64,000 nt of DNA from an uncultured Bacteroidota bacterium (GTDB lineage: Bacteria > Bacteroidota > Bacteroidia > Bacteroidales > P3), in the NCBI GenBank assembly GCA_902791695.1, contig CADAWR010000006.1, positions 1-64,000 on the forward strand, written 5' to 3'. A model generated the notes under the pieces. It was not told the origin of the DNA, did no database searches, and saw only the letters and a list, made by a program, of their open reading frames with translations. Each line of letters starts with the position of its first letter. The stretch's first letter is position 1. Shown here one piece after another: positions 1-64,000 of this stretch. A program made the position numbers and the translations under genes.

Positions 1-135
1 GCAGTGTTGCAGTTAGAAATTTGATATACCAAAACCCTAAAACTAATCTTTATATTTATATATTTATATATAAATATATAAATATAAAAGTATAATTTGG
101 ACTAATCATAGTCATAAAATGAACTGCAACACTGC
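1..135. repeat. Inverted-repeat cassette 1 with AT-rich palindromic centre
   Basis: A 14-bp arm GCAGTGTTGCAGTT at 1-14 is repeated inverted at 122-135, where it runs into 8-bp tandem units ACTGCAAC up to about 147. Between the arms lies a perfect 40-bp palindrome made only of A and T at 49-88. The left arm may continue beyond the window. Function unknown; the layout recalls an iteron/AT-rich origin or a regulatory site, but nothing proves this. Confidence 0.6.
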
Positions 136-149
136 AACACTGCAACAAC

Positions 150-304
150 TAACAACCATTAACCTCCCCGCCTCTTCTCTCGTCTTTCTCCTATCCTCAT
201 GGATAAATTCATGCCTAAGTCCAATGGAGATTCACGAAAATGTGGCGCTTAACGTGCTCATCGACATTGCCGAGGAGCAGGGTATGCAGCAGCGCATGTG
301 GTGA
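150..304 (+). other. Short open stretch between the two cassettes, not supported as a gene
   Basis: An open frame from ATG 119 to TGA 302-304 covers the right arm of cassette 1 and this stretch. Its last third (ending ALNVLIDIAEEQGMQQRMW) reads like protein, but the first part is translated repeat. It could be the 3' tail of a degraded gene. I recognise no family and see no promoter or ribosome-binding site. Confidence 0.15.
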
Positions 305-350
305 AAGTCAACCTTTTTCAGGAAAAGACACATCCTGCTCCTGACACTTT

Positions 351-503
351 GTGACAGTGGGACAGTTGTGACAGTTAGTTTTTGGGTTATACAATGCCCC
401 AAAATACTCTTTATATCTATATATTTATATATATATATAAGATTTTACTTTCGACTTTTGCATACCCCTATTTTGAACTGTCACAACTGTCCCAACTGTC
501 ACA
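351..503. repeat. Inverted-repeat cassette 2 with AT-rich centre
   Basis: A left arm at 351-376 (units of GTGACAGT/GGGACAGTT/GTGACAGTT) is matched by an inverted arm at 475-503, about 27 bp with one indel. The centre (about 410-445) is almost pure A/T. The plan is the same as cassette 1, with different arm sequence and a 9-bp instead of 8-bp unit. Confidence 0.6.
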
Positions 504-599
504 CATAGATATTTTTGCTGGCTAATCGTGTGGTAATTTGTATTTTACAAAAAGAATAAAAAATTTCGCAATCATTCGTAGACCGCAATCCCACAGTCG

Positions 600-607
600 T
601 ATTTTTG
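600..607 (+). promoter_or_regulatory. Orphan -7 promoter motif TATTTTTG
   Basis: TATTTTTG matches the Bacteroidota -7 consensus TAnnTTTG. No protein-coding frame starts within the next 300 bases, so it may drive a non-coding RNA, serve as a distal promoter for holA, or be chance. Confidence 0.35.
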
Positions 608-716
608 CATTCGAAAAAGGGGAACGAACTGGCCAGCGCGAACCTTTCCAAAACGCTCCAAAAGAGTTCTTTGACATACTGAGAAATCATTCAAATAACT
701 ACTAAACGCTCCCCAC

Positions 717-782
717 TTCTCATACCCTTCTCTCGTCCTTCTCATACCCTTCTCATACCCCATTTTTCACCGTTCACCGTTC
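717..782. repeat. 11-bp tandem repeat, six units
   Basis: Six consecutive 11-mers: TTCTCATACCC (three copies), TTCTCTCGTCC, CATTTTTCACC and GTTCACCGTTC. Three of the units are identical. The rest of 504-954 holds no gene I can support. Confidence 0.85.
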
Positions 783-840
783 ACCGATGCAGTTCATGGG
801 ACGCTCTTGTTTCTTTGCATCCGAAATCAGAAGGGCATAC

Positions 841-873
841 CTCCATGGTGACTCCGTGGTGACTCCCTCTCAG
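841..873. repeat. 11-bp tandem repeat, three units
   Basis: CTCCATGGTGA, CTCCGTGGTGA and CTCCCTCTCAG follow one another with an 11-bp period, 60 bp after the preceding array and just upstream of the holA promoter. Confidence 0.75.
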
Positions 874-933
874 ATTCGTAAAAAAACAGGGCAAGATATT
901 CTATATTTTTTATGTTGTTTTTTGGAAAAATCG

Positions 934-941
934 TATCTTTG
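934..941 (+). promoter_or_regulatory. holA promoter, -7 motif TATCTTTG
   Basis: Perfect TAnnTTTG consensus, with a TTG-containing -33 candidate at about 915-917. It lies 25 bases upstream of ATG 967, which supports that start over the GTG at 955. Confidence 0.7.
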
Positions 942-966
942 AAATCTCAAAAATGTGAATGCTGCG

Positions 967-1974
967 ATGGCACTGACTGACAAACAACTGATTGCTGAAT
1001 TGGCGGGTGGGAAATATCAGCCCGTTTACCTGCTCATGGGCGAGGAGGACTACTATATCGACAAGGTGTCGGACTGGATGGAGGAGCATATTGTCGACCC
1101 GACATTGCGCGATTTCGACCAGACGGTGGTCTACGGCCGCGATGTGGACATGAAGACGGTGGTGGGCCATTGCAAGCGCTTCCCGATGATGTCGCCGGTG
1201 CATCTGGTGATGGTGAAGGAGGCGCAGGGTATCGACAAGCGGCAGTGGGAACATCTGGTGCCCTATCTGCAGCAGCCGTCGCCGCAGACGGTGCTGGTGC
1301 TGTGCTACCGCCACGGGGCGCTCGACAAGCGCACGGGTGTCTACAAGGCCATCGCCGCCGCCGGCGTGGTGTACGAGACGCCCAGGGTTTACGACAACCA
1401 GGTGCCGGCATGGATAAAGGCCGAGGTGTCGGCCAATGGCCGCACGATAAGCGACAAGGCGGCGATGATGCTGAGCGAGTTCCTCGGCACCGACCTCGGC
1501 AAGACGGCCAACGAGCTGTCGAAGCTCTACCCTCTGGTGCCCGAAGGAGGCCAGATAGACGAGCGGCTCGTGGAGCAGCAGGTGGGCATCAGCAAGGACT
1601 ACAACGTCTTCGAGCTGCAGAGCGCCATAGGGCGGCGCGACCCTGTGATGTGCAACCGCATAGTCAACTATTTCGCCGCCAACCCCAAGAAGAACCCGAT
1701 ACAGCAGGTGCTGCCGTTGCTCTACGGATATTTCCTGAAGGTGATGATGTACCACCAGCTTGAGAACAAGAGCGACGCGGCCAAGGTGCTGGGCTGTGCG
1801 CCGGTGTTCGTGAAGGACTACGCGCTGGCGGCGAACAATTACAGCCTTGGTAAGCTGGCGGCATGCATAGGCTACCTCTACGATGCCGACCTGCGAAGCA
1901 AGGGCGTCCGCAACAGCGGCACGGTGACCGACGGCGAGATACTGAAGGAATTGGTGTTTAAAGTGATACATTGA
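967..1974 (+). CDS. holA: DNA polymerase III subunit delta
   Basis: 335 residues, the usual HolA length. The delta subunit is the wrench of the clamp-loader complex that opens the beta sliding clamp during chromosome replication. The N-terminal part (YLLMGEEDYYIDKVSDWM) matches the nucleotide-binding-like fold of the family, with no functional Walker A expected. The C-terminal third is the helical collar domain. A GTG at 955 would add four residues, but the TATCTTTG motif at 934-941 fits ATG 967 better. Its TGA overlaps the ATG of the TonB receptor gene (TGATG), so the two are probably translationally coupled, although no functional link is obvious. Confidence 0.9.
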   Translation: MALTDKQLIAELAGGKYQPVYLLMGEEDYYIDKVSDWMEEHIVDPTLRDFDQTVVYGRDVDMKTVVGHCKRFPMMSPVHLVMVKEAQGIDKRQWEHLVPYLQQPSPQTVLVLCYRHGALDKRTGVYKAIAAAGVVYETPRVYDNQVPAWIKAEVSANGRTISDKAAMMLSEFLGTDLGKTANELSKLYPLVPEGGQIDERLVEQQVGISKDYNVFELQSAIGRRDPVMCNRIVNYFAANPKKNPIQQVLPLLYGYFLKVMMYHQLENKSDAAKVLGCAPVFVKDYALAANNYSLGKLAACIGYLYDADLRSKGVRNSGTVTDGEILKELVFKVIH

Positions 1975-4328
1975 TGAAAAGAATATTTATAATTGTTTTA
2001 TTGGGATTGTTTGGCTTGATGGGCGAGGTGCTCGGGCAGGGCACGATACGCGGTACGCTGTTCGACGACGGGAACGGCGAGGCCATACCGTTTGCCAACG
2101 TTGTTCTCAACGAACGCGATCCACAGGGAGCGAATGTTGAGAAAACAACCAAGATGGGCTGTGCCACCGACTTGAGCGGTTTCTTCCTCATCAACAAGAT
2201 ACCCTACGGTACCTACACGCTGCACGTGCGCTTCATGGGCTACGAGGAGTACACGCAGGAGGTGGCGGTGAACGGCACGCGCCCCATCACGTTGACCATA
2301 CGCCTGAAGCCGTCGTCGCAGATGTTGCAGGAGGTGGTCATCAGCGACAGCAAGATAGAGGAGAAACGCATGCAGACGCAGGTGAGCGTGGAGAAGGTGA
2401 CGGCGGCGCAGATACAGCAGATGCCCTCCATTGGCGGACAGGCGGATATAGCGCAGTACATGCAGGTGCTGCCGGGCGTGAGCTCCACGGGTGACCAGGG
2501 CGGCCAGCTCTACATACGCGGCGGCTCGATGATACAGAACCTCTGTCTGCTCGACGGCATGATAGTGTACAATCCCTTCCACAGCATAGGCCTGTACTCG
2601 ATATTTGAGACAGACGTGATACTGAATGCCGACATATACACAGGTGGCTTCGGTGCCGAATATGGCGGGCGGCTGTCGTCGGTGATGGATATCACCACGC
2701 GCGACGGCAACAAGCGTCGCCACAGCGGCAAGATAGGGCTCAACACCTTCGGCGCAAGCCTGATACTGGAAGGCCCGCTGAAGCGCGAGACGGAGACCAG
2801 CAAGAGCACCATCACCTATCTGGTGACGGCAAAGAACTCGTACCTCTCATGGACGAGCAAGAAGCTCTACCCATATGTCGAGGGCGGCTTGCCGTTCGAC
2901 TTCCTTGACCTCTACGGCAAGCTGTCGATAAACAGTGGTACCGGCAGCAAGATAAACCTCTTCGGCTTCCGCTATGACGACAAAGTGACGGCCTACCAGG
3001 GACTGGCCGACTATCACTGGCAGAACTACGGTGCTGGCACCAACTTCACGCTTGTGACGGGAGCGTCGGCTATCCTCGACGGCTCTATAGCCTACTCGAA
3101 CTACTACATCACCCTCGACGACGGCTCGACGGACAAGAAATACAGCGAGATAGGCGGCTTCAATATGAACCTGCAGATAACGAACTTCATCGGTGGCAAC
3201 AAGCTGAAGTACGGCCTCAGCATGGAGGGTTACCACACCAACTACCACTTCATAAACCAGTATGGCTACAGCACTACGCAGGAGAAGCCGTCGACAAACC
3301 TGTCGCTCTTTATCACCTACAAGATGAACACTGGCAAGCTGCTGCTCGACCCGGGCTTCCGCCTTGTGTACTACGCCACACTCGGCCATGTGAGTCCTGA
3401 ACCGCGACTGGCGTTGAAGTACAATATCAGTGACAACTTGCGCGTGAAGTTCGCCGGAGGCTTCTACAGCCAGGTGTTCCTTGATGCCCGCTCCGACAAC
3501 GATATAGTGAACCTCTTCACGGGTTTCCTCACGGGCTCGTCAGACCTGAGCATCACCAAGTCATTCAGAGGCGAAGAGGTGAACACCTACACGCAGAAAG
3601 CCAAACATGCTGTGCTGGGTTTGGAGTACAACCTCGGTGAGCATATCACCCTCAACGCCGAGGGCTATTTCAAATATTTCGACCAGCTCATCAATGCCAA
3701 CCGCAACAAGATGTACGACCCCAGCGACCCCGCCTACCAGAGCGGCCCCTATGCGAAGCCGGAGTATCTGATGACCGACTTCATTGTGGAGAAGGGGTAT
3801 GCTACGGGCTTCGACGTCAGCGTGCAGGCCGACCTGGAGCGGCTCTACCTATGGGCTACATACTCGCTGGGCTATGTACAGAGAGAGGATGAGGTGCAGA
3901 AGTACAACCCCCACTACGACCGTCGCCACACGGTGAATATCCTCGGCACCTATGCCCTTGGAGCTTCGCGCGAGTGGGAGCTGAGCACCCGCTGGAGCTT
4001 TGGCAGCGGATTCCCGTTCACACAGACACAGGGCGTATTCGAGAGCCTTGTATTCAGTGGCGGCATTGTGAGCGACTACACGCAGGAGAACGGCCACTAC
4101 GGCATTCACTACGCCGAACTATATGCTGGACGGTTGCCGAACTACCACAGGTTGGACCTCGGCGTGAAGCGCAAGTTCTCTATCGGCAAGCGCGGCTTGC
4201 TCGAGCTGAGCCTCAGCGCCACCAATGTCTATAGTCGACAGAATATCTTTTACTACAACCGCGCCACGCACAAGCGTGTAAACCAGCTGCCCTTCTTGGC
4301 CAGCTTCGGCGCGGTGTTCACGTTCTGA
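1974..4328 (+). CDS. TonB-dependent outer-membrane receptor with carboxypeptidase-regulatory-like N-terminus
   Basis: 784 residues. A signal peptide (MKRIFIIVLLGLFGLMG...) is followed by a CarboxypepD_reg-like/CNA-B domain at about 23-105 (IRGTLFDDGNGEAIPFANV), then the plug at about 115-225 with the QLYIRGGS and LLDGMIVYNPFH segments. A beta-barrel of alternating aromatic strands ends in FGAVFTF with a terminal Phe, as for BamA-inserted proteins. It imports an unknown ligand using TonB/ExbBD energy. There is no SusD partner beside it, so a polysaccharide-utilisation role is not supported. The start overlaps the holA stop. The 3' end overlaps the convergent gene by 11 bp. Confidence 0.9.
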   Translation: MKRIFIIVLLGLFGLMGEVLGQGTIRGTLFDDGNGEAIPFANVVLNERDPQGANVEKTTKMGCATDLSGFFLINKIPYGTYTLHVRFMGYEEYTQEVAVNGTRPITLTIRLKPSSQMLQEVVISDSKIEEKRMQTQVSVEKVTAAQIQQMPSIGGQADIAQYMQVLPGVSSTGDQGGQLYIRGGSMIQNLCLLDGMIVYNPFHSIGLYSIFETDVILNADIYTGGFGAEYGGRLSSVMDITTRDGNKRRHSGKIGLNTFGASLILEGPLKRETETSKSTITYLVTAKNSYLSWTSKKLYPYVEGGLPFDFLDLYGKLSINSGTGSKINLFGFRYDDKVTAYQGLADYHWQNYGAGTNFTLVTGASAILDGSIAYSNYYITLDDGSTDKKYSEIGGFNMNLQITNFIGGNKLKYGLSMEGYHTNYHFINQYGYSTTQEKPSTNLSLFITYKMNTGKLLLDPGFRLVYYATLGHVSPEPRLALKYNISDNLRVKFAGGFYSQVFLDARSDNDIVNLFTGFLTGSSDLSITKSFRGEEVNTYTQKAKHAVLGLEYNLGEHITLNAEGYFKYFDQLINANRNKMYDPSDPAYQSGPYAKPEYLMTDFIVEKGYATGFDVSVQADLERLYLWATYSLGYVQREDEVQKYNPHYDRRHTVNILGTYALGASREWELSTRWSFGSGFPFTQTQGVFESLVFSGGIVSDYTQENGHYGIHYAELYAGRLPNYHRLDLGVKRKFSIGKRGLLELSLSATNVYSRQNIFYYNRATHKRVNQLPFLASFGAVFTF

Positions 4329-5052
4329 CGCCGTAGCCGAACAGGGCGAAGTCGCCTTTGAGCGGGTCGTCAGGGAACACCTCGCGCATAGCGTCGGTGA
4401 GCCTCAAGGCGGCGCTCATAGAGGCGCAACGGCTCTGTAGCAGACCGAGTTTCATGGCCTCGCTGACCACGTGCGTGTCAAGCGGCATTATGAGGGTGCG
4501 CTTATCGATAATGTCTTTCCACAGGCCAAGGTCCACCGGCGAGCCGTCGCGTACCATCCAGCGAAGGAACATGCACACTCGCTTGCAGGCCGACGTGGTG
4601 TCCTTGGGCACCACCACACTAACGCCATGTTCGGCGAACCAGCGGCAGATAATCCCCACCGCTTGCAGGGCCGTGCCGGAGACATAGGCGCCCATGCTGC
4701 CGTATTGCACCAGCATGTCTCTGTAGGCGTCGAAGAAGCGCCGCATGGTGTCGTTGTTGTAGAGGCGGTAGAAACACTGCTTGTCTCCTATGGCGAATCG
4801 CTCTGCATAGGCGCCCATGCGAAGCCACCGGTCCATATCGCCTTCGGCGTATTCGAGCAGTTGTCCTATCTTCGGCATGAACTGTGCGCGGCTGCCGTAG
4901 CTCAATACCGACGCCACGAAGGCCGTAGCCTCCTGGTTGCGCTCACCGCTCACCTGGTGCATCCACCACGACGGGTCGCCCACAATGAACTCGGGCGTCT
5001 CATAGCGCTCTGCCAGTTCTGCCAATATATTATGGATTTCACTTCTCTCCAT
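4318..5052 (-). CDS. TIGR02757 family protein (DUF2400)
   Basis: 244 residues, typical length for TIGR02757, a Bacteroidota-enriched family of unknown function. It shows the family hallmarks SVLSYGSRAQ near residue 50, RWMVRDGSPVDLGLW and the PLDTHV box, ending with FALFGYGVRT. The PLDTHV and helix-hairpin-like segments recall the HhH-GPD base-excision glycosylase fold; a DNA-repair role is a structural inference only. Its start overlaps the 3' end of the upstream AGCS transporter by 14 bp, so the two share a transcript. It converges on and overlaps the TonB receptor gene. Confidence 0.85.
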   Translation of the reverse strand: MERSEIHNILAELAERYETPEFIVGDPSWWMHQVSGERNQEATAFVASVLSYGSRAQFMPKIGQLLEYAEGDMDRWLRMGAYAERFAIGDKQCFYRLYNNDTMRRFFDAYRDMLVQYGSMGAYVSGTALQAVGIICRWFAEHGVSVVVPKDTTSACKRVCMFLRWMVRDGSPVDLGLWKDIIDKRTLIMPLDTHVVSEAMKLGLLQSRCASMSAALRLTDAMREVFPDDPLKGDFALFGYGVRT

Positions 5053-6610
5053 CTTTCCAGTATTCGCAGTCTATGCCAAGCGCCTTTGGGTTGAACTTGG
5101 GCTCCACGCCCTGTTTCTTCTGCCGTTCGTAGTCCTTGAGTGCGCGTAGCGCCTGCGACGAGAGCAGCAGTATGGCCACAACGTTTATCCATGCCATAGC
5201 GCCCACGCCGATGTCGCCGATGGTCCATGCTATGCCGCTGCCGGCCATGGCGCCGAGGAAGACAGCCGCGATGGTGCCGCTGCGGAGCAGCCACACTACC
5301 ACCTTCTCGCCGTGGTCGTCGCCGAAGTGCATGTCGGCCTCCTCCAACTCGGCCAGCCGTTCAGGGTGTTTCTTGTAGATACGGCGACGCCAGCGGTTGA
5401 AGAGATAGACGAGGTTGGTCTCGGCATAGTAATAGTAGGCCATGATGGTAGTGAAGGCGAAAAAGAAGAGTGCTATGGATATGACCATGTCGCTGGTTTT
5501 GGAACCTATCACGGTGCCGAGTGCGCCGGTGGTGTAGAACACGCCTGGCTCGCCTTCCGGCGCCAGGGGGTTCTGCTGCAGGTAGGTGACAACAGGGCCG
5601 GCGGCGGTCTGCTGCACGGTGTCTATGATGTTGTATGTCTTGCAGGCCAGTATCATCATGGCTGTGGCGGTGCACACCAGCAAGGTGTCGATATACACCG
5701 AGAAAGCCTGCACCAGGCCCTGCTTCACGGGGTGGCTCACCTTGGCGGCTGCGGCCACTATCGGGCCCGTGCCCTGACCCGCCTCGTTGCTGTATATGCC
5801 GCGTTTCACGCCCCAGGCTATTGTGCTGCCCAGCAGGGCTCCACCCACTTCGTTCACGCCAACGGCACCGCGCAACATCTGCACGAACACGTCGGGCACT
5901 ATCTGCCAATTGACAGCCAGCACCACAATGGAGAGTACGATGTATACCAGAGCCATCACAGGTGCCACGACCTGAGCCACGTTGGCTATACGCTTCACGC
6001 CGCCGATTATCACCAGCGCTATGAGCAATGCCACGACGGCGCCGACAGCCCACACCGGTACGCCAAACGAGCGCGAGCAGCTGAGAGCTATGCCGTTGCA
6101 CTGCACCGGTGGCAGCAAGAAGCCGCAGGCCACAGCCGCAAGCACTGCAAACAATCCACCGAAGAATGGCGAGCGCAATCCTTTCTCTATATAGTAGGCC
6201 GGCCCTCCGCGGAACTGTCCGTTGTGGTCCTCCTTGTAGATCTGCGCCAATGTGGCCTCGATGAAGGCGCTGCCGGCGCCGAAGAAGGCTATCACCCACA
6301 TCCACACTATGGCTCCCGGGCCGCCGAAGCCTATGGCCGTGGCCACGCCCACGATGTTGCCCGTGCCCACACGGCCCGAGAGGGCCATGGCGAAGGCCTG
6401 GAACGACGAGATGCCCGTCTTTTTCTTGTCCTTACCGGCGCTGCCGAACAGCAGCCTGAACATCTCGCCGAAACGACGCACCTGCACAAAGCGTGTCCTG
6501 AATGAGAAATACAGTCCTGCCAGCAGGCACAAACCCACCAGCGCAGGGCTCCACACCCATCCGTTCACCGTATTAATGGCCTCCACCAGCCATCTTCCAA
6601 TTGTATTCAT
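5039..6610 (-). CDS. Alanine/glycine:cation symporter, AGCS family
   Basis: 523 residues with about eleven hydrophobic segments. AGCS signatures are present: GTGNIVGVATAI followed by GGPGAIVWMW, and QFRGGPAYYIEKGL. These inner-membrane carriers take up alanine or glycine with Na+ (or H+). The C-terminal tail past about 470 is hydrophilic and cytoplasmic. The gene has its own -7 motif at 6631-6638, divergent from the vanX-like gene. Substrate choice between alanine and glycine cannot be read from the sequence. Confidence 0.92.
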   Translation of the reverse strand: MNTIGRWLVEAINTVNGWVWSPALVGLCLLAGLYFSFRTRFVQVRRFGEMFRLLFGSAGKDKKKTGISSFQAFAMALSGRVGTGNIVGVATAIGFGGPGAIVWMWVIAFFGAGSAFIEATLAQIYKEDHNGQFRGGPAYYIEKGLRSPFFGGLFAVLAAVACGFLLPPVQCNGIALSCSRSFGVPVWAVGAVVALLIALVIIGGVKRIANVAQVVAPVMALVYIVLSIVVLAVNWQIVPDVFVQMLRGAVGVNEVGGALLGSTIAWGVKRGIYSNEAGQGTGPIVAAAAKVSHPVKQGLVQAFSVYIDTLLVCTATAMMILACKTYNIIDTVQQTAAGPVVTYLQQNPLAPEGEPGVFYTTGALGTVIGSKTSDMVISIALFFFAFTTIMAYYYYAETNLVYLFNRWRRRIYKKHPERLAELEEADMHFGDDHGEKVVVWLLRSGTIAAVFLGAMAGSGIAWTIGDIGVGAMAWINVVAILLLSSQALRALKDYERQKKQGVEPKFNPKALGIDCEYWKDGEK

Positions 6611-6630
6611 ACCCTTGTGTTTTTGAAGTG

Positions 6631-6638
6631 CAAAAATA
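6631..6638 (-). promoter_or_regulatory. -7 motif TATTTTTG for the AGCS transporter
   Basis: Reads TATTTTTG on the minus strand, 20 bases before the start codon at 6610. No clear -33 TTTG is seen. It is back to back with the plus-strand promoter at 6670. Confidence 0.6.
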
Positions 6639-6645
6639 CTAATAT

Positions 6646-6677
6646 TTTGATGATGTGGGAAAAAAATCGTATCTTTG
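6646..6677 (+). promoter_or_regulatory. Promoter of the VanX-like gene, -33 TTTG and -7 TATCTTTG
   Basis: TTTG at 6646-6649 and TATCTTTG at 6670-6677 are separated by 20 bases, the classical Bacteroidota spacing. The start codon 6703 is 25 bases downstream. Confidence 0.8.
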
Positions 6678-6702
6678 CAACAAATATAAACACAACGAAA
6701 CT

Positions 6703-7452
6703 ATGAAAAAAGCATTCATCCCCTTGATGCTGTGTGTCTTGGCCGTCATTACGGCCGGCTGCGGCAGCAAACAGGAACCTGCAACCCCCGAAGCCGACGC
6801 CTCCGCCTTCGTCAACATTACCGACGTGGTGCCCGATGTCATCCTCGAAATACGCTACTTTGGCACCTACAACTTCGTAGGCTCGCGCATCGACGGCTAC
6901 CTCCAGCCCACCGCGCTCCTCACTCGCCAGGCCGCCGACAGCCTTCTGGCCGTCAGCAACGACCTCAAGGCCCAAGGCTACCGCCTGAAAATCTACGACG
7001 CCTACCGTCCGCAGAAGGCTGTCGACCACTTTGTGCGCTGGGGCAAAGACCTTGACGACACGCTGATGAAGAGCTATTTCTATCCCCGCGAATGCAAGGA
7101 CAGCCTCTTCATAAAGCTATACATCGATGAGCACAGCAGCCATTCGCGAGGCTCGACGCTCGACCTCACCCTCTTCGACATGCGCACCGAGAAGGAAGTC
7201 GACATGGGCGGCACCTTCGACTGGTTCGGCCACGAGAGCCATCCCGACTGCGGCGGCGACCCCGACACATGGGCCTACCGCGAGAACGACACCATCACCG
7301 CCCAGCAGTTCGCCAACCGCATCATCCTGCGTACCGCCATGATGCGTCACGGCTTCAAGCCCTACGATTGCGAATGGTGGCATTTCACCCTCAAGGACGA
7401 ACCCTTCCCCGACACCTATTTCACTTTCCCCGTGCAACAGCTTCCGCGCTAA
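6703..7452 (+). CDS. D-Ala-D-Ala dipeptidase family lipoprotein (peptidase M15D, VanX/DdpX-like)
   Basis: 249 residues. Type II signal peptide with lipobox ITAGC (Cys20), so it is probably a membrane-anchored periplasmic enzyme. The M15D zinc site is complete: HSRGSTLDLTL supplies His and Asp ligands and EWWHF near the C-terminus the catalytic Glu and third ligand. YRPQKAVDHF carries the substrate Arg region. VanX cleaves D-alanyl-D-alanine. In this non-glycopeptide-resistant context, recycling of peptidoglycan dipeptide is more likely than resistance, as there is no vanHA beside it. An upstream ATG at 6655 lies before the -7 motif and is rejected. Confidence 0.88.
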   Translation: MKKAFIPLMLCVLAVITAGCGSKQEPATPEADASAFVNITDVVPDVILEIRYFGTYNFVGSRIDGYLQPTALLTRQAADSLLAVSNDLKAQGYRLKIYDAYRPQKAVDHFVRWGKDLDDTLMKSYFYPRECKDSLFIKLYIDEHSSHSRGSTLDLTLFDMRTEKEVDMGGTFDWFGHESHPDCGGDPDTWAYRENDTITAQQFANRIILRTAMMRHGFKPYDCEWWHFTLKDEPFPDTYFTFPVQQLPR

Positions 7453-7570
7453 CCCTCCGTACCCTCTCCGACTGTTCTACGGTTGTTCACCGGTTGTTTA
7501 ACGGTTTAAACCGTTAAACAACCGGTGAACAACCGTTAAAAATACGGCGCGGATACGGTGAGGGGGTGTA
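7453..7570. repeat. Long palindromic 11-mer repeat, copy 1
   Basis: Contains a perfect 58-bp palindrome (7479-7536) built from GTTGTTCACCG and GTTGTTTAACG units, centred on GGTTTAAACC. The outer flanks (CCGTACCCTCTCCG; GGATACGGTGAGGG) are imperfect complements. It begins one base after the vanX-like stop. No T-run follows, so it is not a standard terminator. Related copies are at 14619, 25640, 35957 and 59981. Confidence 0.9.
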
Positions 7571-7664
7571 GCTGGTGGGGTCGGGCAGTAGTTTATTGCC
7601 GCATTGCGTCAAGTGCGGCTTTGGGGTACGGGCCGGTTAAGTTGTACTTCTGTTAAAAAATAAT

Positions 7665-7695
7665 TTTGCCACATTGGAAATTATTTGTACTTTTG
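7665..7695 (+). promoter_or_regulatory. Promoter, -33 TTTG and -7 TACTTTTG
   Basis: TTTG 7665-7668 and TACTTTTG 7688-7695 are 19 bases apart, with an 86-base leader before the lipoprotein start at 7782. Apart from the palindrome and this promoter, 7571-7781 shows nothing. Confidence 0.75.
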
Positions 7696-7781
7696 CATTT
7701 CAAATACCAACGTCCAAGCCGAGTGGCGGATGGCCGGAATGATAAATGGTCAATAATATAAACCAATTAAAATATAACAAT

Positions 7782-8261
7782 ATGAAGAAATTATTTGTGA
7801 TGTTTGCCGCCATCCTGTTCTGCGGCGCAATGATGGTCTCCTGCACCAAGGAAGAAAACAAGATTGAAAACAACACCACCACTTCTACGGATGTCAATCC
7901 TGACGATATGATAGGTAACTGGGAGGGCACATATAACGGCTCCACTACTTATCAAGGTAACCAGTTGACCTATAGCATTAAATGGACAGCCAATATCACC
8001 ACAGTCAAGGCCGGTACAATGACTGCTACCATTACAACAAACCTCTATCAAGATATTACGTTCAACTATATCATCACCGGCGTAAGCCCGCGCCAGAACA
8101 CCGATTATGTCACTCTGACTGTAAGGCAAGACGGTGCGTTGTTTGATGACACCTTTGAGATGCTCTACAACAAGAGCTCCAAGACCTTGAAAGGCAACAT
8201 GACGCTCATGTATCAGGCGGACCTTACTATTGGTGGCGAGACTACGCTGAGCAAGAAATAA
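7782..8261 (+). CDS. Small lipoprotein of unknown function
   Basis: 159 residues. Signal peptide ends at lipobox MVSC (Cys21), followed by a charged, Asn/Thr-rich linker. The remainder starts DDMIGNWEGTYNG and is beta-strand rich with repeated Thr/Tyr patterns, like lipocalin-type or DUF5004-like lipid-anchored beta-sandwich domains common in Bacteroidota. The GNW motif is typical of that set, but I cannot assign a family. The start is set by MKKLF after an A-rich leader; an upstream in-frame ATG at 7746 would give no signal peptide. It is monocistronic, between its own promoter and a strong terminator. Confidence 0.75.
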   Translation: MKKLFVMFAAILFCGAMMVSCTKEENKIENNTTTSTDVNPDDMIGNWEGTYNGSTTYQGNQLTYSIKWTANITTVKAGTMTATITTNLYQDITFNYIITGVSPRQNTDYVTLTVRQDGALFDDTFEMLYNKSSKTLKGNMTLMYQADLTIGGETTLSKK

Positions 8262-8277
8262 CAGTATCGCGCCAGAA

Positions 8278-8322
8278 AAACAAAGAGGGTGTCCCAGAAC
8301 TTTCGGGACACCCTCTTTGTTT
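8278..8322. terminator. Bidirectional rho-independent terminator
   Basis: An 18-bp perfect stem (8278-8295 with 8305-8322) with a 9-base loop, flanked by A-run and T-run, lies between the convergent lipoprotein and uvrA genes and can serve both. Confidence 0.9.
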
Positions 8323-8338
8323 TATAATGTAGGCCGCT

Positions 8339-11194
8339 TTATTGTTTCATTGCCTCCAGTTCCGCCTTCAGGTACTGGCCGGTGAAGTTGTCCTTCTGTT
8401 TGGCTAGGTCTTCCGGGGTGCCGGCGAAGGTGATCTGACCACCTGCGCGGCCGCCGTCGGGGCCGAGGTCGATTACCCAGTCGGCTACCTTGATGACGTC
8501 CATGTTGTGCTCGATGACCAGCACGCTGTTGCCGCGGTCGACCAGCTTCTGCAGTACGCCGAGCAGGATGCGGATGTCCTCGAAGTGGAGGCCCGTGGTG
8601 GGCTCATCCAATATATATAATGTCTTGCCGGTGTCGGTGCGCGAGAGTTCGGTGGCGAGTTTCACGCGCTGCGCCTCACCGCCGCTGAGGGTGGTGCTCT
8701 GCTGGCCGAGGGTGATGTAGCCGAGGCCCACGTCCTGCAGCGCCAGCAGCTTGCGGCGCAGCTTGGGGTAGGCGTCGAAGAACTCGACGGCCTCGTTGAC
8801 GGTCATGTCGAGCACGTCGGCTATAGACTTGCCTTTGTAGCGTATCTCCAGCGTCTCGCGGTTGTAGCGCTTGCCGCCGCAGACCTCGCATTGCACGTAG
8901 ACGTCGGGCAGGAAGTTCATCTCGATGGTGCGCAGGCCAGCGCCTTTGCAGTGCTCGCAGCGGCCGCCGCTGACGTTGAAGCTGAAACGGCCGGGCTTGT
9001 AGCCGCGTATGCGTGCCGACGGCAGCTCGGCGAAGAGGCGGCGGATGTCGTCGAAGAAGCCCGCATAGGTGGCGGGATTCGAGCGCGGTGTGCGGCCTAT
9101 GGGGCTCTGGTCTATCTGTATGACTTTGTCGATGTGCTCTATGCCCTCGACGCTGCGGTAGGGCAGCGGTGCGCGCAGCGAGTGGTAGAAGTGCTGGCTG
9201 AGGATGGGCTGCAGGGTGTCGTTGATGAGGCTTGACTTGCCGGAGCCCGAGACGCCCGTCACGCAGACAAACATGCCCAGCGGCAGGTCGAGGTCCACAC
9301 CCTTGAGGTTGTTGCCGGTAGCACCTTTCAATATTATATGCTCGCGACCTACGTTGGGCCGTCTCTCCGGCAGCGCTATGTCTCTCTTGCGCGACAGGTA
9401 GTCGAGTGTGACACTTTGCTTATGCTTGGCCAACACCTTGTCGGTCACTTCGCCGGCGAAGAGTATCTTGCCGCCGTGGATGCCGGCGCCGGGGCCTATG
9501 TCGACGAGGTAGTCGGCGGCAAGCATCATGTCGCGGTCGTGCTCGACGACGATGATGCTGTTGCCGAGGTCGCGCAACTGCTTGAGGCTCTCAATGAGGC
9601 GCTGGTTGTCGCGCTGATGCAGGCCTATGCTGGGCTCGTCGAGGATGTAGAGCACGTTGGTGAGCTGCGAGCCTATCTGTGTGGCCAGGCGGATGCGCTG
9701 GGCCTCGCCGCCTGATAGCGACTTGGCGCTGCGGTTCATAGAGAGGTAGCCCACGCCCACGTTGTTGAGGAACGATAGTCGCTTGAGTATCTCGTTGAGA
9801 ACTTCGTGCGCCACTTTCTGGTCGCGCTTGTCGAGTTGTGGCTCCAGTGCCTTTAGCCATTCCTCAAGCTCCAGCAGGTCCATGTCGGCCAGCTCGCCTA
9901 TGTTCTTGTCCAGTATGCGGAAAGCGAGGCTCTCGGCCTTCAGGCGGTGTCCGTGGCATTCGGGACACGGCACGGTATTCATAAACGAGGCGGCCCACTT
10001 CTGCAGGCTGGCGGGACTCTCGTCGCTGGCCATCTCGGTGATATAGTTCACTATGCCCTGGAACTCGCTGAGGTAGCCCGGGTCATCGGGGTCCTCGATG
10101 CCGGCGAAGTGGTTGCTGCCGTATAGTATGGCGTTCATGGCCTCCTCACTGATAGCCTCCACTGGGTCGTCGAGCGTGAAGTCGTAGTGCTTGCCCATGA
10201 GCTCCAGCTTGCGGTAGACGTAGTTGGTGGGCGAGTATTTGCCCAGCACCTCTATGGCGCCGTCTTTGATGCTCTTATTGGGATTGGGGATGAGCTTCTG
10301 CATGTCTATCTGCGCCACCTCGCCGAGGCCGTTGCAATGCGGACATGCGCCGTAGGGCGAGTTGAACGAGAAAGTGTTGGGCTCCGGCTCGGGGTAGGAG
10401 AGGCCGCTGTCGGGGTCCATCAGCATGCGGCTGAAATAGCGTATGCTGCCGTCCTCGTTGTTCAGTATCATCAGTATGCCTTTGCCTTGCCGGAAGGCCG
10501 TCTGCACAGCCTCGCGCAGGCGTGTGGCATTTCTATCTGCTCTTAGGCGGTCGACCACCAGCTCTATGTCGTGCACCTTGTAGCGGTCTACCTGCATCTT
10601 GTAGGTTATCTCCTTTACTTCGCCGTCCACGCGCACCTTGAGGAAGCCGCGTTTGGCCACCTGCTCGAACAGCTCGCGGTAGTGACCTTTGCGGCCTTTC
10701 ACCAGCGGGGCGAGAACCATGATGTCGCGGCTGCCGTATTCGGTGGTGATGATCTCCAGTATCTTCTCCTCGCTGTACTTCACCATGGGCTTGCCGCTGA
10801 CAATGCTGTATGCCTTGCCGATGCGGGCGTAGAGCAGACGTAGCAGGTCGTAGGTGTCGGTCAGCGTGCCCACCGTCGAGCGAGGGTTGTTGTTGGTGCT
10901 CTTCTGTTCGATGGAGATGACGGGCGAGAGTCCTTCTATCAGGTCCACGTCGGGACGCTCCATGTTGCCTATGAAGTGGCGCGCATAGGCCGAGAAGGTT
11001 TCCATATAGCGGCGCTGCCCTTCGGCGTGGATGGTGTCGAAGGCCAGCGACGACTTGCCGCTGCCGCTGAGGCCGGTGAACACCACCAGCTTCCCCCGCG
11101 GAATCTCCAAGTCCACATTCTGCAGGTTGTGCTCCCTCGCGCCTAATATTTTTATCTTCTCGTCATCCATCAGATTTATCTTCTCGTCGTCCAT
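8339..11194 (-). CDS. uvrA: Excinuclease ABC subunit A
   Basis: 951 residues from ATG 11194 (943 from the alternative ATG 11170). UvrA scans DNA for damage and loads UvrB in nucleotide-excision repair. Two ABC ATPase modules are visible: Walker [11 protein letters not shown] near residue 38 with signature LSGGEAQRI, and [10 protein letters not shown] with [12 protein letters not shown] in the second half. Zinc modules CPHC/CPEC and CEHC/CEVC are intact. The start codon overlaps the stop of the lytic transglycosylase (TGATG). The first 24 bases are tandemly duplicated, giving [16 protein letters not shown] and two possible starts. Confidence 0.95.
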
Positions 11195-11197
11195 CAG
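11150..11197 (-). repeat. 24-bp tandem duplication across the uvrA start
   Basis: Two copies, 11174-11197 and 11150-11173, each carry TGATGGAYGACGAGAAG, so both contain a start codon in the same frame. The protein gains eight residues relative to a single-copy start. Confidence 0.85.
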
Positions 11198-12171
11198 ATG
11201 CTCTCTATTACCGTAGTGTCGTGCTTGCCACGTGTGATTGTGTTGTATTCGGTGCCTTTCTTGGTGGGTATGCGCACCTTGTAGCTCTTGCCGGTTTTGT
11301 TCTTCAGGTTGTCGGTCTGCAGCCAAGGGTTCATGGTGCGGAGCATCTTGTACGAGGTGCCGTTGTCGGTGGCGAACTGCACCAGGTCTACATTTTGTCC
11401 GCTGAATGTCACCTCCTCGTAGGGTAACTCTGGGTATGTGTCGCAGCGGCGCACCGTGTATCCGTAGTCCTGCGGGTGCTGCATGATGAGCTTCAAGGCC
11501 AGTATGCGGTAGACATAGCGCTGTGTCTCTTTGTTGAGCATTAGCTCGTAGTAGCTCTTCTGCCGCTGGTTTGTCAGACGCTTTTCCAAGCCGTTCTCGC
11601 CGCAGTTGTAGGCTGCAGCGGCCTCGGTCCAGCCGCCGAAACGGGCCTTGAGCGACTTGAGGTAGCGGCATGCGGCATGCGTCGAAGCTTCGAGGTCGTT
11701 ACGCATGTCTATTTCGTCAGTAATCTCCAAGCCGTACTTCTGACCTGTGGTTTTCATGAACTGCCAGTAGCCTCCGGCACCGGCGGGCGAGGTGACGTTC
11801 CGCAATCCGCTCTCAATGACGCAAAGGTACTTCATGTCCTGCGGCACGCCCTCTTCCTTCAGGATGCGCTCTATGGTGGGAAACACGCGGTTGGCGCGCT
11901 TGATATTGAAGAGCGTGTTGCTCTGGTAGTACATGTTGCTCACCAGCTCGCGGTCCAGCCCTTCGCGCACATACCACAGGTTGAGCGGCACGCGCTCGCC
12001 GCAGAAATAGAGCGTGTCTGGTATCGGTGGCGCATATACATGATAACCGGCGCGGATGGCTTTGGCCAGTATCTCGTCGCTGTTGTCCTCCTTGCGGGTG
12101 GCGAAAATAAAGGCCTCGCCTGCGATAGCCAACGAAGCCATTACTATAGCTATGATAGATAGCTTCTTCAT
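11194..12171 (-). CDS. Membrane-bound lytic murein transglycosylase (SLT domain, MltD-like)
   Basis: 325 residues. An N-terminal hydrophobic segment (residues 3-25) is a signal or anchor. The SLT domain follows, with catalytic Glu120 in IESGLRN and the [18 protein letters not shown] and [10 protein letters not shown] motifs. The C-terminal 60 residues resemble a degenerate LysM ([17 protein letters not shown]...NPWL). It cleaves peptidoglycan between MurNAc and GlcNAc in the periplasm. The start is fixed by ATGA overlap with the coaBC stop. It ends in TGATG overlap with uvrA, an odd operon partner. Confidence 0.88.
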
Positions 12172-13361
12172 GATGTTACGGTGTTGATGATTAGGCCTGC
12201 CACCTCCTGCTTGCTCAGCAGGGGACTTTCCTTGTGGCTGCCGTCGCGGCCGATGATGGTTACCTTGTTGGTGTCGACACCGAAGCCTGCGCCCTTGTCG
12301 TGCAGCGAGTTGAGCACTATGTAGTCCAGGTTTTTCTTCTCCAGTTTGCGCTGGGCGTTGGCCTCCTCGTTGTCGGTCTCGAGGGCGAAGCCTACCAGCG
12401 TCTGCGCCGCCGTCTTCTTGCCGCCGAGTGTGGCCAATATGTCGGGGTTCTGCACCAGCTCCAGGTGCATGCCTTCCGAGCCGTTCTTCTTGAGCTTGTG
12501 GTCGGCGCACTCGCTGGGGCGGTAGTCGGCCACAGCGGCCGAAAGTATGGCTCCGTTGCATTGCGGGAATGCTTCGGTGGCTGCGGTGTACATCTCGCGG
12601 GCGCTCTCCACACTTGTTATATGGATATGCTGCCGTAGGGACGTTTCATGAAACGTCTCTGCAGAGAGATATGTCGGCCCTGTAACCAGCTCAACCTCGG
12701 CGCCTTCTTTGGCCAGCGCCTCTGCGAGGGCGAAGCCCATCTTGCCCGACGAGTAGTTGCCTATAAAGCGGACGCTGTCTATGCGTTCGTATGTCGGGCC
12801 GGCGGTCACCAGCCAGCGTTGGCCGGCCAGACGCTGCGACCGGGTTGTAGCGCATACTGCGCTAGCGATGGCCTCCGGCTCCGCCATGCGGCCCACGCCG
12901 CTCACGCCGCAGGCCAGCTCGCCCTCCTCGGGACCTACCATGCGGATGCCCCACGACTTCAGCAGCTCCACGTTGCGCTGCACAGCCGGGTGCGCCCACA
13001 TCTCGCAGTTCATGGCCGGAGCCATGATCACGGGCTTGCCCGAGAAAGCCAGCAGCAGGGTGCTCAGTGCGTCGTCGGCTATGCCCGAGGCCACCTTGCC
13101 TATGATGTTGGCCGTGGCGGGAGCCACCACCAGCATCTCGCCCCAGTCCTTGAGTGAGATGTGCTCGGTGCGGCCCGAGGCAAAGAGGTCGGAATACAAC
13201 GGTGCCCCCGAGACCGTCTCAAGGGTAACCCTCGTGACGAACTCCAGCGCGTGCTCTGTGGCAGCGCAGCGCACCTCGTGGCCTGCCTTTTTCAGCAGGC
13301 GCACAAGCTCCGGCGCCTTGTAGGCCGCTATGCCTCCCGTTATGCCTACGACTATGCGCAT
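12168..13361 (-). CDS. coaBC: Bifunctional phosphopantothenoylcysteine decarboxylase / phosphopantothenate-cysteine ligase
   Basis: 397 residues, normal length. It carries out two steps of coenzyme A synthesis. The CoaC half (1-180) has GITGGIAAYK, active-site His67 (TEHISL), PAMN and the Cys lid CGVSGVGRMAEP. The CoaB half begins VTAGPTYERIDSVRFIGNYSSGKMG and includes AAVADYRP, the Lys motif LKKNG and QNPDIL. A 28-bp palindrome lies in frame within CoaB at 12635-12662, encoding part of ETFHETSL after the GPT motif. Directly follows rpoZ and overlaps the next gene by 4 bp. Confidence 0.95.
   Translation of the reverse strand: MRIVVGITGGIAAYKAPELVRLLKKAGHEVRCAATEHALEFVTRVTLETVSGAPLYSDLFASGRTEHISLKDWGEMLVVAPATANIIGKVASGIADDALSTLLLAFSGKPVIMAPAMNCEMWAHPAVQRNVELLKSWGIRMVGPEEGELACGVSGVGRMAEPEAIASAVCATTRSQRLAGQRWLVTAGPTYERIDSVRFIGNYSSGKMGFALAEALAKEGAEVELVTGPTYLSAETFHETSLRQHIHITSVESAREMYTAATEAFPQCNGAILSAAVADYRPSECADHKLKKNGSEGMHLELVQNPDILATLGGKKTAAQTLVGFALETDNEEANAQRKLEKKNLDYIVLNSLHDKGAGFGVDTNKVTIIGRDGSHKESPLLSKQEVAGLIINTVTS
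12635..12662. repeat. Palindromic element inside coaBC
   Basis: The core ACGTTTCATGAAACGT is a perfect 16-bp palindrome, extended to 28 bases with two G-T wobble positions (GTAGGGACG... and ...CGTCTCTGC). It resembles GTAGAGACGTTnCATGnAACGTCTCTAC-type dispersed repeats known from several bacterial phyla. It keeps the reading frame. Confidence 0.75.
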
Positions 13362-13733
13362 TTAGTTGGCGTTGATGACTTCCTCTTCCATGGCCTCGAA
13401 CTTGGCGGCCTGCTTGTCCTCCTTGGCGGGGTTGCGGTAGTAGATGCCGCCCTCGAGGTACTCCTCGGTGGCCTCCAGCGTGGGCTTGGGCATCTGCTCA
13501 TAGCGGCGCACAATCTCTATCTGCTCACGGTTCTCAAACATCTCGTCCATATTGTCGCTACCGCCACGGAAGTCGTCTATGCGGTTGTGCAGCTCACGCT
13601 TCTCGTCGGCGGCAATCTGGTTGGCGCGTTTGGTGAGCATGGCCACGGTCTCGTAGATGTTTCCGGTCTGTTTGCTGAAGTCGGCGGTGTTGCGCGTAAT
13701 GGTGGTGTTGATGATTTTCTTTTTCTCTTCCAT
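13362..13733 (-). CDS. rpoZ: DNA-directed RNA polymerase omega subunit, Bacteroidota type
   Basis: 123 residues. Omega helps assemble RNA polymerase by latching the beta-prime C-terminus. The Bacteroidota form is recognised by GNIYETVAMLTKRANQIAADEK, the conserved NREQIEIVRRYEQMPKPT and the C-terminal EYLEGGIYYRN. It sits between bamD and coaBC, an order seen in other Bacteroidales, with no gap before coaBC and 17 bases after bamD. The start MEEKKK follows a short A-rich spacer. Longer frames upstream are translations of bamD in another phase. Confidence 0.88.
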   Translation of the reverse strand: MEEKKKIINTTITRNTADFSKQTGNIYETVAMLTKRANQIAADEKRELHNRIDDFRGGSDNMDEMFENREQIEIVRRYEQMPKPTLEATEEYLEGGIYYRNPAKEDKQAAKFEAMEEEVINAN

Positions 13734-13750
13734 TGTTATATTGTGTTTTT

Positions 13751-14554
13751 TTATTTTTCCATTTTCGCCAGTTCGGCGCGTGTCTTGTTGTATATGTCCT
13801 GTGCCTCGGTGAGGTACTTGGCATTGCTGATGCCGCTCACCACGCGGTCGAAGTCGTTTGTCACCTGCTGCAGGCGCTCGCGCTTCTTCTCCTCGCGGCT
13901 GTTGATGGCGTACTGGTAGCCCGACACGAGCATGTAGAACATGGCATCCTCGCGCATGGGGGCCTCGGGGTAGAGGTTGATGAAGTTCTTCAGGCTCTCG
14001 TAGGCCGCATGGTACTCCTCGATGAAGTAGTAGCCATAGGCTATCTCGTAGTCCTTCTTCATCAGCTTGACGCGCATCTCGTCCAGGTAGCGGTTCACCT
14101 CGGGCATGTGCGTGCTGCGTGGCCACCGTTCGGCGAAGGTCTCGAATTCCTCCACAGCCTCTTTCGTCAGGCTCTGGTCGAGCGTGTATGACGGCGACTG
14201 CATGTATTTGCAGTAGGCCGACAGGTATGCCGCCTCCTCGATGCGTTCGCTGTAAGGGAACTGGCGCGCAAAGCGCTTGAACTGGTATCCGGCCATGTAG
14301 TAATCACCCTCCTGGTAGAGCGACTGGGCATAGTACCACGATATTTCCTCGGCATGCTCGCGACCGCGGTAGTGCAGCGTCAGGTTCTCGAACAGCTGGA
14401 TGGCTTTCGAGAAGTTGTTCTCGTTGTAGTATTGCATCGCTGCCTGGTACTTGAGGTCGTAATCGTTGCTCTTGAGTAGTTTGTCGAACTTGTTACAACC
14501 TGTTAGAAGCAAGCATGTTGCAAGGATATTTAGTATAAAAAGTGCCTTTTTCAT
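13751..14554 (-). CDS. bamD: Outer membrane protein assembly factor BamD (lipoprotein)
   Basis: 267 residues. Lipobox LLTGC (Cys20), then a row of TPR-like helices (YYNENNFSKAIQLFENL; WYYAQSLYQEGDYYMAGYQFKRF; MREDAMFYMLVSGYQYA). BamD is the essential lipoprotein of the BAM complex that inserts outer-membrane barrels. It is the first gene of the bamD-rpoZ-coaBC-mlt-uvrA run. The -7 motif at 14561-14568 lies only seven bases before ATG 14554, so the mRNA may be almost leaderless. An upstream start at 14593 would lie in front of that promoter and is rejected. Confidence 0.9.
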   Translation of the reverse strand: MKKALFILNILATCLLLTGCNKFDKLLKSNDYDLKYQAAMQYYNENNFSKAIQLFENLTLHYRGREHAEEISWYYAQSLYQEGDYYMAGYQFKRFARQFPYSERIEEAAYLSAYCKYMQSPSYTLDQSLTKEAVEEFETFAERWPRSTHMPEVNRYLDEMRVKLMKKDYEIAYGYYFIEEYHAAYESLKNFINLYPEAPMREDAMFYMLVSGYQYAINSREEKKRERLQQVTNDFDRVVSGISNAKYLTEAQDIYNKTRAELAKMEK

Positions 14555-14560
14555 AGGGTG

Positions 14561-14568
14561 CAAAGATA
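14561..14568 (-). promoter_or_regulatory. -7 motif TATCTTTG for bamD
   Basis: Minus-strand TATCTTTG ends six bases before the bamD ATG, leaving almost no 5' leader. Confidence 0.7.
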
Positions 14569-14618
14569 CGAATAATTCGCGAATTGCGCGCATGTACGTG
14601 AAATTTTTATTGCCTTGT

Positions 14619-14750
14619 CCCTGTACCCTCTCCGTATCCCCTCCGTCTCTTCTCCGTCTGTTCTACGATTGTTCACCGATTGTTTAACGGTTTTAATCGT
14701 AGAACAACCGGTGAACAACCGTAGAACAGTCGGACTGGGTACGGAGAGGC
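14619..14750. repeat. Long palindromic 11-mer repeat, copy 2
   Basis: Same centre as copy 1 (GTTGTTCACCG, GTTGTTTAACG and complements) with longer outer arms of CTCTCCGTAYC-like units. It lies between the divergent bamD and guaA start codons, so it is not a 3'-end element. Confidence 0.88.
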
Positions 14751-14829
14751 ACCGGCCCAATGGCGGGGCGGCACCGGAGCGTTTGCATTTTTTAACAATG
14801 GTGTGTGCGCGTGTTTCAAATAATATGCG

Positions 14830-14837
14830 TATCTTTG
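14830..14837 (+). promoter_or_regulatory. -7 motif TATCTTTG for guaA
   Basis: TATCTTTG 22 bases upstream of ATG 14860. The -33 region is weak. Confidence 0.7.
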
Positions 14838-14859
14838 CATTTCAAAAATAACGTTCGGA

Positions 14860-16386
14860 ATGGATACAATAATCATATTAGACTTTGGAAGTCAGTACAC
14901 TCAGCTTATCGCGCGCAAAATCCGCGAGCTCAATGTTTACTGCGAAATCCACCCCTTCGATAAGATACCTGCCCTCACAGCCGATGTGAAGGGCGTTGTT
15001 TTTTCGGGCAGCCCCTACAGCTGCAACGCGGCCGATGCACCTGTGCCCCAGATGGATGGAATCAAGGGCAAGCTGCCGTTGCTGGCCGTGTGCTATGGCG
15101 CACAGTATCTGGCCAAGTGGGGCGGCGGCCGTGTGCAGCAGAGCAAGATCCGCGAGTACGGTCGCGCCAACCTGTCGTTTATCGACAGCAGCAATCCGCT
15201 GATGAAAGGCGTGCCCATGGGCAGCCAGGTGTGGATGAGCCATGGCGACACCATAGAGGTGCTGCCGCAGGGCTACAAGACCATCTGCAGCACTGAGAAC
15301 GTGCAGTTTGCTGGCTACCAGATCGAGGGCGAGCAGACCTATGCAATACAGTTCCACCCCGAGGTGCACCACTCGACCGACGGCGTCACCCTGCTGCGCA
15401 ACTTCGTGGTTGGCATCTGCGGCTGCCAGCAGTCGTGGACTCCCGAGAGTTTCATCGAGACCACTGTGGCCGAGCTTAAGGCTAAGGTGGGCGACGACAA
15501 GGTGGTGCTGGGCCTCAGCGGCGGCGTGGACTCCACGGTGGCTGCCGTGCTCCTCAACCGCGCCATAGGCCACCAGCTGCACTGCATCTTTGTGGACAAC
15601 GGCCTGCTGCGCAAAAACGAGTTCGAGAGTGTGCTTGAGAGCTACAAGGATATGGGTCTCAACGTGAAGGGTGTCGACGCCAAGCAGCGCTTCTACGATG
15701 TGCTGGCCGGTGTTAAGGACCCCGAGAAGAAGCGCAAAGGCATAGGCAAGACCTTTATCGATGTGTTCGACGCCGAGGCCAAGCTCATCACCGACGCCAA
15801 GTGGCTCGGTCAGGGCACCATCTATCCCGACGTCATCGAGAGCTCAAGCGTCAAAGGGCCCAGCCAGACCATCAAGAGCCACCACAATGTGGGCGGCTTG
15901 CCCGACTATATGAAGCTCAAGCTTGTGGAGCCGCTGCGCAGCCTCTTCAAGGACGAGGTGCGCCGTGTGGGTCGCCAGCTTGGCATCAAGGACTCGCTCA
16001 TCGGCCGTCATCCCTTCCCGGGTCCCGGCTTGGCAATACGCATATTGAGCGATGTGACCCCCGAGAAGGTGCGCATACTGCAGGAGGTGGACGACATCTT
16101 CATACAGGGTTTGCGCGACGCGGGCCTGTACGACAAGGTGTGGCAGGCCGGTGCCATGCTGCTGCCGGTGCAGAGCGTGGGCGTCATGGGCGACGAGCGC
16201 ACGTATGAGAGCGTTGTGGCGCTGAGGGCTGTGGAGAGCGTCGACGGCATGACTGCCGACTGGAGCCACCTGCCCTACGACTTCATGGCCAAGATAAGCA
16301 ACGAAATCATCAACCGAGTGAAGGGCGTCAACCGCGTGTGCTACGACATTTCGTCGAAACCCCCAGCAACCATAGAATGGGAATAA
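14860..16386 (+). CDS. guaA: GMP synthase (glutamine-hydrolysing)
   Basis: 508 residues, full length. Converts XMP to GMP using glutamine nitrogen. The class I glutaminase domain has Cys78 in AVCYG and FHPEVHHS. The ATP-pyrophosphatase domain has the PP-loop LSGGVDST near residue 220 and IYPDVIES; the C-terminal dimerisation domain ends [18 protein letters not shown]. Own promoter upstream. The LysM/binding-protein gene begins 11 bp after its stop. Confidence 0.97.
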
Positions 16387-16397
16387 ATGCCGGTAGA

Positions 16398-17873
16398 ATG
16401 AAACGTGGCATACTGATTATAGGACTGTTGATGGCGACCATGGCGGCATGGTCGCAGGCTCCGGGCACTACGCCGGTGAAGATCAGCAAAGAGGTGCAGA
16501 TGCTGCACGGCAAGAAGTACTACGTGCACATCGTGGAGACAGGCCAGACGGTCTACTCCATATCCCGTGCCTACCAGGTGCAGAGTTACGATGCGGTTAC
16601 GCATGTGGATATACATTTCCTGCATGCCGGCGACACCGTGTGGCTGCCCGCCCGCGGCCAGTTTGCCGATAGCCAGGAGACGCAGCAGGTCGGCAAGCCG
16701 ACAACCCAGAAGCCGGAGGAGCCGAAAGGCCGTAAAGACAACAAGCCGGTCCAGGCCCCGACGGTGCGCAAGGTGGGCAAGACCCTGAAGGTGGCACTGA
16801 TGATGCCGCTGCACCTTGACCAGATGGGCGACATAAGCACCTCGAAGTTTGACATCGAGCAGCGTGGCAAACGCAGCTACCGCCAGTTCGAATTCATAGA
16901 GTTCTACGAAGGCATACGCATGGCCCTCGACAAGATGGCCGAGAGGGGTGTTGGCGTGGAGCTGAACGTGGTGGATGTCAGCACCAGCGATACCGCCAAG
17001 GTGAGGGAGGCTTTCATGAGCCACAATGTGGGCGAGAGCGATGTGCTTGTGGCTCTGCTGCTGCGTGAGACTTTCGACAAGGCTGCCGAGCTGGCACACG
17101 AGGCCGGCATATACATTGTCAACCCCATGGCTACGCGCAGCGAGATATGTGCCGAGAACCCCTACATGGTGAAGATGCAGCCGTCGACGGCGGGTCTCAT
17201 CACCAGGATGCTTAACAACATGGCCAGCGAGAGGCCCGGCGCGCACCTCTACATTGTGCATTCGGGCAGCAAGGCCGAGAAGCCCGTGCTCGAAGAACTG
17301 AAGAGCCAGCTTGCGGCGCGCGGCGACATCAAGTACACCCTGTTTGGCTGGAGCCAGAGCGCAAAGCTGCCGTCGGTGCTGAAGAACACCCCGGGTGCCA
17401 CGGTGCTGAGCATATTTGATCAGGACAAGGACCAGAACCGCGTCTATGTGGGTAACCTGCTCAATAAACTGTCGTCGCTCAAACAAGGCACGCCGGTGCT
17501 TTACACGATGAACGACTGGACGCGTGAATACGGGGATGTGGATTTTAACCAGTTGCAGAATCTCAACTACCACACCTTCGCCGCTGGATGGGATATGACC
17601 AACGAGATGCATGTGGGTTTCCTGAAGGAATTCCGTGAACGCTATGGCAGCGAGCCAACAACGCCGCTGGCGGCCACGGGCTACGACATCGCGACATATA
17701 TCGTCGGCGGTCTGCACCGCAAGGGAGCCGACTTCTGGAAGAACCCCGGCGGTATGAGCGAGGGGCTGACTCAGCCCATATACCTGGTGCGCAACGGAGC
17801 CGGGCTGGAGAACGACCGTGCCATGCTCTACCGCATGCAGGGGATGGTGCTTGTGCCGGTTTCGTTTAAATAG
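16398..17873 (+). CDS. LysM domain protein fused to a periplasmic-binding (type 1) domain
   Basis: 491 residues. Signal peptide (MKRGILIIGLLMATMAAWSQA), one LysM at about 40-85 (YYVHIVETGQTVYSISRAY...HAGDTVWLP), a Lys/Pro/Glu-rich linker, then a type 1 periplasmic-binding domain from about residue 130 (LKVALMMPLHLDQM ... EFYEGIRMALD ... VLVALLLRETFDKAAELA). This LysM-plus-binding-domain architecture is common in Bacteroidota and probably anchors to peptidoglycan. The ligand is unknown and no transporter is nearby. Lies 11 bp after guaA and 12 bp before lpxC. Confidence 0.82.
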   Translation: MKRGILIIGLLMATMAAWSQAPGTTPVKISKEVQMLHGKKYYVHIVETGQTVYSISRAYQVQSYDAVTHVDIHFLHAGDTVWLPARGQFADSQETQQVGKPTTQKPEEPKGRKDNKPVQAPTVRKVGKTLKVALMMPLHLDQMGDISTSKFDIEQRGKRSYRQFEFIEFYEGIRMALDKMAERGVGVELNVVDVSTSDTAKVREAFMSHNVGESDVLVALLLRETFDKAAELAHEAGIYIVNPMATRSEICAENPYMVKMQPSTAGLITRMLNNMASERPGAHLYIVHSGSKAEKPVLEELKSQLAARGDIKYTLFGWSQSAKLPSVLKNTPGATVLSIFDQDKDQNRVYVGNLLNKLSSLKQGTPVLYTMNDWTREYGDVDFNQLQNLNYHTFAAGWDMTNEMHVGFLKEFRERYGSEPTTPLAATGYDIATYIVGGLHRKGADFWKNPGGMSEGLTQPIYLVRNGAGLENDRAMLYRMQGMVLVPVSFK

Positions 17874-17885
17874 AAAAGAAAACGG

Positions 17886-18806
17886 ATGGAGTATCAGAAC
17901 ACGATAAAGAAAGAGTTTCGTCTGACGGGTCCCGGACTGCATACAGGGCGCACGGTGACAGTTACCGTGATGCCGGCGCCGGAGAACTTCGGCATAGCCT
18001 TCCGCCGGACGGATCATATCAATATAGTGACGCAGCCAGCCGTTGCTACCAATGTGGGTGAGACCTCGCGTGGCACCACGCTGGGCGCGGGTCGCAACTC
18101 GATAGCTACTATTGAGCACCTGATGTCAGCGCTGCACGGTATGTTGGTTGACAATGCAATAATCGAGCTCGACGGCGGTGAGGTGCCCATCATTGACGGC
18201 TCTGCCCGTCCGTGGATGCTGCAGCTGACCCGTGTGGGTCTACAGCAGCAGCAGGCCGAGCGCAAGTGCTTAAGCATAAAGGAACCACTGCACTTCGAGT
18301 TCCCCAAGACGGGCTCGGTGTTCGACGTGGAGCCATGCGACCACTTTGCTGTGCACTGTGAGATAGACTTCCATGACACTGTGATAGGGCAGCAGACAGC
18401 CGACATGAACGACTTTTCGGAGTATGCGTCGAGCATAGCCCCATGCCGCACGTTTGTGTTCCTGCATGAGATAGAACCTCTGCTGCACCTCAATCTAATC
18501 AAGGGCGGTTCGCTGGACAATGCGCTGGTGTTTGTCAACAAGGAGCTCACCAGCCGTCAGCTGAAGCGTCTGGCCAAGATATTCAACAAGGACGAGAGCC
18601 TCTTCAAGGTACACGACGGTGTACTCAACACTACGGACATATACTTCCCCAACGAGCCGGCGCGCCATAAGCTGCTTGACTTTGTGGGCGATATTCGTCT
18701 GTTGGGAGCTCCCATCAATGGCAAGTTTAGCATTTACAAACCAGGACACAAGGCGAACAATGCCTTTGCCCGTTTCCTTATGGAAAAAATAGAGAATAAG
18801 ATATGA
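17886..18806 (+). CDS. lpxC: UDP-3-O-acyl-N-acetylglucosamine deacetylase, stand-alone
   Basis: 306 residues. Zinc deacetylase of the committed step of lipid A synthesis. Zinc ligands and active-site residues are visible: His78 in TIEHLMSA, His261 and Asp265 in RHKLLDFVGD, and His288 in KPGHKANN. GEVPIIDGSARPW is also conserved. In most Bacteroidales LpxC is the first half of an LpxC-FabZ fusion of about 460 residues. Here the protein stops right after the LpxC domain and overlaps lpxA by 4 bp (ATGA). A Shine-Dalgarno-like AAAAGAAAACGG precedes the start. Confidence 0.95.
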   Translation: MEYQNTIKKEFRLTGPGLHTGRTVTVTVMPAPENFGIAFRRTDHINIVTQPAVATNVGETSRGTTLGAGRNSIATIEHLMSALHGMLVDNAIIELDGGEVPIIDGSARPWMLQLTRVGLQQQQAERKCLSIKEPLHFEFPKTGSVFDVEPCDHFAVHCEIDFHDTVIGQQTADMNDFSEYASSIAPCRTFVFLHEIEPLLHLNLIKGGSLDNALVFVNKELTSRQLKRLAKIFNKDESLFKVHDGVLNTTDIYFPNEPARHKLLDFVGDIRLLGAPINGKFSIYKPGHKANNAFARFLMEKIENKI

Positions 18807-19591
18807 TACTTAATGACATTCATCCTGATGCCAAGATAGGCAAGAATGTGACTGTAAGCAACTTTACTACAATATGTGAGGATGTTGTGATTGGTGACGG
18901 CACATGGATAGGCCCCAACGTGACCATTTTCCCCGGTGCGCGCATCGGTAAGAACTGCAAGGTATTCCCTGGTACGGTGATTGCCGCAGTGCCGCAGGAC
19001 CTGAAGTTCGCTGGCGAGTATACCACCGTGGAGATTGGCGATGATAACGTCATCCGTGAGTGCTGCACTATCAACCGTGGCACCGCCGCCAGTGGCAAGA
19101 CGGTCATCGGCAACGGCAACCTGCTGATGGCCTATGTGCATATCGCCCACGACTGCGTGGTTGGCGACCATTGCGTGTTGGCCAACAACGCCACGCTGGC
19201 CGGACATATCATCCTTGGCGACTGGGTTATCCTTGGAGGCAAGACGGCCTGTCTGCAGTTCATACATATCGGATCGCACGTTATCACACAGGGCGGCGCA
19301 CTTATTGACAAGGACATCCCGCCGTTCGTGAAGGCTGCGCGCTACCCGATACAGTACTGCGGCGTCAATAGTCTAGGCCTGCAGCGCCGTGGTTTCTCGC
19401 AGGAGAGCATCAACCGCATCAGCGATATCTACCGCTATATCTTTGTCAAGGGCCTCACCGTCACCGATGCTGTGGAACAGGTTAAGGAGAAGTACGGTAA
19501 TACCGACGAGGGCAAGCAGGTGCTGGCCTTCATAGGTAGCGCCACCACCGGTTTGATGAGCGGCTTCAAGAGTGTCCGCAAAAGCGAGTAA
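18803..19591 (+). CDS. lpxA: Acyl-[ACP]-UDP-N-acetylglucosamine O-acyltransferase
   Basis: 262 residues, normal length. The first lipid A enzyme, a trimeric left-handed beta-helix. Hexapeptide repeats run through the first two thirds (KIGKNVTVSN, VIGDGTWIGPNV, RIGKNCKVF, VIGNGNLLMAYVHIAHDCVVGDHCVLAN), with the catalytic His in YVHIAHD. The helical C-terminus holds the IYRYIFVKGLT region. Translationally coupled to lpxC. The next gene converges two bases away with no terminator between. Confidence 0.95.
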   Translation: MILNDIHPDAKIGKNVTVSNFTTICEDVVIGDGTWIGPNVTIFPGARIGKNCKVFPGTVIAAVPQDLKFAGEYTTVEIGDDNVIRECCTINRGTAASGKTVIGNGNLLMAYVHIAHDCVVGDHCVLANNATLAGHIILGDWVILGGKTACLQFIHIGSHVITQGGALIDKDIPPFVKAARYPIQYCGVNSLGLQRRGFSQESINRISDIYRYIFVKGLTVTDAVEQVKEKYGNTDEGKQVLAFIGSATTGLMSGFKSVRKSE

Positions 19592-19593
19592 GG

Positions 19594-20010
19594 CTATACG
19601 TAAACCATAGTGGTCTCGACAATGGCAATTGTTTTGCCGTTGCCGAGACTTTCTATTATTGTCTGGTAAAGTGCAGTGGAGCGGCCATGCTTCAGTGCCC
19701 GGCAGGTGGCTTTTACCGTTGTGCCCATAGGGACAGGGGTGAGGTAATGCGCAGTGGCGTCGAGCGACACCCAGTGCAGGTTCTCGTCGTCAAGGCAGTC
19801 GCTGTTGGTCGCAATGGCGGCAGCAAAGTCGGCAAGAGTGTACAGTGCGCCACCCATGGCTACACCGCGTGCGTTGCAGTGCTTGGCGGCGAGCGTAAGT
19901 GTACAGGTGGATTCGTGCTCGCCGACGGAAGCAATCTCTATGCCGGTCAGTTCCATGGCGTAGCGGTCTGCGGCGAACACCTCTCTGGCTTTGGTGGTTG
20001 TGTCGCTCAT
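19594..20010 (-). CDS. PaaI-family hotdog thioesterase
   Basis: 138 residues with a single hotdog fold. The NARGVAMGGALYTLADFAAAIA stretch matches the PaaI/4HBT helix (HGGxxxxLAD-type, here MGGALYTLAD), and SLDATAHYLTPVPMG the second conserved strand. Likely hydrolyses an acyl- or aryl-CoA ester; substrate unknown. The start overlaps the stop of the HAD gene (ATGA), so the pair is coupled. Confidence 0.85.
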   Translation of the reverse strand: MSDTTTKAREVFAADRYAMELTGIEIASVGEHESTCTLTLAAKHCNARGVAMGGALYTLADFAAAIATNSDCLDDENLHWVSLDATAHYLTPVPMGTTVKATCRALKHGRSTALYQTIIESLGNGKTIAIVETTMVYV

Positions 20011-20600
20011 AAACCTAATTGTTTGCGTAGCGCTTCAGCGCTTGTGAATACTATGCCTTTCATGCCGAGGGTTTCGGCGGCGGCTACATTGTCTGAGTTG
20101 TCGTCAACGAAGACACACTCTTCTGCTATGAGCCCGTATCGGTCTAGCAGGACATGGAACAGCCTGTGGTCGGGTTTTATGAGCCGCTCAGCACCGCTAA
20201 CTACATAGCGGTCTATCATCTGTAGTATGCCGAAGCGTTCCCTTGCCGCGGGGAAGGTCTCCATGCTCCAGTTTGTCAAGCCGTATATCTCGTAGCCTTT
20301 GGCTCGTAGTTCGTTGATTACCTTTCGCATGCCGGGCACTTCGCCGGTGAGCATCTCACGCCAGCGCGAGCGGTAGAGTTCTATGGCCTCGCTGTATTCC
20401 GGCTGTCTGGCCTTGAGTGCGGCAATGCATGCCGTAGTGCTTTCGCCGGCATCTATGCGGCCGCGCCATTCGTTGTCGGCCACATGCCGTAGGAACCACC
20501 ACGCTTTGGCCTCGTCGCCGAAATATTCGCCATATATAAGTTCGGGGTGCCACTGTACCAGCACGTTGCCGAAGTCAAAGATTATGTTTCGCCTAGCCAT
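20007..20600 (-). CDS. HAD superfamily hydrolase, YihX-like
   Basis: 197 residues. Motif I is FDFGNVLVQWHP, where the second Asp of the usual DxD is replaced by Gly as in YihX/epoxide-hydrolase N-terminal relatives. The Cap I helices carry the RWREMLTGEVPGM segment. Motif II is GLTNWS, motif III Lys in LIKPDH, motif IV ECVFVDDNSDN. Probably a sugar- or nucleotide-phosphate phosphatase such as the alpha-glucose-1-phosphatase YihX. Lies 28 bp downstream of the T9SS fibronectin gene. Confidence 0.85.
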   Translation of the reverse strand: MARRNIIFDFGNVLVQWHPELIYGEYFGDEAKAWWFLRHVADNEWRGRIDAGESTTACIAALKARQPEYSEAIELYRSRWREMLTGEVPGMRKVINELRAKGYEIYGLTNWSMETFPAARERFGILQMIDRYVVSGAERLIKPDHRLFHVLLDRYGLIAEECVFVDDNSDNVAAAETLGMKGIVFTSAEALRKQLGL

Positions 20601-20628
20601 TTCTTCCGTGTGCTATAATTCAGTGTTG

Positions 20629-22608
20629 CTACTCGTTGACAATCTTCATGATGGATGCACCTTCTGCAGAATAAGCCTCCAGCAGGAACACGCCGGTGGC
20701 GGGCAGCTGAAGCACCACGGGTTCGCCTATGCTGGTGATGGTCTGCAGCAGGTGTCCGTCGAGGCTATAGAGTCTCAGTTCGGCAGGCTTGCCGTTGGCG
20801 GCTGTCACAGTGCACTGGCCGTGGGCCGGGTTCGGGGTGGCTCTCAGAACCATCGTGCCTGCATTGTCTATGCCCATCAGGTTTTCAGTGGTGAAACTTG
20901 CGCGTGTTATTGGCCCAAAGTTGCCGTTGCCGCATGTCGGTATCACCGCCACAGTGTACATGGTTTCAGGCATAAGAGCGGGCAGTGCGTACAGCGGTTC
21001 TAAGACAGTGGTCGTGGTTCCCCATGCATCTTCGGGCGTACCATATATTCCGTACATCACATGCCATTGGTTGGTGCCAGAGTTGTCGGTCCATGAGGCA
21101 ACATAGCCGTGCAGCATGTTGTCGCCGGTGGCTGTAATGTTGCTTCCGCTAACTGTCAGCGCCTCAATCGGAGCGCACGGTGTGCGATAGCTTACCATGG
21201 CCCAGTCGCCATAGATGCTGCTGTCGCATACCGAGCGAACGTAGAAGTCATATTCTGTGTTGGACTGCAGCTCCAGCTGGTATATGTCATACGACGTTCC
21301 CAAAACCGTCACCGTCGTACCTGTGCCATGCACGAAATTATGGGTGCCGTATTCCAACTCCCAGTGGCCAGGCGTTGAACTGCCGCTCCATTGGAGCACC
21401 ATCTGTGGCTCGCTGCCGTTGGAGATGTCGTTCAGTGTTATGCTTACCACCGTGGCGCAGGTGTCATCACCCGTGGTGAACTGCACCATGCTCCAATCAC
21501 CATATACGGTGTCGGAGCATACTGTGCGTACATAAGCGTCGTACTGCGTGTTTGCATCCAGACCGGTTATGGTTAGTGTAGTGCCTGTAAGTGTGTCGAC
21601 AGTGCCTGTGCCTGGCTCAAAGCCTTGTTCGCCATATTCTATCTCAAAGCCGTCGGCTGGGTCGATGACGCTCCAGTTCAGCACAGCCTTGTGGATGCCG
21701 GGCACTGCAGTGAGGCTCGTGATGTCGGCGCATGTGTCGAGGGCCGACCAAAGCACCAGGTTGTCAAGAATCAATGCCGACCCTTGTTGCATATTGGTGC
21801 TGGCCGACGACACCGCTATCACTATGACCGAATCGGGGTCGGGGCTTGGCATGCCGCCCACGAGGGCGTTCAAAGGCATGTATTCCACCTCAAAGGGCGT
21901 GTATTCGTTTGTGTCATATAGCGACAGGTTGAGGCCTACGCCCACGATGTCACGCTTGTTGGTGACGGTGTTGTGGCGTGTACCAACCATTATCACGGCG
22001 CCGTTGTCGCCGCTCGTGGCCGACTGGTATTTATAGCTGCCGGTAAGGCGCCCCGGACGGTAGCCGCCAAGGTCAATGCCGCCAGACACATAATCGTTGA
22101 CGTCCATAGTCAGCAACGTCGGCAGCATGGCCAGTATGTCGCCCGAGCCGGAGAGCATGTTGGTCACCAAAGGCAACACAGACTCGACATCGATGGCGCC
22201 GGTGGTCAGTATCGACGGTATTACCTGCTGCCTCAGCGACGAGTCTATGGCGTCGCCGGCAAGGTTCAGCACGGTGGAGCTGATGATGTCGCTGAGCATG
22301 AAGGTCTGCAGCTTGACGGCATTGTTGCCGTCGGGCACATTGCCAGTCACCTTGCTGGCCTTGATCAGCGGTATGTTGGTGTTGATGGTGATGGTTCCCA
22401 ACGACTCGTTCACCGGGTACGACAGGTAGTTCCAGTTCGTGGGTGTCGTGTATGAGCTATATACCTGGACGAAAACCATTACGGTGTAGCCTTGGTGGTT
22501 TGTCCACTGCTCAAAGCTTTCGTTGGGCAGCGTGATGGGGACCTGGGCACGTGACACACCTGAGGCAAGCAATATGCATAAAGACAAGAAAACAATAAAT
22601 CTTTTCAT
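20629..22608 (-). CDS. Secreted fibronectin type III protein with T9SS sorting domain
   Basis: 659 residues. Signal peptide 1-21. Residues 25-290 form a jelly-roll-like domain (FEQWTN, GYRPGRLTGSYKYQS, ILDNLVLW) resembling the PCMD putative carbohydrate-metabolism domain. Then come three fibronectin III-like domains (starting about 300, 390, 480), each ending in a conserved VRTVCSD/VRSVCDS-type strand followed by a W/Y-G-DW segment. The C-terminal 75 residues (RATPNPAHGQCTVTA...) are a type A T9SS sorting domain. Expected at the cell surface or released. Ligand unknown. Confidence 0.85.
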   Translation of the reverse strand: MKRFIVFLSLCILLASGVSRAQVPITLPNESFEQWTNHQGYTVMVFVQVYSSYTTPTNWNYLSYPVNESLGTITINTNIPLIKASKVTGNVPDGNNAVKLQTFMLSDIISSTVLNLAGDAIDSSLRQQVIPSILTTGAIDVESVLPLVTNMLSGSGDILAMLPTLLTMDVNDYVSGGIDLGGYRPGRLTGSYKYQSATSGDNGAVIMVGTRHNTVTNKRDIVGVGLNLSLYDTNEYTPFEVEYMPLNALVGGMPSPDPDSVIVIAVSSASTNMQQGSALILDNLVLWSALDTCADITSLTAVPGIHKAVLNWSVIDPADGFEIEYGEQGFEPGTGTVDTLTGTTLTITGLDANTQYDAYVRTVCSDTVYGDWSMVQFTTGDDTCATVVSITLNDISNGSEPQMVLQWSGSSTPGHWELEYGTHNFVHGTGTTVTVLGTSYDIYQLELQSNTEYDFYVRSVCDSSIYGDWAMVSYRTPCAPIEALTVSGSNITATGDNMLHGYVASWTDNSGTNQWHVMYGIYGTPEDAWGTTTTVLEPLYALPALMPETMYTVAVIPTCGNGNFGPITRASFTTENLMGIDNAGTMVLRATPNPAHGQCTVTAANGKPAELRLYSLDGHLLQTITSIGEPVVLQLPATGVFLLEAYSAEGASIMKIVNE

Positions 22609-22614
22609 AAAAAG

Positions 22615-22645
22615 ATGCGCGTTATATTTTCCGTATAACGCGCAT
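22615..22645. terminator. Hairpin between blaR1 and the T9SS gene
   Basis: 12-bp perfect stem (ATGCGCGTTATA and its complement) with a 7-base loop. On the minus strand it is followed by CTTTTT and then directly by the ATG of the T9SS gene. It could end blaR1 transcription or regulate translation of the next gene. Confidence 0.55.
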
Positions 22646-22663
22646 GTTTAGTTTTTATTGCCC

Positions 22664-23932
22664 TCATTGCAGCTTGAAGTTAATCGGTATGCAGTACTGC
22701 ACGTTGACGGCTTTGCCCTCGTAGATGGCTGGTTTCCATTTGGGCATGCCTTTCACCACGCGCACCGCCTCCTCGTCGCAGCCGCCGCCGATACCTTTGG
22801 CTACCTCGATATTGGCGACGCTGCCATCATTCATCACCACGAAGCGTATCAGCACCCGGCCTTCAATGCCGTCGGCCTTGGCCTGATCGGGGTAGTGGAT
22901 GTTCTCGGCAATGTACTTGTAGAGTGCCTCGGCGCCATCGGGGAACTCGGGTGCCACGAGCCCTTCAGGCATACTGTCGTTCGTGAAGATTATCGGCTCC
23001 ACGGTGGCCTCGTTCACCACGGCCGCCTCCTCTTCCGCGACGGTGTTCTCGGGGGCTCCCTGCTTGCAGCCCACCATCATCAGCAGTGCCGCCACGGGCA
23101 GCGCGGCCAGCACTTTCCATGCGCCGAAGCGCGTTTTGCTTTTGTTCATCATAACGATGCGTTTTTTAAGGTTAATACTTTTGAAATTATTTGTGATATG
23201 GCCATATCCTGTACCGGTAGCCTGCCTGTAGAGCAGGTGCAGATACCCCTCGCGGCCGCATGCACCTATCGACGCGGCGTCGGCCAGAAACTCATGTACC
23301 GCACGTATCTCGCGCATGATGAGCCACGCAAAGGGGTTGAACCATGCCAGGCAGCACAGCAGCCTTGCAAACAGAAGGTCGACCGAATGGCCCTGCCTCA
23401 CGTGCAGCGACTCGTGGGCCAGTATGCAGCGCACTTCGTCATCGTTCAGGCCTCGCGTGCCCACCACTATATGGTTGAAGAAGGAGTACGGTGCCGTGTC
23501 GTCATCCAGCAGCACAAGCGCCGCGCCGCGTGGTATGCCAAAGCCGTCGCTTGCCCTATAGACCTTATGCTTGCGCCGGAGCTTGATGACAATCACCACC
23601 TGCGCCGCCAGCTGGAACAGGAGGTAAGCTGCGCACAGCGCAACGCCGACGAGGTAAAGGTCCACCATCACTCCGAGGGTACGCGGAGCCGTGATGGCCG
23701 ATATCTCTACTTCGTTCATCGTCACCAGGTACTCCTCCACCGAGGCCACCGACTGCGATGCCTGTTCGAGGCCGTTGGGCAGCTTGAGGGAGGGGAACAC
23801 CATACTGAAGCCGATTGCCACCAGCAGATACCAAATGTTCAGCTGCAGCCAGCGGTCGCGCCGCAGCGTCAGGCAGTAGAGGCCGTAGAACAGCCCCGTC
23901 GCCAGAGTCGAGAATAACATCCAATGTATCAT
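22664..23932 (-). CDS. BlaR1/MecR1-type M56 peptidase with TonB C-terminal domain
   Basis: 422 residues. About four transmembrane segments (residues 5-20, 32-50, 90-115, 275-292) surround the cytoplasmic zinc site HESLH with the downstream Glu in VHEFLADAAS. The C-terminal periplasmic part (about 335-422) is a TonB_C domain (NIHYPDQAKADGIEGRVLIRF ... VVKGMPKWKPA). BlaR1-type sensors sense a periplasmic signal and inactivate the BlaI repressor by proteolysis; the TonB_C fusion is common in Bacteroidota. ATGA overlap with blaI. No beta-lactamase gene is adjacent, so the regulated gene is unknown. Confidence 0.9.
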   Translation of the reverse strand: MIHWMLFSTLATGLFYGLYCLTLRRDRWLQLNIWYLLVAIGFSMVFPSLKLPNGLEQASQSVASVEEYLVTMNEVEISAITAPRTLGVMVDLYLVGVALCAAYLLFQLAAQVVIVIKLRRKHKVYRASDGFGIPRGAALVLLDDDTAPYSFFNHIVVGTRGLNDDEVRCILAHESLHVRQGHSVDLLFARLLCCLAWFNPFAWLIMREIRAVHEFLADAASIGACGREGYLHLLYRQATGTGYGHITNNFKSINLKKRIVMMNKSKTRFGAWKVLAALPVAALLMMVGCKQGAPENTVAEEEAAVVNEATVEPIIFTNDSMPEGLVAPEFPDGAEALYKYIAENIHYPDQAKADGIEGRVLIRFVVMNDGSVANIEVAKGIGGGCDEEAVRVVKGMPKWKPAIYEGKAVNVQYCIPINFKLQ

Positions 23933-24282
23933 TTTTCAAGTTCTTTGGTTATTGACTCGAGGTCTTCGAGCGAGACCTCATTCTTATCTACCAGGAAGCT
24001 CACCAGCGCCTTCGCCGACGAGCCGAAGTAGCGCTGCGCGAAACCGTTCAGCTGCTGCTGCATGTATTCCTCGCGGCTAACCACAGGATAGTAGCGGTTC
24101 GACCGGTTGAAGGTCTCGTGTGCCACAAACCCCTTCTGCTCCAAAATGCGGACTACCGTGAGCACTGTGTTGTAGGCGGCGTCGCCCTCCACGGCGGCAA
24201 CAATCTCATTGGCAAAGCCTTTTCCAACCTTCCAGATGGCTTGCATCACCTGCTCTTCTGCCTTTGTTAGTTCCTTGTGCAT
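23929..24282 (-). CDS. BlaI/MecI-family transcriptional repressor
   Basis: 117 residues, the standard BlaI/MecI size. The N-terminal winged helix is visible as LTKAEEQVMQAIWKVGKGFANEIV and YNTVLTVVRILEQKGFVAHE, with NRYYPVVSREEY; the C-terminal helices mediate dimerisation. It partners the M56 sensor encoded 4 bp downstream by overlap. Two near-identical 11-bp sites flank the upstream region, a plausible autoregulatory operator pair. Confidence 0.9.
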   Translation of the reverse strand: MHKELTKAEEQVMQAIWKVGKGFANEIVAAVEGDAAYNTVLTVVRILEQKGFVAHETFNRSNRYYPVVSREEYMQQQLNGFAQRYFGSSAKALVSFLVDKNEVSLEDLESITKELEK

Positions 24283-24283
24283 A

Positions 24284-24342
24284 ATTATATGTATTGTTTT
24301 GTAATTATTTTCTTAGTTAAGAAACGAGGAAATTATCTGTAT
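24284..24342 (-). promoter_or_regulatory. Candidate BlaI operator pair
   Basis: On the minus strand ATACATATAAT (24294-24284) and ATACAGATAAT (24342-24332) share 10 of 11 bases. One abuts the blaI start codon; the other lies 48 bp upstream. They resemble half of the TACAnnTGTA dyad bound by BlaI/MecI. Inference only. Confidence 0.4.
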
Positions 24343-24355
24343 ATTGTGCGTAATG

Positions 24356-24391
24356 CAAAAAAAAATTAGAGGACACTTCTGTGCCCTCTAA
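24356..24391 (-). terminator. Rho-independent terminator of rfbB
   Basis: 11-bp stem with one mismatch (TTAGAGGGCAC / GTGTCCTCTAA) and a 4-base loop, followed on the minus strand by ten T. It lies 22 bp after the rfbB stop and isolates rfbB from blaI. Confidence 0.9.
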
Positions 24392-24413
24392 TAAATAATT
24401 GTCCTGTAGGGGT

Positions 24414-25544
24414 TTATCTGCCAGCGTACATATCTTCGTAGTACTTCAGATAATCGCCGGAGGTGACGTTGTCCATCCACTCCTGATTGTCGAGGTACCA
24501 GCGGACGGTCTTCTCGATGCCCTCCTCGAATTGCAGGCTGGGCTCCCAGCCGAGCTCGCGTTGCAGCTTGCTGCTGTCGATGGCGTAGCGCATGTCGTGG
24601 CCCGCACGGTCGGTGACGTAGGTGATGAGGTCCATGTCCTCGCCCTCCTTGCGGCCCAGCAGGCGGTCGACGGTGTTGATGACCACCTTGATGATGTCGA
24701 TGTTCTTCCACTCGTTGAAGCCGCCGATGTTGTAGGTCTCCGCAATCTTGCCCTTGTGGAAGATGAGGTCGATGGCGCGTGCGTGGTCCTCGACATAGAG
24801 CCAGTCGCGCACGTTCTCGCCCTTGCCATATACGGGCAGCGGCTTGCGGTGGCGGATATTATTAATGAAGAGCGGTATCAGCTTCTCGGGGAACTGGTAG
24901 GGGCCGTAGTTGTTCGAGCAGTTGGTGACGACGGTCGGCAGCCCGTAGGTGTCGTGGAAGGCGCGCACGAAGTGGTCGCTCGACGCCTTGGCGGCGCTGT
25001 AGGGGCTGTGTGGCTGGTATTTCAGGTCCTCGGTGAAGAACTTCTCGCCATAGGCAAGGTGATGCTCACCGCTGGAGGCCTTGGTGGTGAATGGCGGCTT
25101 GATGCCCTCGGGGTGTGTCATCTCCAGAGCGCCGTACACCTCGTCGGTAGAGATATGGTAGAAGCGCTTGCCCTCGTATTTCTCCGGCAGGCTCTCCCAG
25201 TACAGCTTGGCGGCCTGCAGCAGGCTGAGGGTGCCCATCACGTTGGTCTGCGCGAAGGTGAAGGGGTCCTTGATCGAGCGGTCCACATGGCTCTCGGCGG
25301 CCAGATGGATGATGCCGTCGACTTTCTCATCTTGCATCAGTTTGTAGACGCCGTCGAAGTCGCAGATGTCCATCTTCACAAACTTGTAGTTGGGCTTGTC
25401 CTCGATATCCTTGAGGTTGGCCAGGTTGCCGGCATAGGTCAGCTTGTCGAGGTTGATGATCTTGTACTGCGGGTACTTGTTTACGAACAGACGTACCACA
25501 TGGCTTCCGATGAATCCGGCGCCGCCGGTGATGATGATGTTCAT
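24414..25544 (-). CDS. rfbB: dTDP-glucose 4,6-dehydratase
   Basis: 376 residues. Extended SDR with NAD-binding GGAGFIGSHV, TDEVYG (catalytic Asp/Glu), and YSAAKASSDH supplying the catalytic Tyr and Lys. NNYGPYQFPEKLIPL completes the RmlB signature. Makes dTDP-4-keto-6-deoxyglucose for rhamnose or other deoxysugars of surface glycans. The partner genes rfbA, rfbC and rfbD are not in the window, so it stands alone between a terminator and a divergent repeat region. About 20 residues longer than E. coli RmlB, as usual in this phylum. Confidence 0.94.
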   Translation of the reverse strand: MNIIITGGAGFIGSHVVRLFVNKYPQYKIINLDKLTYAGNLANLKDIEDKPNYKFVKMDICDFDGVYKLMQDEKVDGIIHLAAESHVDRSIKDPFTFAQTNVMGTLSLLQAAKLYWESLPEKYEGKRFYHISTDEVYGALEMTHPEGIKPPFTTKASSGEHHLAYGEKFFTEDLKYQPHSPYSAAKASSDHFVRAFHDTYGLPTVVTNCSNNYGPYQFPEKLIPLFINNIRHRKPLPVYGKGENVRDWLYVEDHARAIDLIFHKGKIAETYNIGGFNEWKNIDIIKVVINTVDRLLGRKEGEDMDLITYVTDRAGHDMRYAIDSSKLQRELGWEPSLQFEEGIEKTVRWYLDNQEWMDNVTSGDYLKYYEDMYAGR

Positions 25545-25639
25545 ATGTGTCTACTTAATTAAGTTCAGTTTACAATAACGACGCATTCATGTAAATATTG
25601 TTTCCGTGCATCAAAAAAACGTCGCTTCTACCTTGTCTG

Positions 25640-25776
25640 TCCGTACCCGCTCCGTCTGTTCTACGGTTGTTCACCGGTTGTTCGCCGATTTAAACCGTTA
25701 AACAACCGGTGAACAACCGGTGAACAGACGGAGCGGGTACGGAAAGGGTATGAGAAGAGTATGAGAAGGGTATGGT
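25640..25776. repeat. Long palindromic 11-mer repeat, copy 3
   Basis: Perfect 22-bp outer arms (TCCGTACCCGCTCCGTCTGT... and complement, 25640-25743) enclose GTTGTTCACCG-type inner arms. It is followed by GGGTATGAGAA-type 11-mers to 25776, the reverse complement of the array at 717-760. It lies between divergent rfbB and T9SS genes. Nothing else but the promoter is seen in 25545-25913. Confidence 0.9.
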
Positions 25777-25863
25777 CTGATGGAAGTGTGTTGTGATGTT
25801 TGGATAGAAATGTTAAAAAAATGATATGATGAAAAAAAATAATTGCATATATGAAAAAATGTG

Positions 25864-25871
25864 TATCTTTG
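25864..25871 (+). promoter_or_regulatory. -7 motif TATCTTTG for the T9SS thioredoxin gene
   Basis: TATCTTTG with ATTG 18 bases upstream. The leader to ATG 25914 is about 36 bases and A-rich. Confidence 0.75.
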
Positions 25872-25913
25872 CTCTCAATAAAAATCATAAAAACATTTTA
25901 AAACACATTCAAT

Positions 25914-27440
25914 ATGAAGAAAGTAGTATTTTTTATGGCTGTTGCCCTGATGGGTTTGACAGCAAGTGCACAGAACTGGGCACCGATTCATGGCAACGGT
26001 TTTGTGGCTGATGACATTTACGGCAATCCTGTCAGTGTCCCCGACACTTTGGCCGCTGGCAAGTACATCATTGTTGACTATTCGGCAACATGGTGCGGCC
26101 CGTGCTTCAACTTCCACCGCTCGGGTATCTTCGAGGCTATCCACGAGCAGAGAAATGACGTGTGCGTTCTGTGGGTTGAGTGCGACAATAGCACCACCAT
26201 GGCTGACATTCAGGGCACCGGTAGCAATACGCAGGGCAACTGGACTGTCAACGCCAACGGCGACCCCATTCCGTTCCGTCTGATTGACTGCGCGTCGTGC
26301 GAGAGCATGATCGACCCCACCGGCTATGTGCCTGCCATCTATTTTGTCACTCCCGAGGGTTACTTCTGCCACATCTATGGCGAGAGCTGGGGCTTCGGCA
26401 CCAGCACCCCCATCAATACTGTTATGGCCAGAATCGATGCTCTGATTGCCAACCGTCCGACGCCTGGCAAGATCATGGCTGTTGATTATCCTTCAACCGT
26501 CGGTGTCAACACTCCGGTCTCTTTCAGCGTCAATTATGTTCCCATCGAGGGCGCCACTGTGAGCTGGAATTTCCAGGGTGGCTCTCCCGCCACTGCCACT
26601 GGTGAAAATGCCACTTGCACCTGGAGCGCTTCCGGCACATACAACTGCAGTGTCACTGTGACCAGCGCCACCACCAATGAGACCAAGAACTTCACTGTCA
26701 ACGTCATCAACGCTGTCGCTTATTTCGACTTCGAGGCCGGCACCATGCCCGCTGGCTGGCTGTCTATCGATGCTGACGGCGATGGCCAAGAATGGATGTT
26801 CTCCTATTTGTACGGTCAGGGCGCTGCCCACGATGGATCGAACGGCATGCTTGCTTCTGCTTCGTGGACTCAGTCGACGGGCGCCCTGCATCCCGACAAC
26901 TGGATCTTTACCAACGCCATCACTGTGCCTAACACCGACAACCCCACCTTGGTTTGGTTCGAGAAGGGTCAGGATGCCGACTGGTGTGCAGAGAAATACA
27001 GTGTCTATGTGGCCACTGACCAGAGCATTGCTGCTGCCACCCAGCTTCACAGTTACACTGCCACTGCCGACTGGGTGCGCCGTGCTGTCGACCTGAGCGC
27101 TTACAAAGGCCAGACGGTCAACTTCGCCTTCCGCCACCATGATGTCAGCGATATGTTCTTCCTTGACATTGACGATCTTATGGTTACCGGTGACGCAGTT
27201 GTCGGCATCGAGAATGTCGGCAACGTCTCCATGTCGGTGTACCCCAACCCCGCCAGCGACATGCTGACCGTCAGCGCCGAAGGCCTGAACAAGGTTGAGG
27301 TTCTCGATATCACCGGCCGTGTTGTGGCCACTTCGACCACCAACACCGTCGACCTGAAGAGCCTGAGCAACGGCAGCTACATTGTCCGCGTTGTCACCAA
27401 CGAGGGCACCGCTATCGATCGCGTGAGCATCGTTAAGTAA
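25914..27440 (+). CDS. Secreted thioredoxin-fold protein with PKD, cleaved-adhesin-like and T9SS sorting domains
   Basis: 508 residues. Signal peptide 1-19, then a thioredoxin-like domain (about 30-185) with redox pair Cys61-Cys64 in WCGPC. A PKD-like domain (about 195-260, VSWNFQGGSPATATG) and a jelly-roll 'choice-of-anchor J'/cleaved-adhesin domain (about 265-425, FDFEAGTMPAGWLSIDADGDG) follow, and the last 75 residues are a T9SS type A domain (SVYPNPASDML ... SIVK). Probably a surface thiol-disulfide protein. Own promoter. Confidence 0.88.
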   Translation: MKKVVFFMAVALMGLTASAQNWAPIHGNGFVADDIYGNPVSVPDTLAAGKYIIVDYSATWCGPCFNFHRSGIFEAIHEQRNDVCVLWVECDNSTTMADIQGTGSNTQGNWTVNANGDPIPFRLIDCASCESMIDPTGYVPAIYFVTPEGYFCHIYGESWGFGTSTPINTVMARIDALIANRPTPGKIMAVDYPSTVGVNTPVSFSVNYVPIEGATVSWNFQGGSPATATGENATCTWSASGTYNCSVTVTSATTNETKNFTVNVINAVAYFDFEAGTMPAGWLSIDADGDGQEWMFSYLYGQGAAHDGSNGMLASASWTQSTGALHPDNWIFTNAITVPNTDNPTLVWFEKGQDADWCAEKYSVYVATDQSIAAATQLHSYTATADWVRRAVDLSAYKGQTVNFAFRHHDVSDMFFLDIDDLMVTGDAVVGIENVGNVSMSVYPNPASDMLTVSAEGLNKVEVLDITGRVVATSTTNTVDLKSLSNGSYIVRVVTNEGTAIDRVSIVK

Positions 27441-27449
27441 GACGTGTTG

Positions 27450-27473
27450 CTGAGTCACTGAGTGACTGAGTGA
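27450..27473. repeat. 8-bp tandem repeat, three units
   Basis: CTGAGTCA, CTGAGTGA, CTGAGTGA immediately after the T9SS stop codon. Confidence 0.7.
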
Positions 27474-27482
27474 TATAAAAAA

Positions 27483-27523
27483 AATAACGCGCGACGCAAT
27501 AAAACAATGCGTCGCGCGTTATT
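27483..27523. terminator. Strong hairpin between the T9SS gene and the next gene
   Basis: 16-bp perfect stem (AATAACGCGCGACGCA and its complement), 9-base loop, preceded by eight A but not followed by a T-run on the plus strand. Shares the ATAACGCGC core with the hairpin at 22615-22645. May be a terminator or a leader structure for the gene at 27547. Confidence 0.6.
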
Positions 27524-27546
27524 ATGTCTAAAATATTGTAAAATAC

Positions 27547-28143
27547 ATGAAAAGAACACTGACACTGGCAGCCTTGCTGCTGATGGCCACGGCGGGCTTC
27601 TCGCAGCAGGTGGCATCGCGCGCAAAGGCTATGCGCATGATGAACTTCAGCCGTCCCGAATATCTCATCAAGGACATCAAGGTGTATACCGACACAATGA
27701 CCGTCTATTCGCTGGCGGGCTATGTCATCTACCCCTTCGGCGAATGGAGTTCGGTGGAGCAGTATATCACCGACAACCAGCTCTCGTGGTACCGTGACAT
27801 CGGGTACAAGAAGTACTACGACTCGATGGAGGTGAGCGTGAACCGCATGCGTCGCTATGATGACAGCTACATAGATATGTACTACAGCATCTGGACCAAG
27901 AAGGTGGAGCTGCTCGGCGGCTATATCACCGACAAGGAGGTGCAGCTGGTGAACGGCCTGCATGTGGGCATGACGAAGGACGAGGTGTTCAATGTGTTCT
28001 TCAAGAAGTATCCGAAGTCGTACACCTCGGACGTGACGGTGCTGAAGGTTGTCAGCGGCGCCGGCGAGGTGGCGGAGATATATACCTTCCGCGGCCAGAA
28101 GTTGAGACATATCAAGATAGAGACTGCGTACAAATACTATTGA
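27547..28143 (+). CDS. Secreted protein of unknown function
   Basis: 198 residues. Signal peptide 1-19 (MKRTLTLAALLLMATAGFSQ). The mature part is Tyr-rich and highly charged; NGLHVGMTKDEVFNVFFKKYP near residue 140 resembles the 'GMTxxEV' helix of BamE/SmpA-like and DUF4852-like small periplasmic proteins. I assign no family. Its TGA overlaps the nadD ATG (TGATG), a conserved-looking coupling without obvious functional logic. Confidence 0.65.
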   Translation: MKRTLTLAALLLMATAGFSQQVASRAKAMRMMNFSRPEYLIKDIKVYTDTMTVYSLAGYVIYPFGEWSSVEQYITDNQLSWYRDIGYKKYYDSMEVSVNRMRRYDDSYIDMYYSIWTKKVELLGGYITDKEVQLVNGLHVGMTKDEVFNVFFKKYPKSYTSDVTVLKVVSGAGEVAEIYTFRGQKLRHIKIETAYKYY

Positions 28144-28727
28144 TGAAACGCGTTGCGCTCTTTTTCGGGTCGTTCAATCCGATACATGTGGGGCACCTCA
28201 TCATTGCCAACACCATGCAGCAGCAGGAAGGCATCGATGAGGTGTGGTTTGTGGTGAGTCCGCAGAACCCGCTGAAGGAGCGCGCCACGCTGCTTGCCGA
28301 CCATCACAGGATGCAGATGGTGCGCAGGGCAATAGAGGACAACTACCACTTGCGTGCCTGCGACATCGAGATGCACCTGCCGGTGCCGAGCTACACGGTG
28401 GTGACGCTGGCGGCTCTGGCGGAGAAGTACCCCGACCGCGATTTTTGCCTGATCATGGGCAGCGACAACTTGGCGAACCTGCACCGGTGGCGCAACTATG
28501 AGTACATACTGGAGAACTACAGGATATATGTCTATCCAAGGCCTGGGAGTGAGAGCTGCGCCCGCAGGGAGCACCCGAATGTGACCATGGTGGACGTGCC
28601 GATGATTGACATCAGCTCCAGCTACATAAGGGAGCAGATAGCGGCCCGCAAGGATGTGCGCTACCTGCTGACGGAGCCTGTATACAAGTATTTAAGCGAA
28701 ATGCACTTTTACGAAAGTGAAAGGTAA
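28143..28727 (+). CDS. nadD: Nicotinate-nucleotide adenylyltransferase
   Basis: 194 residues, normal length. Makes deamido-NAD from nicotinate mononucleotide and ATP. The nucleotidyltransferase motif GSFNPIHVGHL is at residues 9-19, the C-terminal ISSSYIRE box is present, and MGSDNLANLHRW holds the substrate pocket. Start ATG 28143 overlaps the previous stop. The DUF748 gene follows after 11 bp. Confidence 0.95.
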   Translation: MKRVALFFGSFNPIHVGHLIIANTMQQQEGIDEVWFVVSPQNPLKERATLLADHHRMQMVRRAIEDNYHLRACDIEMHLPVPSYTVVTLAALAEKYPDRDFCLIMGSDNLANLHRWRNYEYILENYRIYVYPRPGSESCARREHPNVTMVDVPMIDISSSYIREQIAARKDVRYLLTEPVYKYLSEMHFYESER

Positions 28728-28738
28728 TACAGAGGAAT

Positions 28739-30760
28739 ATGAAAAAAGGTTGGAAGATATTGCTTTGGGTGGTCGGCATAGTGCTGGCCCTGTTGCTTAT
28801 TGTGTCGCTGTTGGCAGGTCCGATAGCGAAGGGCTACATCAACGGCCACGGCGAGGAGTTGACGGGCCGCAAGGTGGCTGTGGAGCATGTGGGGGTGAAC
28901 CTCTTCAGCGGTAACGTGTGTGTGCGCGACCTTGCCGTGTACGAGGACAACGGCGAGGATGTCTTTGTGGGCTTCGACACGCTGGACGTCAGTGTGCGCC
29001 TGCTGAAGATACCCTTCAAGACACTGCATTTTGGACATATCACCCTGGCTGGCCTGCATGCCAATGTGGAGCAGGAGGGTAAGCGTTTCAACTTCACCAG
29101 CCTGCTGGAGCACTTCGCCAGCGACAGCACGGCGGAGAAGGACACTACGCCCAGCGACTGGACGATGAAGTTCTACAACATACGCATCAGCCACGCCAGC
29201 ATCAACTACGACGATATACTCAATCACAAGGGCATGCACCTGCCGGACATCAACCTGCGTGTGCCGGGCTTCGTGCTTGGCGGCAACGAGGGCAGCGAAG
29301 GCGGCTTGACGATAGGCTTCGACAAGGGCGGTCACCTGAATGTGGACGCCAGCATGGACAATAAGGAGAACAGCTACCATGTGGACGTGGCCCTTGATGG
29401 GTTTGCGCTGCAGAACCTTGACAGTTATCTGGCCGACATGCTTCGCTATGAGGAGCTCGACGGCAGTGTCAGTGCCAACCTCACCGCCGACGGCCGTGTG
29501 GACGACATACTGAAGAGCCGCATTGGTGGCACGGTGGCTGTGAATGACGTGGCGCTGACGGGCGAGAAAGGCCCTGTGGCAGGCTTTGATGCATTGACGG
29601 TAAAGATCAACAATATCAATCTCTACGACAACCAGTACGACATTGACGAGGTGCGCCTTGGCGGCCTGAACGCCGTGTATGCGCAGTGGAAGGACTACAG
29701 CAACATCAGTCTGCTACTGCCTAAGAAGGAACAGCAGGGCGTGACGCTGCAGAGCGGCTTGGACGATGGGTCGCAGGCAGAGGTGCATGAGCCTGAAAAG
29801 AAGGAAGCGTCGAAGCCGATGCAGCTGCATGTGGGCAGGATTAGAATTGAGGATGCCGCAGTGACCTATGATGACTTTACGTTGCCCGATGATTTCCACT
29901 TCCCGGTGACGGGGTTGAACATCACTGCCGATGACCTCACTACTGCCGGTGGCAACAACGCACAGGTGCGCGCCACGCTGCCTGGCGGCGGCCACCTGAT
30001 GGTGCGCTGGAAAGGTGACATAGTGAACATAAAGAGCTATCAGGACCTCTTCCTTACCATCAAGGGGCTTGACATGAAGCAGTTGAGCCCATGGGCGGTG
30101 GCCTACACTGGCTACCCCATCGAGGACGGCATCTTCGGCCTCACTACACGCCTCAATATCACCAACAGCAACCTTGACAACCAGAACAAGATAGATATTT
30201 TCAAGGCTAAGGTTGGCGACCGCCGCAAGGATGTGGACCGCGAAGTGAAGATACCTCTCAAGGCGGCGCTGTACATACTGAAAGACAAGGACGACAAGAT
30301 ATTGATAGATATGCCCGTGAAGGGTAATGTGGATAATCCGGAGTTCAACTACATGAAGGTTGTGTGGAAGACACTGGGTAACCTGCTTGTGAAGGTGGCT
30401 ACGTCGCCTGCACGTGCACTGGGCAGCGCTTTGGGTATCAACAGTGACGAACTGGAGTTTATGGCCGTAGAGCCCGACCAGCACGGCCTGACGTCTGAGC
30501 AGTACCACATACTGTCTGACTTGTCGACGATAGCGATGAGTGACTCCAAGGTCACCATTACCCTTACGCAGCAGATGCCTGCCAGCGACGACGAGGATGC
30601 CGCCAAGCGTGCCGAATGGCTCAACGAACAGGTGCGCCGCTACATCGCCGAGCAGGGGGTGCCGGAAGGCCGCATTGTCGTGGTCGCCGGAGAGCCTCTC
30701 GCAGACCCCAAGGCCAAAGCTGGCTACGCTATAACATCGGAAATGAACATGGAAGACTGA
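28739..30760 (+). CDS. DUF748/AsmA-like envelope protein
   Basis: 673 residues. One N-terminal transmembrane helix (residues 6-28), then a long periplasmic region with AsmA-type repeats (GRKVAVEHVGVNLFSGNVCVRDLAVYE; LHVGRIRIEDAAVTYDDF) and the DUF748 core (PLKAALYILKDKDDKILIDMPVKGNVDNPEF). AsmA-like proteins are thought to bridge the envelope in phospholipid transport; that role is inferred from the family. Between nadD and parE with gaps of 11 and 3 bp, so probably one operon. Confidence 0.82.
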   Translation: MKKGWKILLWVVGIVLALLLIVSLLAGPIAKGYINGHGEELTGRKVAVEHVGVNLFSGNVCVRDLAVYEDNGEDVFVGFDTLDVSVRLLKIPFKTLHFGHITLAGLHANVEQEGKRFNFTSLLEHFASDSTAEKDTTPSDWTMKFYNIRISHASINYDDILNHKGMHLPDINLRVPGFVLGGNEGSEGGLTIGFDKGGHLNVDASMDNKENSYHVDVALDGFALQNLDSYLADMLRYEELDGSVSANLTADGRVDDILKSRIGGTVAVNDVALTGEKGPVAGFDALTVKINNINLYDNQYDIDEVRLGGLNAVYAQWKDYSNISLLLPKKEQQGVTLQSGLDDGSQAEVHEPEKKEASKPMQLHVGRIRIEDAAVTYDDFTLPDDFHFPVTGLNITADDLTTAGGNNAQVRATLPGGGHLMVRWKGDIVNIKSYQDLFLTIKGLDMKQLSPWAVAYTGYPIEDGIFGLTTRLNITNSNLDNQNKIDIFKAKVGDRRKDVDREVKIPLKAALYILKDKDDKILIDMPVKGNVDNPEFNYMKVVWKTLGNLLVKVATSPARALGSALGINSDELEFMAVEPDQHGLTSEQYHILSDLSTIAMSDSKVTITLTQQMPASDDEDAAKRAEWLNEQVRRYIAEQGVPEGRIVVVAGEPLADPKAKAGYAITSEMNMED

Positions 30761-30763
30761 TAT

Positions 30764-32668
30764 ATGGCAGACGATATATTTGCGCCGCAGAACATCGCGG
30801 CAGACTATAATGACGACAGTATCGTCCACCTTGAAGATATGGAACATATCCGGCTGCGTCCGGGTATGTACATAGGCAAGTTGGGCGACGGCTCATCCCA
30901 TGATGACGGTATTTATGTGCTCATCAAGGAGGTTATCGACAACTCCATCGACGAGTTTACATCAGGTTTCGGCAAGAAGATAGAGGTGAAGATAAACTTT
31001 GCCGAGCGCAAGGTGAGCATACGCGACTATGGCCGCGGCATACCGCTTGGGAAACTTGTGGAGGCTGTCAGTAAACTCAATACGGGCGCCAAGTACGACA
31101 GCAAGGTGTTCCAGAAGTCGGTGGGCTTGAACGGCGTGGGTACCAAGGCTGTCAACGCCCTCAGTAGCTGGTTCAGGGTGCAGAGTTTCCGTGACGGCAA
31201 GACGCGATATGCGGAGTTCTCCGACGGCAAGCTCACAAATGACAGCGGTATTGTGGCTGATAAGGCTACCGAGACCGGCACCCTGGTCGAATTCGTACCC
31301 GACAGCAAACTCTTCGGCAACTATCACTTCATCAGTGAGTATGTGGAGCGCCGCATTTGGAACTATGCCTACCTCAACCGTGGGCTTACCATGTACTATA
31401 ACGACCGCCGCTACTACTCCAAGAATGGCCTTTTGGATTTGCTGGAGAATAACCTGCAGACCGAGCCGCTGTATCCCATAATCCACATCAAGGAGGGGGA
31501 CTTTGAGGCAGCGTTTACGCACATCAACGGGCAGAATAACGACTACTACTACAGTTTCGTCAATGGTCAGCACACCACTGAAGGCGGCACCCACCAGAGC
31601 GCATTCCGTGAAGCTTACGCACGTGTAGTAAAGGATTTCATAAAGAAAGACTATGCTCCTGAAGTGATACGTGGCGGCCTTGTGTGTGCACTATGCGTAC
31701 GCATACAGGAGCCAGTGTTCGAGGCGCAGACCAAGACTAAGCTCGGTTCAACGCACCTTGAGCCCAACAAGGTGGACGGCAGCAACGACAGCCCATTGCT
31801 GAAGACCTATGTGCTTGACATCCTTAAACGCAACCTTGACAACTATCTGCACATACATGCCGATACCGCCGATGCGCTTCTCAACAAGATAAACGCCAAT
31901 GAGAAAGAGCGCAAGGAGATTGCCGGCATAAAGAAGGTGGCGCGAGAGGCCGGCAAAAAGGCCAGCCTCAACAATCGCAAGCTGCGCGACTGTCATGTGC
32001 ACTATAACACTAACCATGCCCGCCGTCTGGAGAGTACTATCTTTATCACCGAGGGTGACTCTGCTTCTGGCTCTATTACAAAGAGCCGCGATGTGGATAC
32101 GCAGGCGGTATTCTCGCTGCGCGGCAAGCCGAAGAATACATACAGTATCAGCAAGGTCGATGTCTACAAGAATGAGGAACTCAACTTGTTGCATAATGCC
32201 TTGGATATAGATGACTCGCTCGACAATCTTCGCTACAACAATGTTGTTATAGCCACCGATGCCGATGTCGACGGTATGCATATTCGTTTGCTTTTGCTCA
32301 CTTTCTTCCTGCGCTTCTATCCTGAGCTTATTTCCTCCGGCCACGTTTACATTCTCCAAACACCTCTGTTCCGTGTACGTAACAAGCAGAAGACAACCTA
32401 TTGCTACACCGATGATGAGCGCATCGCCGCTATCAAGGCCACCCCTGGTGCTGAGATAACCCGCTTCAAAGGCCTCGGTGAGATAAGCCCCGAGGAGTTC
32501 AAGAACTTCATAGGTAAGGATATGCGCCTTGATCCAGTATTGCTCCACAAGGAGTTCGATACGGACCGTACCCTGACGTTCTATATGGGCGAAAATACCC
32601 TTGAGCGCCGCGAGTTTATTATGCAGAATTTGCGCGTCGAGGATGACGAGAGTATAGTGGTGGCGTAA
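30764..32668 (+). CDS. parE: DNA topoisomerase IV subunit B (GyrB/ParE family)
   Basis: 634 residues. The GHKL ATPase is visible: [18 protein letters not shown] (catalytic Glu, Mg Asn), [21 protein letters not shown]. The Toprim domain has [16 protein letters not shown] and [15 protein letters not shown], and the C-terminal RFKGLGEI box is intact. With ParC it decatenates daughter chromosomes. parC is not in the window. The length and lack of the long GyrB insert favour ParE. Stop at 32668 leaves 48 bp to the next start. Confidence 0.93.
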
Positions 32669-32672
32669 AAAA

Positions 32673-32704
32673 TTTGGCTATATTAGGATTTTTTGCTATT
32701 ATTG
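32673..32704 (+). promoter_or_regulatory. Promoter, -33 TTTG and -7 TATTATTG
   Basis: TTTG 32673-32676 and TATTATTG 32697-32704 (one deviation from TAnnTTTG) are 20 bases apart. ATG 32717 is only 12 bases further, giving a very short leader. Confidence 0.55.
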
Positions 32705-32716
32705 CACCCAAATACA

Positions 32717-33553
32717 ATGACTATGTCGACTATACATAAACGCAAGAAAAACCTGATTGTCAGCTATAAGAATCTCTCTGACGACCTTAAGGAATTGTTT
32801 AAAGAAGCCTATCCGGAAGGCTATAACAACTATATCACCAAGTTTGTAAAGCCCAATGGTGAGGCTATTTTTGTTGTCCCCTTCGAGACTGACGAAACCG
32901 CCTATATGGTCAAGTTCGACGTGAAGGTTGATACACTTGGCGAGGATCTTGACAAGGCGCTGTTCGACGACGACGGCGACGAGGCAGGTGAGGAGAACGA
33001 ATTCGATACACTCACTGAGACACGAGAGAAGGAGGAGGGTATCGTCAACCATCGTGAGGAGCATCTGCGCCACGGCGACTTTGAGGATGTCCTGACCGAG
33101 GACAAGAAAAAGAAGGCCACCCTTGGTGTTGATAAAGAAGGCCTCAAGGAGGCTTTTGCCGACGACGAGGAAGCCGATGAGCTCGACAGCTATGATAGGC
33201 TTGATGATGATGAAGTTTCGGAAGATGATGACTTCGAACCTTCTGACGATGATCTCCGCGCCATCGATGATGAGTTCCTCGATGCAGAGATACCACCCCT
33301 TGACGCCACAATCCCGGAGGAGGAGATGGCTCCTGTTGGAAAGCCCTCAAAAAAGTCCGTCAAGAAGCCTGCAGCGAAGCCTGTGGCCAAGAAGGCCGTA
33401 AAACCAGCAGTTAAAACCTCCGCAAAAACAACAGTTAAGGCCACAGCAAAACCTGCAGCAAAGCCTGCCCCCAAGGCATCAAAAGCCACTATCAAGGCAA
33501 CGGCAAAACCGGCAGCGAAGAAGCCTACCGTAAAGAAGGCGACAAAGAAATAA
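32717..33553 (+). CDS. Acidic protein with a histone H1-like Lys/Ala/Pro tail
   Basis: 278 residues. Three zones: a folded N-terminus (1-80, KRKKNLIVSYKNLSDDLKELFKEAYPEG ... FVVPFETDETAYMVKFDVKVD) that I know only as a conserved Bacteroidota domain of unknown function; a very acidic middle (85-200, runs of Asp/Glu); and a basic tail (205-278) of KKPAAKPVAKKAVKPAVK-type repeats, as in bacterial H1-like nucleoid proteins. DNA binding by the tail is inferred from composition. The start could also be ATG 32723. Downstream gene is 28 bp away. Confidence 0.7.
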   Translation: MTMSTIHKRKKNLIVSYKNLSDDLKELFKEAYPEGYNNYITKFVKPNGEAIFVVPFETDETAYMVKFDVKVDTLGEDLDKALFDDDGDEAGEENEFDTLTETREKEEGIVNHREEHLRHGDFEDVLTEDKKKKATLGVDKEGLKEAFADDEEADELDSYDRLDDDEVSEDDDFEPSDDDLRAIDDEFLDAEIPPLDATIPEEEMAPVGKPSKKSVKKPAAKPVAKKAVKPAVKTSAKTTVKATAKPAAKPAPKASKATIKATAKPAAKKPTVKKATKK

Positions 33554-33581
33554 ATATGTAAACAATAAAATACAAGATATC

Positions 33582-34334
33582 ATGAACAGAATAGTAAAAG
33601 TTATGTGCCTCACAGCCGTTATGGCACTCGTCGGCACCTCCGTTAACGCTCAGTTTCGTCAGTCAATCTTCCTCAATGGCTCTCTCGCCACAGGCCAGTT
33701 TGCCTCCAAGGTAAATACCAACAGGGTTAACATTGCCGGTGTCACCTTGACAGATGCTACCGTACCTCTCTATCGTGAGGAGATAGGCAAGGCCGCCACC
33801 CCCGGCTTCGGTCTCGGCTATCGTGCCAGCTACCGTTTCGACGTGGGTATGGGTGAGGTTGCTCCTTTCGCCCAGGCCGATGTGTTCTGGAACTTCATCA
33901 ACAGCTCTTGGTCAGACAAGTACATCCAGGCCAAAGGTAAAGCACCCAACTACTTCAATATCCCCGTGATGCTCGGTGTCAGCTACCTTTACGACGAGTT
34001 GTGGAACGACATTACCCCCTATGCCGAGTTCGGCGTCGGTGCCGACCTCTTCATTATCGGCAGCGAAAAGGTTGTGAACCCTATCGATGGCAAGACCTAC
34101 ACCTATTCCTATAAGCCCACTGTGGCCCTGTCGTGGATGATTGGCGCCGGTGCCTACTTTGGCCGCCACGTCAGTGCTGGTCTCTACTACTATGGCCTTG
34201 GCAAGCACGTCGTTAGCTATAATAAAAAGACCTACGACAGTTTTGACCCCGTCACGAAAGGTATTGTCGATGCCGGCACCATACCCACACGCACGGTCGG
34301 CGAGTTCGCCCTCCGCATCGGTTTCCACTTCTAA
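33582..34334 (+). CDS. Outer-membrane beta-barrel protein, PorT-like
   Basis: 250 residues. Signal peptide 1-23 (ending VNAQ), then amphipathic strands with aromatic girdles (FGLGYRASYRFDVGMG, YAEFGVGADLFIIG, HVSAGLYYYGLG) and a terminal Phe strand (EFALRIGFHF), as expected of an 8-10 strand outer-membrane barrel. Similar to the outer-membrane beta-barrel (PorT/OmpA-like) group; partner and function unknown. Ends at a strong terminator. Confidence 0.8.
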   Translation: MNRIVKVMCLTAVMALVGTSVNAQFRQSIFLNGSLATGQFASKVNTNRVNIAGVTLTDATVPLYREEIGKAATPGFGLGYRASYRFDVGMGEVAPFAQADVFWNFINSSWSDKYIQAKGKAPNYFNIPVMLGVSYLYDELWNDITPYAEFGVGADLFIIGSEKVVNPIDGKTYTYSYKPTVALSWMIGAGAYFGRHVSAGLYYYGLGKHVVSYNKKTYDSFDPVTKGIVDAGTIPTRTVGEFALRIGFHF

Positions 34335-34354
34335 GCCAAGCTATTGAAAAATCA

Positions 34355-34384
34355 AGAGCCCTGCCAATCGGCGGGGCTCTTTTT
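34355..34384 (+). terminator. Rho-independent terminator
   Basis: 11-bp stem AGAGCCCTGCC / GGCGGGGCTCT with loop AATC, then TTTTG. Ends the barrel-protein transcript 20 bp after its stop; convergent with serS. Confidence 0.9.
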
Positions 34385-34412
34385 GTTTGGTACTGCTGCG
34401 CTTGCGTCGCGC

Positions 34413-35687
34413 TTATGCTATTTTGTCGAACCCAAGGTAAGGCCGCAGGCATTCGGGCATCACGATGCCGTCAGCCGTCTGGTTGTTCTCCAACATGGCG
34501 GCCACGATGCGCGGCAGGGCCAGTGCCGAGCCGTTCAGGGTGTGGCACAACTGCATCTTGCCGTTCTCGTCCTTGAAGCGCAGCTTCATGCGGTTGGCCT
34601 GGAAGGCCTCGAAGTTGCTCACCGAGCTCACCTCCAGCCAGCGCTTCTGTGCGGCGCTCCACACCTCGAAGTCAAAGGTCATTGCCGACGTGAAGCTGAT
34701 GTCGCCGCCGCAGAGTTTCAGTATGTGGTAGGGGAGGCCCAGCTTGTCGAGCAGGCCGCCCACATGTTTCTTCATCTCTTCCAGCATGTCGTAGCTGCGG
34801 TCGGGATGCTCTATAACCACAATCTCCACCTTGCTGAACTCGTGCAGACGGTTCAGACCGCGCACGTCCTTGCCGTAGCTGCCGGCCTCGCGGCGGAAGC
34901 ATTCGCTGTAGCCCACACGCTTGATGGGCAGTTCCTTCGGGTCCACAACCTCGCCGCGGAAGATGTTCGTGATGGGCACTTCGGCTGTGGGAATCATATA
35001 GAAGCCGTCGAGCGGTATGGCGTACATCTGGCCCTCCTTGTCGGGCAGTTGGCCGGTGCCCAGACCGCTGGCCTCGTTGACCATCAGCGGCGGCTGTATC
35101 TCAAGGAATCCGGCATCGGCAGCCTCGTTGAGGAAGAAGTTGATAAGGGCGCGCTGCAGACGTGCACCTTTGCCCTTGTAGAACGGGAAACCGGCGCCGG
35201 TCACCTTGTTGCCCAGCTCGAAGTCCACTATGTCGTACTTGGCGCAGAGCTCCCAGTGGGGCAGTGCGTCGGCGGGCAGTTCGGGCTTCACGCCAAACTC
35301 GGCCACAACCACATTGTCGGCCTCGCTCTTGCCCATGGGTACCGTGGGGTGGGGGGCGTTGGGCAGCGAAATGAGCTTGTCGTTGAGAACTTTCTCGGTC
35401 GCTGCCTGCTGCTCGCCGAGGGCTTTTTCCTCGGCCTTCAGCTCGGCGGTGCGGGCTTTGGCGGCCTCGGCCTCGTCTTTCTTTCCGGCCTTCATCAGGG
35501 CGCCAATCTCCTTGGCAATGCGGTTCGACTCGGCTTTCACACCGTCGGCTTTAACCTGAAGGGCGCGACGTTCAGCGTCGAGGGCTATGATTTCGTCGAT
35601 GCGGGTCTCGACGTCCTTGACATTCTTGATTTTTAAACGGGAGATGCACTCCTCACGATGATCTTTGATATATTGCAGCTGCAGCAT
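34413..35687 (-). CDS. serS: Seryl-tRNA synthetase
   Basis: 424 residues. Class II synthetase charging tRNA-Ser. The N-terminal coiled-coil arm (about 30-110, RRALQVKADGVKAESNRIAKEI ... ELKAEEKALGEQQAATEK) binds the long variable arm of tRNA-Ser. Motif 2 is GYSECFRREAGSYGKDVRGL and motif 3 the LNGSALALPRIVAAMLENNQ stretch. It lies 16 bp downstream of a terminator that follows the tRNA-Ser(UGA) gene in the same orientation, so substrate and enzyme genes are adjacent. Confidence 0.96.
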   Translation of the reverse strand: MLQLQYIKDHREECISRLKIKNVKDVETRIDEIIALDAERRALQVKADGVKAESNRIAKEIGALMKAGKKDEAEAAKARTAELKAEEKALGEQQAATEKVLNDKLISLPNAPHPTVPMGKSEADNVVVAEFGVKPELPADALPHWELCAKYDIVDFELGNKVTGAGFPFYKGKGARLQRALINFFLNEAADAGFLEIQPPLMVNEASGLGTGQLPDKEGQMYAIPLDGFYMIPTAEVPITNIFRGEVVDPKELPIKRVGYSECFRREAGSYGKDVRGLNRLHEFSKVEIVVIEHPDRSYDMLEEMKKHVGGLLDKLGLPYHILKLCGGDISFTSAMTFDFEVWSAAQKRWLEVSSVSNFEAFQANRMKLRFKDENGKMQLCHTLNGSALALPRIVAAMLENNQTADGIVMPECLRPYLGFDKIA

Positions 35688-35699
35688 ACTTGATGATTT

Positions 35700-35730
35700 T
35701 TAAAAAACACCCCGTTGTCTTGGGGTGTTT
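35700..35730 (-). terminator. Terminator between tRNA-Ser and serS
   Basis: AAACACCCC / GGGGTGTTT stem with 7-8 base loop followed on the minus strand by TTTTTTA. It ends the tRNA transcript; read-through would enter serS. Confidence 0.85.
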
Positions 35731-35733
35731 GTT

Positions 35734-35822
<89 letters not shown>

Positions 35823-35839
35823 TTGAGGTTTTGAGGATG

Positions 35840-35870
35840 CAAAATTACTACTTTTTGCCGATATGGCAAA
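35840..35870 (-). promoter_or_regulatory. tRNA-Ser promoter, -33 TTTG and -7 TAATTTTG
   Basis: On the minus strand TTTG (35870-35867) and TAATTTTG (35847-35840) are 19 bases apart, ending 17 bases before the mature tRNA. Confidence 0.8.
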
Positions 35871-35956
35871 ATATTTTTGCAACTCCCTGATTGATAGTCT
35901 TTGTTTGTTTGACACTAATTGCCGTCAATGTCCGCGAATTGTCATAAATGATTTCT

Positions 35957-36060
35957 ACGCACCCGCTCCGGACTTCCTCCGGCTCCGCTCCGACAAAAAA
36001 CCGTTAAACAACCGGTGAACAGTCGGAGCGGGTACGGAGCGGGTACGGAGCGGGTGCGGA
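35957..36060. repeat. Long palindromic 11-mer repeat, copy 4 (shortened)
   Basis: Outer arms ACGCACCCGCTCCG and GGAGCGGGTGCG match, and the right side is an exact 11-bp tandem (GGAGCGGGTAC twice, GGAGCGGGTGC). The inner left arm with GTTGTTCACCG is missing, so the copy is internally deleted. No other feature is seen in 35871-36060. Confidence 0.85.
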
Positions 36061-36104
36061 GAAAAAAGAAAGCGGGGGTTAACATGCATTGACCCCCGCT
36101 TTCT
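36061..36104 (-). terminator. Rho-independent terminator of pepD
   Basis: 13-bp stem AGAAAGCGGGGGT / ACCCCCGCTTTCT, 12-base loop, followed on the minus strand by TTTTTTC, 15 bp after the pepD stop. Confidence 0.9.
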
Positions 36105-36118
36105 GGTGTTGGCGTTTA

Positions 36119-37582
36119 TTATTTCAGCTTCTTGAGGATTTCAAGCGTCTGGTTCCAGAACATCTCTACGGTCTTTATCTCGATGCGCTCGTCGGGGCTG
36201 TGCACGCCACGCAGCGTGGGGCCGTAGCTTATCATGTCCATGTTGGGGTATTTTTCGCCGATTAGGCCGCACTCCAGGCCGGCATGGATGGCGCGGACGA
36301 CGGGCTCGCGGCCGTACATCTTCTTGTAGACGTCGACACCGACTTTCAGCACACGGCTGTCGGGGTTGGGCGTCCAGCCGGGGTAGCCGTCGCTGTGTTT
36401 CACGCGGCAGCCCGCCAGGCGGAAGGTGCTCTCCAGCTTGGCTGCGGCGGCCATCTTGGCGCTCTCCACGCTGCTGCGCTGCGAGGTGGCGATGTGTATC
36501 ACACCATCTTTCATCTTGATGCTGGCCAGGTTGGTGCTTGTCTCAACGAAGTTCTCTATCTCGCGGCTCATGGCCAGCACGCCGTGGGCGCAGGCGTAGA
36601 GCAGGTTGACAAGGCGCTCCTGTGTCTCCTTGTCGATGAGCTTCTTGGGCATCTCGACGTCGCGGAGTTCGAACTCCATGTCGGGCTCCGTCGAGCGGAA
36701 CTCGAACACCATGGCCTTGCCCATCTTGGTGACCATGGTCTTGAAGGCGCGCACATTGTCGGCGGGCACTGTGACTATGGCCTCGGCCTCGCGGGCGATG
36801 GCGTTGCGCAGGTTGCCGCCGTCGATGGTGGCCAGGCGCATGGAGTGTTTGTAGGTGCCCTCCCAGAGGATGCGGTTGAGCAGCTTGTTGGCGTTGGCGC
36901 GGCCGCGGTTTATGTCGTCGCCGCTGTGGCCGCCGACAAGGCCGGAGACCTTGACGAGGAAGGCTTTGTGCCCCTTTGTGGCAGGCACGAGCTTATAGTC
37001 CATTTCGGCCGTGGTGTCGATGCCGCCGGCGCAGCCTATGCAGTATTCGCCCTCGTCCTCGTCGTCGAAGTTGAGCAGTATCTCGCTCTTGAGCCAGCTT
37101 TTGCTGAGGCCGTTGGCGCCGGTGAGGCCGGTCTCCTCGTCCACAGTGATGAGGGCTTCAAGTGCAGGGTGGGCTATCTTCTTGTCCTCGAGGATTGCGA
37201 GGATGGCGGCGACGCCAATGCCGTCGTCGGCGCCGAGGGTGGTGCCGTCGGCGGTGAGCCACTCACCGTCCAGCACAGGCTGGATGGAGTCTTTCATAAA
37301 GTCGAACTTCTTGCTGCTGTTCTTCTCGCAGACCATGTCCATGTGGGCCTGAAGGCAGACGCCGGCACTCTTCTCGTAGCCCTTGCTGGCGGGCTTGCGG
37401 ATGAGCACGTTGCCCAGCTTGTCGCTCTTGGTCTCGAGGCCGTGGTCTTTGCCCCATTTGACGAGGTAGGCCGAGATGCGCTCCTCGTGCTTAGACGGCC
37501 GTGGAATCTGCATAATCTCTCCAAACCAGTGCCACACGCGCTCCGGCTTGAGCCCTTTCATGATGTCTTTCTGCTGTTTCAT
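36119..37582 (-). CDS. pepD: Aminoacyl-histidine dipeptidase (Xaa-His dipeptidase, peptidase M20)
   Basis: 487 residues, typical of PepD. Di-zinc M20 site: His and Asp in QAHMDMV, GADDGIGVA, catalytic Glu-Glu in VDEETGLTG, and a late His in RGVHSPDERI. Cleaves Xaa-His and other dipeptides in the cytosol. Start ATG 37582 follows the -7 motif at 37615-37622; an upstream in-frame ATG would lie before the promoter. An ATG seven codons in (MKGLKP) is an alternative start. Monocistronic. Confidence 0.93.
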   Translation of the reverse strand: MKQQKDIMKGLKPERVWHWFGEIMQIPRPSKHEERISAYLVKWGKDHGLETKSDKLGNVLIRKPASKGYEKSAGVCLQAHMDMVCEKNSSKKFDFMKDSIQPVLDGEWLTADGTTLGADDGIGVAAILAILEDKKIAHPALEALITVDEETGLTGANGLSKSWLKSEILLNFDDEDEGEYCIGCAGGIDTTAEMDYKLVPATKGHKAFLVKVSGLVGGHSGDDINRGRANANKLLNRILWEGTYKHSMRLATIDGGNLRNAIAREAEAIVTVPADNVRAFKTMVTKMGKAMVFEFRSTEPDMEFELRDVEMPKKLIDKETQERLVNLLYACAHGVLAMSREIENFVETSTNLASIKMKDGVIHIATSQRSSVESAKMAAAAKLESTFRLAGCRVKHSDGYPGWTPNPDSRVLKVGVDVYKKMYGREPVVRAIHAGLECGLIGEKYPNMDMISYGPTLRGVHSPDERIEIKTVEMFWNQTLEILKKLK

Positions 37583-37614
37583 AGGTATGCTGTTTTTTAT
37601 TGTTTTCGATGGTG

Positions 37615-37622
37615 CAAAATTA
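37615..37622 (-). promoter_or_regulatory. -7 motif TAATTTTG for pepD
   Basis: Minus-strand TAATTTTG, 32 bases upstream of the chosen ATG. Confidence 0.7.
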
Positions 37623-37649
37623 CATATTTTCTGTGAACTGAGCAAACAT

Positions 37650-38504
37650 TTATTCCTCTATGTGGCTTTCTGGACCAAAGAGTCGTTTGGCGTAAGGTGA
37701 TAGGGGGACGTGCTTGGAGAGCCAGAATATGGGTAGCACGACGCTCTGGATGCCGCATGCATAGGGTGCTATCTCGTAGAGGTTGTAGACAACGGTGATG
37801 CTGTTGCGGGCACTGTCGACGATGAAGTTGCCGGGCATTGGCATGCGTGCCGCGTCACGGAACTCGTCGAAGAGGCATTCGCGCATCTCTTTATTCACGT
37901 CAAGGTCCTGTATGGCACGGGCCACAGCCTCGCACAGCAGGTTGGTGTCAGTGACCAGGTCGGCGAGATGGATGGCGTTGCCTGAGGCTTTGTCGATGGT
38001 CAGATAATCGACCGAATACATGCCATGGGCGGCGCCTACGACGAAGCTCTCGCTCTTGATGGTGAAGACGGCCAGCGTGCTGTCCTCCGTAACGATGCTC
38101 TCCAAGTGCATGAAGCCGTAATCTTCGTTCTCGTCGATTGCATCGATGGGCTTGCGCTTGCAGTCGAACTCGTCCTCATAGGAGAACGGCATGGCTAGCC
38201 ACCGTTGCGCCGCTTCGTCGAAGTTGGTGGCCGTGCTGTCCATGAAGCATAGCTGAAGCAGCTCCCGCTCGGCCTCGGCCGACATGGCACCCACGGCGGG
38301 CCACGCCAGCGTGTAGTCCGTCTTGGTGACGAAATCAATGCCCCATGGCTCTTTTTCTTTGTCGAACGTCACTTGGTAGCACTGCTCGCCGCTGAGTGTG
38401 CGGGTGGCGAAAGCCGTGCCCTCATGTGTATTTCCCGGTTTGTCGTGTTTGCAGCCAGCCAACGTCAAAACGAGGAGGCCAATGATGAGTGTCAGTCGTT
38501 TCAT
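37650..38504 (-). CDS. DUF3298 (RsiV-like) lipoprotein
   Basis: 284 residues. Lipobox LTLAGC (Cys18). The second half matches DUF3298/RsiV: FVVGAAHGMYSVDYLTIDKASGNAIHLADLV, followed by the DUF3298 strand pattern NSITVVYNLYEIAPYACGIQSVVLP. In RsiV this domain binds lysozyme; in Bacteroidota most members are lipoproteins of unknown role. The start overlaps the TfoX-like stop (ATGA), and carbonic anhydrase lies just upstream, so three small genes share a transcript. Confidence 0.85.
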   Translation of the reverse strand: MKRLTLIIGLLVLTLAGCKHDKPGNTHEGTAFATRTLSGEQCYQVTFDKEKEPWGIDFVTKTDYTLAWPAVGAMSAEAERELLQLCFMDSTATNFDEAAQRWLAMPFSYEDEFDCKRKPIDAIDENEDYGFMHLESIVTEDSTLAVFTIKSESFVVGAAHGMYSVDYLTIDKASGNAIHLADLVTDTNLLCEAVARAIQDLDVNKEMRECLFDEFRDAARMPMPGNFIVDSARNSITVVYNLYEIAPYACGIQSVVLPIFWLSKHVPLSPYAKRLFGPESHIEE

Positions 38505-38824
38505 TTCTTGTTGTTTTTAGGTTTAGGTTCTGGTAAATTGGCGCAGGTGGCTTTCACCAGCGCCGACAGGTATTCGTGGTCGTCGACGTCCTCGATGTAG
38601 AAATGGGGCTTTGCGCTAGGATAAGGGGGACGCATGTCCTCTATGCGGAGCATACTGCGGCCAGCTTCGGTGGGCTTCACGTAGAAGCCGTTGTCACACA
38701 CGAGGGCGAATGGCTTGCCGTTGCAGTAGATGCACCAGTCGCCGAACATCTTGCGCGCTTCAATTTTGCCTGCGCTTGTGCACTGGTCAACGATATATTG
38801 TACAAAGTCGGGATTGCTAGCCAT
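38501..38824 (-). CDS. TfoX N-terminal domain protein
   Basis: 107 residues, a TfoX_N domain alone. Signature: IEARKMFGDWCIYCNGKPFALVCDNGFYVKP and the PYPSAKPHFYIEDVDDHEYLSALVKATC tail. TfoX/Sxy regulates competence in gammaproteobacteria; single-domain members are widespread and mostly uncharacterised, so competence is not implied. Four bases separate its ATG from the carbonic anhydrase stop, and it overlaps the DUF3298 gene by 4 bp. Longer in-frame starts upstream are translations of the anhydrase gene in another phase. Confidence 0.88.
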   Translation of the reverse strand: MASNPDFVQYIVDQCTSAGKIEARKMFGDWCIYCNGKPFALVCDNGFYVKPTEAGRSMLRIEDMRPPYPSAKPHFYIEDVDDHEYLSALVKATCANLPEPKPKNNKK

Positions 38825-38828
38825 AATA

Positions 38829-39371
38829 CTATTGTATTTCTTCCAAGAGTCCTGTCTCGCTGTCGATGATGAAGCCGCGTACTTCAATATCCTTCGGTAC
38901 GAGGGGATGGGTGCGGATAGTCTCGACGGTGCGGCGCACGGATTCGGGTGTGTCTTTGAAGCCTTCGAGCCAGTGGTTGAGGTCGATCCCGCATTTGCGT
39001 ATGGTATCAAGTGTCTCTTCAGTCACACCGCGTGCAAGCATCTCGTCATGAAAATGGCCGTAACTCATGTGGCAAGCCCCACAGTGCGAGTGGGCGACTA
39101 CCATGACATGCTTCACACCGAGTTCGTAGATGGCCACAATGAGGGATCGCATTGCCGAGTCAAAGGCCGAGATGACCAGTCCGCCGGCGTTCTTGATGAT
39201 TTTGGCGTCGCCGTTGCGGAGGCCGAGAGCGGCTGGTAGTAGTTCGGTAAGGCGTGTGTCCATGCAAGACAACACAGCCAGTTTCTTGTCGGGGTATTTG
39301 TCGGTGCGATATTGTTCGTAGCCATTACTTGCCACGAACTCGCGGTTATACTGTACGATTTGGTCTATCAT
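38829..39371 (-). CDS. Beta-class carbonic anhydrase
   Basis: 180 residues, a short beta-CA. Zinc and catalytic residues are present: Cys36, Asp38 and Arg40 in SCMDTR, and His94-x-x-Cys97 in AHSHCGA. Interconverts CO2 and bicarbonate, supplying carboxylases. First gene of a three-gene run with TfoX-like and DUF3298. No -7 motif is clear upstream, where a hairpin separates it from purL. Confidence 0.92.
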   Translation of the reverse strand: MIDQIVQYNREFVASNGYEQYRTDKYPDKKLAVLSCMDTRLTELLPAALGLRNGDAKIIKNAGGLVISAFDSAMRSLIVAIYELGVKHVMVVAHSHCGACHMSYGHFHDEMLARGVTEETLDTIRKCGIDLNHWLEGFKDTPESVRRTVETIRTHPLVPKDIEVRGFIIDSETGLLEEIQ

Positions 39372-39390
39372 GATACAAATAGTATATAAT

Positions 39391-39422
39391 ACGGGGCATG
39401 GTATATTGTACCCATGCCCCGT
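39391..39422 (-). terminator. Hairpin downstream of purL, possible terminator
   Basis: 11-bp perfect stem ACGGGGCATGG with 10-base loop, 16 bp after the purL stop. No T-run follows on the minus strand, so it may be rho-assisted or an RNA-stabilising stem. Confidence 0.5.
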
Positions 39423-39437
39423 GAAGAGTCAGATATT

Positions 39438-42400
39438 CTATTTAAAGTACTCCACGCCGGACTCGAACAGCTGCTGGTCGAAGTTGCCGGGGATATTCAT
39501 GGCACTGCCTTTGCTCCAGCGCTCGCTGTGGCCCATCTTGCCGAGCACGCGGCCGTCGGGGCTGGTGATGCCCTCGATGGCCATGTAGGAGCCGTTCATG
39601 TTGTACTCCTCATCCATTGTTGGGGTACCGTTGAGGTCGCAGTATTGTGTGGCAACTTGGCCGTTATTGAACAGGCGGTCAAGCCACTCCTGCGGAGCTA
39701 CGAATCGGCCTTCGCCATGCGAGATGGGGATGGTGTAGACACCGCCCAGCTCGGCTTTGCGTAGCCACGGGCTGAGGTTGGAGGTTATGCGGGTGTAGGC
39801 CATCTTGCTCTGGTGGCGGCCGATGGTATTGAATGTCAGGGTGGGCGCATCCTCGGCCTGCGGGCGGATCTCGCCGTATGGAACAAGCCCGAGCTTCACC
39901 AAGGCCTGGAAGCCATTGCAGATGCCGAGCATCAAGCCGTCGCGTTTGTTGAGCATATCCATTACAGCATCGGCGATGCGCGGGTTGCGGAATACGCTGG
40001 TAATGAACTTGGCGCTGCCTTCGGGCTCGTCGCCGGCGCTGAAGCCACCGGGAATCATGATGATCTGGCTATTGTTGATGGCTTTCACATAGGCATCCAC
40101 GCTCTCACTAATCTGCAGGCCGTTCTGGTTGCGGAATACGATAATCTCGCTCTCGGCACCAGCACGGTTGAAAGCGCGTGCGCTGTCGTATTCGCAGTTG
40201 GTGCCGGGGAAGGCAGGAATGAAGACATGAGGTTTCGCAACCTTGTGCTTGCACTGGTATATGCTTGTGAAGCGCGTTGGGTCTATGGTCTTGATGGGGC
40301 TTATGGGCGATGTGCTTCTCGTTGGGAATACACCTTCAAGTGTTTTCTGCCAGGCGGCGAGTACTTCTTCAAGGTTAATCTTTTCGCCGTTGCATTCGAA
40401 GATGGGGTCGGCGGTAACTTCGCCAATCTCCTTGTAGCGGAAGGGAAGTCCATTGACGTTGGCTACCTCGGCGACAATCCAACCGTAGTGTTTGGTGATA
40501 AGGTCGTTGGTGATGGAGAGCCGCACACCCAGTTTATTGCCGAAGGCCATCTTGCTGACAGCTTCAATGATGCCGCCGAAGCCGAGCGCATAGGCGCTGC
40601 GCACCTGTCCGGCCTCGATGGCGCGACGCAGGGTGGCATACTGGTTCTGGGCGTCCTCATAGTCTGGCATGCCATATTCCTTTTCCTTCACGTCAAGCAG
40701 GACGAGGCGGCTTCCGGCTTGCTTCAACTCGGGGGTGATGGTGTGCTGCAGGTCGCTGATGCCAACAGCAAAGGAGCAAAGCGTCGGAGGCACGTCAATG
40801 TCGTTGAAGGTTCCGCTCATGGAGTCTTTGCCGCCGATGGCTGGCAACTTCAGACCCATTTGTGCATTGTAGGCACCTAGCAATGCGGCGAAAGGCTCGC
40901 CCCAACGGTAGGGGTCGTTTCCGAGTTTCTTGAAATATTCCTGGAATGTCAGTCGCACACGGCTGGCGTCGCCACCCGCGGCAGCAATCTTGGCCACCGA
41001 CGATAGCACAGCATACACGGCGCCGTGGAACGGACTCCACGATGTTTGGTAGGGGTCCATGCCGTAGCTCATGATGGTCACGGTGTCGCATTTCCCGTCC
41101 AAGAGCGGCAGTTTGCCAATCATGCTCTGTGTGGGCGTCAGCTGGTATTTGCCACCGAAGGGCATTACAACGCTTCCAGCACCGATACTGCTGTCGAACA
41201 TCTCGACCAAACCTTTCTGTGAGCAGACATTGAGGTCGGCTATGGTGTTAATCCAAAGGTCTTTGACGGACTGCTGTTGTGGAACAGTAGCAAACTTGGT
41301 CGGCATGGTGACCGATACGGTGGTCTCCTGATGGGCACCGTTGGTGTCGATGAAGCGGCGGCTAAGGTTGACAATTTCCTTGCCGCGCCAGCTGATGACC
41401 ATACGTGGCTCCTTTGTGACGGTGGCTACGACGGTAGCCTCGAGGTTCTCCTCGTCAGCATATTTTAGCATCAGGTCGACATCCTTGGGGTCGACCACGA
41501 CGGCCATTCGCTCCTGGCTTTCGCTTATTGCCAACTCGGTGCCGTCGAGACCAGCATATTTCTTGGGCACGCGGTCGAGGTTGATCTGCAGGCCGTCTGC
41601 TAACTCACCGATGGCTACGCTCACACCGCCAGCGCCGAAGTCATTGCACTTCTTTATGATACTGGAAACCTCCTCTCGGCGGAACAGGCGCTGTATTTTG
41701 CGCTCTGTGGGAGCGTTGCCTTTCTGTACCTCGGCACCGCAGGTGGTAAGACTCTTGGTGGTGTGGCTCTTGGAGGCACCCGTTGCACCGCCGATGCCGT
41801 CACGGCCGGTACGGCCGCCGAGCAGGATGATGACGTCTCCGGGGTCAGAAGTCAGTCGTTTCACAGCACGTCGTGGGGCGGCGGCTATGACTGCGCCAAT
41901 CTCCATGCGCTTGGCTACATAGTTGGGGTGGTATATCTCGTTCACCAAGCCAGTGGCTAGACCGATCTGGTTGCCGTAGGAACTGTAGCCGTGGGCTGCG
42001 GTGGTGACAATCTTGCGCTGTGGCAACTTGCCGGCGAGGGTCTCGTTGAGTGGCTTGGTCGGGTCGGCTGCACCGGTGACACGCATGGCCTGGTAGACGT
42101 AGGTGCGGCCCGACAGCGGGTCTCGGATACACCCGCCGAGGCAGGTGGCCGCGCCGCCGAAAGGCTCAATCTCCGTCGGGTGGTTGTGGGTCTCGTTCTT
42201 GAAGTTGATGAGCCATTCCTCCTTGTTACCGTCGATAACAACAGGCACGACAATTGAACAGGCGTTAATTTCATCGCTCGGCTCCTGGTCGTCGAGAATG
42301 CCGGCTTTCTTGAGGCGCTTGGCGGCAAGAGTACCGATATCCATCAGACAGACGAACTTGTCATTGCGGCCGGTGTATTGCTCTTTGTGATCGGCGAGAT

Positions 42401-43160
42401 ATTGTTTGAATGCACCTTCAAGCAGCGGGCGGTAGTATCCTTCGTCAAACTTCACATCCTTCAGCTCTGTGGCAAAAGTGGTGTGGCGGCAGTGGTCACT
42501 CCAGTATGTGTCGAGCACACGTATTTCAGTCATAGTAGGATTGCGCTTCTCCTCTTCGTGGAAGTAGCGCTGTATGTGTTTGAAGTCTGCGAAAGTCATC
42601 GCAAGGCCGAGACCATTGTATAGCTCCTTCAACTGCGGTTCAGCCATATCCTTGAATCCGTCGAAGGTAATGACATCGGCGGGCTCGTCGAAGCGGTCTT
42701 CAAGGGTTGAAGGTTTGGGTTCGTCAGTCACGCGGCTATCCACGGGGTTGACGCAGTGCTTCACCACGGCCTGGCGCTGTTCGTCGCTTAACTTGCCGCT
42801 AATGACGTATGTGGTGGCCGATTTGATGATGGGCTCCTCGGCATTGTTCAGCAGTTTCACACACTGCTCGGCGCTGTCGGCACGCTGGTCGAACTGACCG
42901 GGCAGGTATTCCACCGTGAAGCAGAATTCTCCAGCCTTGTGCGGAAACTCCTCGTCGTAGACGTTGTCCACGGGTGGCTCGCTGAACACGGTCTGTTTGG
43001 CCTGTGCAAAGGTGGCGTCGCTGACATTCTCAACGTCGTAGCGGATGAGAACGCGCACCTCCTCGGCATCGATGCCTAGGTATTCGCTCATTTCGTTCTT
43101 CAGCTCCTTGGCCTTCACGGCAAACGGGGCTTTCTTCTCAACAAAGATTCTTCTAACCAT
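39438..43160 (-). CDS. purL: Phosphoribosylformylglycinamidine synthase, large single-chain type
   Basis: 1240 residues, the single-chain form with PurS-like N-terminus, FGAM synthase core and C-terminal class I glutaminase. Fourth step of purine synthesis. Core: TYWSDHCRHTTF, NETHNHPTEIEPFGGAATCLGG, GGRTGRDGIGGATGASKSH. Glutaminase: FPGTNCEYDSARAF, nucleophile Cys in LGICNGFQAL, and ISHGEGRF. Cotranscribed with the upstream acyltransferase (16 bp gap). Confidence 0.97.
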   Translation of the reverse strand: MVRRIFVEKKAPFAVKAKELKNEMSEYLGIDAEEVRVLIRYDVENVSDATFAQAKQTVFSEPPVDNVYDEEFPHKAGEFCFTVEYLPGQFDQRADSAEQCVKLLNNAEEPIIKSATTYVISGKLSDEQRQAVVKHCVNPVDSRVTDEPKPSTLEDRFDEPADVITFDGFKDMAEPQLKELYNGLGLAMTFADFKHIQRYFHEEEKRNPTMTEIRVLDTYWSDHCRHTTFATELKDVKFDEGYYRPLLEGAFKQYLADHKEQYTGRNDKFVCLMDIGTLAAKRLKKAGILDDQEPSDEINACSIVVPVVIDGNKEEWLINFKNETHNHPTEIEPFGGAATCLGGCIRDPLSGRTYVYQAMRVTGAADPTKPLNETLAGKLPQRKIVTTAAHGYSSYGNQIGLATGLVNEIYHPNYVAKRMEIGAVIAAAPRRAVKRLTSDPGDVIILLGGRTGRDGIGGATGASKSHTTKSLTTCGAEVQKGNAPTERKIQRLFRREEVSSIIKKCNDFGAGGVSVAIGELADGLQINLDRVPKKYAGLDGTELAISESQERMAVVVDPKDVDLMLKYADEENLEATVVATVTKEPRMVISWRGKEIVNLSRRFIDTNGAHQETTVSVTMPTKFATVPQQQSVKDLWINTIADLNVCSQKGLVEMFDSSIGAGSVVMPFGGKYQLTPTQSMIGKLPLLDGKCDTVTIMSYGMDPYQTSWSPFHGAVYAVLSSVAKIAAAGGDASRVRLTFQEYFKKLGNDPYRWGEPFAALLGAYNAQMGLKLPAIGGKDSMSGTFNDIDVPPTLCSFAVGISDLQHTITPELKQAGSRLVLLDVKEKEYGMPDYEDAQNQYATLRRAIEAGQVRSAYALGFGGIIEAVSKMAFGNKLGVRLSITNDLITKHYGWIVAEVANVNGLPFRYKEIGEVTADPIFECNGEKINLEEVLAAWQKTLEGVFPTRSTSPISPIKTIDPTRFTSIYQCKHKVAKPHVFIPAFPGTNCEYDSARAFNRAGAESEIIVFRNQNGLQISESVDAYVKAINNSQIIMIPGGFSAGDEPEGSAKFITSVFRNPRIADAVMDMLNKRDGLMLGICNGFQALVKLGLVPYGEIRPQAEDAPTLTFNTIGRHQSKMAYTRITSNLSPWLRKAELGGVYTIPISHGEGRFVAPQEWLDRLFNNGQVATQYCDLNGTPTMDEEYNMNGSYMAIEGITSPDGRVLGKMGHSERWSKGSAMNIPGNFDQQLFESGVEYFK

Positions 43161-43176
43161 ATGATGATGTTTTATT

Positions 43177-43737
43177 TTATTCTACCTCTATGAAATGGTC
43201 TGGATATTTGGCCATCGATGCGTGAAAGCAGCGGCGAACCTTCATTAGGTCGGCTTCGTAGTCATCTGTCGGCCAGATTGCCTCTTCCAGCCATATCTCT
43301 TTCTTACCGAAGTCTATGCATGCCGGCACTATGGGCACCCCGGCCTGTTTGGCAATCTCCCAAAAACCGCGTTTCCAGCGCTTCACAGGCTTGCGTGTAG
43401 CTTCTGGCGTTATGGCTATGGTGAATGTCTCGCCCTTGGCGAACTCTCTAACAGCCAGATCTACCATACCGTTGTGGCGGTTGCCGCGGTCTATCGGTAT
43501 GCATCCGTTGCGCAGCATCGCATTCTTCACCGGCCAACGGAAAAACTCTTTCTTTATGAAGATATGCCCGTTGACGTTGAGCGACCACAGATATGCTGCA
43601 CCTATGGTGAAATCGGCTATCGCCGTGTGGGGCGCTACGACGAACACGCAACGCCGTATTTCAGGACGCGAACCTGCATCTGGCAGGTGAAACTTCCAGC
43701 CTAAAAGCCTTACTATTGCAATCCAAATACGTCTCAT
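43177..43737 (-). CDS. 1-acyl-sn-glycerol-3-phosphate acyltransferase-like protein
   Basis: 186 residues. PlsC-type acyltransferase with catalytic HTAIAD (HX4D) near residue 37, RNGCIPIDRGN (block II) and TPEATRKP (block III, Glu-Ala instead of the usual Glu-Gly). VPIVPACIDFG is block IV. Probably transfers an acyl group to lysophosphatidic acid or a related acceptor at the inner membrane. Start ATG 43737 lies nine bases after the -7 motif. It precedes purL by 16 bp. Confidence 0.85.
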   Translation of the reverse strand: MRRIWIAIVRLLGWKFHLPDAGSRPEIRRCVFVVAPHTAIADFTIGAAYLWSLNVNGHIFIKKEFFRWPVKNAMLRNGCIPIDRGNRHNGMVDLAVREFAKGETFTIAITPEATRKPVKRWKRGFWEIAKQAGVPIVPACIDFGKKEIWLEEAIWPTDDYEADLMKVRRCFHASMAKYPDHFIEVE

Positions 43738-43746
43738 TTCGGAATG

Positions 43747-43754
43747 CAAAGATA
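43747..43754 (-). promoter_or_regulatory. -7 motif TATCTTTG for the acyltransferase-purL operon
   Basis: Minus-strand TATCTTTG, nine bases before ATG 43737; very short leader. Confidence 0.7.
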
Positions 43755-43824
43755 CGAATATTATTATAAATAAAGCAAAATGATTTATCAACAAAGCAAT
43801 AACAAAACGTAAGATGTACGTATG

Positions 43825-44010
43825 TTATTGTTTGTGTGTGGGTTTCTTGCCGCAGGTACAGTTCGCGCAACGTCCTGTCTTCGGGTCGGCGTTGGCGCAG
43901 GGACGTTTGAATTCTTTCTCCTTGTGCAATAGCATCTTGAGGCCCAAAGCGGCCATCATTAAGGCGAGGACGCCAACTGCAATGGCGAGAACTATGAGTA
44001 TTGTCTTCAT
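43825..44010 (-). CDS. Small membrane protein with Cys-rich tail (NqrM-like topology)
   Basis: 61 residues. One transmembrane helix (residues 4-26), a short basic linker, then RPCANADPKTGRCANCTCGKK with four cysteines (C-x9-C-x2-C-x-C). Size, topology and tail resemble the Bacteroidota 'membrane or secreted protein' near rnf/nqr genes and the Na+-NQR iron-delivery factor NqrM. Neither nqr nor rnf is in the window, so metal handling is inference. Confidence 0.65.
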   Translation of the reverse strand: MKTILIVLAIAVGVLALMMAALGLKMLLHKEKEFKRPCANADPKTGRCANCTCGKKPTHKQ

Positions 44011-44084
44011 CTTCAGAATAAACGCCTATGGCAACAGAATATTGTGCTTGGTACCAAAAACATTTTGGCTAGCTCTGTCGCCTG

Positions 44085-44843
44085 TCATTCCGTGAGTCCC
44101 CCGTAGCTTTTGGCGGCGGCTTGGAGGGCTTCTTCTGTGGTATAACGCTCGTAGTATTGGCAGTGTGTGACCACGCGCTGGTGCGATGCGAAACCATCCT
44201 TCGCCCTTGTCAGTCCGAAGCCCAGCATCGGGTCGCCATAGCGTTCTCCCACAAGTGCAAGGGTCCCGTGGACGTTCTTGTAGGGCGACATTAGCGTCGA
44301 AGGCACGTTGACAAAGTCGTCGGCCTTGAGGGTCTCGACCTTGATTCTCAGTCGGAACAAGTCCTCGTCTTTGCGCCAATGGGTAACCTTCTGCTCCAGC
44401 ACATAGAGCAACAGGGTGTCCTTCTTGGCCGATGCCTTTGTGAGGTCGGTAAGCAGCGCAGGCTGTCCGTCGACATACCCCAGCTGGTAGCTGATGGGAG
44501 ACAACGGGCCGTCGCTGACCACCATATCGGGCAACAGCAAGGCGTTGCCCGAATGGTATTGCTGCTTCTTCAGATAAGGCACAGGCGAATACAGGTTGAC
44601 AGACATAAACCGGTTGTAGGGGGCATTCTCTCCCTCGAAAAAGATCATCCTTGTAGCCTTCAGCGCGCGCCAGAGGGCATTGTTGTGACTCTGTCGTTCG
44701 CGAATAAGCAGCTGCTTCCTCGACAGCCGTCGCGGTTGACGAATATGTTTGGGGCGGACAAAAGTCTTGTCCCCGCGTTTGTAGAATAGGAGCCCATCCA
44801 GTTGCCCCTCCAAATTCTCCAGTATACCTGTCGCTCGTGCCAT
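44085..44843 (-). CDS. Accessory protein of unknown function (DUF6266-like start)
   Basis: 252 residues, no signal peptide or membrane segment. The N-terminus (GILENLEGQLDGLLFYKRGDKTFVRPKHIRQP) has the 'GKxGxxVxYxRxGKxxVR' look of DUF6266 and related Bacteroidota accessory proteins, rich in Arg/Lys, followed by a beta-rich body. Function unknown. It stands alone beside the tRNA-Asn-associated segment, behind a leader full of 11-bp repeats; nearest upstream -7 motif at 45076-45083. An accessory or formerly mobile gene is likely. Confidence 0.6.
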   Translation of the reverse strand: MARATGILENLEGQLDGLLFYKRGDKTFVRPKHIRQPRRLSRKQLLIRERQSHNNALWRALKATRMIFFEGENAPYNRFMSVNLYSPVPYLKKQQYHSGNALLLPDMVVSDGPLSPISYQLGYVDGQPALLTDLTKASAKKDTLLLYVLEQKVTHWRKDEDLFRLRIKVETLKADDFVNVPSTLMSPYKNVHGTLALVGERYGDPMLGFGLTRAKDGFASHQRVVTHCQYYERYTTEEALQAAAKSYGGLTE

Positions 44844-44898
44844 TATAGTGCTACTTTTATGTGTTGTTCATCGTTCTGTCCCGCAAACCCCCAAGCGA

Positions 44899-45008
44899 GT
44901 AGGCTTGTGGTAGGTAGTAGTCATGTGGTAAGTCCTATGTAAGTCCACGGTGGAAAGCCTAAAGTTTCGGTTTAGTTTCGGTTCAGTCCCGGTTAAGCTT
45001 CGCTTCTC
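44899..45008. repeat. 11-bp tandem repeat, ten units
   Basis: Ten consecutive 11-mers, from GTAGGCTTGTG, GTAGGTAGTAG, TCATGTGGTAA through TTTCGGTTTAG, TTTCGGTTCAG, TCCCGGTTAAG to CTTCGCTTCTC. The sequence drifts but the period holds. It lies in the likely 5' leader of the gene ending at 44085. Confidence 0.85.
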
Positions 45009-45075
45009 TCTTGGTTATTAAAGATGTCGTATGCTTGCGTGGCGGTAAGTGTCTTTCTCGTTTTGAAACCAAATG

Positions 45076-45083
45076 CAAAGATA
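45076..45083 (-). promoter_or_regulatory. -7 motif TATCTTTG, probable promoter of the accessory gene
   Basis: Minus-strand TATCTTTG about 230 bases before the start at 44843; the intervening leader holds the 11-mer array. Confidence 0.5.
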
Positions 45084-45198
45084 CGACTTTTTTTTGAATT
45101 ATAGCATCTTCAGCAGCACCTTGTGAACGTTCTTTTTTGAGCATACCACCAATTTATGTGGCTGACATACCACCTTTATGGTTCAAAAGGGAACATTG

Positions 45199-45275
45199 TT
45201 GGGTGTATTTTGGGTGTAAAAAAGAAAGAGCACTGAATTTCAGCGCTCGTTTCTTGCTCCCCCTGAAGGTACTGG
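45199..45275. other. Left attachment-site-like repeat (attL) of a tRNA-Asn segment
   Basis: About 77 bp matching 52754-52830 in direct orientation at roughly 80 percent. Includes the 14-bp core GCTCCCCCTGAAGG (45256-45269), identical to the 3' end of tRNA-Asn, and a terminator-like hairpin around GAGCACTGA/TCAGCGCTC. Confidence 0.75.
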
Positions 45276-45418
45276 GGGTTAGTTTTTCTCATGGTTCCCG
45301 ATGGCTCCAATTTGTTACGAATTTTCTGTTTCTGAACTCTTTATAATAGCCTTTTGAGCCTTTTAGGTTCCCCTCGGTTCCACTTCTATATGTATGTTGT
45401 GGGTACAAAACGGGTACA
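45201..45418. other. Two integrase arm-type-like sites at the left end
   Basis: GGGTGTATTTTGGGTGTA (45201-45218, outside the core) and GGGTACAAAACGGGTACA (45401-45418, inside) are both paired GGGTRYA boxes 11 bp apart. The inner site recurs inverted at 52679-52696. Confidence 0.6.
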
Positions 45419-45653
45419 CGGTATTCGGCAGTAATCTTACTATTATCAGTTGCAAAATTACTACTTTTTTTTCATTTTCGTACAAAACATTGTATTTCGC
45501 CATGCTTTCCTTCTTCAATTCATCCACGATGGCAACATAGGGTCTCATGGCCGTGAAGTCACTGTGGCCAGTCCATTTCATAATGACCTCCGCAGATATG
45601 CCCAGACGGAGATAGTTCACCACGAAGGTACGCATAGTTCGGTGGGCGCGATG
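45363..45653 (-). pseudogene. Tyrosine recombinase (integrase) C-terminal remnant
   Basis: The minus frame reads HRAHRTMRTFVVNYLRLGIS, then EVIMKWTGHSDFTAMRPYVAI, the H-x-x-R box and the Gly-His ... Tyr end of phage/ICE integrases. The N-terminal 250-300 residues are absent; upstream DNA turns directly into the glnN promoter. Its 3' end points at the attL core about 100 bp away, the usual place of an integrase gene. Confidence 0.8.
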
Positions 45654-45685
45654 AAAAAAAATACTGCTGTTTGGAAAATTTTTCG

Positions 45686-45693
45686 TATTTTTG
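45686..45693 (+). promoter_or_regulatory. -7 motif TATTTTTG for glnN
   Basis: TATTTTTG 37 bases before the glnN ATG. A TTTG at 45670-45673 is closer than usual (12 bases). Confidence 0.6.
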
Positions 45694-45730
45694 CCGCTTT
45701 ATTTTTCATCATATAACCATCATCTAAACA

Positions 45731-47926
45731 ATGAGTAATCTACGTTTTAAAGTGTTGCAGGAGGCTTTCGCCAAGAAGGCGGTGGCCGTCCAGCCTCCCG
45801 CAGGTATGGTTTCCGACTACTACGGCAACCATGTTTTTGGACGCAAACAGATGGCACGCTACCTCTCATCCGAGACCTACCGTGCTTTCTGCAATGTGCT
45901 CGACAACGGGGCTCCTTTCAACCGCGAGATTGCCAACAACGTGGCTGTGGGCATGAAGAACTGGGCGCTCGACATGGGTGCGACGCACTACACCCACTGG
46001 TTCCAGCCACTCACCGAAGGCACCGCCGAGAAGCACGACGCCTTCATCGAGTATGCCGGGCAGCCGGGGAGCGACGTGATTGAGGAGTTCTCCGGCAAGC
46101 TGCTGGCACAGCAGGAGGCCGACGGCTCCAGCTTCCCCAACGGCGGCATCCGCAACACCTTCGAGGCCCGCGGCTACACCGCATGGGACACTTCGTCACC
46201 CGCCTTCGTGGTCGACGACACCCTCTGCATCCCCACGGTTTTCGTCTCCTACACCGGCGAGGCACTCGACTACAAGACACCGCTGCTCAAGGCGTTGCAT
46301 GCCGTCGACTGCGCCGCCACCGATGTGTGCCGCCTCTTCGACCCCACGGTGCGCAAGGTCTATTCCTATCTGGGTTGGGAGCAGGAGTATTTCCTCGTGG
46401 ACGAATCCATCTATTCCGCCCGTCCCGACCTGCTGCTGACGGGCCGCACCCTGTTGGGTCATGAGTCGGCCAAGAACCAGCAGCTCGAGGACCACTACTT
46501 CGGAGCCATCCCCGCACGTGTGCAGGCCTTTATGAAAGAGCTGGAGTTCGAGGCCTACAAATATGCCATCCCCTGCAAGACGCGCCACAACGAGGTGGCA
46601 CCCAACCAGTTTGAGCTGGCACCCATATACAACGAAACCAATCTGGCCGTCGACCAGAACCTGATACTGATGTCGCTGATGCACAAGGTGGCCAGCCGTC
46701 ACGGCTTCAAGGTGCTGCTGCATGAGAAACCCTTTGCCGGCGTCAACGGCTCGGGCAAGCATTGCAACTGGTCGCTGGGCACCGACACCGGTGTCGGCCT
46801 CCTCACCCCCGGCAAAACACCCGAAGAGAACCTGCGCTTCGTCACCTTCCTGGTCAACGTGATGATGGCCGTCAAGAAGCACAACGCCCTCCTAAAGGCC
46901 TCCATCATGACCGCCACCAACGCCCACCGTCTGGGTGCCCAGGAGGCGCCGCCCTCCATCATCAGCGTCTTCCTCGGCAGCCAACTGTCGGCGGTACTCG
47001 ACCAACTGGAGAATGCCGACAAGGAACAGGCCATCCTCCTCGACGAGAAACGTCGCATGCAGCTCGGCGTGGCGCATATCCCCGAGGTGCTGGTGGACAA
47101 CACCGACCGCAACCGCACCTCACCCTTCGCCTTCACCGGCAACCGCTTCGAGTTCCGTGCCGTAGGCTCTTCGGCCAACTGCGGCTGTGCCATGATAGCC
47201 CTCAACACCGCCGTCGCCTCGCAGATGAAGGAGTTCCGCCAGGAAGTGGATGCCCGCACGGCGGCAGGCGAGCAGACGGAGCACGCCATCTTCGAGGTGC
47301 TGCGCGAGTATATCCGCGAGTCGAAAGCCATCCGCTTCGACGGCAACAGCTACAGCGACGAGTGGCGTCAGGAGGCGCAGCGGCGCAGCTTGGATTGTGA
47401 AAGCAGCGTGCCGCTCATCTACGACGCCTACACCTCGCCCTCGTCGGTGCAGATATTTGAGGCCACCGGAGTGATGAACCGCACCGAGCTGGCCGCAAGG
47501 AACGAGGTGAAGTGGGACACCTACATCAAGAAAGTGCAGATCGAGGCGCGTGTGCTGGGCGACATCGTCCTCAACCACATCATCCCCGTCGCCACGCGCT
47601 ACCAGTCGGCGTTGCTCGACAACGTCTACAAGATGCGGCAGGTCTATGACATCGACAAAGCCCGCACCCTCTCGGCGCACGACGACTCGCTCATCGAGGA
47701 ACTCTCCGAGCACATCGCCGCCATCAAGCAGAACGTCGACAATATGGTCGAAGCCCGCAAGCAAGCAAATCACATCGCCAGCGAGCGAGAGCGCGCCATC
47801 GCATATCACGACACCGTCCTCCCCTACTTCGACCCCATCCGCTACCACGTCGACAAACTCGAACTTATCGTCGACGACGAACTCTGGCCGTTACCGAAAT
47901 ACCGGGAGATATTGTTCTCGCACTAA
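45731..47926 (+). CDS. glnN: Glutamine synthetase type III
   Basis: 731 residues, the GSIII size, far longer than GSI (about 470). Makes glutamine from glutamate and ammonium. GSIII features: N-terminal DYYGNHVFGRKQMARYLS, HYTHWFQPLTEGTAEKHDAF, the glutamate-binding KTRHNEVAPNQFELAPIYN and the ATP site GSGKHCNWSLGT, with a long helical C-terminus. It heads a plus-strand run with pyrG and the PurF-type gene, two glutamine consumers. Confidence 0.96.
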   Translation: MSNLRFKVLQEAFAKKAVAVQPPAGMVSDYYGNHVFGRKQMARYLSSETYRAFCNVLDNGAPFNREIANNVAVGMKNWALDMGATHYTHWFQPLTEGTAEKHDAFIEYAGQPGSDVIEEFSGKLLAQQEADGSSFPNGGIRNTFEARGYTAWDTSSPAFVVDDTLCIPTVFVSYTGEALDYKTPLLKALHAVDCAATDVCRLFDPTVRKVYSYLGWEQEYFLVDESIYSARPDLLLTGRTLLGHESAKNQQLEDHYFGAIPARVQAFMKELEFEAYKYAIPCKTRHNEVAPNQFELAPIYNETNLAVDQNLILMSLMHKVASRHGFKVLLHEKPFAGVNGSGKHCNWSLGTDTGVGLLTPGKTPEENLRFVTFLVNVMMAVKKHNALLKASIMTATNAHRLGAQEAPPSIISVFLGSQLSAVLDQLENADKEQAILLDEKRRMQLGVAHIPEVLVDNTDRNRTSPFAFTGNRFEFRAVGSSANCGCAMIALNTAVASQMKEFRQEVDARTAAGEQTEHAIFEVLREYIRESKAIRFDGNSYSDEWRQEAQRRSLDCESSVPLIYDAYTSPSSVQIFEATGVMNRTELAARNEVKWDTYIKKVQIEARVLGDIVLNHIIPVATRYQSALLDNVYKMRQVYDIDKARTLSAHDDSLIEELSEHIAAIKQNVDNMVEARKQANHIASERERAIAYHDTVLPYFDPIRYHVDKLELIVDDELWPLPKYREILFSH

Positions 47927-47974
47927 TTACCCAAACAATCAAGCAATCAAACAACATATATAATTTATCATCTT

Positions 47975-49573
47975 ATGGATACAAAGTACATTTTCGTCAC
48001 GGGCGGCGTGGTCTCTTCGTTGGGGAAGGGCATCATCTCCGCCAGCATCGGCCGTCTGCTGCAGGCACGCGGCTATAAGGTCACTATTCAGAAATTCGAC
48101 CCCTACATCAACATCGACCCCGGTACGCTGAACCCCTACGAGCACGGCGAGTGCTACGTGACGGACGACGGTTTCGAGACCGACCTCGACCTGGGACATT
48201 ACGAGCGCTTCACGGGCATCCACACCACACGCAACAACAGCATCACCACGGGCCGTATCTACAAGACGGTCATCGACCGCGAGCGCAAGGGCGACTATCT
48301 GGGCAAGACCATCCAGGTGGTGCCCCACATCACCGACGAAATCAAGCGTCGCATGCTGCGCGAGGACGAGAAGGACGAGCAGCTCGACTTCGTCATTACC
48401 GAGGTGGGCGGCACCATCGGCGACATCGAGAGTGCCCCCTTCATGGAGGCCATCCGTCAGCTGCGCTGGCAACTGGGTCGCAACGCCGTCTGTGTACATT
48501 TGACCTATGTGCCTTACCTGAAGGCTGCCGACGAGCTCAAGACCAAGCCCACACAACACAGCGTGAAGGAGTTGCAGTCGATGGGCATCCAGCCGGACAT
48601 CCTGGTGCTGCGCACCGAACGCCACCTCGACGACCACATGCGTATGAAGGTGGCGTCGTTCTGCAACGTGGACCTCGAATGCGTGGTTCAGAGCGAGGAT
48701 ATGCCCAGCATCTACGAGGTGCCGGTGAACATGCAGAAGCAGGGTCTCGACGCCGCCATCCTGCGTAAGATAGGCATCCCCGTGGGCGAGACGCCGGAGA
48801 TGAAAGCATGGCACGACTTCCTCGACAAGCAGCGCAACGCCAAGCGCGAGGTGCATATCGGCTTGGTGGGCAAGTACGACCTGCAGGACGCCTACAAGAG
48901 CATTCGCGAGAGCCTGAACCTGGCTGGCATCTACAACGATGTGAAGGCCAAACTGCACTTCGTCAACAGTGAAGAGATTACCGAACAGAATGTAGCCGAG
49001 AAACTTGAAGGGTTAGCGGGCATCGTCATCTGTCCGGGTTTCGGCACACGCGGCATCGAGGGCAAAATTATCGCTGCCGAATACACCCGCACCCACGACA
49101 TCCCTACTTTCGGTATCTGCCTCGGTATGCAGATGATGGTCATCGAGTTTGCCCGCAACGTGCTGGGATACAAGGATGCCAACAGTCGCGAGATGGACGA
49201 AAAGACGCCCCACAACGTCATTGACATCATGGAGGAGCAGAAGAGCATCACCCAGATGGGCGGCACCATGCGACTGGGCGCCTACGACTGCGAACTGAAA
49301 GAAGGCAGCCGAGTGTATGAGGCCTATGGAAAGGAAAATCTTATCAAGGAACGCCACCGCCACCGCTACGAGTTCAACAATGCCTTCAAGGAAGAATATG
49401 AGGCCAAGGGCATGAAGTGCGTGGGCGTCAATCCCGCCGCCAACCTGGTGGAGATTGTCGAGATACCCGAAAAGCGCTGGTACATCGGCACCCAGTTCCA
49501 CCCCGAATACTCGTCGTCGGTGCTGAACCCGCATCCGCTGTTCATGAGTTTCGTCAAGGAATGCGCTCAATAA
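47975..49573 (+). CDS. pyrG: CTP synthase
   Basis: 532 residues. Amidates UTP to CTP. N-terminal synthase: VTGGVVSSLGKGIISASIGRLL (P-loop) and the KFDPYINIDPGTLNPYEHGE region. C-terminal glutaminase: Cys in FGICLGMQMMVIE and QFHPEYSS. Lies 48 bp after glnN and 37 bp before the PurF-type gene. Confidence 0.97.
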   Translation: MDTKYIFVTGGVVSSLGKGIISASIGRLLQARGYKVTIQKFDPYINIDPGTLNPYEHGECYVTDDGFETDLDLGHYERFTGIHTTRNNSITTGRIYKTVIDRERKGDYLGKTIQVVPHITDEIKRRMLREDEKDEQLDFVITEVGGTIGDIESAPFMEAIRQLRWQLGRNAVCVHLTYVPYLKAADELKTKPTQHSVKELQSMGIQPDILVLRTERHLDDHMRMKVASFCNVDLECVVQSEDMPSIYEVPVNMQKQGLDAAILRKIGIPVGETPEMKAWHDFLDKQRNAKREVHIGLVGKYDLQDAYKSIRESLNLAGIYNDVKAKLHFVNSEEITEQNVAEKLEGLAGIVICPGFGTRGIEGKIIAAEYTRTHDIPTFGICLGMQMMVIEFARNVLGYKDANSREMDEKTPHNVIDIMEEQKSITQMGGTMRLGAYDCELKEGSRVYEAYGKENLIKERHRHRYEFNNAFKEEYEAKGMKCVGVNPAANLVEIVEIPEKRWYIGTQFHPEYSSSVLNPHPLFMSFVKECAQ

Positions 49574-49606
49574 TTGTCAATTTTCAATTATCAATTGTCA
49601 ATTATC
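49570..49606. repeat. 7-bp tandem repeat between pyrG and the PurF-type gene
   Basis: TCAATTT, TCAATTA, TCAATTG, TCAATTA in a row at 49577-49604, filling the intergenic gap. Confidence 0.8.
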
Positions 49607-49610
49607 TGAA

Positions 49611-51359
49611 ATGGAACAGCTGAAGCACGAGTGCGGCGTGGCGATGGTTCGCCTCTTGAAGCCGCTGGATTACTATGAGAAGAAGTACGGCACCTGGGCC
49701 TACGGTTTCAACAAGCTCTATCTGATGATGGAGAAGCAGCACAACCGCGGTCAGGAGGGTGCCGGCATCGCGTCGGTGAGCCTGACGGGCGAGCCGGGCA
49801 CCGAATATATGTTCCGCGAGAAGGCCGAGGGCAAGGACGCCATATCGGAGATTTTCTCGCGGGTGACGCAGGAGATGTCAGGCGAGCTGATGATGGGCCA
49901 CCTGCGCTACTCCACCACCGGCAAGAGCGGCCTGCAATACGTGCACCCCTTCCTGCGCCGCAACAACTGGCGGGCGAAGAACCTCTGCCTGTGCGGCAAC
50001 TTCAATATGACCAACATCGACGAGGTCTTTGAGTTCCTCACCGCCCAGGGACAGTCGCCGCGTATCTACGGCGACTCATATATTACGCTGGAGCTGATGG
50101 GACACCGGCTCGACCGCGAGGTGGAGCGGCTCTTTGTGGAGGCCAAAGCGAAGGGCTTGGAGGGCAAGGACATCACCCGCTATATCGACGACCACGTGGA
50201 GATGGCCAATGTGCTGCGTACCACGATGGAGCACTACGACGGCGGCTACGTGATGTGCGGCCTCACCGGCAGCGGCGAGATGTTCAACGTGCGCGACCCT
50301 TGGAGCATCCGTCCGGCGTTCTACTACCGCGACGACGAGATTGTGGCTGTGGCCAGCGAGCGTCCCGTGCTGCAGACGACTTTCAACCTGCAATGCGAGG
50401 ATGTCCACGAACTGATGCCTGGGCAGGCACTCATTGTTCGTCGCAATGGCGAGAGTCATCTGGAGCAGATAATGCCCGCCAAGAAGTTGAGCGCTTGCTC
50501 GTTCGAGCGCATCTATTTCAGCCGAGGTTCCGACCGCGACATCTATCAGGAGCGCAAACGGCTGGGCGAGCAGCTGACTCCCGCCATTCTGCGTGCCATC
50601 GACGGCGACATCGAGAACACCGTCTTTTCATACATCCCCAACACCGCCGAGGTGGCCTATTACGGCATCACCGACGGTTTCCGCAAGCTGCACGACGAGG
50701 TGCGGACGGAGAAGGTGGTGTGGAAGGACATCAAGATGCGCACCTTCATTGCCGACAACAACGAGCGCAACGACCTCGCCGCCCACGTCTACGACATCAG
50801 CTACGGATCGCTGCGGCCCTACGAGGACAACCTCGTCATCATCGACGACAGCATCGTTCGCGGCACCACGCTGCGCGAGAGCATCTTCAAGATTCTCGAC
50901 CGCCTGCACCCCAAGAAGATAGTGATGGTCAGCAGCTCGCCGCAGATACGCTATCCCGACTATTACGGCATCGATATGCCACGCCTGGAGGAGTTCTGCG
51001 CCTTCCGTGCCACGATGGCCCTGATTGAGGAACGTGGAATGTGGCAGTTAGTCAACGATACCTATCAGGCCTGCAAACACGAGTTGCAGAAGCCGAAAGA
51101 AGAGATGGAGAACCGCGTGCGCGCCATCTACGAGCCCTTCACCGTCGAGGAGATTAACCGGAAGATTGTGGAGATGCTGCGTCCCGAAGGCATGCAAGCC
51201 CCCGTCGAGCTGGTCTTCCAGAGCATCGAAGGGCTCCACGAGGCCTGTCCCAACCACCCGGGCGACTGGTACTTCACCGGCCATTATCCCACCCCCGGCG
51301 GCACCCGCCTCGTGAACCAAGCGTTTGTGAACTACATTGATAAGCAAAATGGACGATAA
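49611..51359 (+). CDS. Amidophosphoribosyltransferase-type class II glutamine amidotransferase
   Basis: 582 residues, longer than canonical PurF (about 470-500). The Ntn-hydrolase glutaminase has Cys8 after a short propeptide (HECGVAMV) and QHNRGQEGAGIA. The PRPP-binding loop VIIDDSIVRGTTLRESI is intact and there is a C-terminal extension past about 500. Likely the purine-pathway PurF of this lineage or a close paralogue; I leave the symbol open because of the extra length. Follows pyrG after a heptamer repeat. Confidence 0.85.
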   Translation: MEQLKHECGVAMVRLLKPLDYYEKKYGTWAYGFNKLYLMMEKQHNRGQEGAGIASVSLTGEPGTEYMFREKAEGKDAISEIFSRVTQEMSGELMMGHLRYSTTGKSGLQYVHPFLRRNNWRAKNLCLCGNFNMTNIDEVFEFLTAQGQSPRIYGDSYITLELMGHRLDREVERLFVEAKAKGLEGKDITRYIDDHVEMANVLRTTMEHYDGGYVMCGLTGSGEMFNVRDPWSIRPAFYYRDDEIVAVASERPVLQTTFNLQCEDVHELMPGQALIVRRNGESHLEQIMPAKKLSACSFERIYFSRGSDRDIYQERKRLGEQLTPAILRAIDGDIENTVFSYIPNTAEVAYYGITDGFRKLHDEVRTEKVVWKDIKMRTFIADNNERNDLAAHVYDISYGSLRPYEDNLVIIDDSIVRGTTLRESIFKILDRLHPKKIVMVSSSPQIRYPDYYGIDMPRLEEFCAFRATMALIEERGMWQLVNDTYQACKHELQKPKEEMENRVRAIYEPFTVEEINRKIVEMLRPEGMQAPVELVFQSIEGLHEACPNHPGDWYFTGHYPTPGGTRLVNQAFVNYIDKQNGR

Positions 51360-51376
51360 AAAATTGATTTTAACCT

Positions 51377-52087
51377 ATGAACAAACAAATTGCATTAGTG
51401 ACAGGTGCCAATAAGGGCATCGGATATGGAATCGCCAAGCACCTCGGCCTCAGTGGTTGGCAGGTAATTATCGGGGCACGTGATGAGCAACGTGCCGAGA
51501 AGGCTATGAGTGAGCTACGGTCGCCAGGTGTCGATGTGCTCGGCTGGGTGAATATCGAACTGCGTGACCTCGACGGCATCGAGCTGGCCGCCAAGGAAAT
51601 AGGCGAGCGGTATCCCGACCTCTCGCTGCTGGTCAACAACGCAGGCATCCCAGGCGACATGAGCGTTGATAGCCAACACACCGAGCTCAGCACCATCCGC
51701 GAGACACTCGACGTGAACTTCGTCGGCACCTTCGCCCTCACCCGGGCACTGATGCCGCTGCTCGCCAAGAACGAGGGCCGTATCGTCAACATCACCGTTC
51801 CCTCGGAAATAAGCCCCTATTGGCACCCCCTAGCATACGTCGCCAGCAAAGCCGCCCAGAACGCCATGATGGGCGTGATGGCGATAGAGTTCCAGCAAAC
51901 AGGCACTCCGCTGGAGGTCTTCTCCGTCCACCCAGGACCCACCACCACCGACCTCAACGGCAACATGGCGCTGCCTGGCTTCCACGACATCGAGACAGTA
52001 GGACAAAAGACGGCGGAGCTTATAGGCGACGGCCAGCACCACCAAGGCGAGTTCATCGAGCTCTACCCGATAGTTAAGGAAGATTGA
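51377..52087 (+). CDS. Short-chain dehydrogenase/reductase
   Basis: 236 residues, classical SDR. TGANKGIGYGIA (cofactor loop), NNAG, and catalytic YVASK with Ser in PSEISPY. The GARDEQ after beta-2 favours NADP(H), as in carbonyl reductases. Substrate unknown. 17 bp after the PurF-type gene. Confidence 0.88.
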   Translation: MNKQIALVTGANKGIGYGIAKHLGLSGWQVIIGARDEQRAEKAMSELRSPGVDVLGWVNIELRDLDGIELAAKEIGERYPDLSLLVNNAGIPGDMSVDSQHTELSTIRETLDVNFVGTFALTRALMPLLAKNEGRIVNITVPSEISPYWHPLAYVASKAAQNAMMGVMAIEFQQTGTPLEVFSVHPGPTTTDLNGNMALPGFHDIETVGQKTAELIGDGQHHQGEFIELYPIVKED

Positions 52088-52220
52088 TAATAAGTTAGAA
52101 ATCATGGCAATAATGAGAATTGAGGCGTATCGCGATTACTATCTCTCGCTCGGGAGGGCCTCGAGGAGAAGTTCCCTTTCGCCAAGTTCAAAAACGGCGA
52201 GGAGGTGCTAAAGTAGATGA
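52088..52220 (+). other. Possible gene remnant after the SDR
   Basis: Open but out-of-phase coding-like stretches: RIEAYRDYYLSLG around 52119-52157 and, in another frame, LEEKFPFAKFKNGEEVLK ending at TAG 52214-52216. They could be the frameshifted 3' end of a deleted gene; I cannot name it. Confidence 0.3.
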
Positions 52221-52325
52221 CTAACAAATTTCCGTCAGGAATTCTTCAATGGTGACAACGTCAACCTTTGGGAACGGAATTGTCTTCAGGACATCAAAAT
52301 GATGGTCTTGCGACACAATGTACTT
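52221..52325 (-). pseudogene. PIN-type toxin C-terminal remnant
   Basis: The minus frame ends KYIVSQDHHFDVLKTIPFP then KVDVVTIEEFLTEIC, matching the C-terminus of the PIN-family toxins that follow such antitoxins in Bacteroidota. Only about 35 codons remain directly after the antitoxin stop; the catalytic Asp residues of the N-terminus are gone. Confidence 0.65.
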
Positions 52326-52545
52326 ACTTGTATGGTGTACGTTCGTGGAGGGTGGCGAACGACTGAACCTTTTCGTCGTTCAGCGTACCGTCGGACCAAA
52401 GGCCGTCAATTTCGCTATCCAACTGTTTGGCAAAATAGTCGGCGATGGCTTCTTTCATCCGTTGCCAGGAACTTTTGGTGTTGACAAACGACATCATGTT
52501 CATCACCTCGACCTGCGCATTGTTCAAAGTAGACATGGTTTCCAT
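52324..52545 (-). CDS. Orphan antitoxin-like protein of a decayed PIN toxin pair
   Basis: 73 residues, no signal. Sequence MSTLNNAQVEVMNMMSFVNT ... IADYFAKQLDSEIDGLWSDGTLNDEKVQSFATLHERTPYK is the typical small antitoxin next to PIN-family toxins in Bacteroidota; the HERTPYK end is characteristic. It looks intact, but its toxin is reduced to a fragment. May start at the fourth codon (ATG 52536). Confidence 0.7.
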   Translation of the reverse strand: METMSTLNNAQVEVMNMMSFVNTKSSWQRMKEAIADYFAKQLDSEIDGLWSDGTLNDEKVQSFATLHERTPYK

Positions 52546-52678
52546 AACAATCTTTTTCTCAATAACGCACTCTTTTCGATTTTATTGCATGTACCGCCAA
52601 TTTTTGGGGGGTTGAAGGGTATGAGGAAATAGGTTCGTGATAAACTGAAACCCAGTAGGGCAAAGGTTCATTTTTATT

Positions 52679-52774
52679 TGTACCCGTTTTGTACCCATTT
52701 AAGACGTAATTATTATGTTAAAAAGTAATAAATTGGAACCGTGAGAAACAAAAGTTGGGTTTATTTTGGGTGCA
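52679..52774. other. Integrase arm-type-like sites at the right end
   Basis: Inverted GGGTACAAAACGGGTACA at 52679-52696 and GGGTTTATTTTGGGTGCA at 52757-52774, both paired boxes 11 bp apart. A stretch at about 52733-52750 (TTGGAACCGTGAGAAAC) mirrors, inverted, 45288-45312. Nothing codes in 52546-52811. Confidence 0.6.
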
Positions 52775-52830
52775 CAAAAAAATAAAGCACTGATTTCAGT
52801 GCTTTATTCGGCTCCCCCTGAAGGACTTGA
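52754..52830. other. Right attachment-site-like repeat (attR) at tRNA-Asn
   Basis: Direct match to 45199-45275. Core GCTCCCCCTGAAGG at 52811-52824 is the 3' end of the intact tRNA-Asn, preceded by its terminator hairpin (AAAGCACTGA/TCAGTGCTTT, 52783-52805). Confidence 0.75.
52783..52805 (-). terminator. Terminator of tRNA-Asn
   Basis: AAAGCACTGA / TCAGTGCTTT stem with a 2-4 base loop, followed on the minus strand by ATTTTTTTGTG, six bases past the tRNA. Confidence 0.8.
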
Positions 52831-52885
52831 ACCTTCGACCCCCTGATTAACAGTCAGGTGCTCTAACCAACTGAGCTAAGGAGGA
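52812..52885 (-). tRNA. tRNA-Asn (anticodon GUU)
   Basis: 74 bases, CCA not encoded. Acceptor TCCTCCT pairs with AGGGGGA; anticodon loop CTGTTAA gives GUU; T-loop GTTCAAGTC. Its 3' end forms the att core of the segment to its left. Confidence 0.97.
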
Positions 52886-52894
52886 ATGTCAATT

Positions 52895-52929
52895 AATTTT
52901 GAATTCCGAATTTTGAATTTCGAGAATTC
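52895..52929. repeat. 7-bp tandem repeat upstream of tRNA-Asn
   Basis: AATTTTG, AATTCCG, AATTTTG, AATTTCG, AGAATTC in a row, between promoter and tRNA. Confidence 0.75.
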
Positions 52930-52954
52930 TTGCTTTCTCTCTCGAAAGCGGGTG

Positions 52955-52986
52955 CAAAAGTACAATCTTTTTGTAAACTGACCAAA
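52955..52986 (-). promoter_or_regulatory. tRNA-Asn promoter, -33 TTTG and -7 TACTTTTG
   Basis: Minus-strand TTTG (52986-52983) and TACTTTTG (52962-52955), 20 bases apart. The precursor would carry a leader of about 65 bases with the heptamer array. Confidence 0.75.
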
Positions 52987-53016
52987 TTTTTTTTGAAATA
53001 TTTTTATCTCACTACG

Positions 53017-53811
53017 CTAACGGCTTGTTATATCGGTTGATATGAGGCGCAGATTGTCAATCATGTCGGAGGCTATGAGACTCGATTCCGACTGTTTTTG
53101 TGTGGCAATATCACCGATTTTGCCATGTGTCTCTACTGCTTTACACACGATATCATACATGGATGCGTGCAAGTGATTGGCAGAGAGCATTCCGAGTAGT
53201 ATTCCGGTCAGCACATCTCCACTGCCCGCTGTGGCCATACCGGCGTTGCCAGTCTGGTTGACAAACAGCTGTCCTTCGGGACAGTATACATGTGTTCGGT
53301 GGCTTTTCTTCACGACAATCAGGCTGTATTCTTTGGCCATCTGCGATGGGTCAGCGTCGCCGAAAAGCCGTTCATATTCGCGTGCATGGGGTGTGACGAT
53401 GGCTCCTTTCGCCAGGGGCAGCCATTCTTTGTGCATCGCCAGCACGTTCAGCGCATCGGCGTCGAGCACCAGCGGCATCTCCTCTGGCCGTGTGGTGAGC
53501 AACATGTGCAGAGCCTCGGCGGTCGCCTTGTCTGTTCCAAGCCCTGGGCCTGCTGCTATGGCCGTGTAGTGGTCAAGGTTGGCTGGTGCTGAGGTGAAGA
53601 GGGTTGGCGAGGGGTCTATGCTCACCATAGCCTCGGGGAAAGCCGCCTGCATGGACTCCACGCACCGCTGCGGCAAGTGCGCTGTCACCAGTCCGCAGCC
53701 GCTCCTCAGCGCGGCCTTCGCCGCCAGTATGGCGCACCCCATGCGCCCGTAGGCCCCCGCTATCAATAGCCCGTGCCCGTAGTCGTGTTTCGTCGTCTCT
53801 TGGTTCCGCAT
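53017..53811 (-). CDS. ADP-dependent NAD(P)H-hydrate dehydratase, stand-alone
   Basis: 264 residues. YjeF C-terminal/ribokinase-like fold that repairs hydrated NAD(P)H: LLIAGAYGRMGCAILAAKAALRSGCG, AAGPGLGTD, IVTPHAREYERLFG and the GNAGMATAGSGDVLTGIL anion hole. In Bacteroidales this domain is usually the second half of bifunctional Nnr (about 500 residues) behind the YjeF_N epimerase. Here the ATG at 53811 follows a promoter with no room for the epimerase. Confidence 0.9.
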   Translation of the reverse strand: MRNQETTKHDYGHGLLIAGAYGRMGCAILAAKAALRSGCGLVTAHLPQRCVESMQAAFPEAMVSIDPSPTLFTSAPANLDHYTAIAAGPGLGTDKATAEALHMLLTTRPEEMPLVLDADALNVLAMHKEWLPLAKGAIVTPHAREYERLFGDADPSQMAKEYSLIVVKKSHRTHVYCPEGQLFVNQTGNAGMATAGSGDVLTGILLGMLSANHLHASMYDIVCKAVETHGKIGDIATQKQSESSLIASDMIDNLRLISTDITSR

Positions 53812-53856
53812 GATAGGTAGTATGATAGTAACTGTTATTGCTTGTGAAATGATTTG

Positions 53857-53864
53857 CAAAGATA
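53857..53864 (-). promoter_or_regulatory. -7 motif TATCTTTG for the NAD(P)HX dehydratase
   Basis: Minus-strand TATCTTTG, 45 bases before ATG 53811, fixing the start and excluding the longer frame from 53898. Confidence 0.75.
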
Positions 53865-53966
53865 CATCTTTTTTTCGAATTGCCGCCATGTCTGCCACCT
53901 TAGGTATACCTTCCTACCGTCCTTCATCGGTTTTTTCCCCTATTCTATGACTATCGTATAACCGTA

Positions 53967-54054
53967 TTTCAACCATAATATATGGTAAAAGGATGGTCGA
54001 AGGATGGTTGAAATATGGTCGAAATGATGGTTAGTTGGCGGAGGAAAAGCGGAG
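53967..54054. repeat. 11-bp tandem repeat with dyad symmetry
   Basis: AAGGATGGTCG, AAGGATGGTTG, AAATATGGTCG, AAATGATGGTT, AGTTGGCGGAG, GAAAAGCGGAG from 53989 on. Upstream ATTTCAACCAT is the inverted complement of ATGGTTGAAAT inside the array. Nothing else is seen in 53865-54120. Confidence 0.8.
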
Positions 54055-54124
54055 GAATGGGGGTGGGGGAGTGCTAGGACATCGAAAGCGGACCGCCATA
54101 GGGGCCGGAGGGGTGCAAAAAGGA

Positions 54125-54158
54125 AGCCTCCGCAGGAGCTATGGCTCCTGCGGAGGCT
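54125..54158 (-). terminator. Rho-independent terminator of the M16 protease gene
   Basis: 15-bp perfect stem AGCCTCCGCAGGAGC and complement, 4-base loop, then TCCTTTTT on the minus strand, 28 bp after the stop. Confidence 0.92.
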
Positions 54159-54185
54159 CTGTTAGTGTGTCTGTTTAGCCGAGAA

Positions 54186-57095
54186 TCAGTCGGCGGTTCC
54201 GACGGCGCCATCCTCCGGACGGAGCTTGACGACGACGTAGTTGTTCAGGTTGATGTACTTGGCAGCGACGGCCTTGATGTCGGCGGTGGTGATGGACTTG
54301 ACGAGGCTGTCATAGTCTTTCACATGGTAGTCGCGGTCCTCGTTGTCCATGTAGCTGGCCTGGATCTGGCCGAGCCAGAAGCCGTTGTTCTGGACGCTCT
54401 TGGCGTGCTGGACGCACATCTGCTCCTGCACCTTGCCGAGGGTCTTCTCGTCGCAGCCTTTCTTCATGTACTGCTTCATGATGTTGATGCAGTCTTTCTC
54501 AATCTTCTTGGCCTTCTCGGGGTCGCAGCCGATGTAGAACTGCCAGCTGACGGTGGCGGGGCCTGCGTTGGGGATGCTGTAGTCGACGCCGGCGCTGGGG
54601 CTGTAGGCGTCACCGTTCTTCTCGCGGATGATCTCGAGGGTGGTCATGCCGAGGGCATCGCCGAACTCCTGGATGGCCAGGCGGGTCTTAACGTCGAGTT
54701 CCTCAACGGGGATGTCAATCTGGCCACTGATGAGGAGCATACCCTGGCGCTCGATACCCTTGACGGCTTCGGCGTGCTGGATGCCTTTGGCAAACTTGGG
54801 GCTGCGGTCGAGGCAGTAGTTCTTGGTGACGGCCTGGATGGTGGGCAGGTGGTTCAGATATTTGGCGATGAGGCCGATGGCGGTGTCGCTGATGTTGCCG
54901 ACGAAGAAGAAGGTCTGGTTGTTGGCAAAGGCGAAGCGCTCTTTGTAGATGTCATACATGCGGTCGAGGTTGAGGCTGCGCACCTTCTCCTCGCTGGGGA
55001 TGACGACCTGACGCTTGTCGTTGGGATAGGCAGTCTTGTAGTAGGTCTCGAGGAAGGCCACCTGCGGGTTCTCGCGGATGAACTTGATCTGCTGGATGGT
55101 GTTCTCTATGTTGCGCTCATAGGCTTCCTGGTCCTTGCGGGGAGCGGTGTAGTAGAGGTTGATGAGCTGCAGAGTGGTCTCGAGGTCCTTGGGCGAGCAG
55201 CTGCCGCTGAAGCCCTGGGTGGTGCCGCCGATGTAGGGGCTGATGCTGAGGTTCATGCCTTTGAGCTTCTTGTTGAGCTGGGTGGCGCTGAAGTTGGCGA
55301 TACCGCCGGCATCGATGAAGCTGTCGGCGTTCTCGGCCTGGTAGCTGTCCTCGTCGCCATAGAGCGAGGTGCCGCCGAAGGAGTAGGAACTGATCTGGAT
55401 CTCATCGGCCTTCAGCTCGGTCTTCTTCACGATGAAGCGGATGCCGTTGGGGCAGGTGTACTCGGTGTAGTCCATGGTGCTGTTGCTGGCGGTCTTGATG
55501 GGAGTGACGTCGGCGACGGTCTCGTTGAAGAGGGGCTCGTCGTTGAAGTTGTCGACCCAAGGCTCAGTCTTGATGTTCTTGAAGTTCTTGAGGATGTCGA
55601 GGGCTTCCTTGTCGGTGGGCACCTTGAAGCCTTCCTTCTCGGGGGCGGTGAGGTAGAACACTATGTTCTCGTCGGTAATCCAGCTGCTGACCAGGGCGTT
55701 GCACTCAGCGAGGGTGATCTCGGGGATGAACTCCTTGGCATACTTCCATTCCTGGCGGATGCCGGGGCAGGGCTCGTTGTCGAGGTAGTGGTTGGTGTAC
55801 TCGTCGGCGAGGCTGTTGGTCTGGGTCTTGTTCTCCTCCTTGGCCATCTTGGTGTAGGTGCTGAGGAGGTCTTCTTTCTGGCGGTCGAGCTCGGCCTGCA
55901 GGAAGCCGTGGTCGTCAATCTGCTTGATCACCTGGAGCAGCATCTGGGCGGTCTCCTCGATGCGGTTCTCCTTGGGAGCGGCGCTTACCTCGAAGACGTC
56001 AATCTCGCGGCCGAGGAAGCCGCCGTGGCCGCCGCCGGCATACATCATGGGGGCGGTGGGCTTCTGGGTGAGCTCGCTGAAGCGCTCGTTGATCATCATG
56101 CCGATGAGGCTGCGGACGAGCATCTGGCGGTAGTCGCCGACAGTGCCGTTGTGGGCTTTCTTGTGCTTCCAGAAGATCTCAAGGGTGGCGTTGGTGGCCT
56201 CCTTGTCGGTGGCGATGGCCACGAGGGGCTCCACGTTGTTGGGTATCTCGTAGCTCAGGCGGGGCAGTTTCTCTTTGCCGAGGAACTGGTGGCTGCTGAA
56301 CACGTCTTTCACCTTCTGCTCCATGGCTTTGTCGCCTTTCTTGCCGGCATACTCGAAGCCGTCAAGGTCGCCGACGATGACGATGGCCTGCAGGTCGGGA
56401 CGGTACCAGTCGTTGAAGAAGTCGACGATGCTCTGGCGCTCGAAGTGCATTATGACCTCCTCCTTGCCGATGGGCAGGCGGTCGGCATAGCGCGAACCTT
56501 TGAGCATGATGGGCCATGTCTTCTTGCGGAGACGGTCGCCGTGGCCTACGCCACCGCGCCACTCCTCGTGGATGACGCCGCGCTCGCTCTCAATTTCCTT
56601 CTGGTCAAAGAGGATGTTGCCGGCCCAGCCGTCGAGGATTTCGATACCCATCTTCACCATCTCGGGGTCGTTGGAGGGCATGTTGACATAGTAGACGGTT
56701 TGGTCGAACGATGTGTAGGCGTTGATGTCGCGGCCGAACTCCACACCGTGCTCCTGCAGCTTCTGGATCATGGTGTTGTGGGGGTAGCCCTTGATGCCGT
56801 TGAAGGCCATGTGCTCACAGAAGTGGGCCAGACCCTGCTGGTCGTCGCGCTCCATGATGGAACCGGCATTGCTGACCAGACGGAACTGAATCATGTTCTC
56901 AGGCTTCTTGTTGTTGCGGATGTAGTAGGTGAAGCCGTTGTCCAGCTTACCGTAGCGGATCTTCTTGTCCAGGGGTACCTGGGCGGTCAGGTCGCTCTTC
57001 TTCTCCTTCTTGTCACCGCTGCCGGGCAGCTGGGCGAAGGACATGCCGCCGAAGAGGAACATCAGCAGCATTGCGAATAACATTGTTTTTTTCAT
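54186..57095 (-). CDS. Periplasmic M16 family zinc protease (pitrilysin-like, two M16 pairs)
   Basis: 969 residues. Signal peptide 1-21 (MLLMFLFGGMSFAQ). N-terminal M16 domain with the inverted zinc motif HFCEH near residue 92 and downstream Glu in ESERGVIHEEWRGG. The second half has a degenerate M16 pair, as in PqqL-type two-chain-in-one enzymes. Degrades peptides in the envelope. Own terminator downstream; 47 bp after the XRE gene. Confidence 0.92.
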   Translation of the reverse strand: MKKTMLFAMLLMFLFGGMSFAQLPGSGDKKEKKSDLTAQVPLDKKIRYGKLDNGFTYYIRNNKKPENMIQFRLVSNAGSIMERDDQQGLAHFCEHMAFNGIKGYPHNTMIQKLQEHGVEFGRDINAYTSFDQTVYYVNMPSNDPEMVKMGIEILDGWAGNILFDQKEIESERGVIHEEWRGGVGHGDRLRKKTWPIMLKGSRYADRLPIGKEEVIMHFERQSIVDFFNDWYRPDLQAIVIVGDLDGFEYAGKKGDKAMEQKVKDVFSSHQFLGKEKLPRLSYEIPNNVEPLVAIATDKEATNATLEIFWKHKKAHNGTVGDYRQMLVRSLIGMMINERFSELTQKPTAPMMYAGGGHGGFLGREIDVFEVSAAPKENRIEETAQMLLQVIKQIDDHGFLQAELDRQKEDLLSTYTKMAKEENKTQTNSLADEYTNHYLDNEPCPGIRQEWKYAKEFIPEITLAECNALVSSWITDENIVFYLTAPEKEGFKVPTDKEALDILKNFKNIKTEPWVDNFNDEPLFNETVADVTPIKTASNSTMDYTEYTCPNGIRFIVKKTELKADEIQISSYSFGGTSLYGDEDSYQAENADSFIDAGGIANFSATQLNKKLKGMNLSISPYIGGTTQGFSGSCSPKDLETTLQLINLYYTAPRKDQEAYERNIENTIQQIKFIRENPQVAFLETYYKTAYPNDKRQVVIPSEEKVRSLNLDRMYDIYKERFAFANNQTFFFVGNISDTAIGLIAKYLNHLPTIQAVTKNYCLDRSPKFAKGIQHAEAVKGIERQGMLLISGQIDIPVEELDVKTRLAIQEFGDALGMTTLEIIREKNGDAYSPSAGVDYSIPNAGPATVSWQFYIGCDPEKAKKIEKDCINIMKQYMKKGCDEKTLGKVQEQMCVQHAKSVQNNGFWLGQIQASYMDNEDRDYHVKDYDSLVKSITTADIKAVAAKYINLNNYVVVKLRPEDGAVGTAD

Positions 57096-57142
57096 GGTTT
57101 GTTGGTTTTAAATGTTGTTTTGTTTATTTGATTGTTTTGTGA

Positions 57143-57364
57143 TTACTTTGTGTTGCTCTCGTCGTCGGGGCGGTATTCCAGCAGGTCGGCGGGCTGGCAG
57201 TCGAGCACCTGGCACAGGCGCTCAAGTGTGCTGAAGCGTACGGCCTTGGCCTTGCCGGTCTTGAATATTGACAGGTTGGCCGGCGTTATGTCGATCTTTT
57301 CCGCCAGTTCGCCCAGCGATATCTTCCGCTTGGCCATCATCATATCCAGATTAACTACAATCAT
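57143..57364 (-). CDS. XRE-family (YozG-like) transcriptional regulator
   Basis: 73 residues, a single helix-turn-helix: MMAKRKISLGELAEKIDITPANLSIFKTGKAKAVRFSTLERLCQVLDCQPADLLEY. This short regulator typically accompanies DUF2975 membrane proteins, as here 21 bp downstream of one. A GTG at 57382 would add six residues; homologues I know begin M-x-(I/V)-(I/V)-NLD, which favours ATG 57364. Probably controls its own operon. Confidence 0.88.
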   Translation of the reverse strand: MIVVNLDMMMAKRKISLGELAEKIDITPANLSIFKTGKAKAVRFSTLERLCQVLDCQPADLLEYRPDDESNTK

Positions 57365-57385
57365 TCCTTTTTCAACTTTCACTTT

Positions 57386-58066
57386 TCAAATCGTCAACTC
57401 CTGATCTTCCTGTATGTCGCGCCCAATCTTGAATATCTCGGCCATGAAGATTATCGTCAGGCCGAAGAGTATGCGGGTCATGTGTATCGACACCTTTGCC
57501 GAGGGAACCCATTGGCTTTGCTGCAGCAGGTCGAAGGCAATGCTGCGCTCCAGGTAGGTGCTGATATCCATGCCGAGCGACATGAGTATCATCAATATGC
57601 CGGCCCATGTGAGCCATGTGATGTTCTTCTTGGGGAACACCTTCCCGCGTCGCGTATAAATATAGAATGAAATAAGAGACATGATCACGAGCACCGTCAT
57701 TGCAATGCCTGCCAGCACGCAGAACAGTTGCAGCCACATGCACCAGGCGGCTTTGCTTGCGGGAACGGCCTGCATGTCATTAGACATAAACGTAACGTTG
57801 ATGTCGAAGTTTTTTATAAAGGCCTTGGCATCGAAACCGTCGACGAGGCCATCGATGGCAATCTCTTGTTGGTAGAGTTGAGGTGAACTCTGCAAGTCGG
57901 TTATGATAATGCCGTAGTCACTGGTGTTGTCACCAATGTTGGCCACGCCGATAGGGTCGGCAGTGGTGAAAACGTTAAGGAAAAAGAGAGCAATGCACAA
58001 TGCAATTACGCCCATGAAGATAGCGTAAAGTGTTCTTATTCGTGTTATTGTAGCCTTTTTTGACAT
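57386..58066 (-). CDS. DUF2975 membrane protein
   Basis: 226 residues with four predicted transmembrane helices (about 12-32, 115-138, 160-180, 200-218) and a soluble loop between the first two. DUF2975 plus a YozG-like regulator is a widespread, functionally unknown pair. Start ATG 58066 lies 24 bases after the -7 motif; the in-frame ATG at 58093 overlaps that motif and is rejected. Confidence 0.85.
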   Translation of the reverse strand: MSKKATITRIRTLYAIFMGVIALCIALFFLNVFTTADPIGVANIGDNTSDYGIIITDLQSSPQLYQQEIAIDGLVDGFDAKAFIKNFDINVTFMSNDMQAVPASKAAWCMWLQLFCVLAGIAMTVLVIMSLISFYIYTRRGKVFPKKNITWLTWAGILMILMSLGMDISTYLERSIAFDLLQQSQWVPSAKVSIHMTRILFGLTIIFMAEIFKIGRDIQEDQELTI

Positions 58067-58090
58067 ATCGTTACCATTGTTTCTCGACGG

Positions 58091-58098
58091 CAAAGATA
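58091..58098 (-). promoter_or_regulatory. -7 motif TATCTTTG for the DUF2975-XRE operon
   Basis: Minus-strand TATCTTTG. The rest of 58099-58280 is A/T-rich without visible features. Confidence 0.75.
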
Positions 58099-58280
58099 CA
58101 ACTTTTTTCTTACATGCAAGAAAAATTTTGCGAAAAACGAAAAAAAATTATTGTTTTCCGATAAATATTATATGTAAAACATGAAATATGGGCGGTTCGA
58201 AATGTTCCTGCCCGGGAGCGCAAACCATCGTTCAGAGTAATAGCGCTTGTTTTTGCGCCATAAAACAGTTTTCTGTTCGG

Positions 58281-59075
58281 TTAGCACTCGTATTTCTCAA
58301 GGGCTTGGCGGAGCTCCACAGGGCTGATGTCGTGGTGTATCTGGCCGCCAATGGCATAGCTGATGGCGCCAGTCTCCTCGCTGACGATGACGGCCAGCAC
58401 ATCGAGTTGCTCGGTGACGCCAATGGCGCTGCGGTGGCGCAAGCCGAGGTTGGGGTCCACGTCGAGGCGCGACGTCACGGGCAGTATGCAGCGCGCCGCC
58501 AGCAGCTGGTTGCCGTGGGCTATTACGGCGCCGTCGTGCAGGGGCGAGTTCTTGAAGAACAAGGCCTCGATCAATGCGCTGGATGCCAGGGCGTCGATGC
58601 GCTCGCCGGTGTCGATTATCTCGTCCACCGAGTTCTGCCGTTTGAAGACTATCAGGGCGCCGGTCTTGCTCTGCGACATGTGCATGCAGGCGTTCACATA
58701 GGCTTCGTAGCCTACAGTGCCCTTGTTCTGCATATTGTGGCGCCAGAACTGCAGCCGTTTCCACAGGCTCTCATTGAGCTGTGTCTTGGTGCCGAGGAAG
58801 AGCAGGAACTTGCGTATCTCGGGCTGGAAGATGACAACGAGGGCAATGAGACCCACGCTTGCCACTCCGCCCAGCAGGGCGCCGAGCAGTCTCATCCCCA
58901 ATGCGTTGGCTATGCGCCAGCCGAGGAACATGATGAGCAGTGCCCAGAAGATGAGCATCACGTTGGTGCCGCGCACCATGCGGTATAGATAGTAAAGAAG
59001 TCCGGCGACGATGACAATGTCGAAGATGTCAACTACGCGCAGAGTGGGCAGGCCAAGAATTGCGTCTATTATCAT
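58281..59075 (-). CDS. cdaA: Diadenylate cyclase CdaA (DisA_N domain membrane protein)
   Basis: 264 residues. Three N-terminal transmembrane helices (about 15-32, 38-55, 65-85), then the DAC domain with DGA in PLHDGAVIAHGNQLLAARCILP and RHR in LGLRHRSAIG. Makes the second messenger c-di-AMP. ATGA overlap with folP; the folP-cdaA order is known in Bacteroidales. No ybbR/cdaR partner is adjacent. Confidence 0.94.
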   Translation of the reverse strand: MIIDAILGLPTLRVVDIFDIVIVAGLLYYLYRMVRGTNVMLIFWALLIMFLGWRIANALGMRLLGALLGGVASVGLIALVVIFQPEIRKFLLFLGTKTQLNESLWKRLQFWRHNMQNKGTVGYEAYVNACMHMSQSKTGALIVFKRQNSVDEIIDTGERIDALASSALIEALFFKNSPLHDGAVIAHGNQLLAARCILPVTSRLDVDPNLGLRHRSAIGVTEQLDVLAVIVSEETGAISYAIGGQIHHDISPVELRQALEKYEC

Positions 59076-59920
59076 AATGTGTTGCGGTATAACAGTTTAA
59101 CGGTCTCCTCGGCAGGCCTTACGTCGTGCACCCGAATGGCCGCTGCGCCGCGGTCGAGGGCTATGGTGTCGAGAGCCACGGTGCCGTTGAGGGCCTCGGC
59201 GGGCGTGGTGCCGAGGGTGGTGTAAATCATGCGCTTGCGGCTCAGTCCGACGAGCACGGGCTCGCGGAAGAGGGTGGTGAGCTCGTCGAGGCGGTCGAGG
59301 AGCTCGAAATTCTGCTCCATGCTCTTGGCGAAGCCAAGGCCAGGGTCGAGCCATACATCCTTGACCCCCAGGCGGTATAGGACGTCGAGGCGCGCTGAGA
59401 AGAACTTTGTCAGGGTGTCCACGGGGTCGCCGTCGCCCATCTCCTTGATGCCGGCCAGGTGCTCCTTGCCGCCATGCATCAGTATGTAAGGCACTTGCAG
59501 CTCGGCCACAACGCCGAACATCTGCTCGTCGGCCTCGCCGCCGCAGATGTCATTGACCATGTCGGCCCCGGCCTCTATGGCTGCTCGCGCAGGCATTGAG
59601 TAACAGGTGTCTACGGAAATCAGAGCCTCAGGCAATTCGGTGCGCACCAGCCGCACAGCCCATGCCAGCCGTTCGGCCTCCACCTCGCGGGGCGGCAGCA
59701 CAGCCCCGGGTCGGCTCGACGCGGCACCGATGTCGATGATGTCGGCCCCCTCGGCCACAATGGCTTGCGCGCGCCGCACAATGGCCTCCTCCGAGCGATA
59801 GCGGCCACCGTCGTAGAACGAGTCGTCGGTGACGTTGAGGATGCCCATCACCGCCGGCCGGCGGAACTCCACGAGGCGCCCGCGTGCCACGATGCTGAAC
59901 GGTCTGATTGTCTGTTTCAT
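59072..59920 (-). CDS. folP: Dihydropteroate synthase
   Basis: 282 residues, TIM barrel. Joins p-aminobenzoate to hydroxymethyl-dihydropterin diphosphate; the sulfonamide target. MGILNVTDDSFYDGG (loop 1, Asn for metal), DIGAASSRPGA (loop 2), DMVNDICGG, WLDPGLGFAKSMEQN and the C-terminal IRVHDV are present. Coupled to cdaA. Divergent from the DUF1599 gene across a palindromic repeat. Confidence 0.95.
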   Translation of the reverse strand: MKQTIRPFSIVARGRLVEFRRPAVMGILNVTDDSFYDGGRYRSEEAIVRRAQAIVAEGADIIDIGAASSRPGAVLPPREVEAERLAWAVRLVRTELPEALISVDTCYSMPARAAIEAGADMVNDICGGEADEQMFGVVAELQVPYILMHGGKEHLAGIKEMGDGDPVDTLTKFFSARLDVLYRLGVKDVWLDPGLGFAKSMEQNFELLDRLDELTTLFREPVLVGLSRKRMIYTTLGTTPAEALNGTVALDTIALDRGAAAIRVHDVRPAEETVKLLYRNTL

Positions 59921-59980
59921 TACCTTTTAATAACGCCGTCGCACCGCGATTATTGCACCACCGCACAAAAAATATTGCCC

Positions 59981-60119
59981 CTCCGACCCCGCTCCGTATC
60001 CTCTCCGTCTCTTCTCCGACTGTTTACCGGTTGTTCACCGGTTGTTTACCGGTTTATATCGTAGAACAACCGGTGAACAACCGTAGAACAGACGGAGAGG
60101 GTACGGAGATGGTACGGAC
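59981..60119. repeat. Long palindromic 11-mer repeat, copy 5
   Basis: GTTGTTCACCG-type centre and CTCTCCGTMYC-type arms, like copy 2. It sits between the divergent folP and DUF1599 starts. The remaining 60120-60183 is A/T-rich. Confidence 0.88.
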
Positions 60120-60183
60120 TATTCATGTTTTTTTTTTATATTTATATGCAATAAATAAAATAGGGTGTCGTTATAAACAGAAT

Positions 60184-60747
60184 ATGACAAAAAATATGAC
60201 AGAAAAACCGGATACACGGCGCGAGGTGGAGCGCGAGGCGGCGGTGTGCCGCGAGCTCTTCGAGAAGAAGACGCGCGACTATGGCACGTCATGGCGCGTG
60301 CTGCGCCTGCCGTCGCTGACGGACCAGATATTCATCAAGGCCAGCCGCATACGCAGTGTGCAGGAGACTGGCGAGAACAAGGTGGGCGACGATGTGCGCG
60401 GCGAGTTCGTGGCTATGGTCAACTATGCCGTCATGGCCCTCGTGCAGCAGCAGCTGGAGGGTGGCGGCGAGCCGCTGGAGCTGCCGTTGGAGCGCACCAT
60501 GGAGCTATACGACAAGCACTTGGGCCGTACCATAGAGCTGATGATGGACAAGAACCACGACTATGGCGAGGCTTGGCGCCAGATGCGCGTGAGCTCGATG
60601 GTCGACCTGATACTGATGAAGCTGATGCGTATCAAGCAGATTGAGGACCACGACGGCAAGACTCTCGTAAGCGAGGGCGTCGAGGGCGGATACATGGACA
60701 TAATCAACTATTCGCTGTTTTGCTTGATAAGATTGAGCGAGGAATAG
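60184..60747 (+). CDS. DUF1599 protein with duplicated domain (nucleotide-modification-associated domain 1)
   Basis: 187 residues made of two similar halves: FEKKTRDYGTSWRVLRLPSL (about 20-39) and MDKNHDYGEAWRQMRVSSM (about 120-138), each followed by D-x-x-x-x-K-x-x-R-I. DUF1599 (PF07659) is called Nmad1 from context with modified-nucleotide systems, but Bacteroidales members sit with folP and DoxX genes, and their activity is unknown. An ATG at 60196 is an alternative start. Confidence 0.85.
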   Translation: MTKNMTEKPDTRREVEREAAVCRELFEKKTRDYGTSWRVLRLPSLTDQIFIKASRIRSVQETGENKVGDDVRGEFVAMVNYAVMALVQQQLEGGGEPLELPLERTMELYDKHLGRTIELMMDKNHDYGEAWRQMRVSSMVDLILMKLMRIKQIEDHDGKTLVSEGVEGGYMDIINYSLFCLIRLSEE

Positions 60748-60784
60748 ACTAAAACTAAATAGACACAATAGAATTGATAGAACT

Positions 60785-61915
60785 ATGGAGATAAAAGATT
60801 CGAAACTGAACTACACGTTGAACGTCGTTTGCCGCTGGGTCGTGGGCCTGGTGTTTCTGTTTTCGTCGTTCGTCAAGGGTGTGGACCCGATGGGCACTAC
60901 CTTCAAGGTGCAGGAGTATATGACCGCCTGGAGCATCGGCGGGCTTACGTTTGAATGGGCTCTGCCGTTTGCGGACTTCATGAGCGTGGCGCTGATATGC
61001 GCCGAGTTTCTCGTGGGTGTGCTGCTCATCACCAACGCCTACCGCCGCTTGTCGGCATGGATGCTGGTGCTGATGATGCTGTTTTTCACCGTCACCACCC
61101 TGGTGGACGCCATCACCAACAAGGTGACCGACTGCGGCTGCTTCGGCGACGCCGTGAAGCTCACCAACTGGCAGACATTCTGGAAGAACGTGGCCCTCGA
61201 CGTGCCGACGGTGTTTATTTTCCTCACGCGCAACATGCGCCGTAAGCGTCGTTTCGAGCGCGACGGGATTATCTTCATCTTCGCCGTGGCTGCCATGCTG
61301 GTGTTCGAGATTTACAACATCAAGCACGAGCCGGTCATCGACTTCCGCCCGTGGAAGATAGGCAACAAGATGATGGACCTGGAGAGCACTGAAGGGATGA
61401 AGAGCTATGTCACCTACCGCAACACGAAGACCGGCGAGAGCGAGGAGTTCGAGTCGGCACAGCTGATGGACAAGCTGTCGGACGGCGAGTGGGCCGCCGA
61501 GTGGGAGTGGGAGAGCAGCCGTGTGGTGGACCCGCGCGAGATTGCCGCGCCAGGCTTCTCGATGCTCGACCTTGAGGGCGAGGACCGTGCCATGGACCTG
61601 TTGCCCGCCGAGGACGGTATGCTGATTGTCACGGTGCATCATATCGACAAGGTGAACGCCAAGGGTGTGAGGGAGGTGAAGCGTGCTGTGACGCTGGCCG
61701 AGGAGAACGGCATCAAGATAGTGATGCTCACCGCAGCATTGCCCGAGGAGGTGCAGGCCTGGATGGCAGACAACGACATAAGCGGACTGGACTATCTCTT
61801 CGCCGATGCCACGGCCATCGAGACCATGATGCGCGGCAACCCCGGCTTCATGTACGTCAAGAACGCCACGGTGGTGGACAAAGGGCGCAAGGCCGGTGAA
61901 CTGAAGATTGATTAA
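60785..61915 (+). CDS. BT_3928-like DoxX/MauE membrane protein with thioredoxin-like C-terminus
   Basis: 376 residues. Four transmembrane helices in the first 150 residues (DoxX/MauE type, RWVVGLVFLFSSFVKGVDPMG) with a paired DCGCFGD cysteine motif near residue 120. A fifth helix lies near 165, then a soluble region; residues 275-376 look thioredoxin-like but lack CxxC (LLIVTVHHID ... IKIVMLTAALPEEV). MauE-like proteins support disulfide chemistry. 37 bp after DUF1599. Confidence 0.8.
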   Translation: MEIKDSKLNYTLNVVCRWVVGLVFLFSSFVKGVDPMGTTFKVQEYMTAWSIGGLTFEWALPFADFMSVALICAEFLVGVLLITNAYRRLSAWMLVLMMLFFTVTTLVDAITNKVTDCGCFGDAVKLTNWQTFWKNVALDVPTVFIFLTRNMRRKRRFERDGIIFIFAVAAMLVFEIYNIKHEPVIDFRPWKIGNKMMDLESTEGMKSYVTYRNTKTGESEEFESAQLMDKLSDGEWAAEWEWESSRVVDPREIAAPGFSMLDLEGEDRAMDLLPAEDGMLIVTVHHIDKVNAKGVREVKRAVTLAEENGIKIVMLTAALPEEVQAWMADNDISGLDYLFADATAIETMMRGNPGFMYVKNATVVDKGRKAGELKID

Positions 61916-61934
61916 CGGACTAAAAGAAAGACCA

Positions 61935-62477
61935 ATGATACAGAGAATTCAGAGCTTTTGGTTGGTGCTGGCGGCATGCTGCATGGCACTGTGTTTTATG
62001 ACGCCGGTGGCAGAGTACCACATGGTGATAGAGTCGATGGAACAGACAGTGGAGGCTGAACTTAACCTGGTGGCCAAGGATGCCCCCGACATGATGGAGC
62101 AGATGTTTGTGCCCGGTGCAACGGTGACGTACAGCCAGAAGATGAGCGGCTTCCGGACATGGCCGCTGGTGGTGCTGGCTATACTGACCGGTGCGGTGGC
62201 GCTGGTGAGCGTCTTCCTCTACAAGAACCGTGTTGCACAGATGCGCGTGGTGGCTGTGGCTTTCCTGCTCAACGTGGTGTATGTCTTCCTGGTCTTCTTC
62301 TGGGCCGTTGACGCCTACGCCAAGGTGGTGGCGCAGGCTATGAGTGCCAATGACCCGCAGGTGACATGGTACGTGGGTGCCTATGCGCCGATAGTGTCCA
62401 TAGTGTTCCTTGTGCTTGCGCACCGCGGCATCAAGAGAGACGAGATGAAAGTGCGTGCGGCCGACAGGCTTAGGTAG
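61935..62477 (+). CDS. DUF4293 membrane protein
   Basis: 180 residues with four transmembrane helices (about 7-25, 75-95, 105-130, 150-170). The start MIQRIQSFWLVLA is the DUF4293 signature, a Bacteroidota family of unknown function. AAAGAAAG upstream serves as ribosome-binding site. Its stop codon lies inside a 7-bp tandem array. Confidence 0.85.
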   Translation: MIQRIQSFWLVLAACCMALCFMTPVAEYHMVIESMEQTVEAELNLVAKDAPDMMEQMFVPGATVTYSQKMSGFRTWPLVVLAILTGAVALVSVFLYKNRVAQMRVVAVAFLLNVVYVFLVFFWAVDAYAKVVAQAMSANDPQVTWYVGAYAPIVSIVFLVLAHRGIKRDEMKVRAADRLR

Positions 62478-62516
62478 TTGATAGTTAGAAGTTAGGAGTT
62501 TGAAGTTGAAAGTTGA
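62475..62516. repeat. 7-bp tandem repeat spanning the DUF4293 stop and tsaE start
   Basis: Six heptamers: TAGTTGA, TAGTTAG, AAGTTAG, GAGTTTG, AAGTTGA, AAGTTGA. They contain the DUF4293 stop, an AGGAG (62494-62498) and the TTG start of tsaE. Confidence 0.85.
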
Positions 62517-62928
62517 AATACATAGCGTTCACGAACTGGCAGAAGTGGCACGGAAGTTGCTATGCACTTTTGGTGAGGAGCGCTTCTTTGCCTTCTTCGG
62601 AAAGATGGGGGTGGGTAAGACGACGCTGATAAAAGAGCTTTGTGCAGTGTTGGGTGTTAAGGACAATGTCTGCAGCCCCACGTTTGCCATAGTGAATGAA
62701 TACAGTGACCGTGACGATGAGCCTGTCTACCACTTCGACTTCTACCGCCTGAAGTCGGTGGCCGAAGCCTACGATATAGGCTATGAGGAGTACTTCTACA
62801 GTGGCTGCTACTGCTTCACGGAGTGGACCGAGAAGGTCGAGGAACTGCTGCCGGAGCATTATGTGAGGGTGGAGATTGAGGAGAAGGACGGCGTGAGAAT
62901 ATTGAATGCGCAGATAATAGAACAATGA
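62506..62928 (+). CDS. tsaE: tRNA threonylcarbamoyladenosine biosynthesis ATPase TsaE
   Basis: 140 residues. P-loop ATPase of the t6A37 modification complex with TsaB/TsaD: Walker A GKMGVGKTTLIKEL, SPTFAIVNEY and HFDFYRL, with FTEWTEK near the end. The frame from the upstream stop (62482-62484) holds no ATG before the P-loop, so the start must be TTG: 62506, seven bases after AGGAG, or 62500. Both lie in a heptamer array. ATGA overlap with rsfS. Confidence 0.9.
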   Translation: MKVEIHSVHELAEVARKLLCTFGEERFFAFFGKMGVGKTTLIKELCAVLGVKDNVCSPTFAIVNEYSDRDDEPVYHFDFYRLKSVAEAYDIGYEEYFYSGCYCFTEWTEKVEELLPEHYVRVEIEEKDGVRILNAQIIEQ

Positions 62929-63290
62929 CAAATAAAGAAAAGGAATCACTGGTGCTTGCCAAGCTGGCGGCCCAGATAATGGATGAGAAGAAAGCCGAGG
63001 ATGTGCGCGTGCTCGACCTGAGGAAGGTGCACGGCGCTCCGGCGGAGTATTTCGTGATAGCCACGGGCAACGTGCCGTCGCACGTCAGTGCCCTGAGCGA
63101 TGCCGTCTACGAGACGGTCAAGAAAGTTATGGGTATGGCTCCGCACAAGATAGAAGGCTACAACAATGCCGAGTGGATATTGATGGACTATTTCGATGTG
63201 GTGGTGCATATCTTCCAGAAAGACAAGCGTACATTCTTCCGCCTCGACGAACTGTGGAGCGACGGGGAAGAGGTTTCGGTTAGGAGTTAA
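62925..63290 (+). CDS. rsfS: Ribosome silencing factor RsfS
   Basis: 121 residues. Binds L14 (uL14) to block subunit joining in starvation: VRVLDLRKVHGAPAEYFVIATGNVPSHVSAL and EGYNNAEWILMDYFDVVVHIF. Coupled to tsaE and followed 12 bp later by ftsH, an order common in Bacteroidales. Its last codons and stop fall in a heptamer array. Confidence 0.95.
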   Translation: MTNKEKESLVLAKLAAQIMDEKKAEDVRVLDLRKVHGAPAEYFVIATGNVPSHVSALSDAVYETVKKVMGMAPHKIEGYNNAEWILMDYFDVVVHIFQKDKRTFFRLDELWSDGEEVSVRS

Positions 63291-63297
63291 TAGTTAA
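63277..63297. repeat. 7-bp tandem repeat at the rsfS/ftsH junction
   Basis: CGGTTAG, GAGTTAA, TAGTTAA, ending in AAGGA just before the ftsH ATG; includes the rsfS stop. Confidence 0.7.
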
Positions 63298-63302
63298 GGA
63301 CT

Positions 63303-64000
63303 ATGGCACAACAGAACAACAAACAACAGCCGATGCAGCCAAACAACCGCGGCAACAAGCCTTTCAAGATGAGGCCTATGACGATAATATACCTTGTGCT
63401 GCTAGTAGTCATAGGGTTCCTTTTATTCGGTGGAAACGGCAGTGCGCCTAAACAGCCCATCACGTGGGACAAACTGCAGCCAATACTGGAGCGGCATGAC
63501 TACGAGAGCATCACCGTGGTGAACCAGGAGGTGGCCGAGGTGCGCATCAAGTCTGATGCCGTGAAACGCGACACCGTCACATACGGCGACCTGCGTACAC
63601 GCACCATGACCGGTCAGCCAGGCGTGCAGGGCTACTATACCTACAACATAGGTACCTATGAGCACTTTGACAACCAGCTTGCAAGAGTGGAGGAGAAGAC
63701 AGGTGAATATATAAGCTACAAGATTGAGAACCGCAGCAGTGCGTGGAAAGAGATACTTGTGTTCTTTGGCCCGCTGCTGATGCTGATATTCTTCTTCTGG
63801 ATCATGAGTTCCATTACGCGGCGCCAGATGGGCGGCGACGGCAATGGCGGTGGCTTTGGCGGATTCTTCGGCATGGGCCGCTCTAATGTCAAACAGTATG
63901 ACGCTACCAAGCAGAACAATGTTACCTTCAAGGACGTGGCCGGACTGGCTGGCGCCAAGGAAGAGGTGATGGAGGTGGTGGACTTCCTGAAGAACCCCAA
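63303..64000 (+). CDS. ftsH: ATP-dependent zinc metalloprotease FtsH, 5' part
   Basis: First 232 codons; the frame runs off the window. FtsH degrades membrane and regulatory proteins. Seen: a Gln/Asn-rich N-terminus, transmembrane helix about 24-44, a periplasmic domain (ITWDKLQPILERHDYESITVVN), second helix about 153-172 (FFGPLLMLIFFFWIM), a Gly-rich linker and the start of the AAA domain (VTFKDVAGLAGAKEEVMEVVDFLKNP). The Walker A and HEXXH sites lie beyond the end. Confidence 0.95.
   Translation, partial: MAQQNNKQQPMQPNNRGNKPFKMRPMTIIYLVLLVVIGFLLFGGNGSAPKQPITWDKLQPILERHDYESITVVNQEVAEVRIKSDAVKRDTVTYGDLRTRTMTGQPGVQGYYTYNIGTYEHFDNQLARVEEKTGEYISYKIENRSSAWKEILVFFGPLLMLIFFFWIMSSITRRQMGGDGNGGGFGGFFGMGRSNVKQYDATKQNNVTFKDVAGLAGAKEEVMEVVDFLKNP

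Follow-up and report, generated by a model that had tools for sequence, protein, structure and literature searches.

Arrays of 11-bp repeats upstream of genes in a Bacteroidales genus: one period, with units that mostly differ between species

In one genus of Bacteroidales, arrays of 11-bp repeats lie upstream of many genes, and their unit is largely common to the arrays of one genome and mostly different between species. The window, i.e. the whole stretch of 64,000 nucleotides analysed here (positions 1 to 64,000 of contig CADAWR010000006.1), belongs to a genome labelled G000; its relatives are labelled G004, G010, G012, G019 and so on.

Nine places in the window had been described beforehand as degenerate tandem arrays of 11-mers. 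This is borne out by TRF, which gave period-11 rows at 9/9 of them and two further short ones (45707-45727 and 52677-52700), and by a lag-11 scan of the window, which returned nine arrays at the same nine loci, the edges of several differing from those first noted. The loci, with the promoter box that accompanies one of them, are:

717..762: 11-bp array of TTCTCATACCC (reverse complement GGGTATGAGAA), about 4 copies, upstream of the gene for DNA polymerase III delta (holA-like)
836..870 (noted as 841-873): 11-bp array of CTCCATGGTGA, about 2.4 copies
7453..7570: type A two-armed element with a dyad at 7507/7508, immediately following the stop codon of ORF 6655-7452 (M15 peptidase)
14619..14750: type A two-armed element with a dyad at 14693/14694, flanked by a bamD-like gene (- strand) and by guaA (+ strand)
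14830..14837, + strand: TAnnTTTG box belonging to guaA, 30 nt ahead of its ATG and downstream of the array
25640..25776: type A two-armed element, dyad 25691/25692, with outer TATGAGAAGGG units at 25744-25774, in a divergent gap
35957..36060: type B element, left arm with only outer-type modules, right arm ACCGTTAAACAACCGGTGAACAGTCGGAGCGGGTA
44959..45002 (the clear part of the noted 44899-45008): 11-bp array of AAGTTTCGGTT, about 3.7 copies, in a divergent gap
53976..54031 (noted as 53989-54054, clear only to about 54031): 11-bp array of AAGGATGGTCG, 3.2-3.5 copies
59981..60119: type A two-armed element, dyad 60055/60056, between folP (Pterin_bind, - strand) and a DUF1599 gene (+ strand)

The first locus, noted as 717-782, is 11-periodic only to about 762, positions 766-786 being a 7-mer repeat; its unit TTCTCATACCC, the same or related, recurs at 25744-25774 and in loci L074 and L078. 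The reverse complement of AAGGATGGTCG, CGACCATCCTT, resembles the main unit of the relative G010, CGGACCATCCT. The guaA gene beside 14619..14750 was named from reading its sequence, and its TAnnTTTG box we take to be the Bacteroidetes promoter motif.

The arrays at 7453, 14619, 25640, 35957 and 59981 are members of one palindrome-like family, with two arms made of inner units (AACAACCGnnn) and outer units (CGGAGnGGGTA) that run outward from the dyad; in G000 the 11-bp register is kept across inner and outer modules and can be followed for about 60 bp away from the dyad. Two-armed elements are about 85-140 bp long. Indeed, GTTGTTCACCG and GGAGCGGGTAC, listed at first as different units, are the inner and the outer module of one element. 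The claim that the units are unrelated is about half right, failing for five of the nine window arrays; similarly, the idea of a constant period with changing sequence gives way to one dispersed family at these five loci, and holds across species at guaA and folP, as described below. A 15-bp family core has 350 matches, several per element, versus 5 in the control. Motif sorting of the 82 arrays in 864 kb of G000 places 63 in this family and 19 outside it, from which about 160 family copies can be extrapolated by scaling the 63 to 2.17 Mb.

In the 40 of 54 type A matches retained with both arms (the other 14 were left out because they lie too near an end or show a single recognised arm, type B accounting for many of the latter), AACA and CG are nearly invariant, with 18 of 1280 cells deviating, and five types cover 226 of the 240 variable triplets. 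Because they are drawn from five types, the variable triplets look like unit shuffling in a recent family, and the value of within-unit conservation as proof of protein contact is weakened accordingly. The centre of the G000 family is conserved and its ends fade with no fixed termini, the ends of the G012 and G029 copies being sharper. A viral origin was rejected for the G000 unit on the basis of 0 exact matches to its core in viral_contigs, a search that bears on this unit only; a CRISPR array was rejected since the units stand head-to-tail with no spacers between them.

The preference for a step of 11 extends to the genome. In 464 kb, lag 11 yielded 55 strong self-match segments and no other lag between 5 and 30 more than 12, versus 0 in one Markov-resampled control, so that the excess is not due to chance. 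The pattern CGG(N8CGG)x3 has 271 matches in the genome versus 2 for the reversed pattern. The arrays had also been said to lie outside genes, and indeed those of the window are intergenic by our own gene caller, as are 82 lag-11 arrays versus 0 genic ones in 864 kb; at a looser threshold 2 of 50 arrays in 464 kb are genic, and the array at 59981-60119 would fall within the ORF 59908-60747, which starts at a TTG further upstream. Gene calls are those of our own Markov caller rather than of a published tool, stretches reading as N were excluded from the lag counts, and array counts differ between analyses because the lag thresholds do (16 or 17 of 22; 22 of 30). A figure of about 200 arrays for the whole of G000 is an extrapolation, in which 82 in 864 kb are scaled to 2.17 Mb. 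With the main family removed, 19 arrays are left at lag 11, 16 at lag 8 and 12 at lag 7, and 2, 2 and 1 at lags 10, 12 and 13, so that lag 11 exceeds lags 7 and 8 only slightly; in 12 relatives the order is reversed, with 81 segments at lag 7 and 73 at lag 11. Tandem periods of 7, 8 and 9 are thus also present in these genomes, mostly at places other than the lag-11 arrays and with a placement relative to genes unlike theirs. The lag-11 arrays favour gaps between divergent promoters: among gaps of at least 150 bp in 864 kb, an array is found in 36 of 46 divergent, 21 of 96 tandem and 4 of 16 convergent ones.

Across the genus, guaA and folP were each found in 55 of 59 genomes searched, and the best-scoring 30 upstream regions of each were read, so that distant species are under-represented. 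An 11-bp array (lag-11 score of at least 16/22, a threshold chosen after the guaA scores were seen) lies upstream of guaA in 19 of 30 genomes, each other lag from 6 to 19 reaching the threshold in at most 3 of 30, and upstream of folP in 13 of 30, versus at most 4 of 30 for other lags. About 12 different units occur among the guaA arrays, while a TAnnTTTG box stands 30 or 31 nt before the guaA ATG in all 30 upstream regions. Within one species, guaA and folP arrays align with scores of 41-163 (median 65; 7 species with both); between species at one locus the median is 16 and the maximum 31 (n=36, the three closest pairs excluded). In G004 a nearly identical array is found at two loci. Arrays are not seen in every species, and G065 has only one in 100 kb. 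No lag-11 array was detected in single 20-kb stretches of five other families, nor any array in short stretches (3-20 kb) of G015, G018, G021, G028 and G036. Where guaA lacks an array, another gene often lies directly upstream of it, as judged by eye.

Differences of one or two complete units between some orthologous arrays have been partly shown. The G019 counterpart of 7453..7570 has an 11-bp insertion and an identical triplet change in both arms, and at another site type A and type B are swapped. The length differences of 12 anchored orthologous gaps are 0, -11, -10, +11, +12, +23, +232, -9, +3, +71, +790 and -204; 7 of these differ by no more than 1 from a multiple of 11 where about 3 are expected by chance, at loci mostly fetched for holding the family. 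In a tally that counts two gaps twice, 12 of 53 gap runs have a length of 11, 12 or 22. Step-wise length change by 11 bp is weakly supported. The arms of type A elements do not covary overall, so exchange between arms is not general.

The explanation that we favour, with confidence evenly poised, is that the arrays are an old class of intergenic repeats, dispersed throughout the lineage, mostly two-armed and built of 11-bp modules, which undergo concerted evolution in a locked register and are probably kept as a protein platform with one-turn spacing. Recombination or in-register template switching would exchange units and whole arrays among the loci of a genome in steps of 11 bp, so that their sequence would drift in concert, with period and place inherited, in the manner of satellite DNA. 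More tentatively, and by analogy with CarH, PhoB-type or ParR operators, the platform might serve a putative cooperative protein that touches the DNA every 11 bp, on one face, and that would differ between species. The preliminary description had raised two options, a common generating mechanism or a spacing constraint, and either may apply: register-locked concerted evolution would account for an inherited period, and a one-turn spacing constraint may act as well. The simple helical version, with bending or GC content in phase with the turn, was not supported in 41 units compared with permuted units. A bolder form, which we consider rather improbable, is a chromosome-wide promoter code fixed only in its step, with species-specific 11-bp words, for which the reader would be a fast-evolving polymerising protein (or the words would be copied by a machine with an 11-nt step), word and reader turning over together while place and pitch stay.

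Several features would also suit selfish dispersed palindromic repeats of the REP/BIME or MITE-like kind, devoid of a host role and placed by selection against damage to genes and operons: nearly all copies are intergenic, about 60 family copies with a palindromic core occur in 864 kb, G029 and G012 have near-identical copies of about 105 bp, and the repeated G004 array fits as well. We regard this as a real possibility that falls short of being probable. Against it, different arrays occupy one promoter in different species; less decisively, the ends in G000 fade (those in G012 and G029 being sharper), and by eye no target duplication or empty site was seen in the 12 anchored gaps and four unanchored arrays, few sites and mostly chosen for holding the family. 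Furthermore, the REP-associated transposase RAYT (Y1_Tnp), the presence of which had been suggested as a check, was found in 27 of 37 genomes searched and in neither G000 nor G019; of the three genomes richest in CGG-type arrays, these two are without it and G010 has one. It is quite unlikely that 11-bp tandem duplications arise locally again and again, from slippage or from template switching in one-turn steps, with nothing to select them. Such duplication would explain several units with one period, including the 19 non-family arrays in 864 kb, and the symmetric change in both arms with an 11-bp indel at one site; it is weakened by the units common to many loci of a genome, because local duplication does not give these, and by the lack of genic arrays among the 82.

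A little less probable again is intrinsically curved or gyrase-wrapping DNA, in which periodic composition near one helical turn would matter. Divergent gaps collect negative, not positive, supercoils, which counts against this reading. The length of the two-armed elements and their dyad would suit wrapping, as would the GC preference with a 10-11 bp period that gyrases show within 120 bp of their cleavage sites, according to a preprint (PMC12324340). However, the phasing of GC, purine, keto and modelled curvature does not exceed that of permuted units (mean z -0.28, -0.15, 0.09 and -0.01; 41 units read by eye, curvature modelled from wedge parameters), and a gyrase wrapping site was rejected on the GC result. 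We consider it very improbable that the arrays are operators of one conserved OmpR/PhoB-kind transcription factor with 11-bp head-to-tail half-sites, in spite of the 11-bp tandem architecture with variable spacer upstream of promoters and of the one such domain in G000. The stretch AARSMDVYITKLRK of this regulator, which presumably holds its recognition helix, is identical in 16 of 16 presumed orthologues, though many of these species have different units; as the reading stretch does not vary with the unit, the G000 regulator was rejected as the reader. Several relatives have a second or third domain of this type, outside the AARSMDVYITKLRK comparison. No reading protein was found, and the only OmpR/PhoB-type domain of G000 is ruled out if it reads the units directly. 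Equally slight is the chance that arm pairing is the function, in RNA hairpins, terminators or cruciforms: the arms are complementary and agree above shuffled pairing at positions 29-30, 36-37 and 43 (z 2.6-3.1), but overall their agreement is not above it (363 of 500 shuffles reach it), positions 8-9 are systematically mismatched (0.12 and 0.07 versus 0.41 and 0.51 expected), divergent rather than convergent gaps are favoured, and Rfam at gathering score found two tRNAs in the window and nothing else.

In eukaryotic satellite DNA under concerted evolution, monomer length is kept while sequence drifts between species; unlike it, the present arrays are short and dispersed at bacterial promoters. 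Operators of the PhoP/PhoB type usually have two half-sites. Their motif is conserved, whereas here the units vary while the candidate regulator of G000 does not. They share with the arrays an 11-bp head-to-tail step, made up of a 7-bp motif and a 4-bp spacer (PMC4832192). CarH operators (PMC9304148) are similar in having 11-bp direct repeats in tandem, three to five of them, with cooperative binding along one DNA face at promoters, some of these operators being in divergent gaps; they are, however, few and share a TnnACA motif, in contrast to about 200 arrays (extrapolated) with different units per species. PMC9426499 describes ParR-parC arrays of 11-bp (R1) or 10-bp (pB171) direct repeats, which differ in sequence between families with cognate proteins, in one plasmid centromere, whereas the present arrays are chromosome-wide and promoter-linked. 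BrickBuilt of Porphyromonas gingivalis is a MITE/minisatellite with a 23-nt unit, 19 copies in ATCC 33277, a leader and a tail, terminal inverted repeats and target duplications at 3 of 4 testable copies. It is alike in being an intergenic, dispersed Bacteroidales element with tandem direct repeats, the number of which varies between strains (PMC4596501), and unlike in that here the unit is 11 bp, about 82 arrays occur per 864 kb, the ends fade (G000) and units differ between species. Like REP/BIME with RAYT, the family elements are dispersed extragenic palindromes in high copy (PMC3733652, PMC12306157); REP/BIME palindromes are 20-40 bp, in contrast to 11-bp modular arms at divergent promoters in genomes without RAYT (G000, G019). 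No description of the pattern was found in the literature searched, preprint servers and most subscription journals being outside its coverage.

If kept by selection, the arrays would be DNA with a regulatory or structural role that keeps its pitch and place but not its sequence, and which alignment-based searches miss; if neutral, they would clearly exemplify, in bacteria, the concerted evolution of dispersed sites in the manner of satellites. On either reading a simple lag scan of intergenic DNA detects them, and close strains make the pattern testable.

Three ORFs beside arrays have an equal length of 508 aa, which was considered as a shared neighbour and set aside as coincidence, the products being different: as named from reading their sequences, one is a GMP synthase, another a secreted thioredoxin-like protein and the third an aminoacyl-histidine dipeptidase.

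Eleven-periodic sequence is present at all nine window loci where the preliminary description had placed it (717-782, 841-873, 7453-7570, 14619-14750, 25640-25776, 35957-36060, 44899-45008, 53989-54054 and 59981-60119). In 464 kb of the genome to which the window belongs (G000; 2.17 Mb in 37 contigs, GC 55 percent, the window being positions 1-64000 of contig C6), 55 segments match themselves strongly when shifted by 11 bp (lag 11), as against at most 12 at each other lag from 5 to 30 and none in one Markov-resampled control. The position of the arrays outside genes is likewise upheld, with 82 intergenic and none genic in 864 kb; at a looser threshold, 2 of 50 arrays in the 464 kb are genic. 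The 11-bp arrays are a real, unusual feature; they probably belong, as a variant, with the dispersed intergenic repeats and do not make up a system of an entirely new kind.

When 401 bp around window 14619-14750 were used as a query, G000 gave 81 matches, many of them as opposite-strand pairs, which is the mark of a palindrome. The core ACCGGTGAACAACCG (up to 2 mismatches) is matched 350 times, several times per element, and the reversed pattern 5 times. In type A, a two-armed palindrome-like element with inner units AACAACCGnnn and outer units CGGAGnGGGTA, the outward consensus from 40 of 54 matches (both arms, aligned on the dyad), AAACCGTTAAACAACCGGTGAACAACCGTAGAACAGACGGAGCGGGTACGGAGAGGG, carries CG at positions 5, 16, 27, 38, 49 and 60, so that the register is continuous from the inner AACA-type into the outer GGAG-type modules; its centre is anti-symmetric, the inner triplets ending in A on one side and in G on the other in 37 of 40 elements. 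In a second type of element, type B, one arm is made of outer-type modules only. Judged by motif, this family accounts for 63 of the 82 arrays in the 864 kb, and 19 fall outside it. In an exact-pattern scan of genome_contigs, a set from which the window's own genome is possibly missing, the core unit was found in 21 stretches, all of them in RUG12227 (uncultured Bacteroidetes) and RUG649 (uncultured Bacteroidales), RUG genomes being presumably from cow rumen. Contigs C3 and C9 of G000 open with near-identical sequence, array included (first 400 bases of stretches L189 and L205), which probably reflects a repeated locus where the assembly breaks. An AT-rich 140-bp array of period 11, TTTGTATATG(T), lies at 3393-3533 of stretch L068 and is unlike the main family, and a separate inverted repeat at window 358-394 and 458-494, which contains short ACAGTTGTG repeats (TGGGACAGTTGTGACAGTT / AACTGTCACAACTGTCCCA), surrounds an AT-rich stretch.

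In G000, counting gaps of 150 bp or more, an array is present in 36 of the 46 that are divergent, in 21 of the 96 tandem ones and in 4 of the 16 convergent ones. The lag-11 arrays of relatives were found in divergent (33), tandem (21) and convergent (12) gaps, at stretch ends (7) and in genes (3), in a sample whose gaps of at least 150 bp total 73 divergent, 204 tandem and 41 convergent. Of the arrays with lag 7, 8 or 9, none of the 63 in G000 and 23 of the 251 in relatives are divergent, most lying in tandem gaps and genes; the 11-bp class is therefore distinct in place as well as in period. This second class of tandem arrays, of period 7 (also 8 and 9; e.g. AGGTGAA or ATAACCC), was seen in G002, G065, G080 and G012 (e.g. 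stretches L154-158 and L144-148). The neighbours of the 11-bp arrays are mostly housekeeping genes by Pfam (holA-like, M15 peptidase, bamD-like, GDP-mannose dehydratase/epimerase, seryl-tRNA synthetase, M16 peptidase, folP and DUF1599), 2 of the 10 scanned being without a match.

When CGG(N8CGG)x3 was searched in 61 genomes, relatives were found to carry other words (e.g. CGGACCATCCT in G010 and CGGGTTGAGGT in G016); control counts are also high in some genomes (G003, G008 and G023 being among those where both are), so that this search is by itself no proof. In intergenic segments of 12 relatives (about 100-120 kb each, low-complexity sequence removed), lag 7 was found in 81 segments, lag 11 in 73, lag 9 in 36, lag 8 in 32, lag 14 in 30 and lag 22 in 23, lags 10, 12 and 13 being nearly absent (3, 3 and 2). 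Lag-11 segments range from 1 (G065) to 14 (G010) per relative; G029 has 11, and lag 22 alone among its other lags has any. The short stretches of G015, G018, G021, G028 and G036 hold no lag-11 segment, and neither do single 20-kb stretches sampled from five further families in the order. An array CGGGAATTTAT of mixed period 10-11 occurs in L040 of G048, from another family of the order.

Upstream of guaA, the lag-11 score reaches at least 16/22 in 19 of 30 genomes and each other lag from 6 to 19 does so in at most 3; tested in this way, the region upstream of folP reaches it in 13 of 30, versus at most 4 for any other lag. A TAnnTTTG box stands 30-31 nt 5' of the guaA ATG in all 30 genomes, with the arrays upstream of it. 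By eye, about twelve units, common to close relatives, occur among the 19 genomes, including TTGTTCACCGG, TTCTTCAGTAG, AGGAGTTGGTA, TTGTACAGTAC, TTGTTGTCCGC, GTTGATCAGGC, ACGTATCAACA, GCATTTAGTTT and GGAGTTTGGGT. In the seven species with both arrays, the guaA and folP arrays of the same species align with scores of 41-163 (median 65), whereas between species, with the three closest pairs excluded, the median is 16 within a locus (n=36) and 17 between the two loci (maximum 35, n=36); the units are thus more species-specific than locus-specific. In G004, about 35-40 bp of array are nearly identical upstream of folP (L270) and of guaA (L123), likely a recent copy between loci.

After window 7452, G000 and the relative G019 differ by an 11-bp insertion and by a triplet change that the two arms have in common (CAC to TAA in one, GTG to TTA in the other); at guaA they differ by 23 bp, and array DNA at guaA changes, by eye, faster than the adjoining promoter flanks. 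One orthologous site holds type A in G019 and type B in G000. Anchored orthologous gaps compared with RUG12227 and G019 carry an array on both sides in 12 of 12 cases, and in 7 of these the difference in total length is no more than 1 away from some multiple of 11 (about 3 expected by chance), the 7 including a large, unrelated difference of +232, with loci biased toward the main family and four more arrays lacking an anchor. A long GGGGGTAGGTC array adjoining a type A element on contig C3 of G000 (L193 16733-16926) is absent from the aligned G019 gap.

The evolutionary claim on the arrays is the strongest one. Words are shared within a genome and different between species, the step is fixed and the placement recurs. 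Exchange in register between loci and between units may underlie this; an inherited period with a drifting word would then follow, much as in satellites, without any need for selection on the word. Such exchange explains neither the placement at divergent promoters nor why lags 10 and 12 are nearly absent; the most natural reason for both would be a predicted protein touching one face of the DNA once per turn. As a reader, the one candidate tested, the only OmpR/PhoB-type DNA-binding domain in G000, fails: its stretch AARSMDVYITKLRK, in which the recognition helix lies, is unchanged in all 16 presumed orthologues compared, and the species they come from include ones with differing array words. 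Neither phased composition nor curvature was seen to exceed what any repeated 11-mer would have, and pairing of the arms is not favoured overall. Known operators for proteins that touch the DNA in this once-per-turn manner, those of CarH (PMC9304148), ParR of R1 (PMC9426499) and PhoP-type regulators (PMC4832192), have an 11-bp step.
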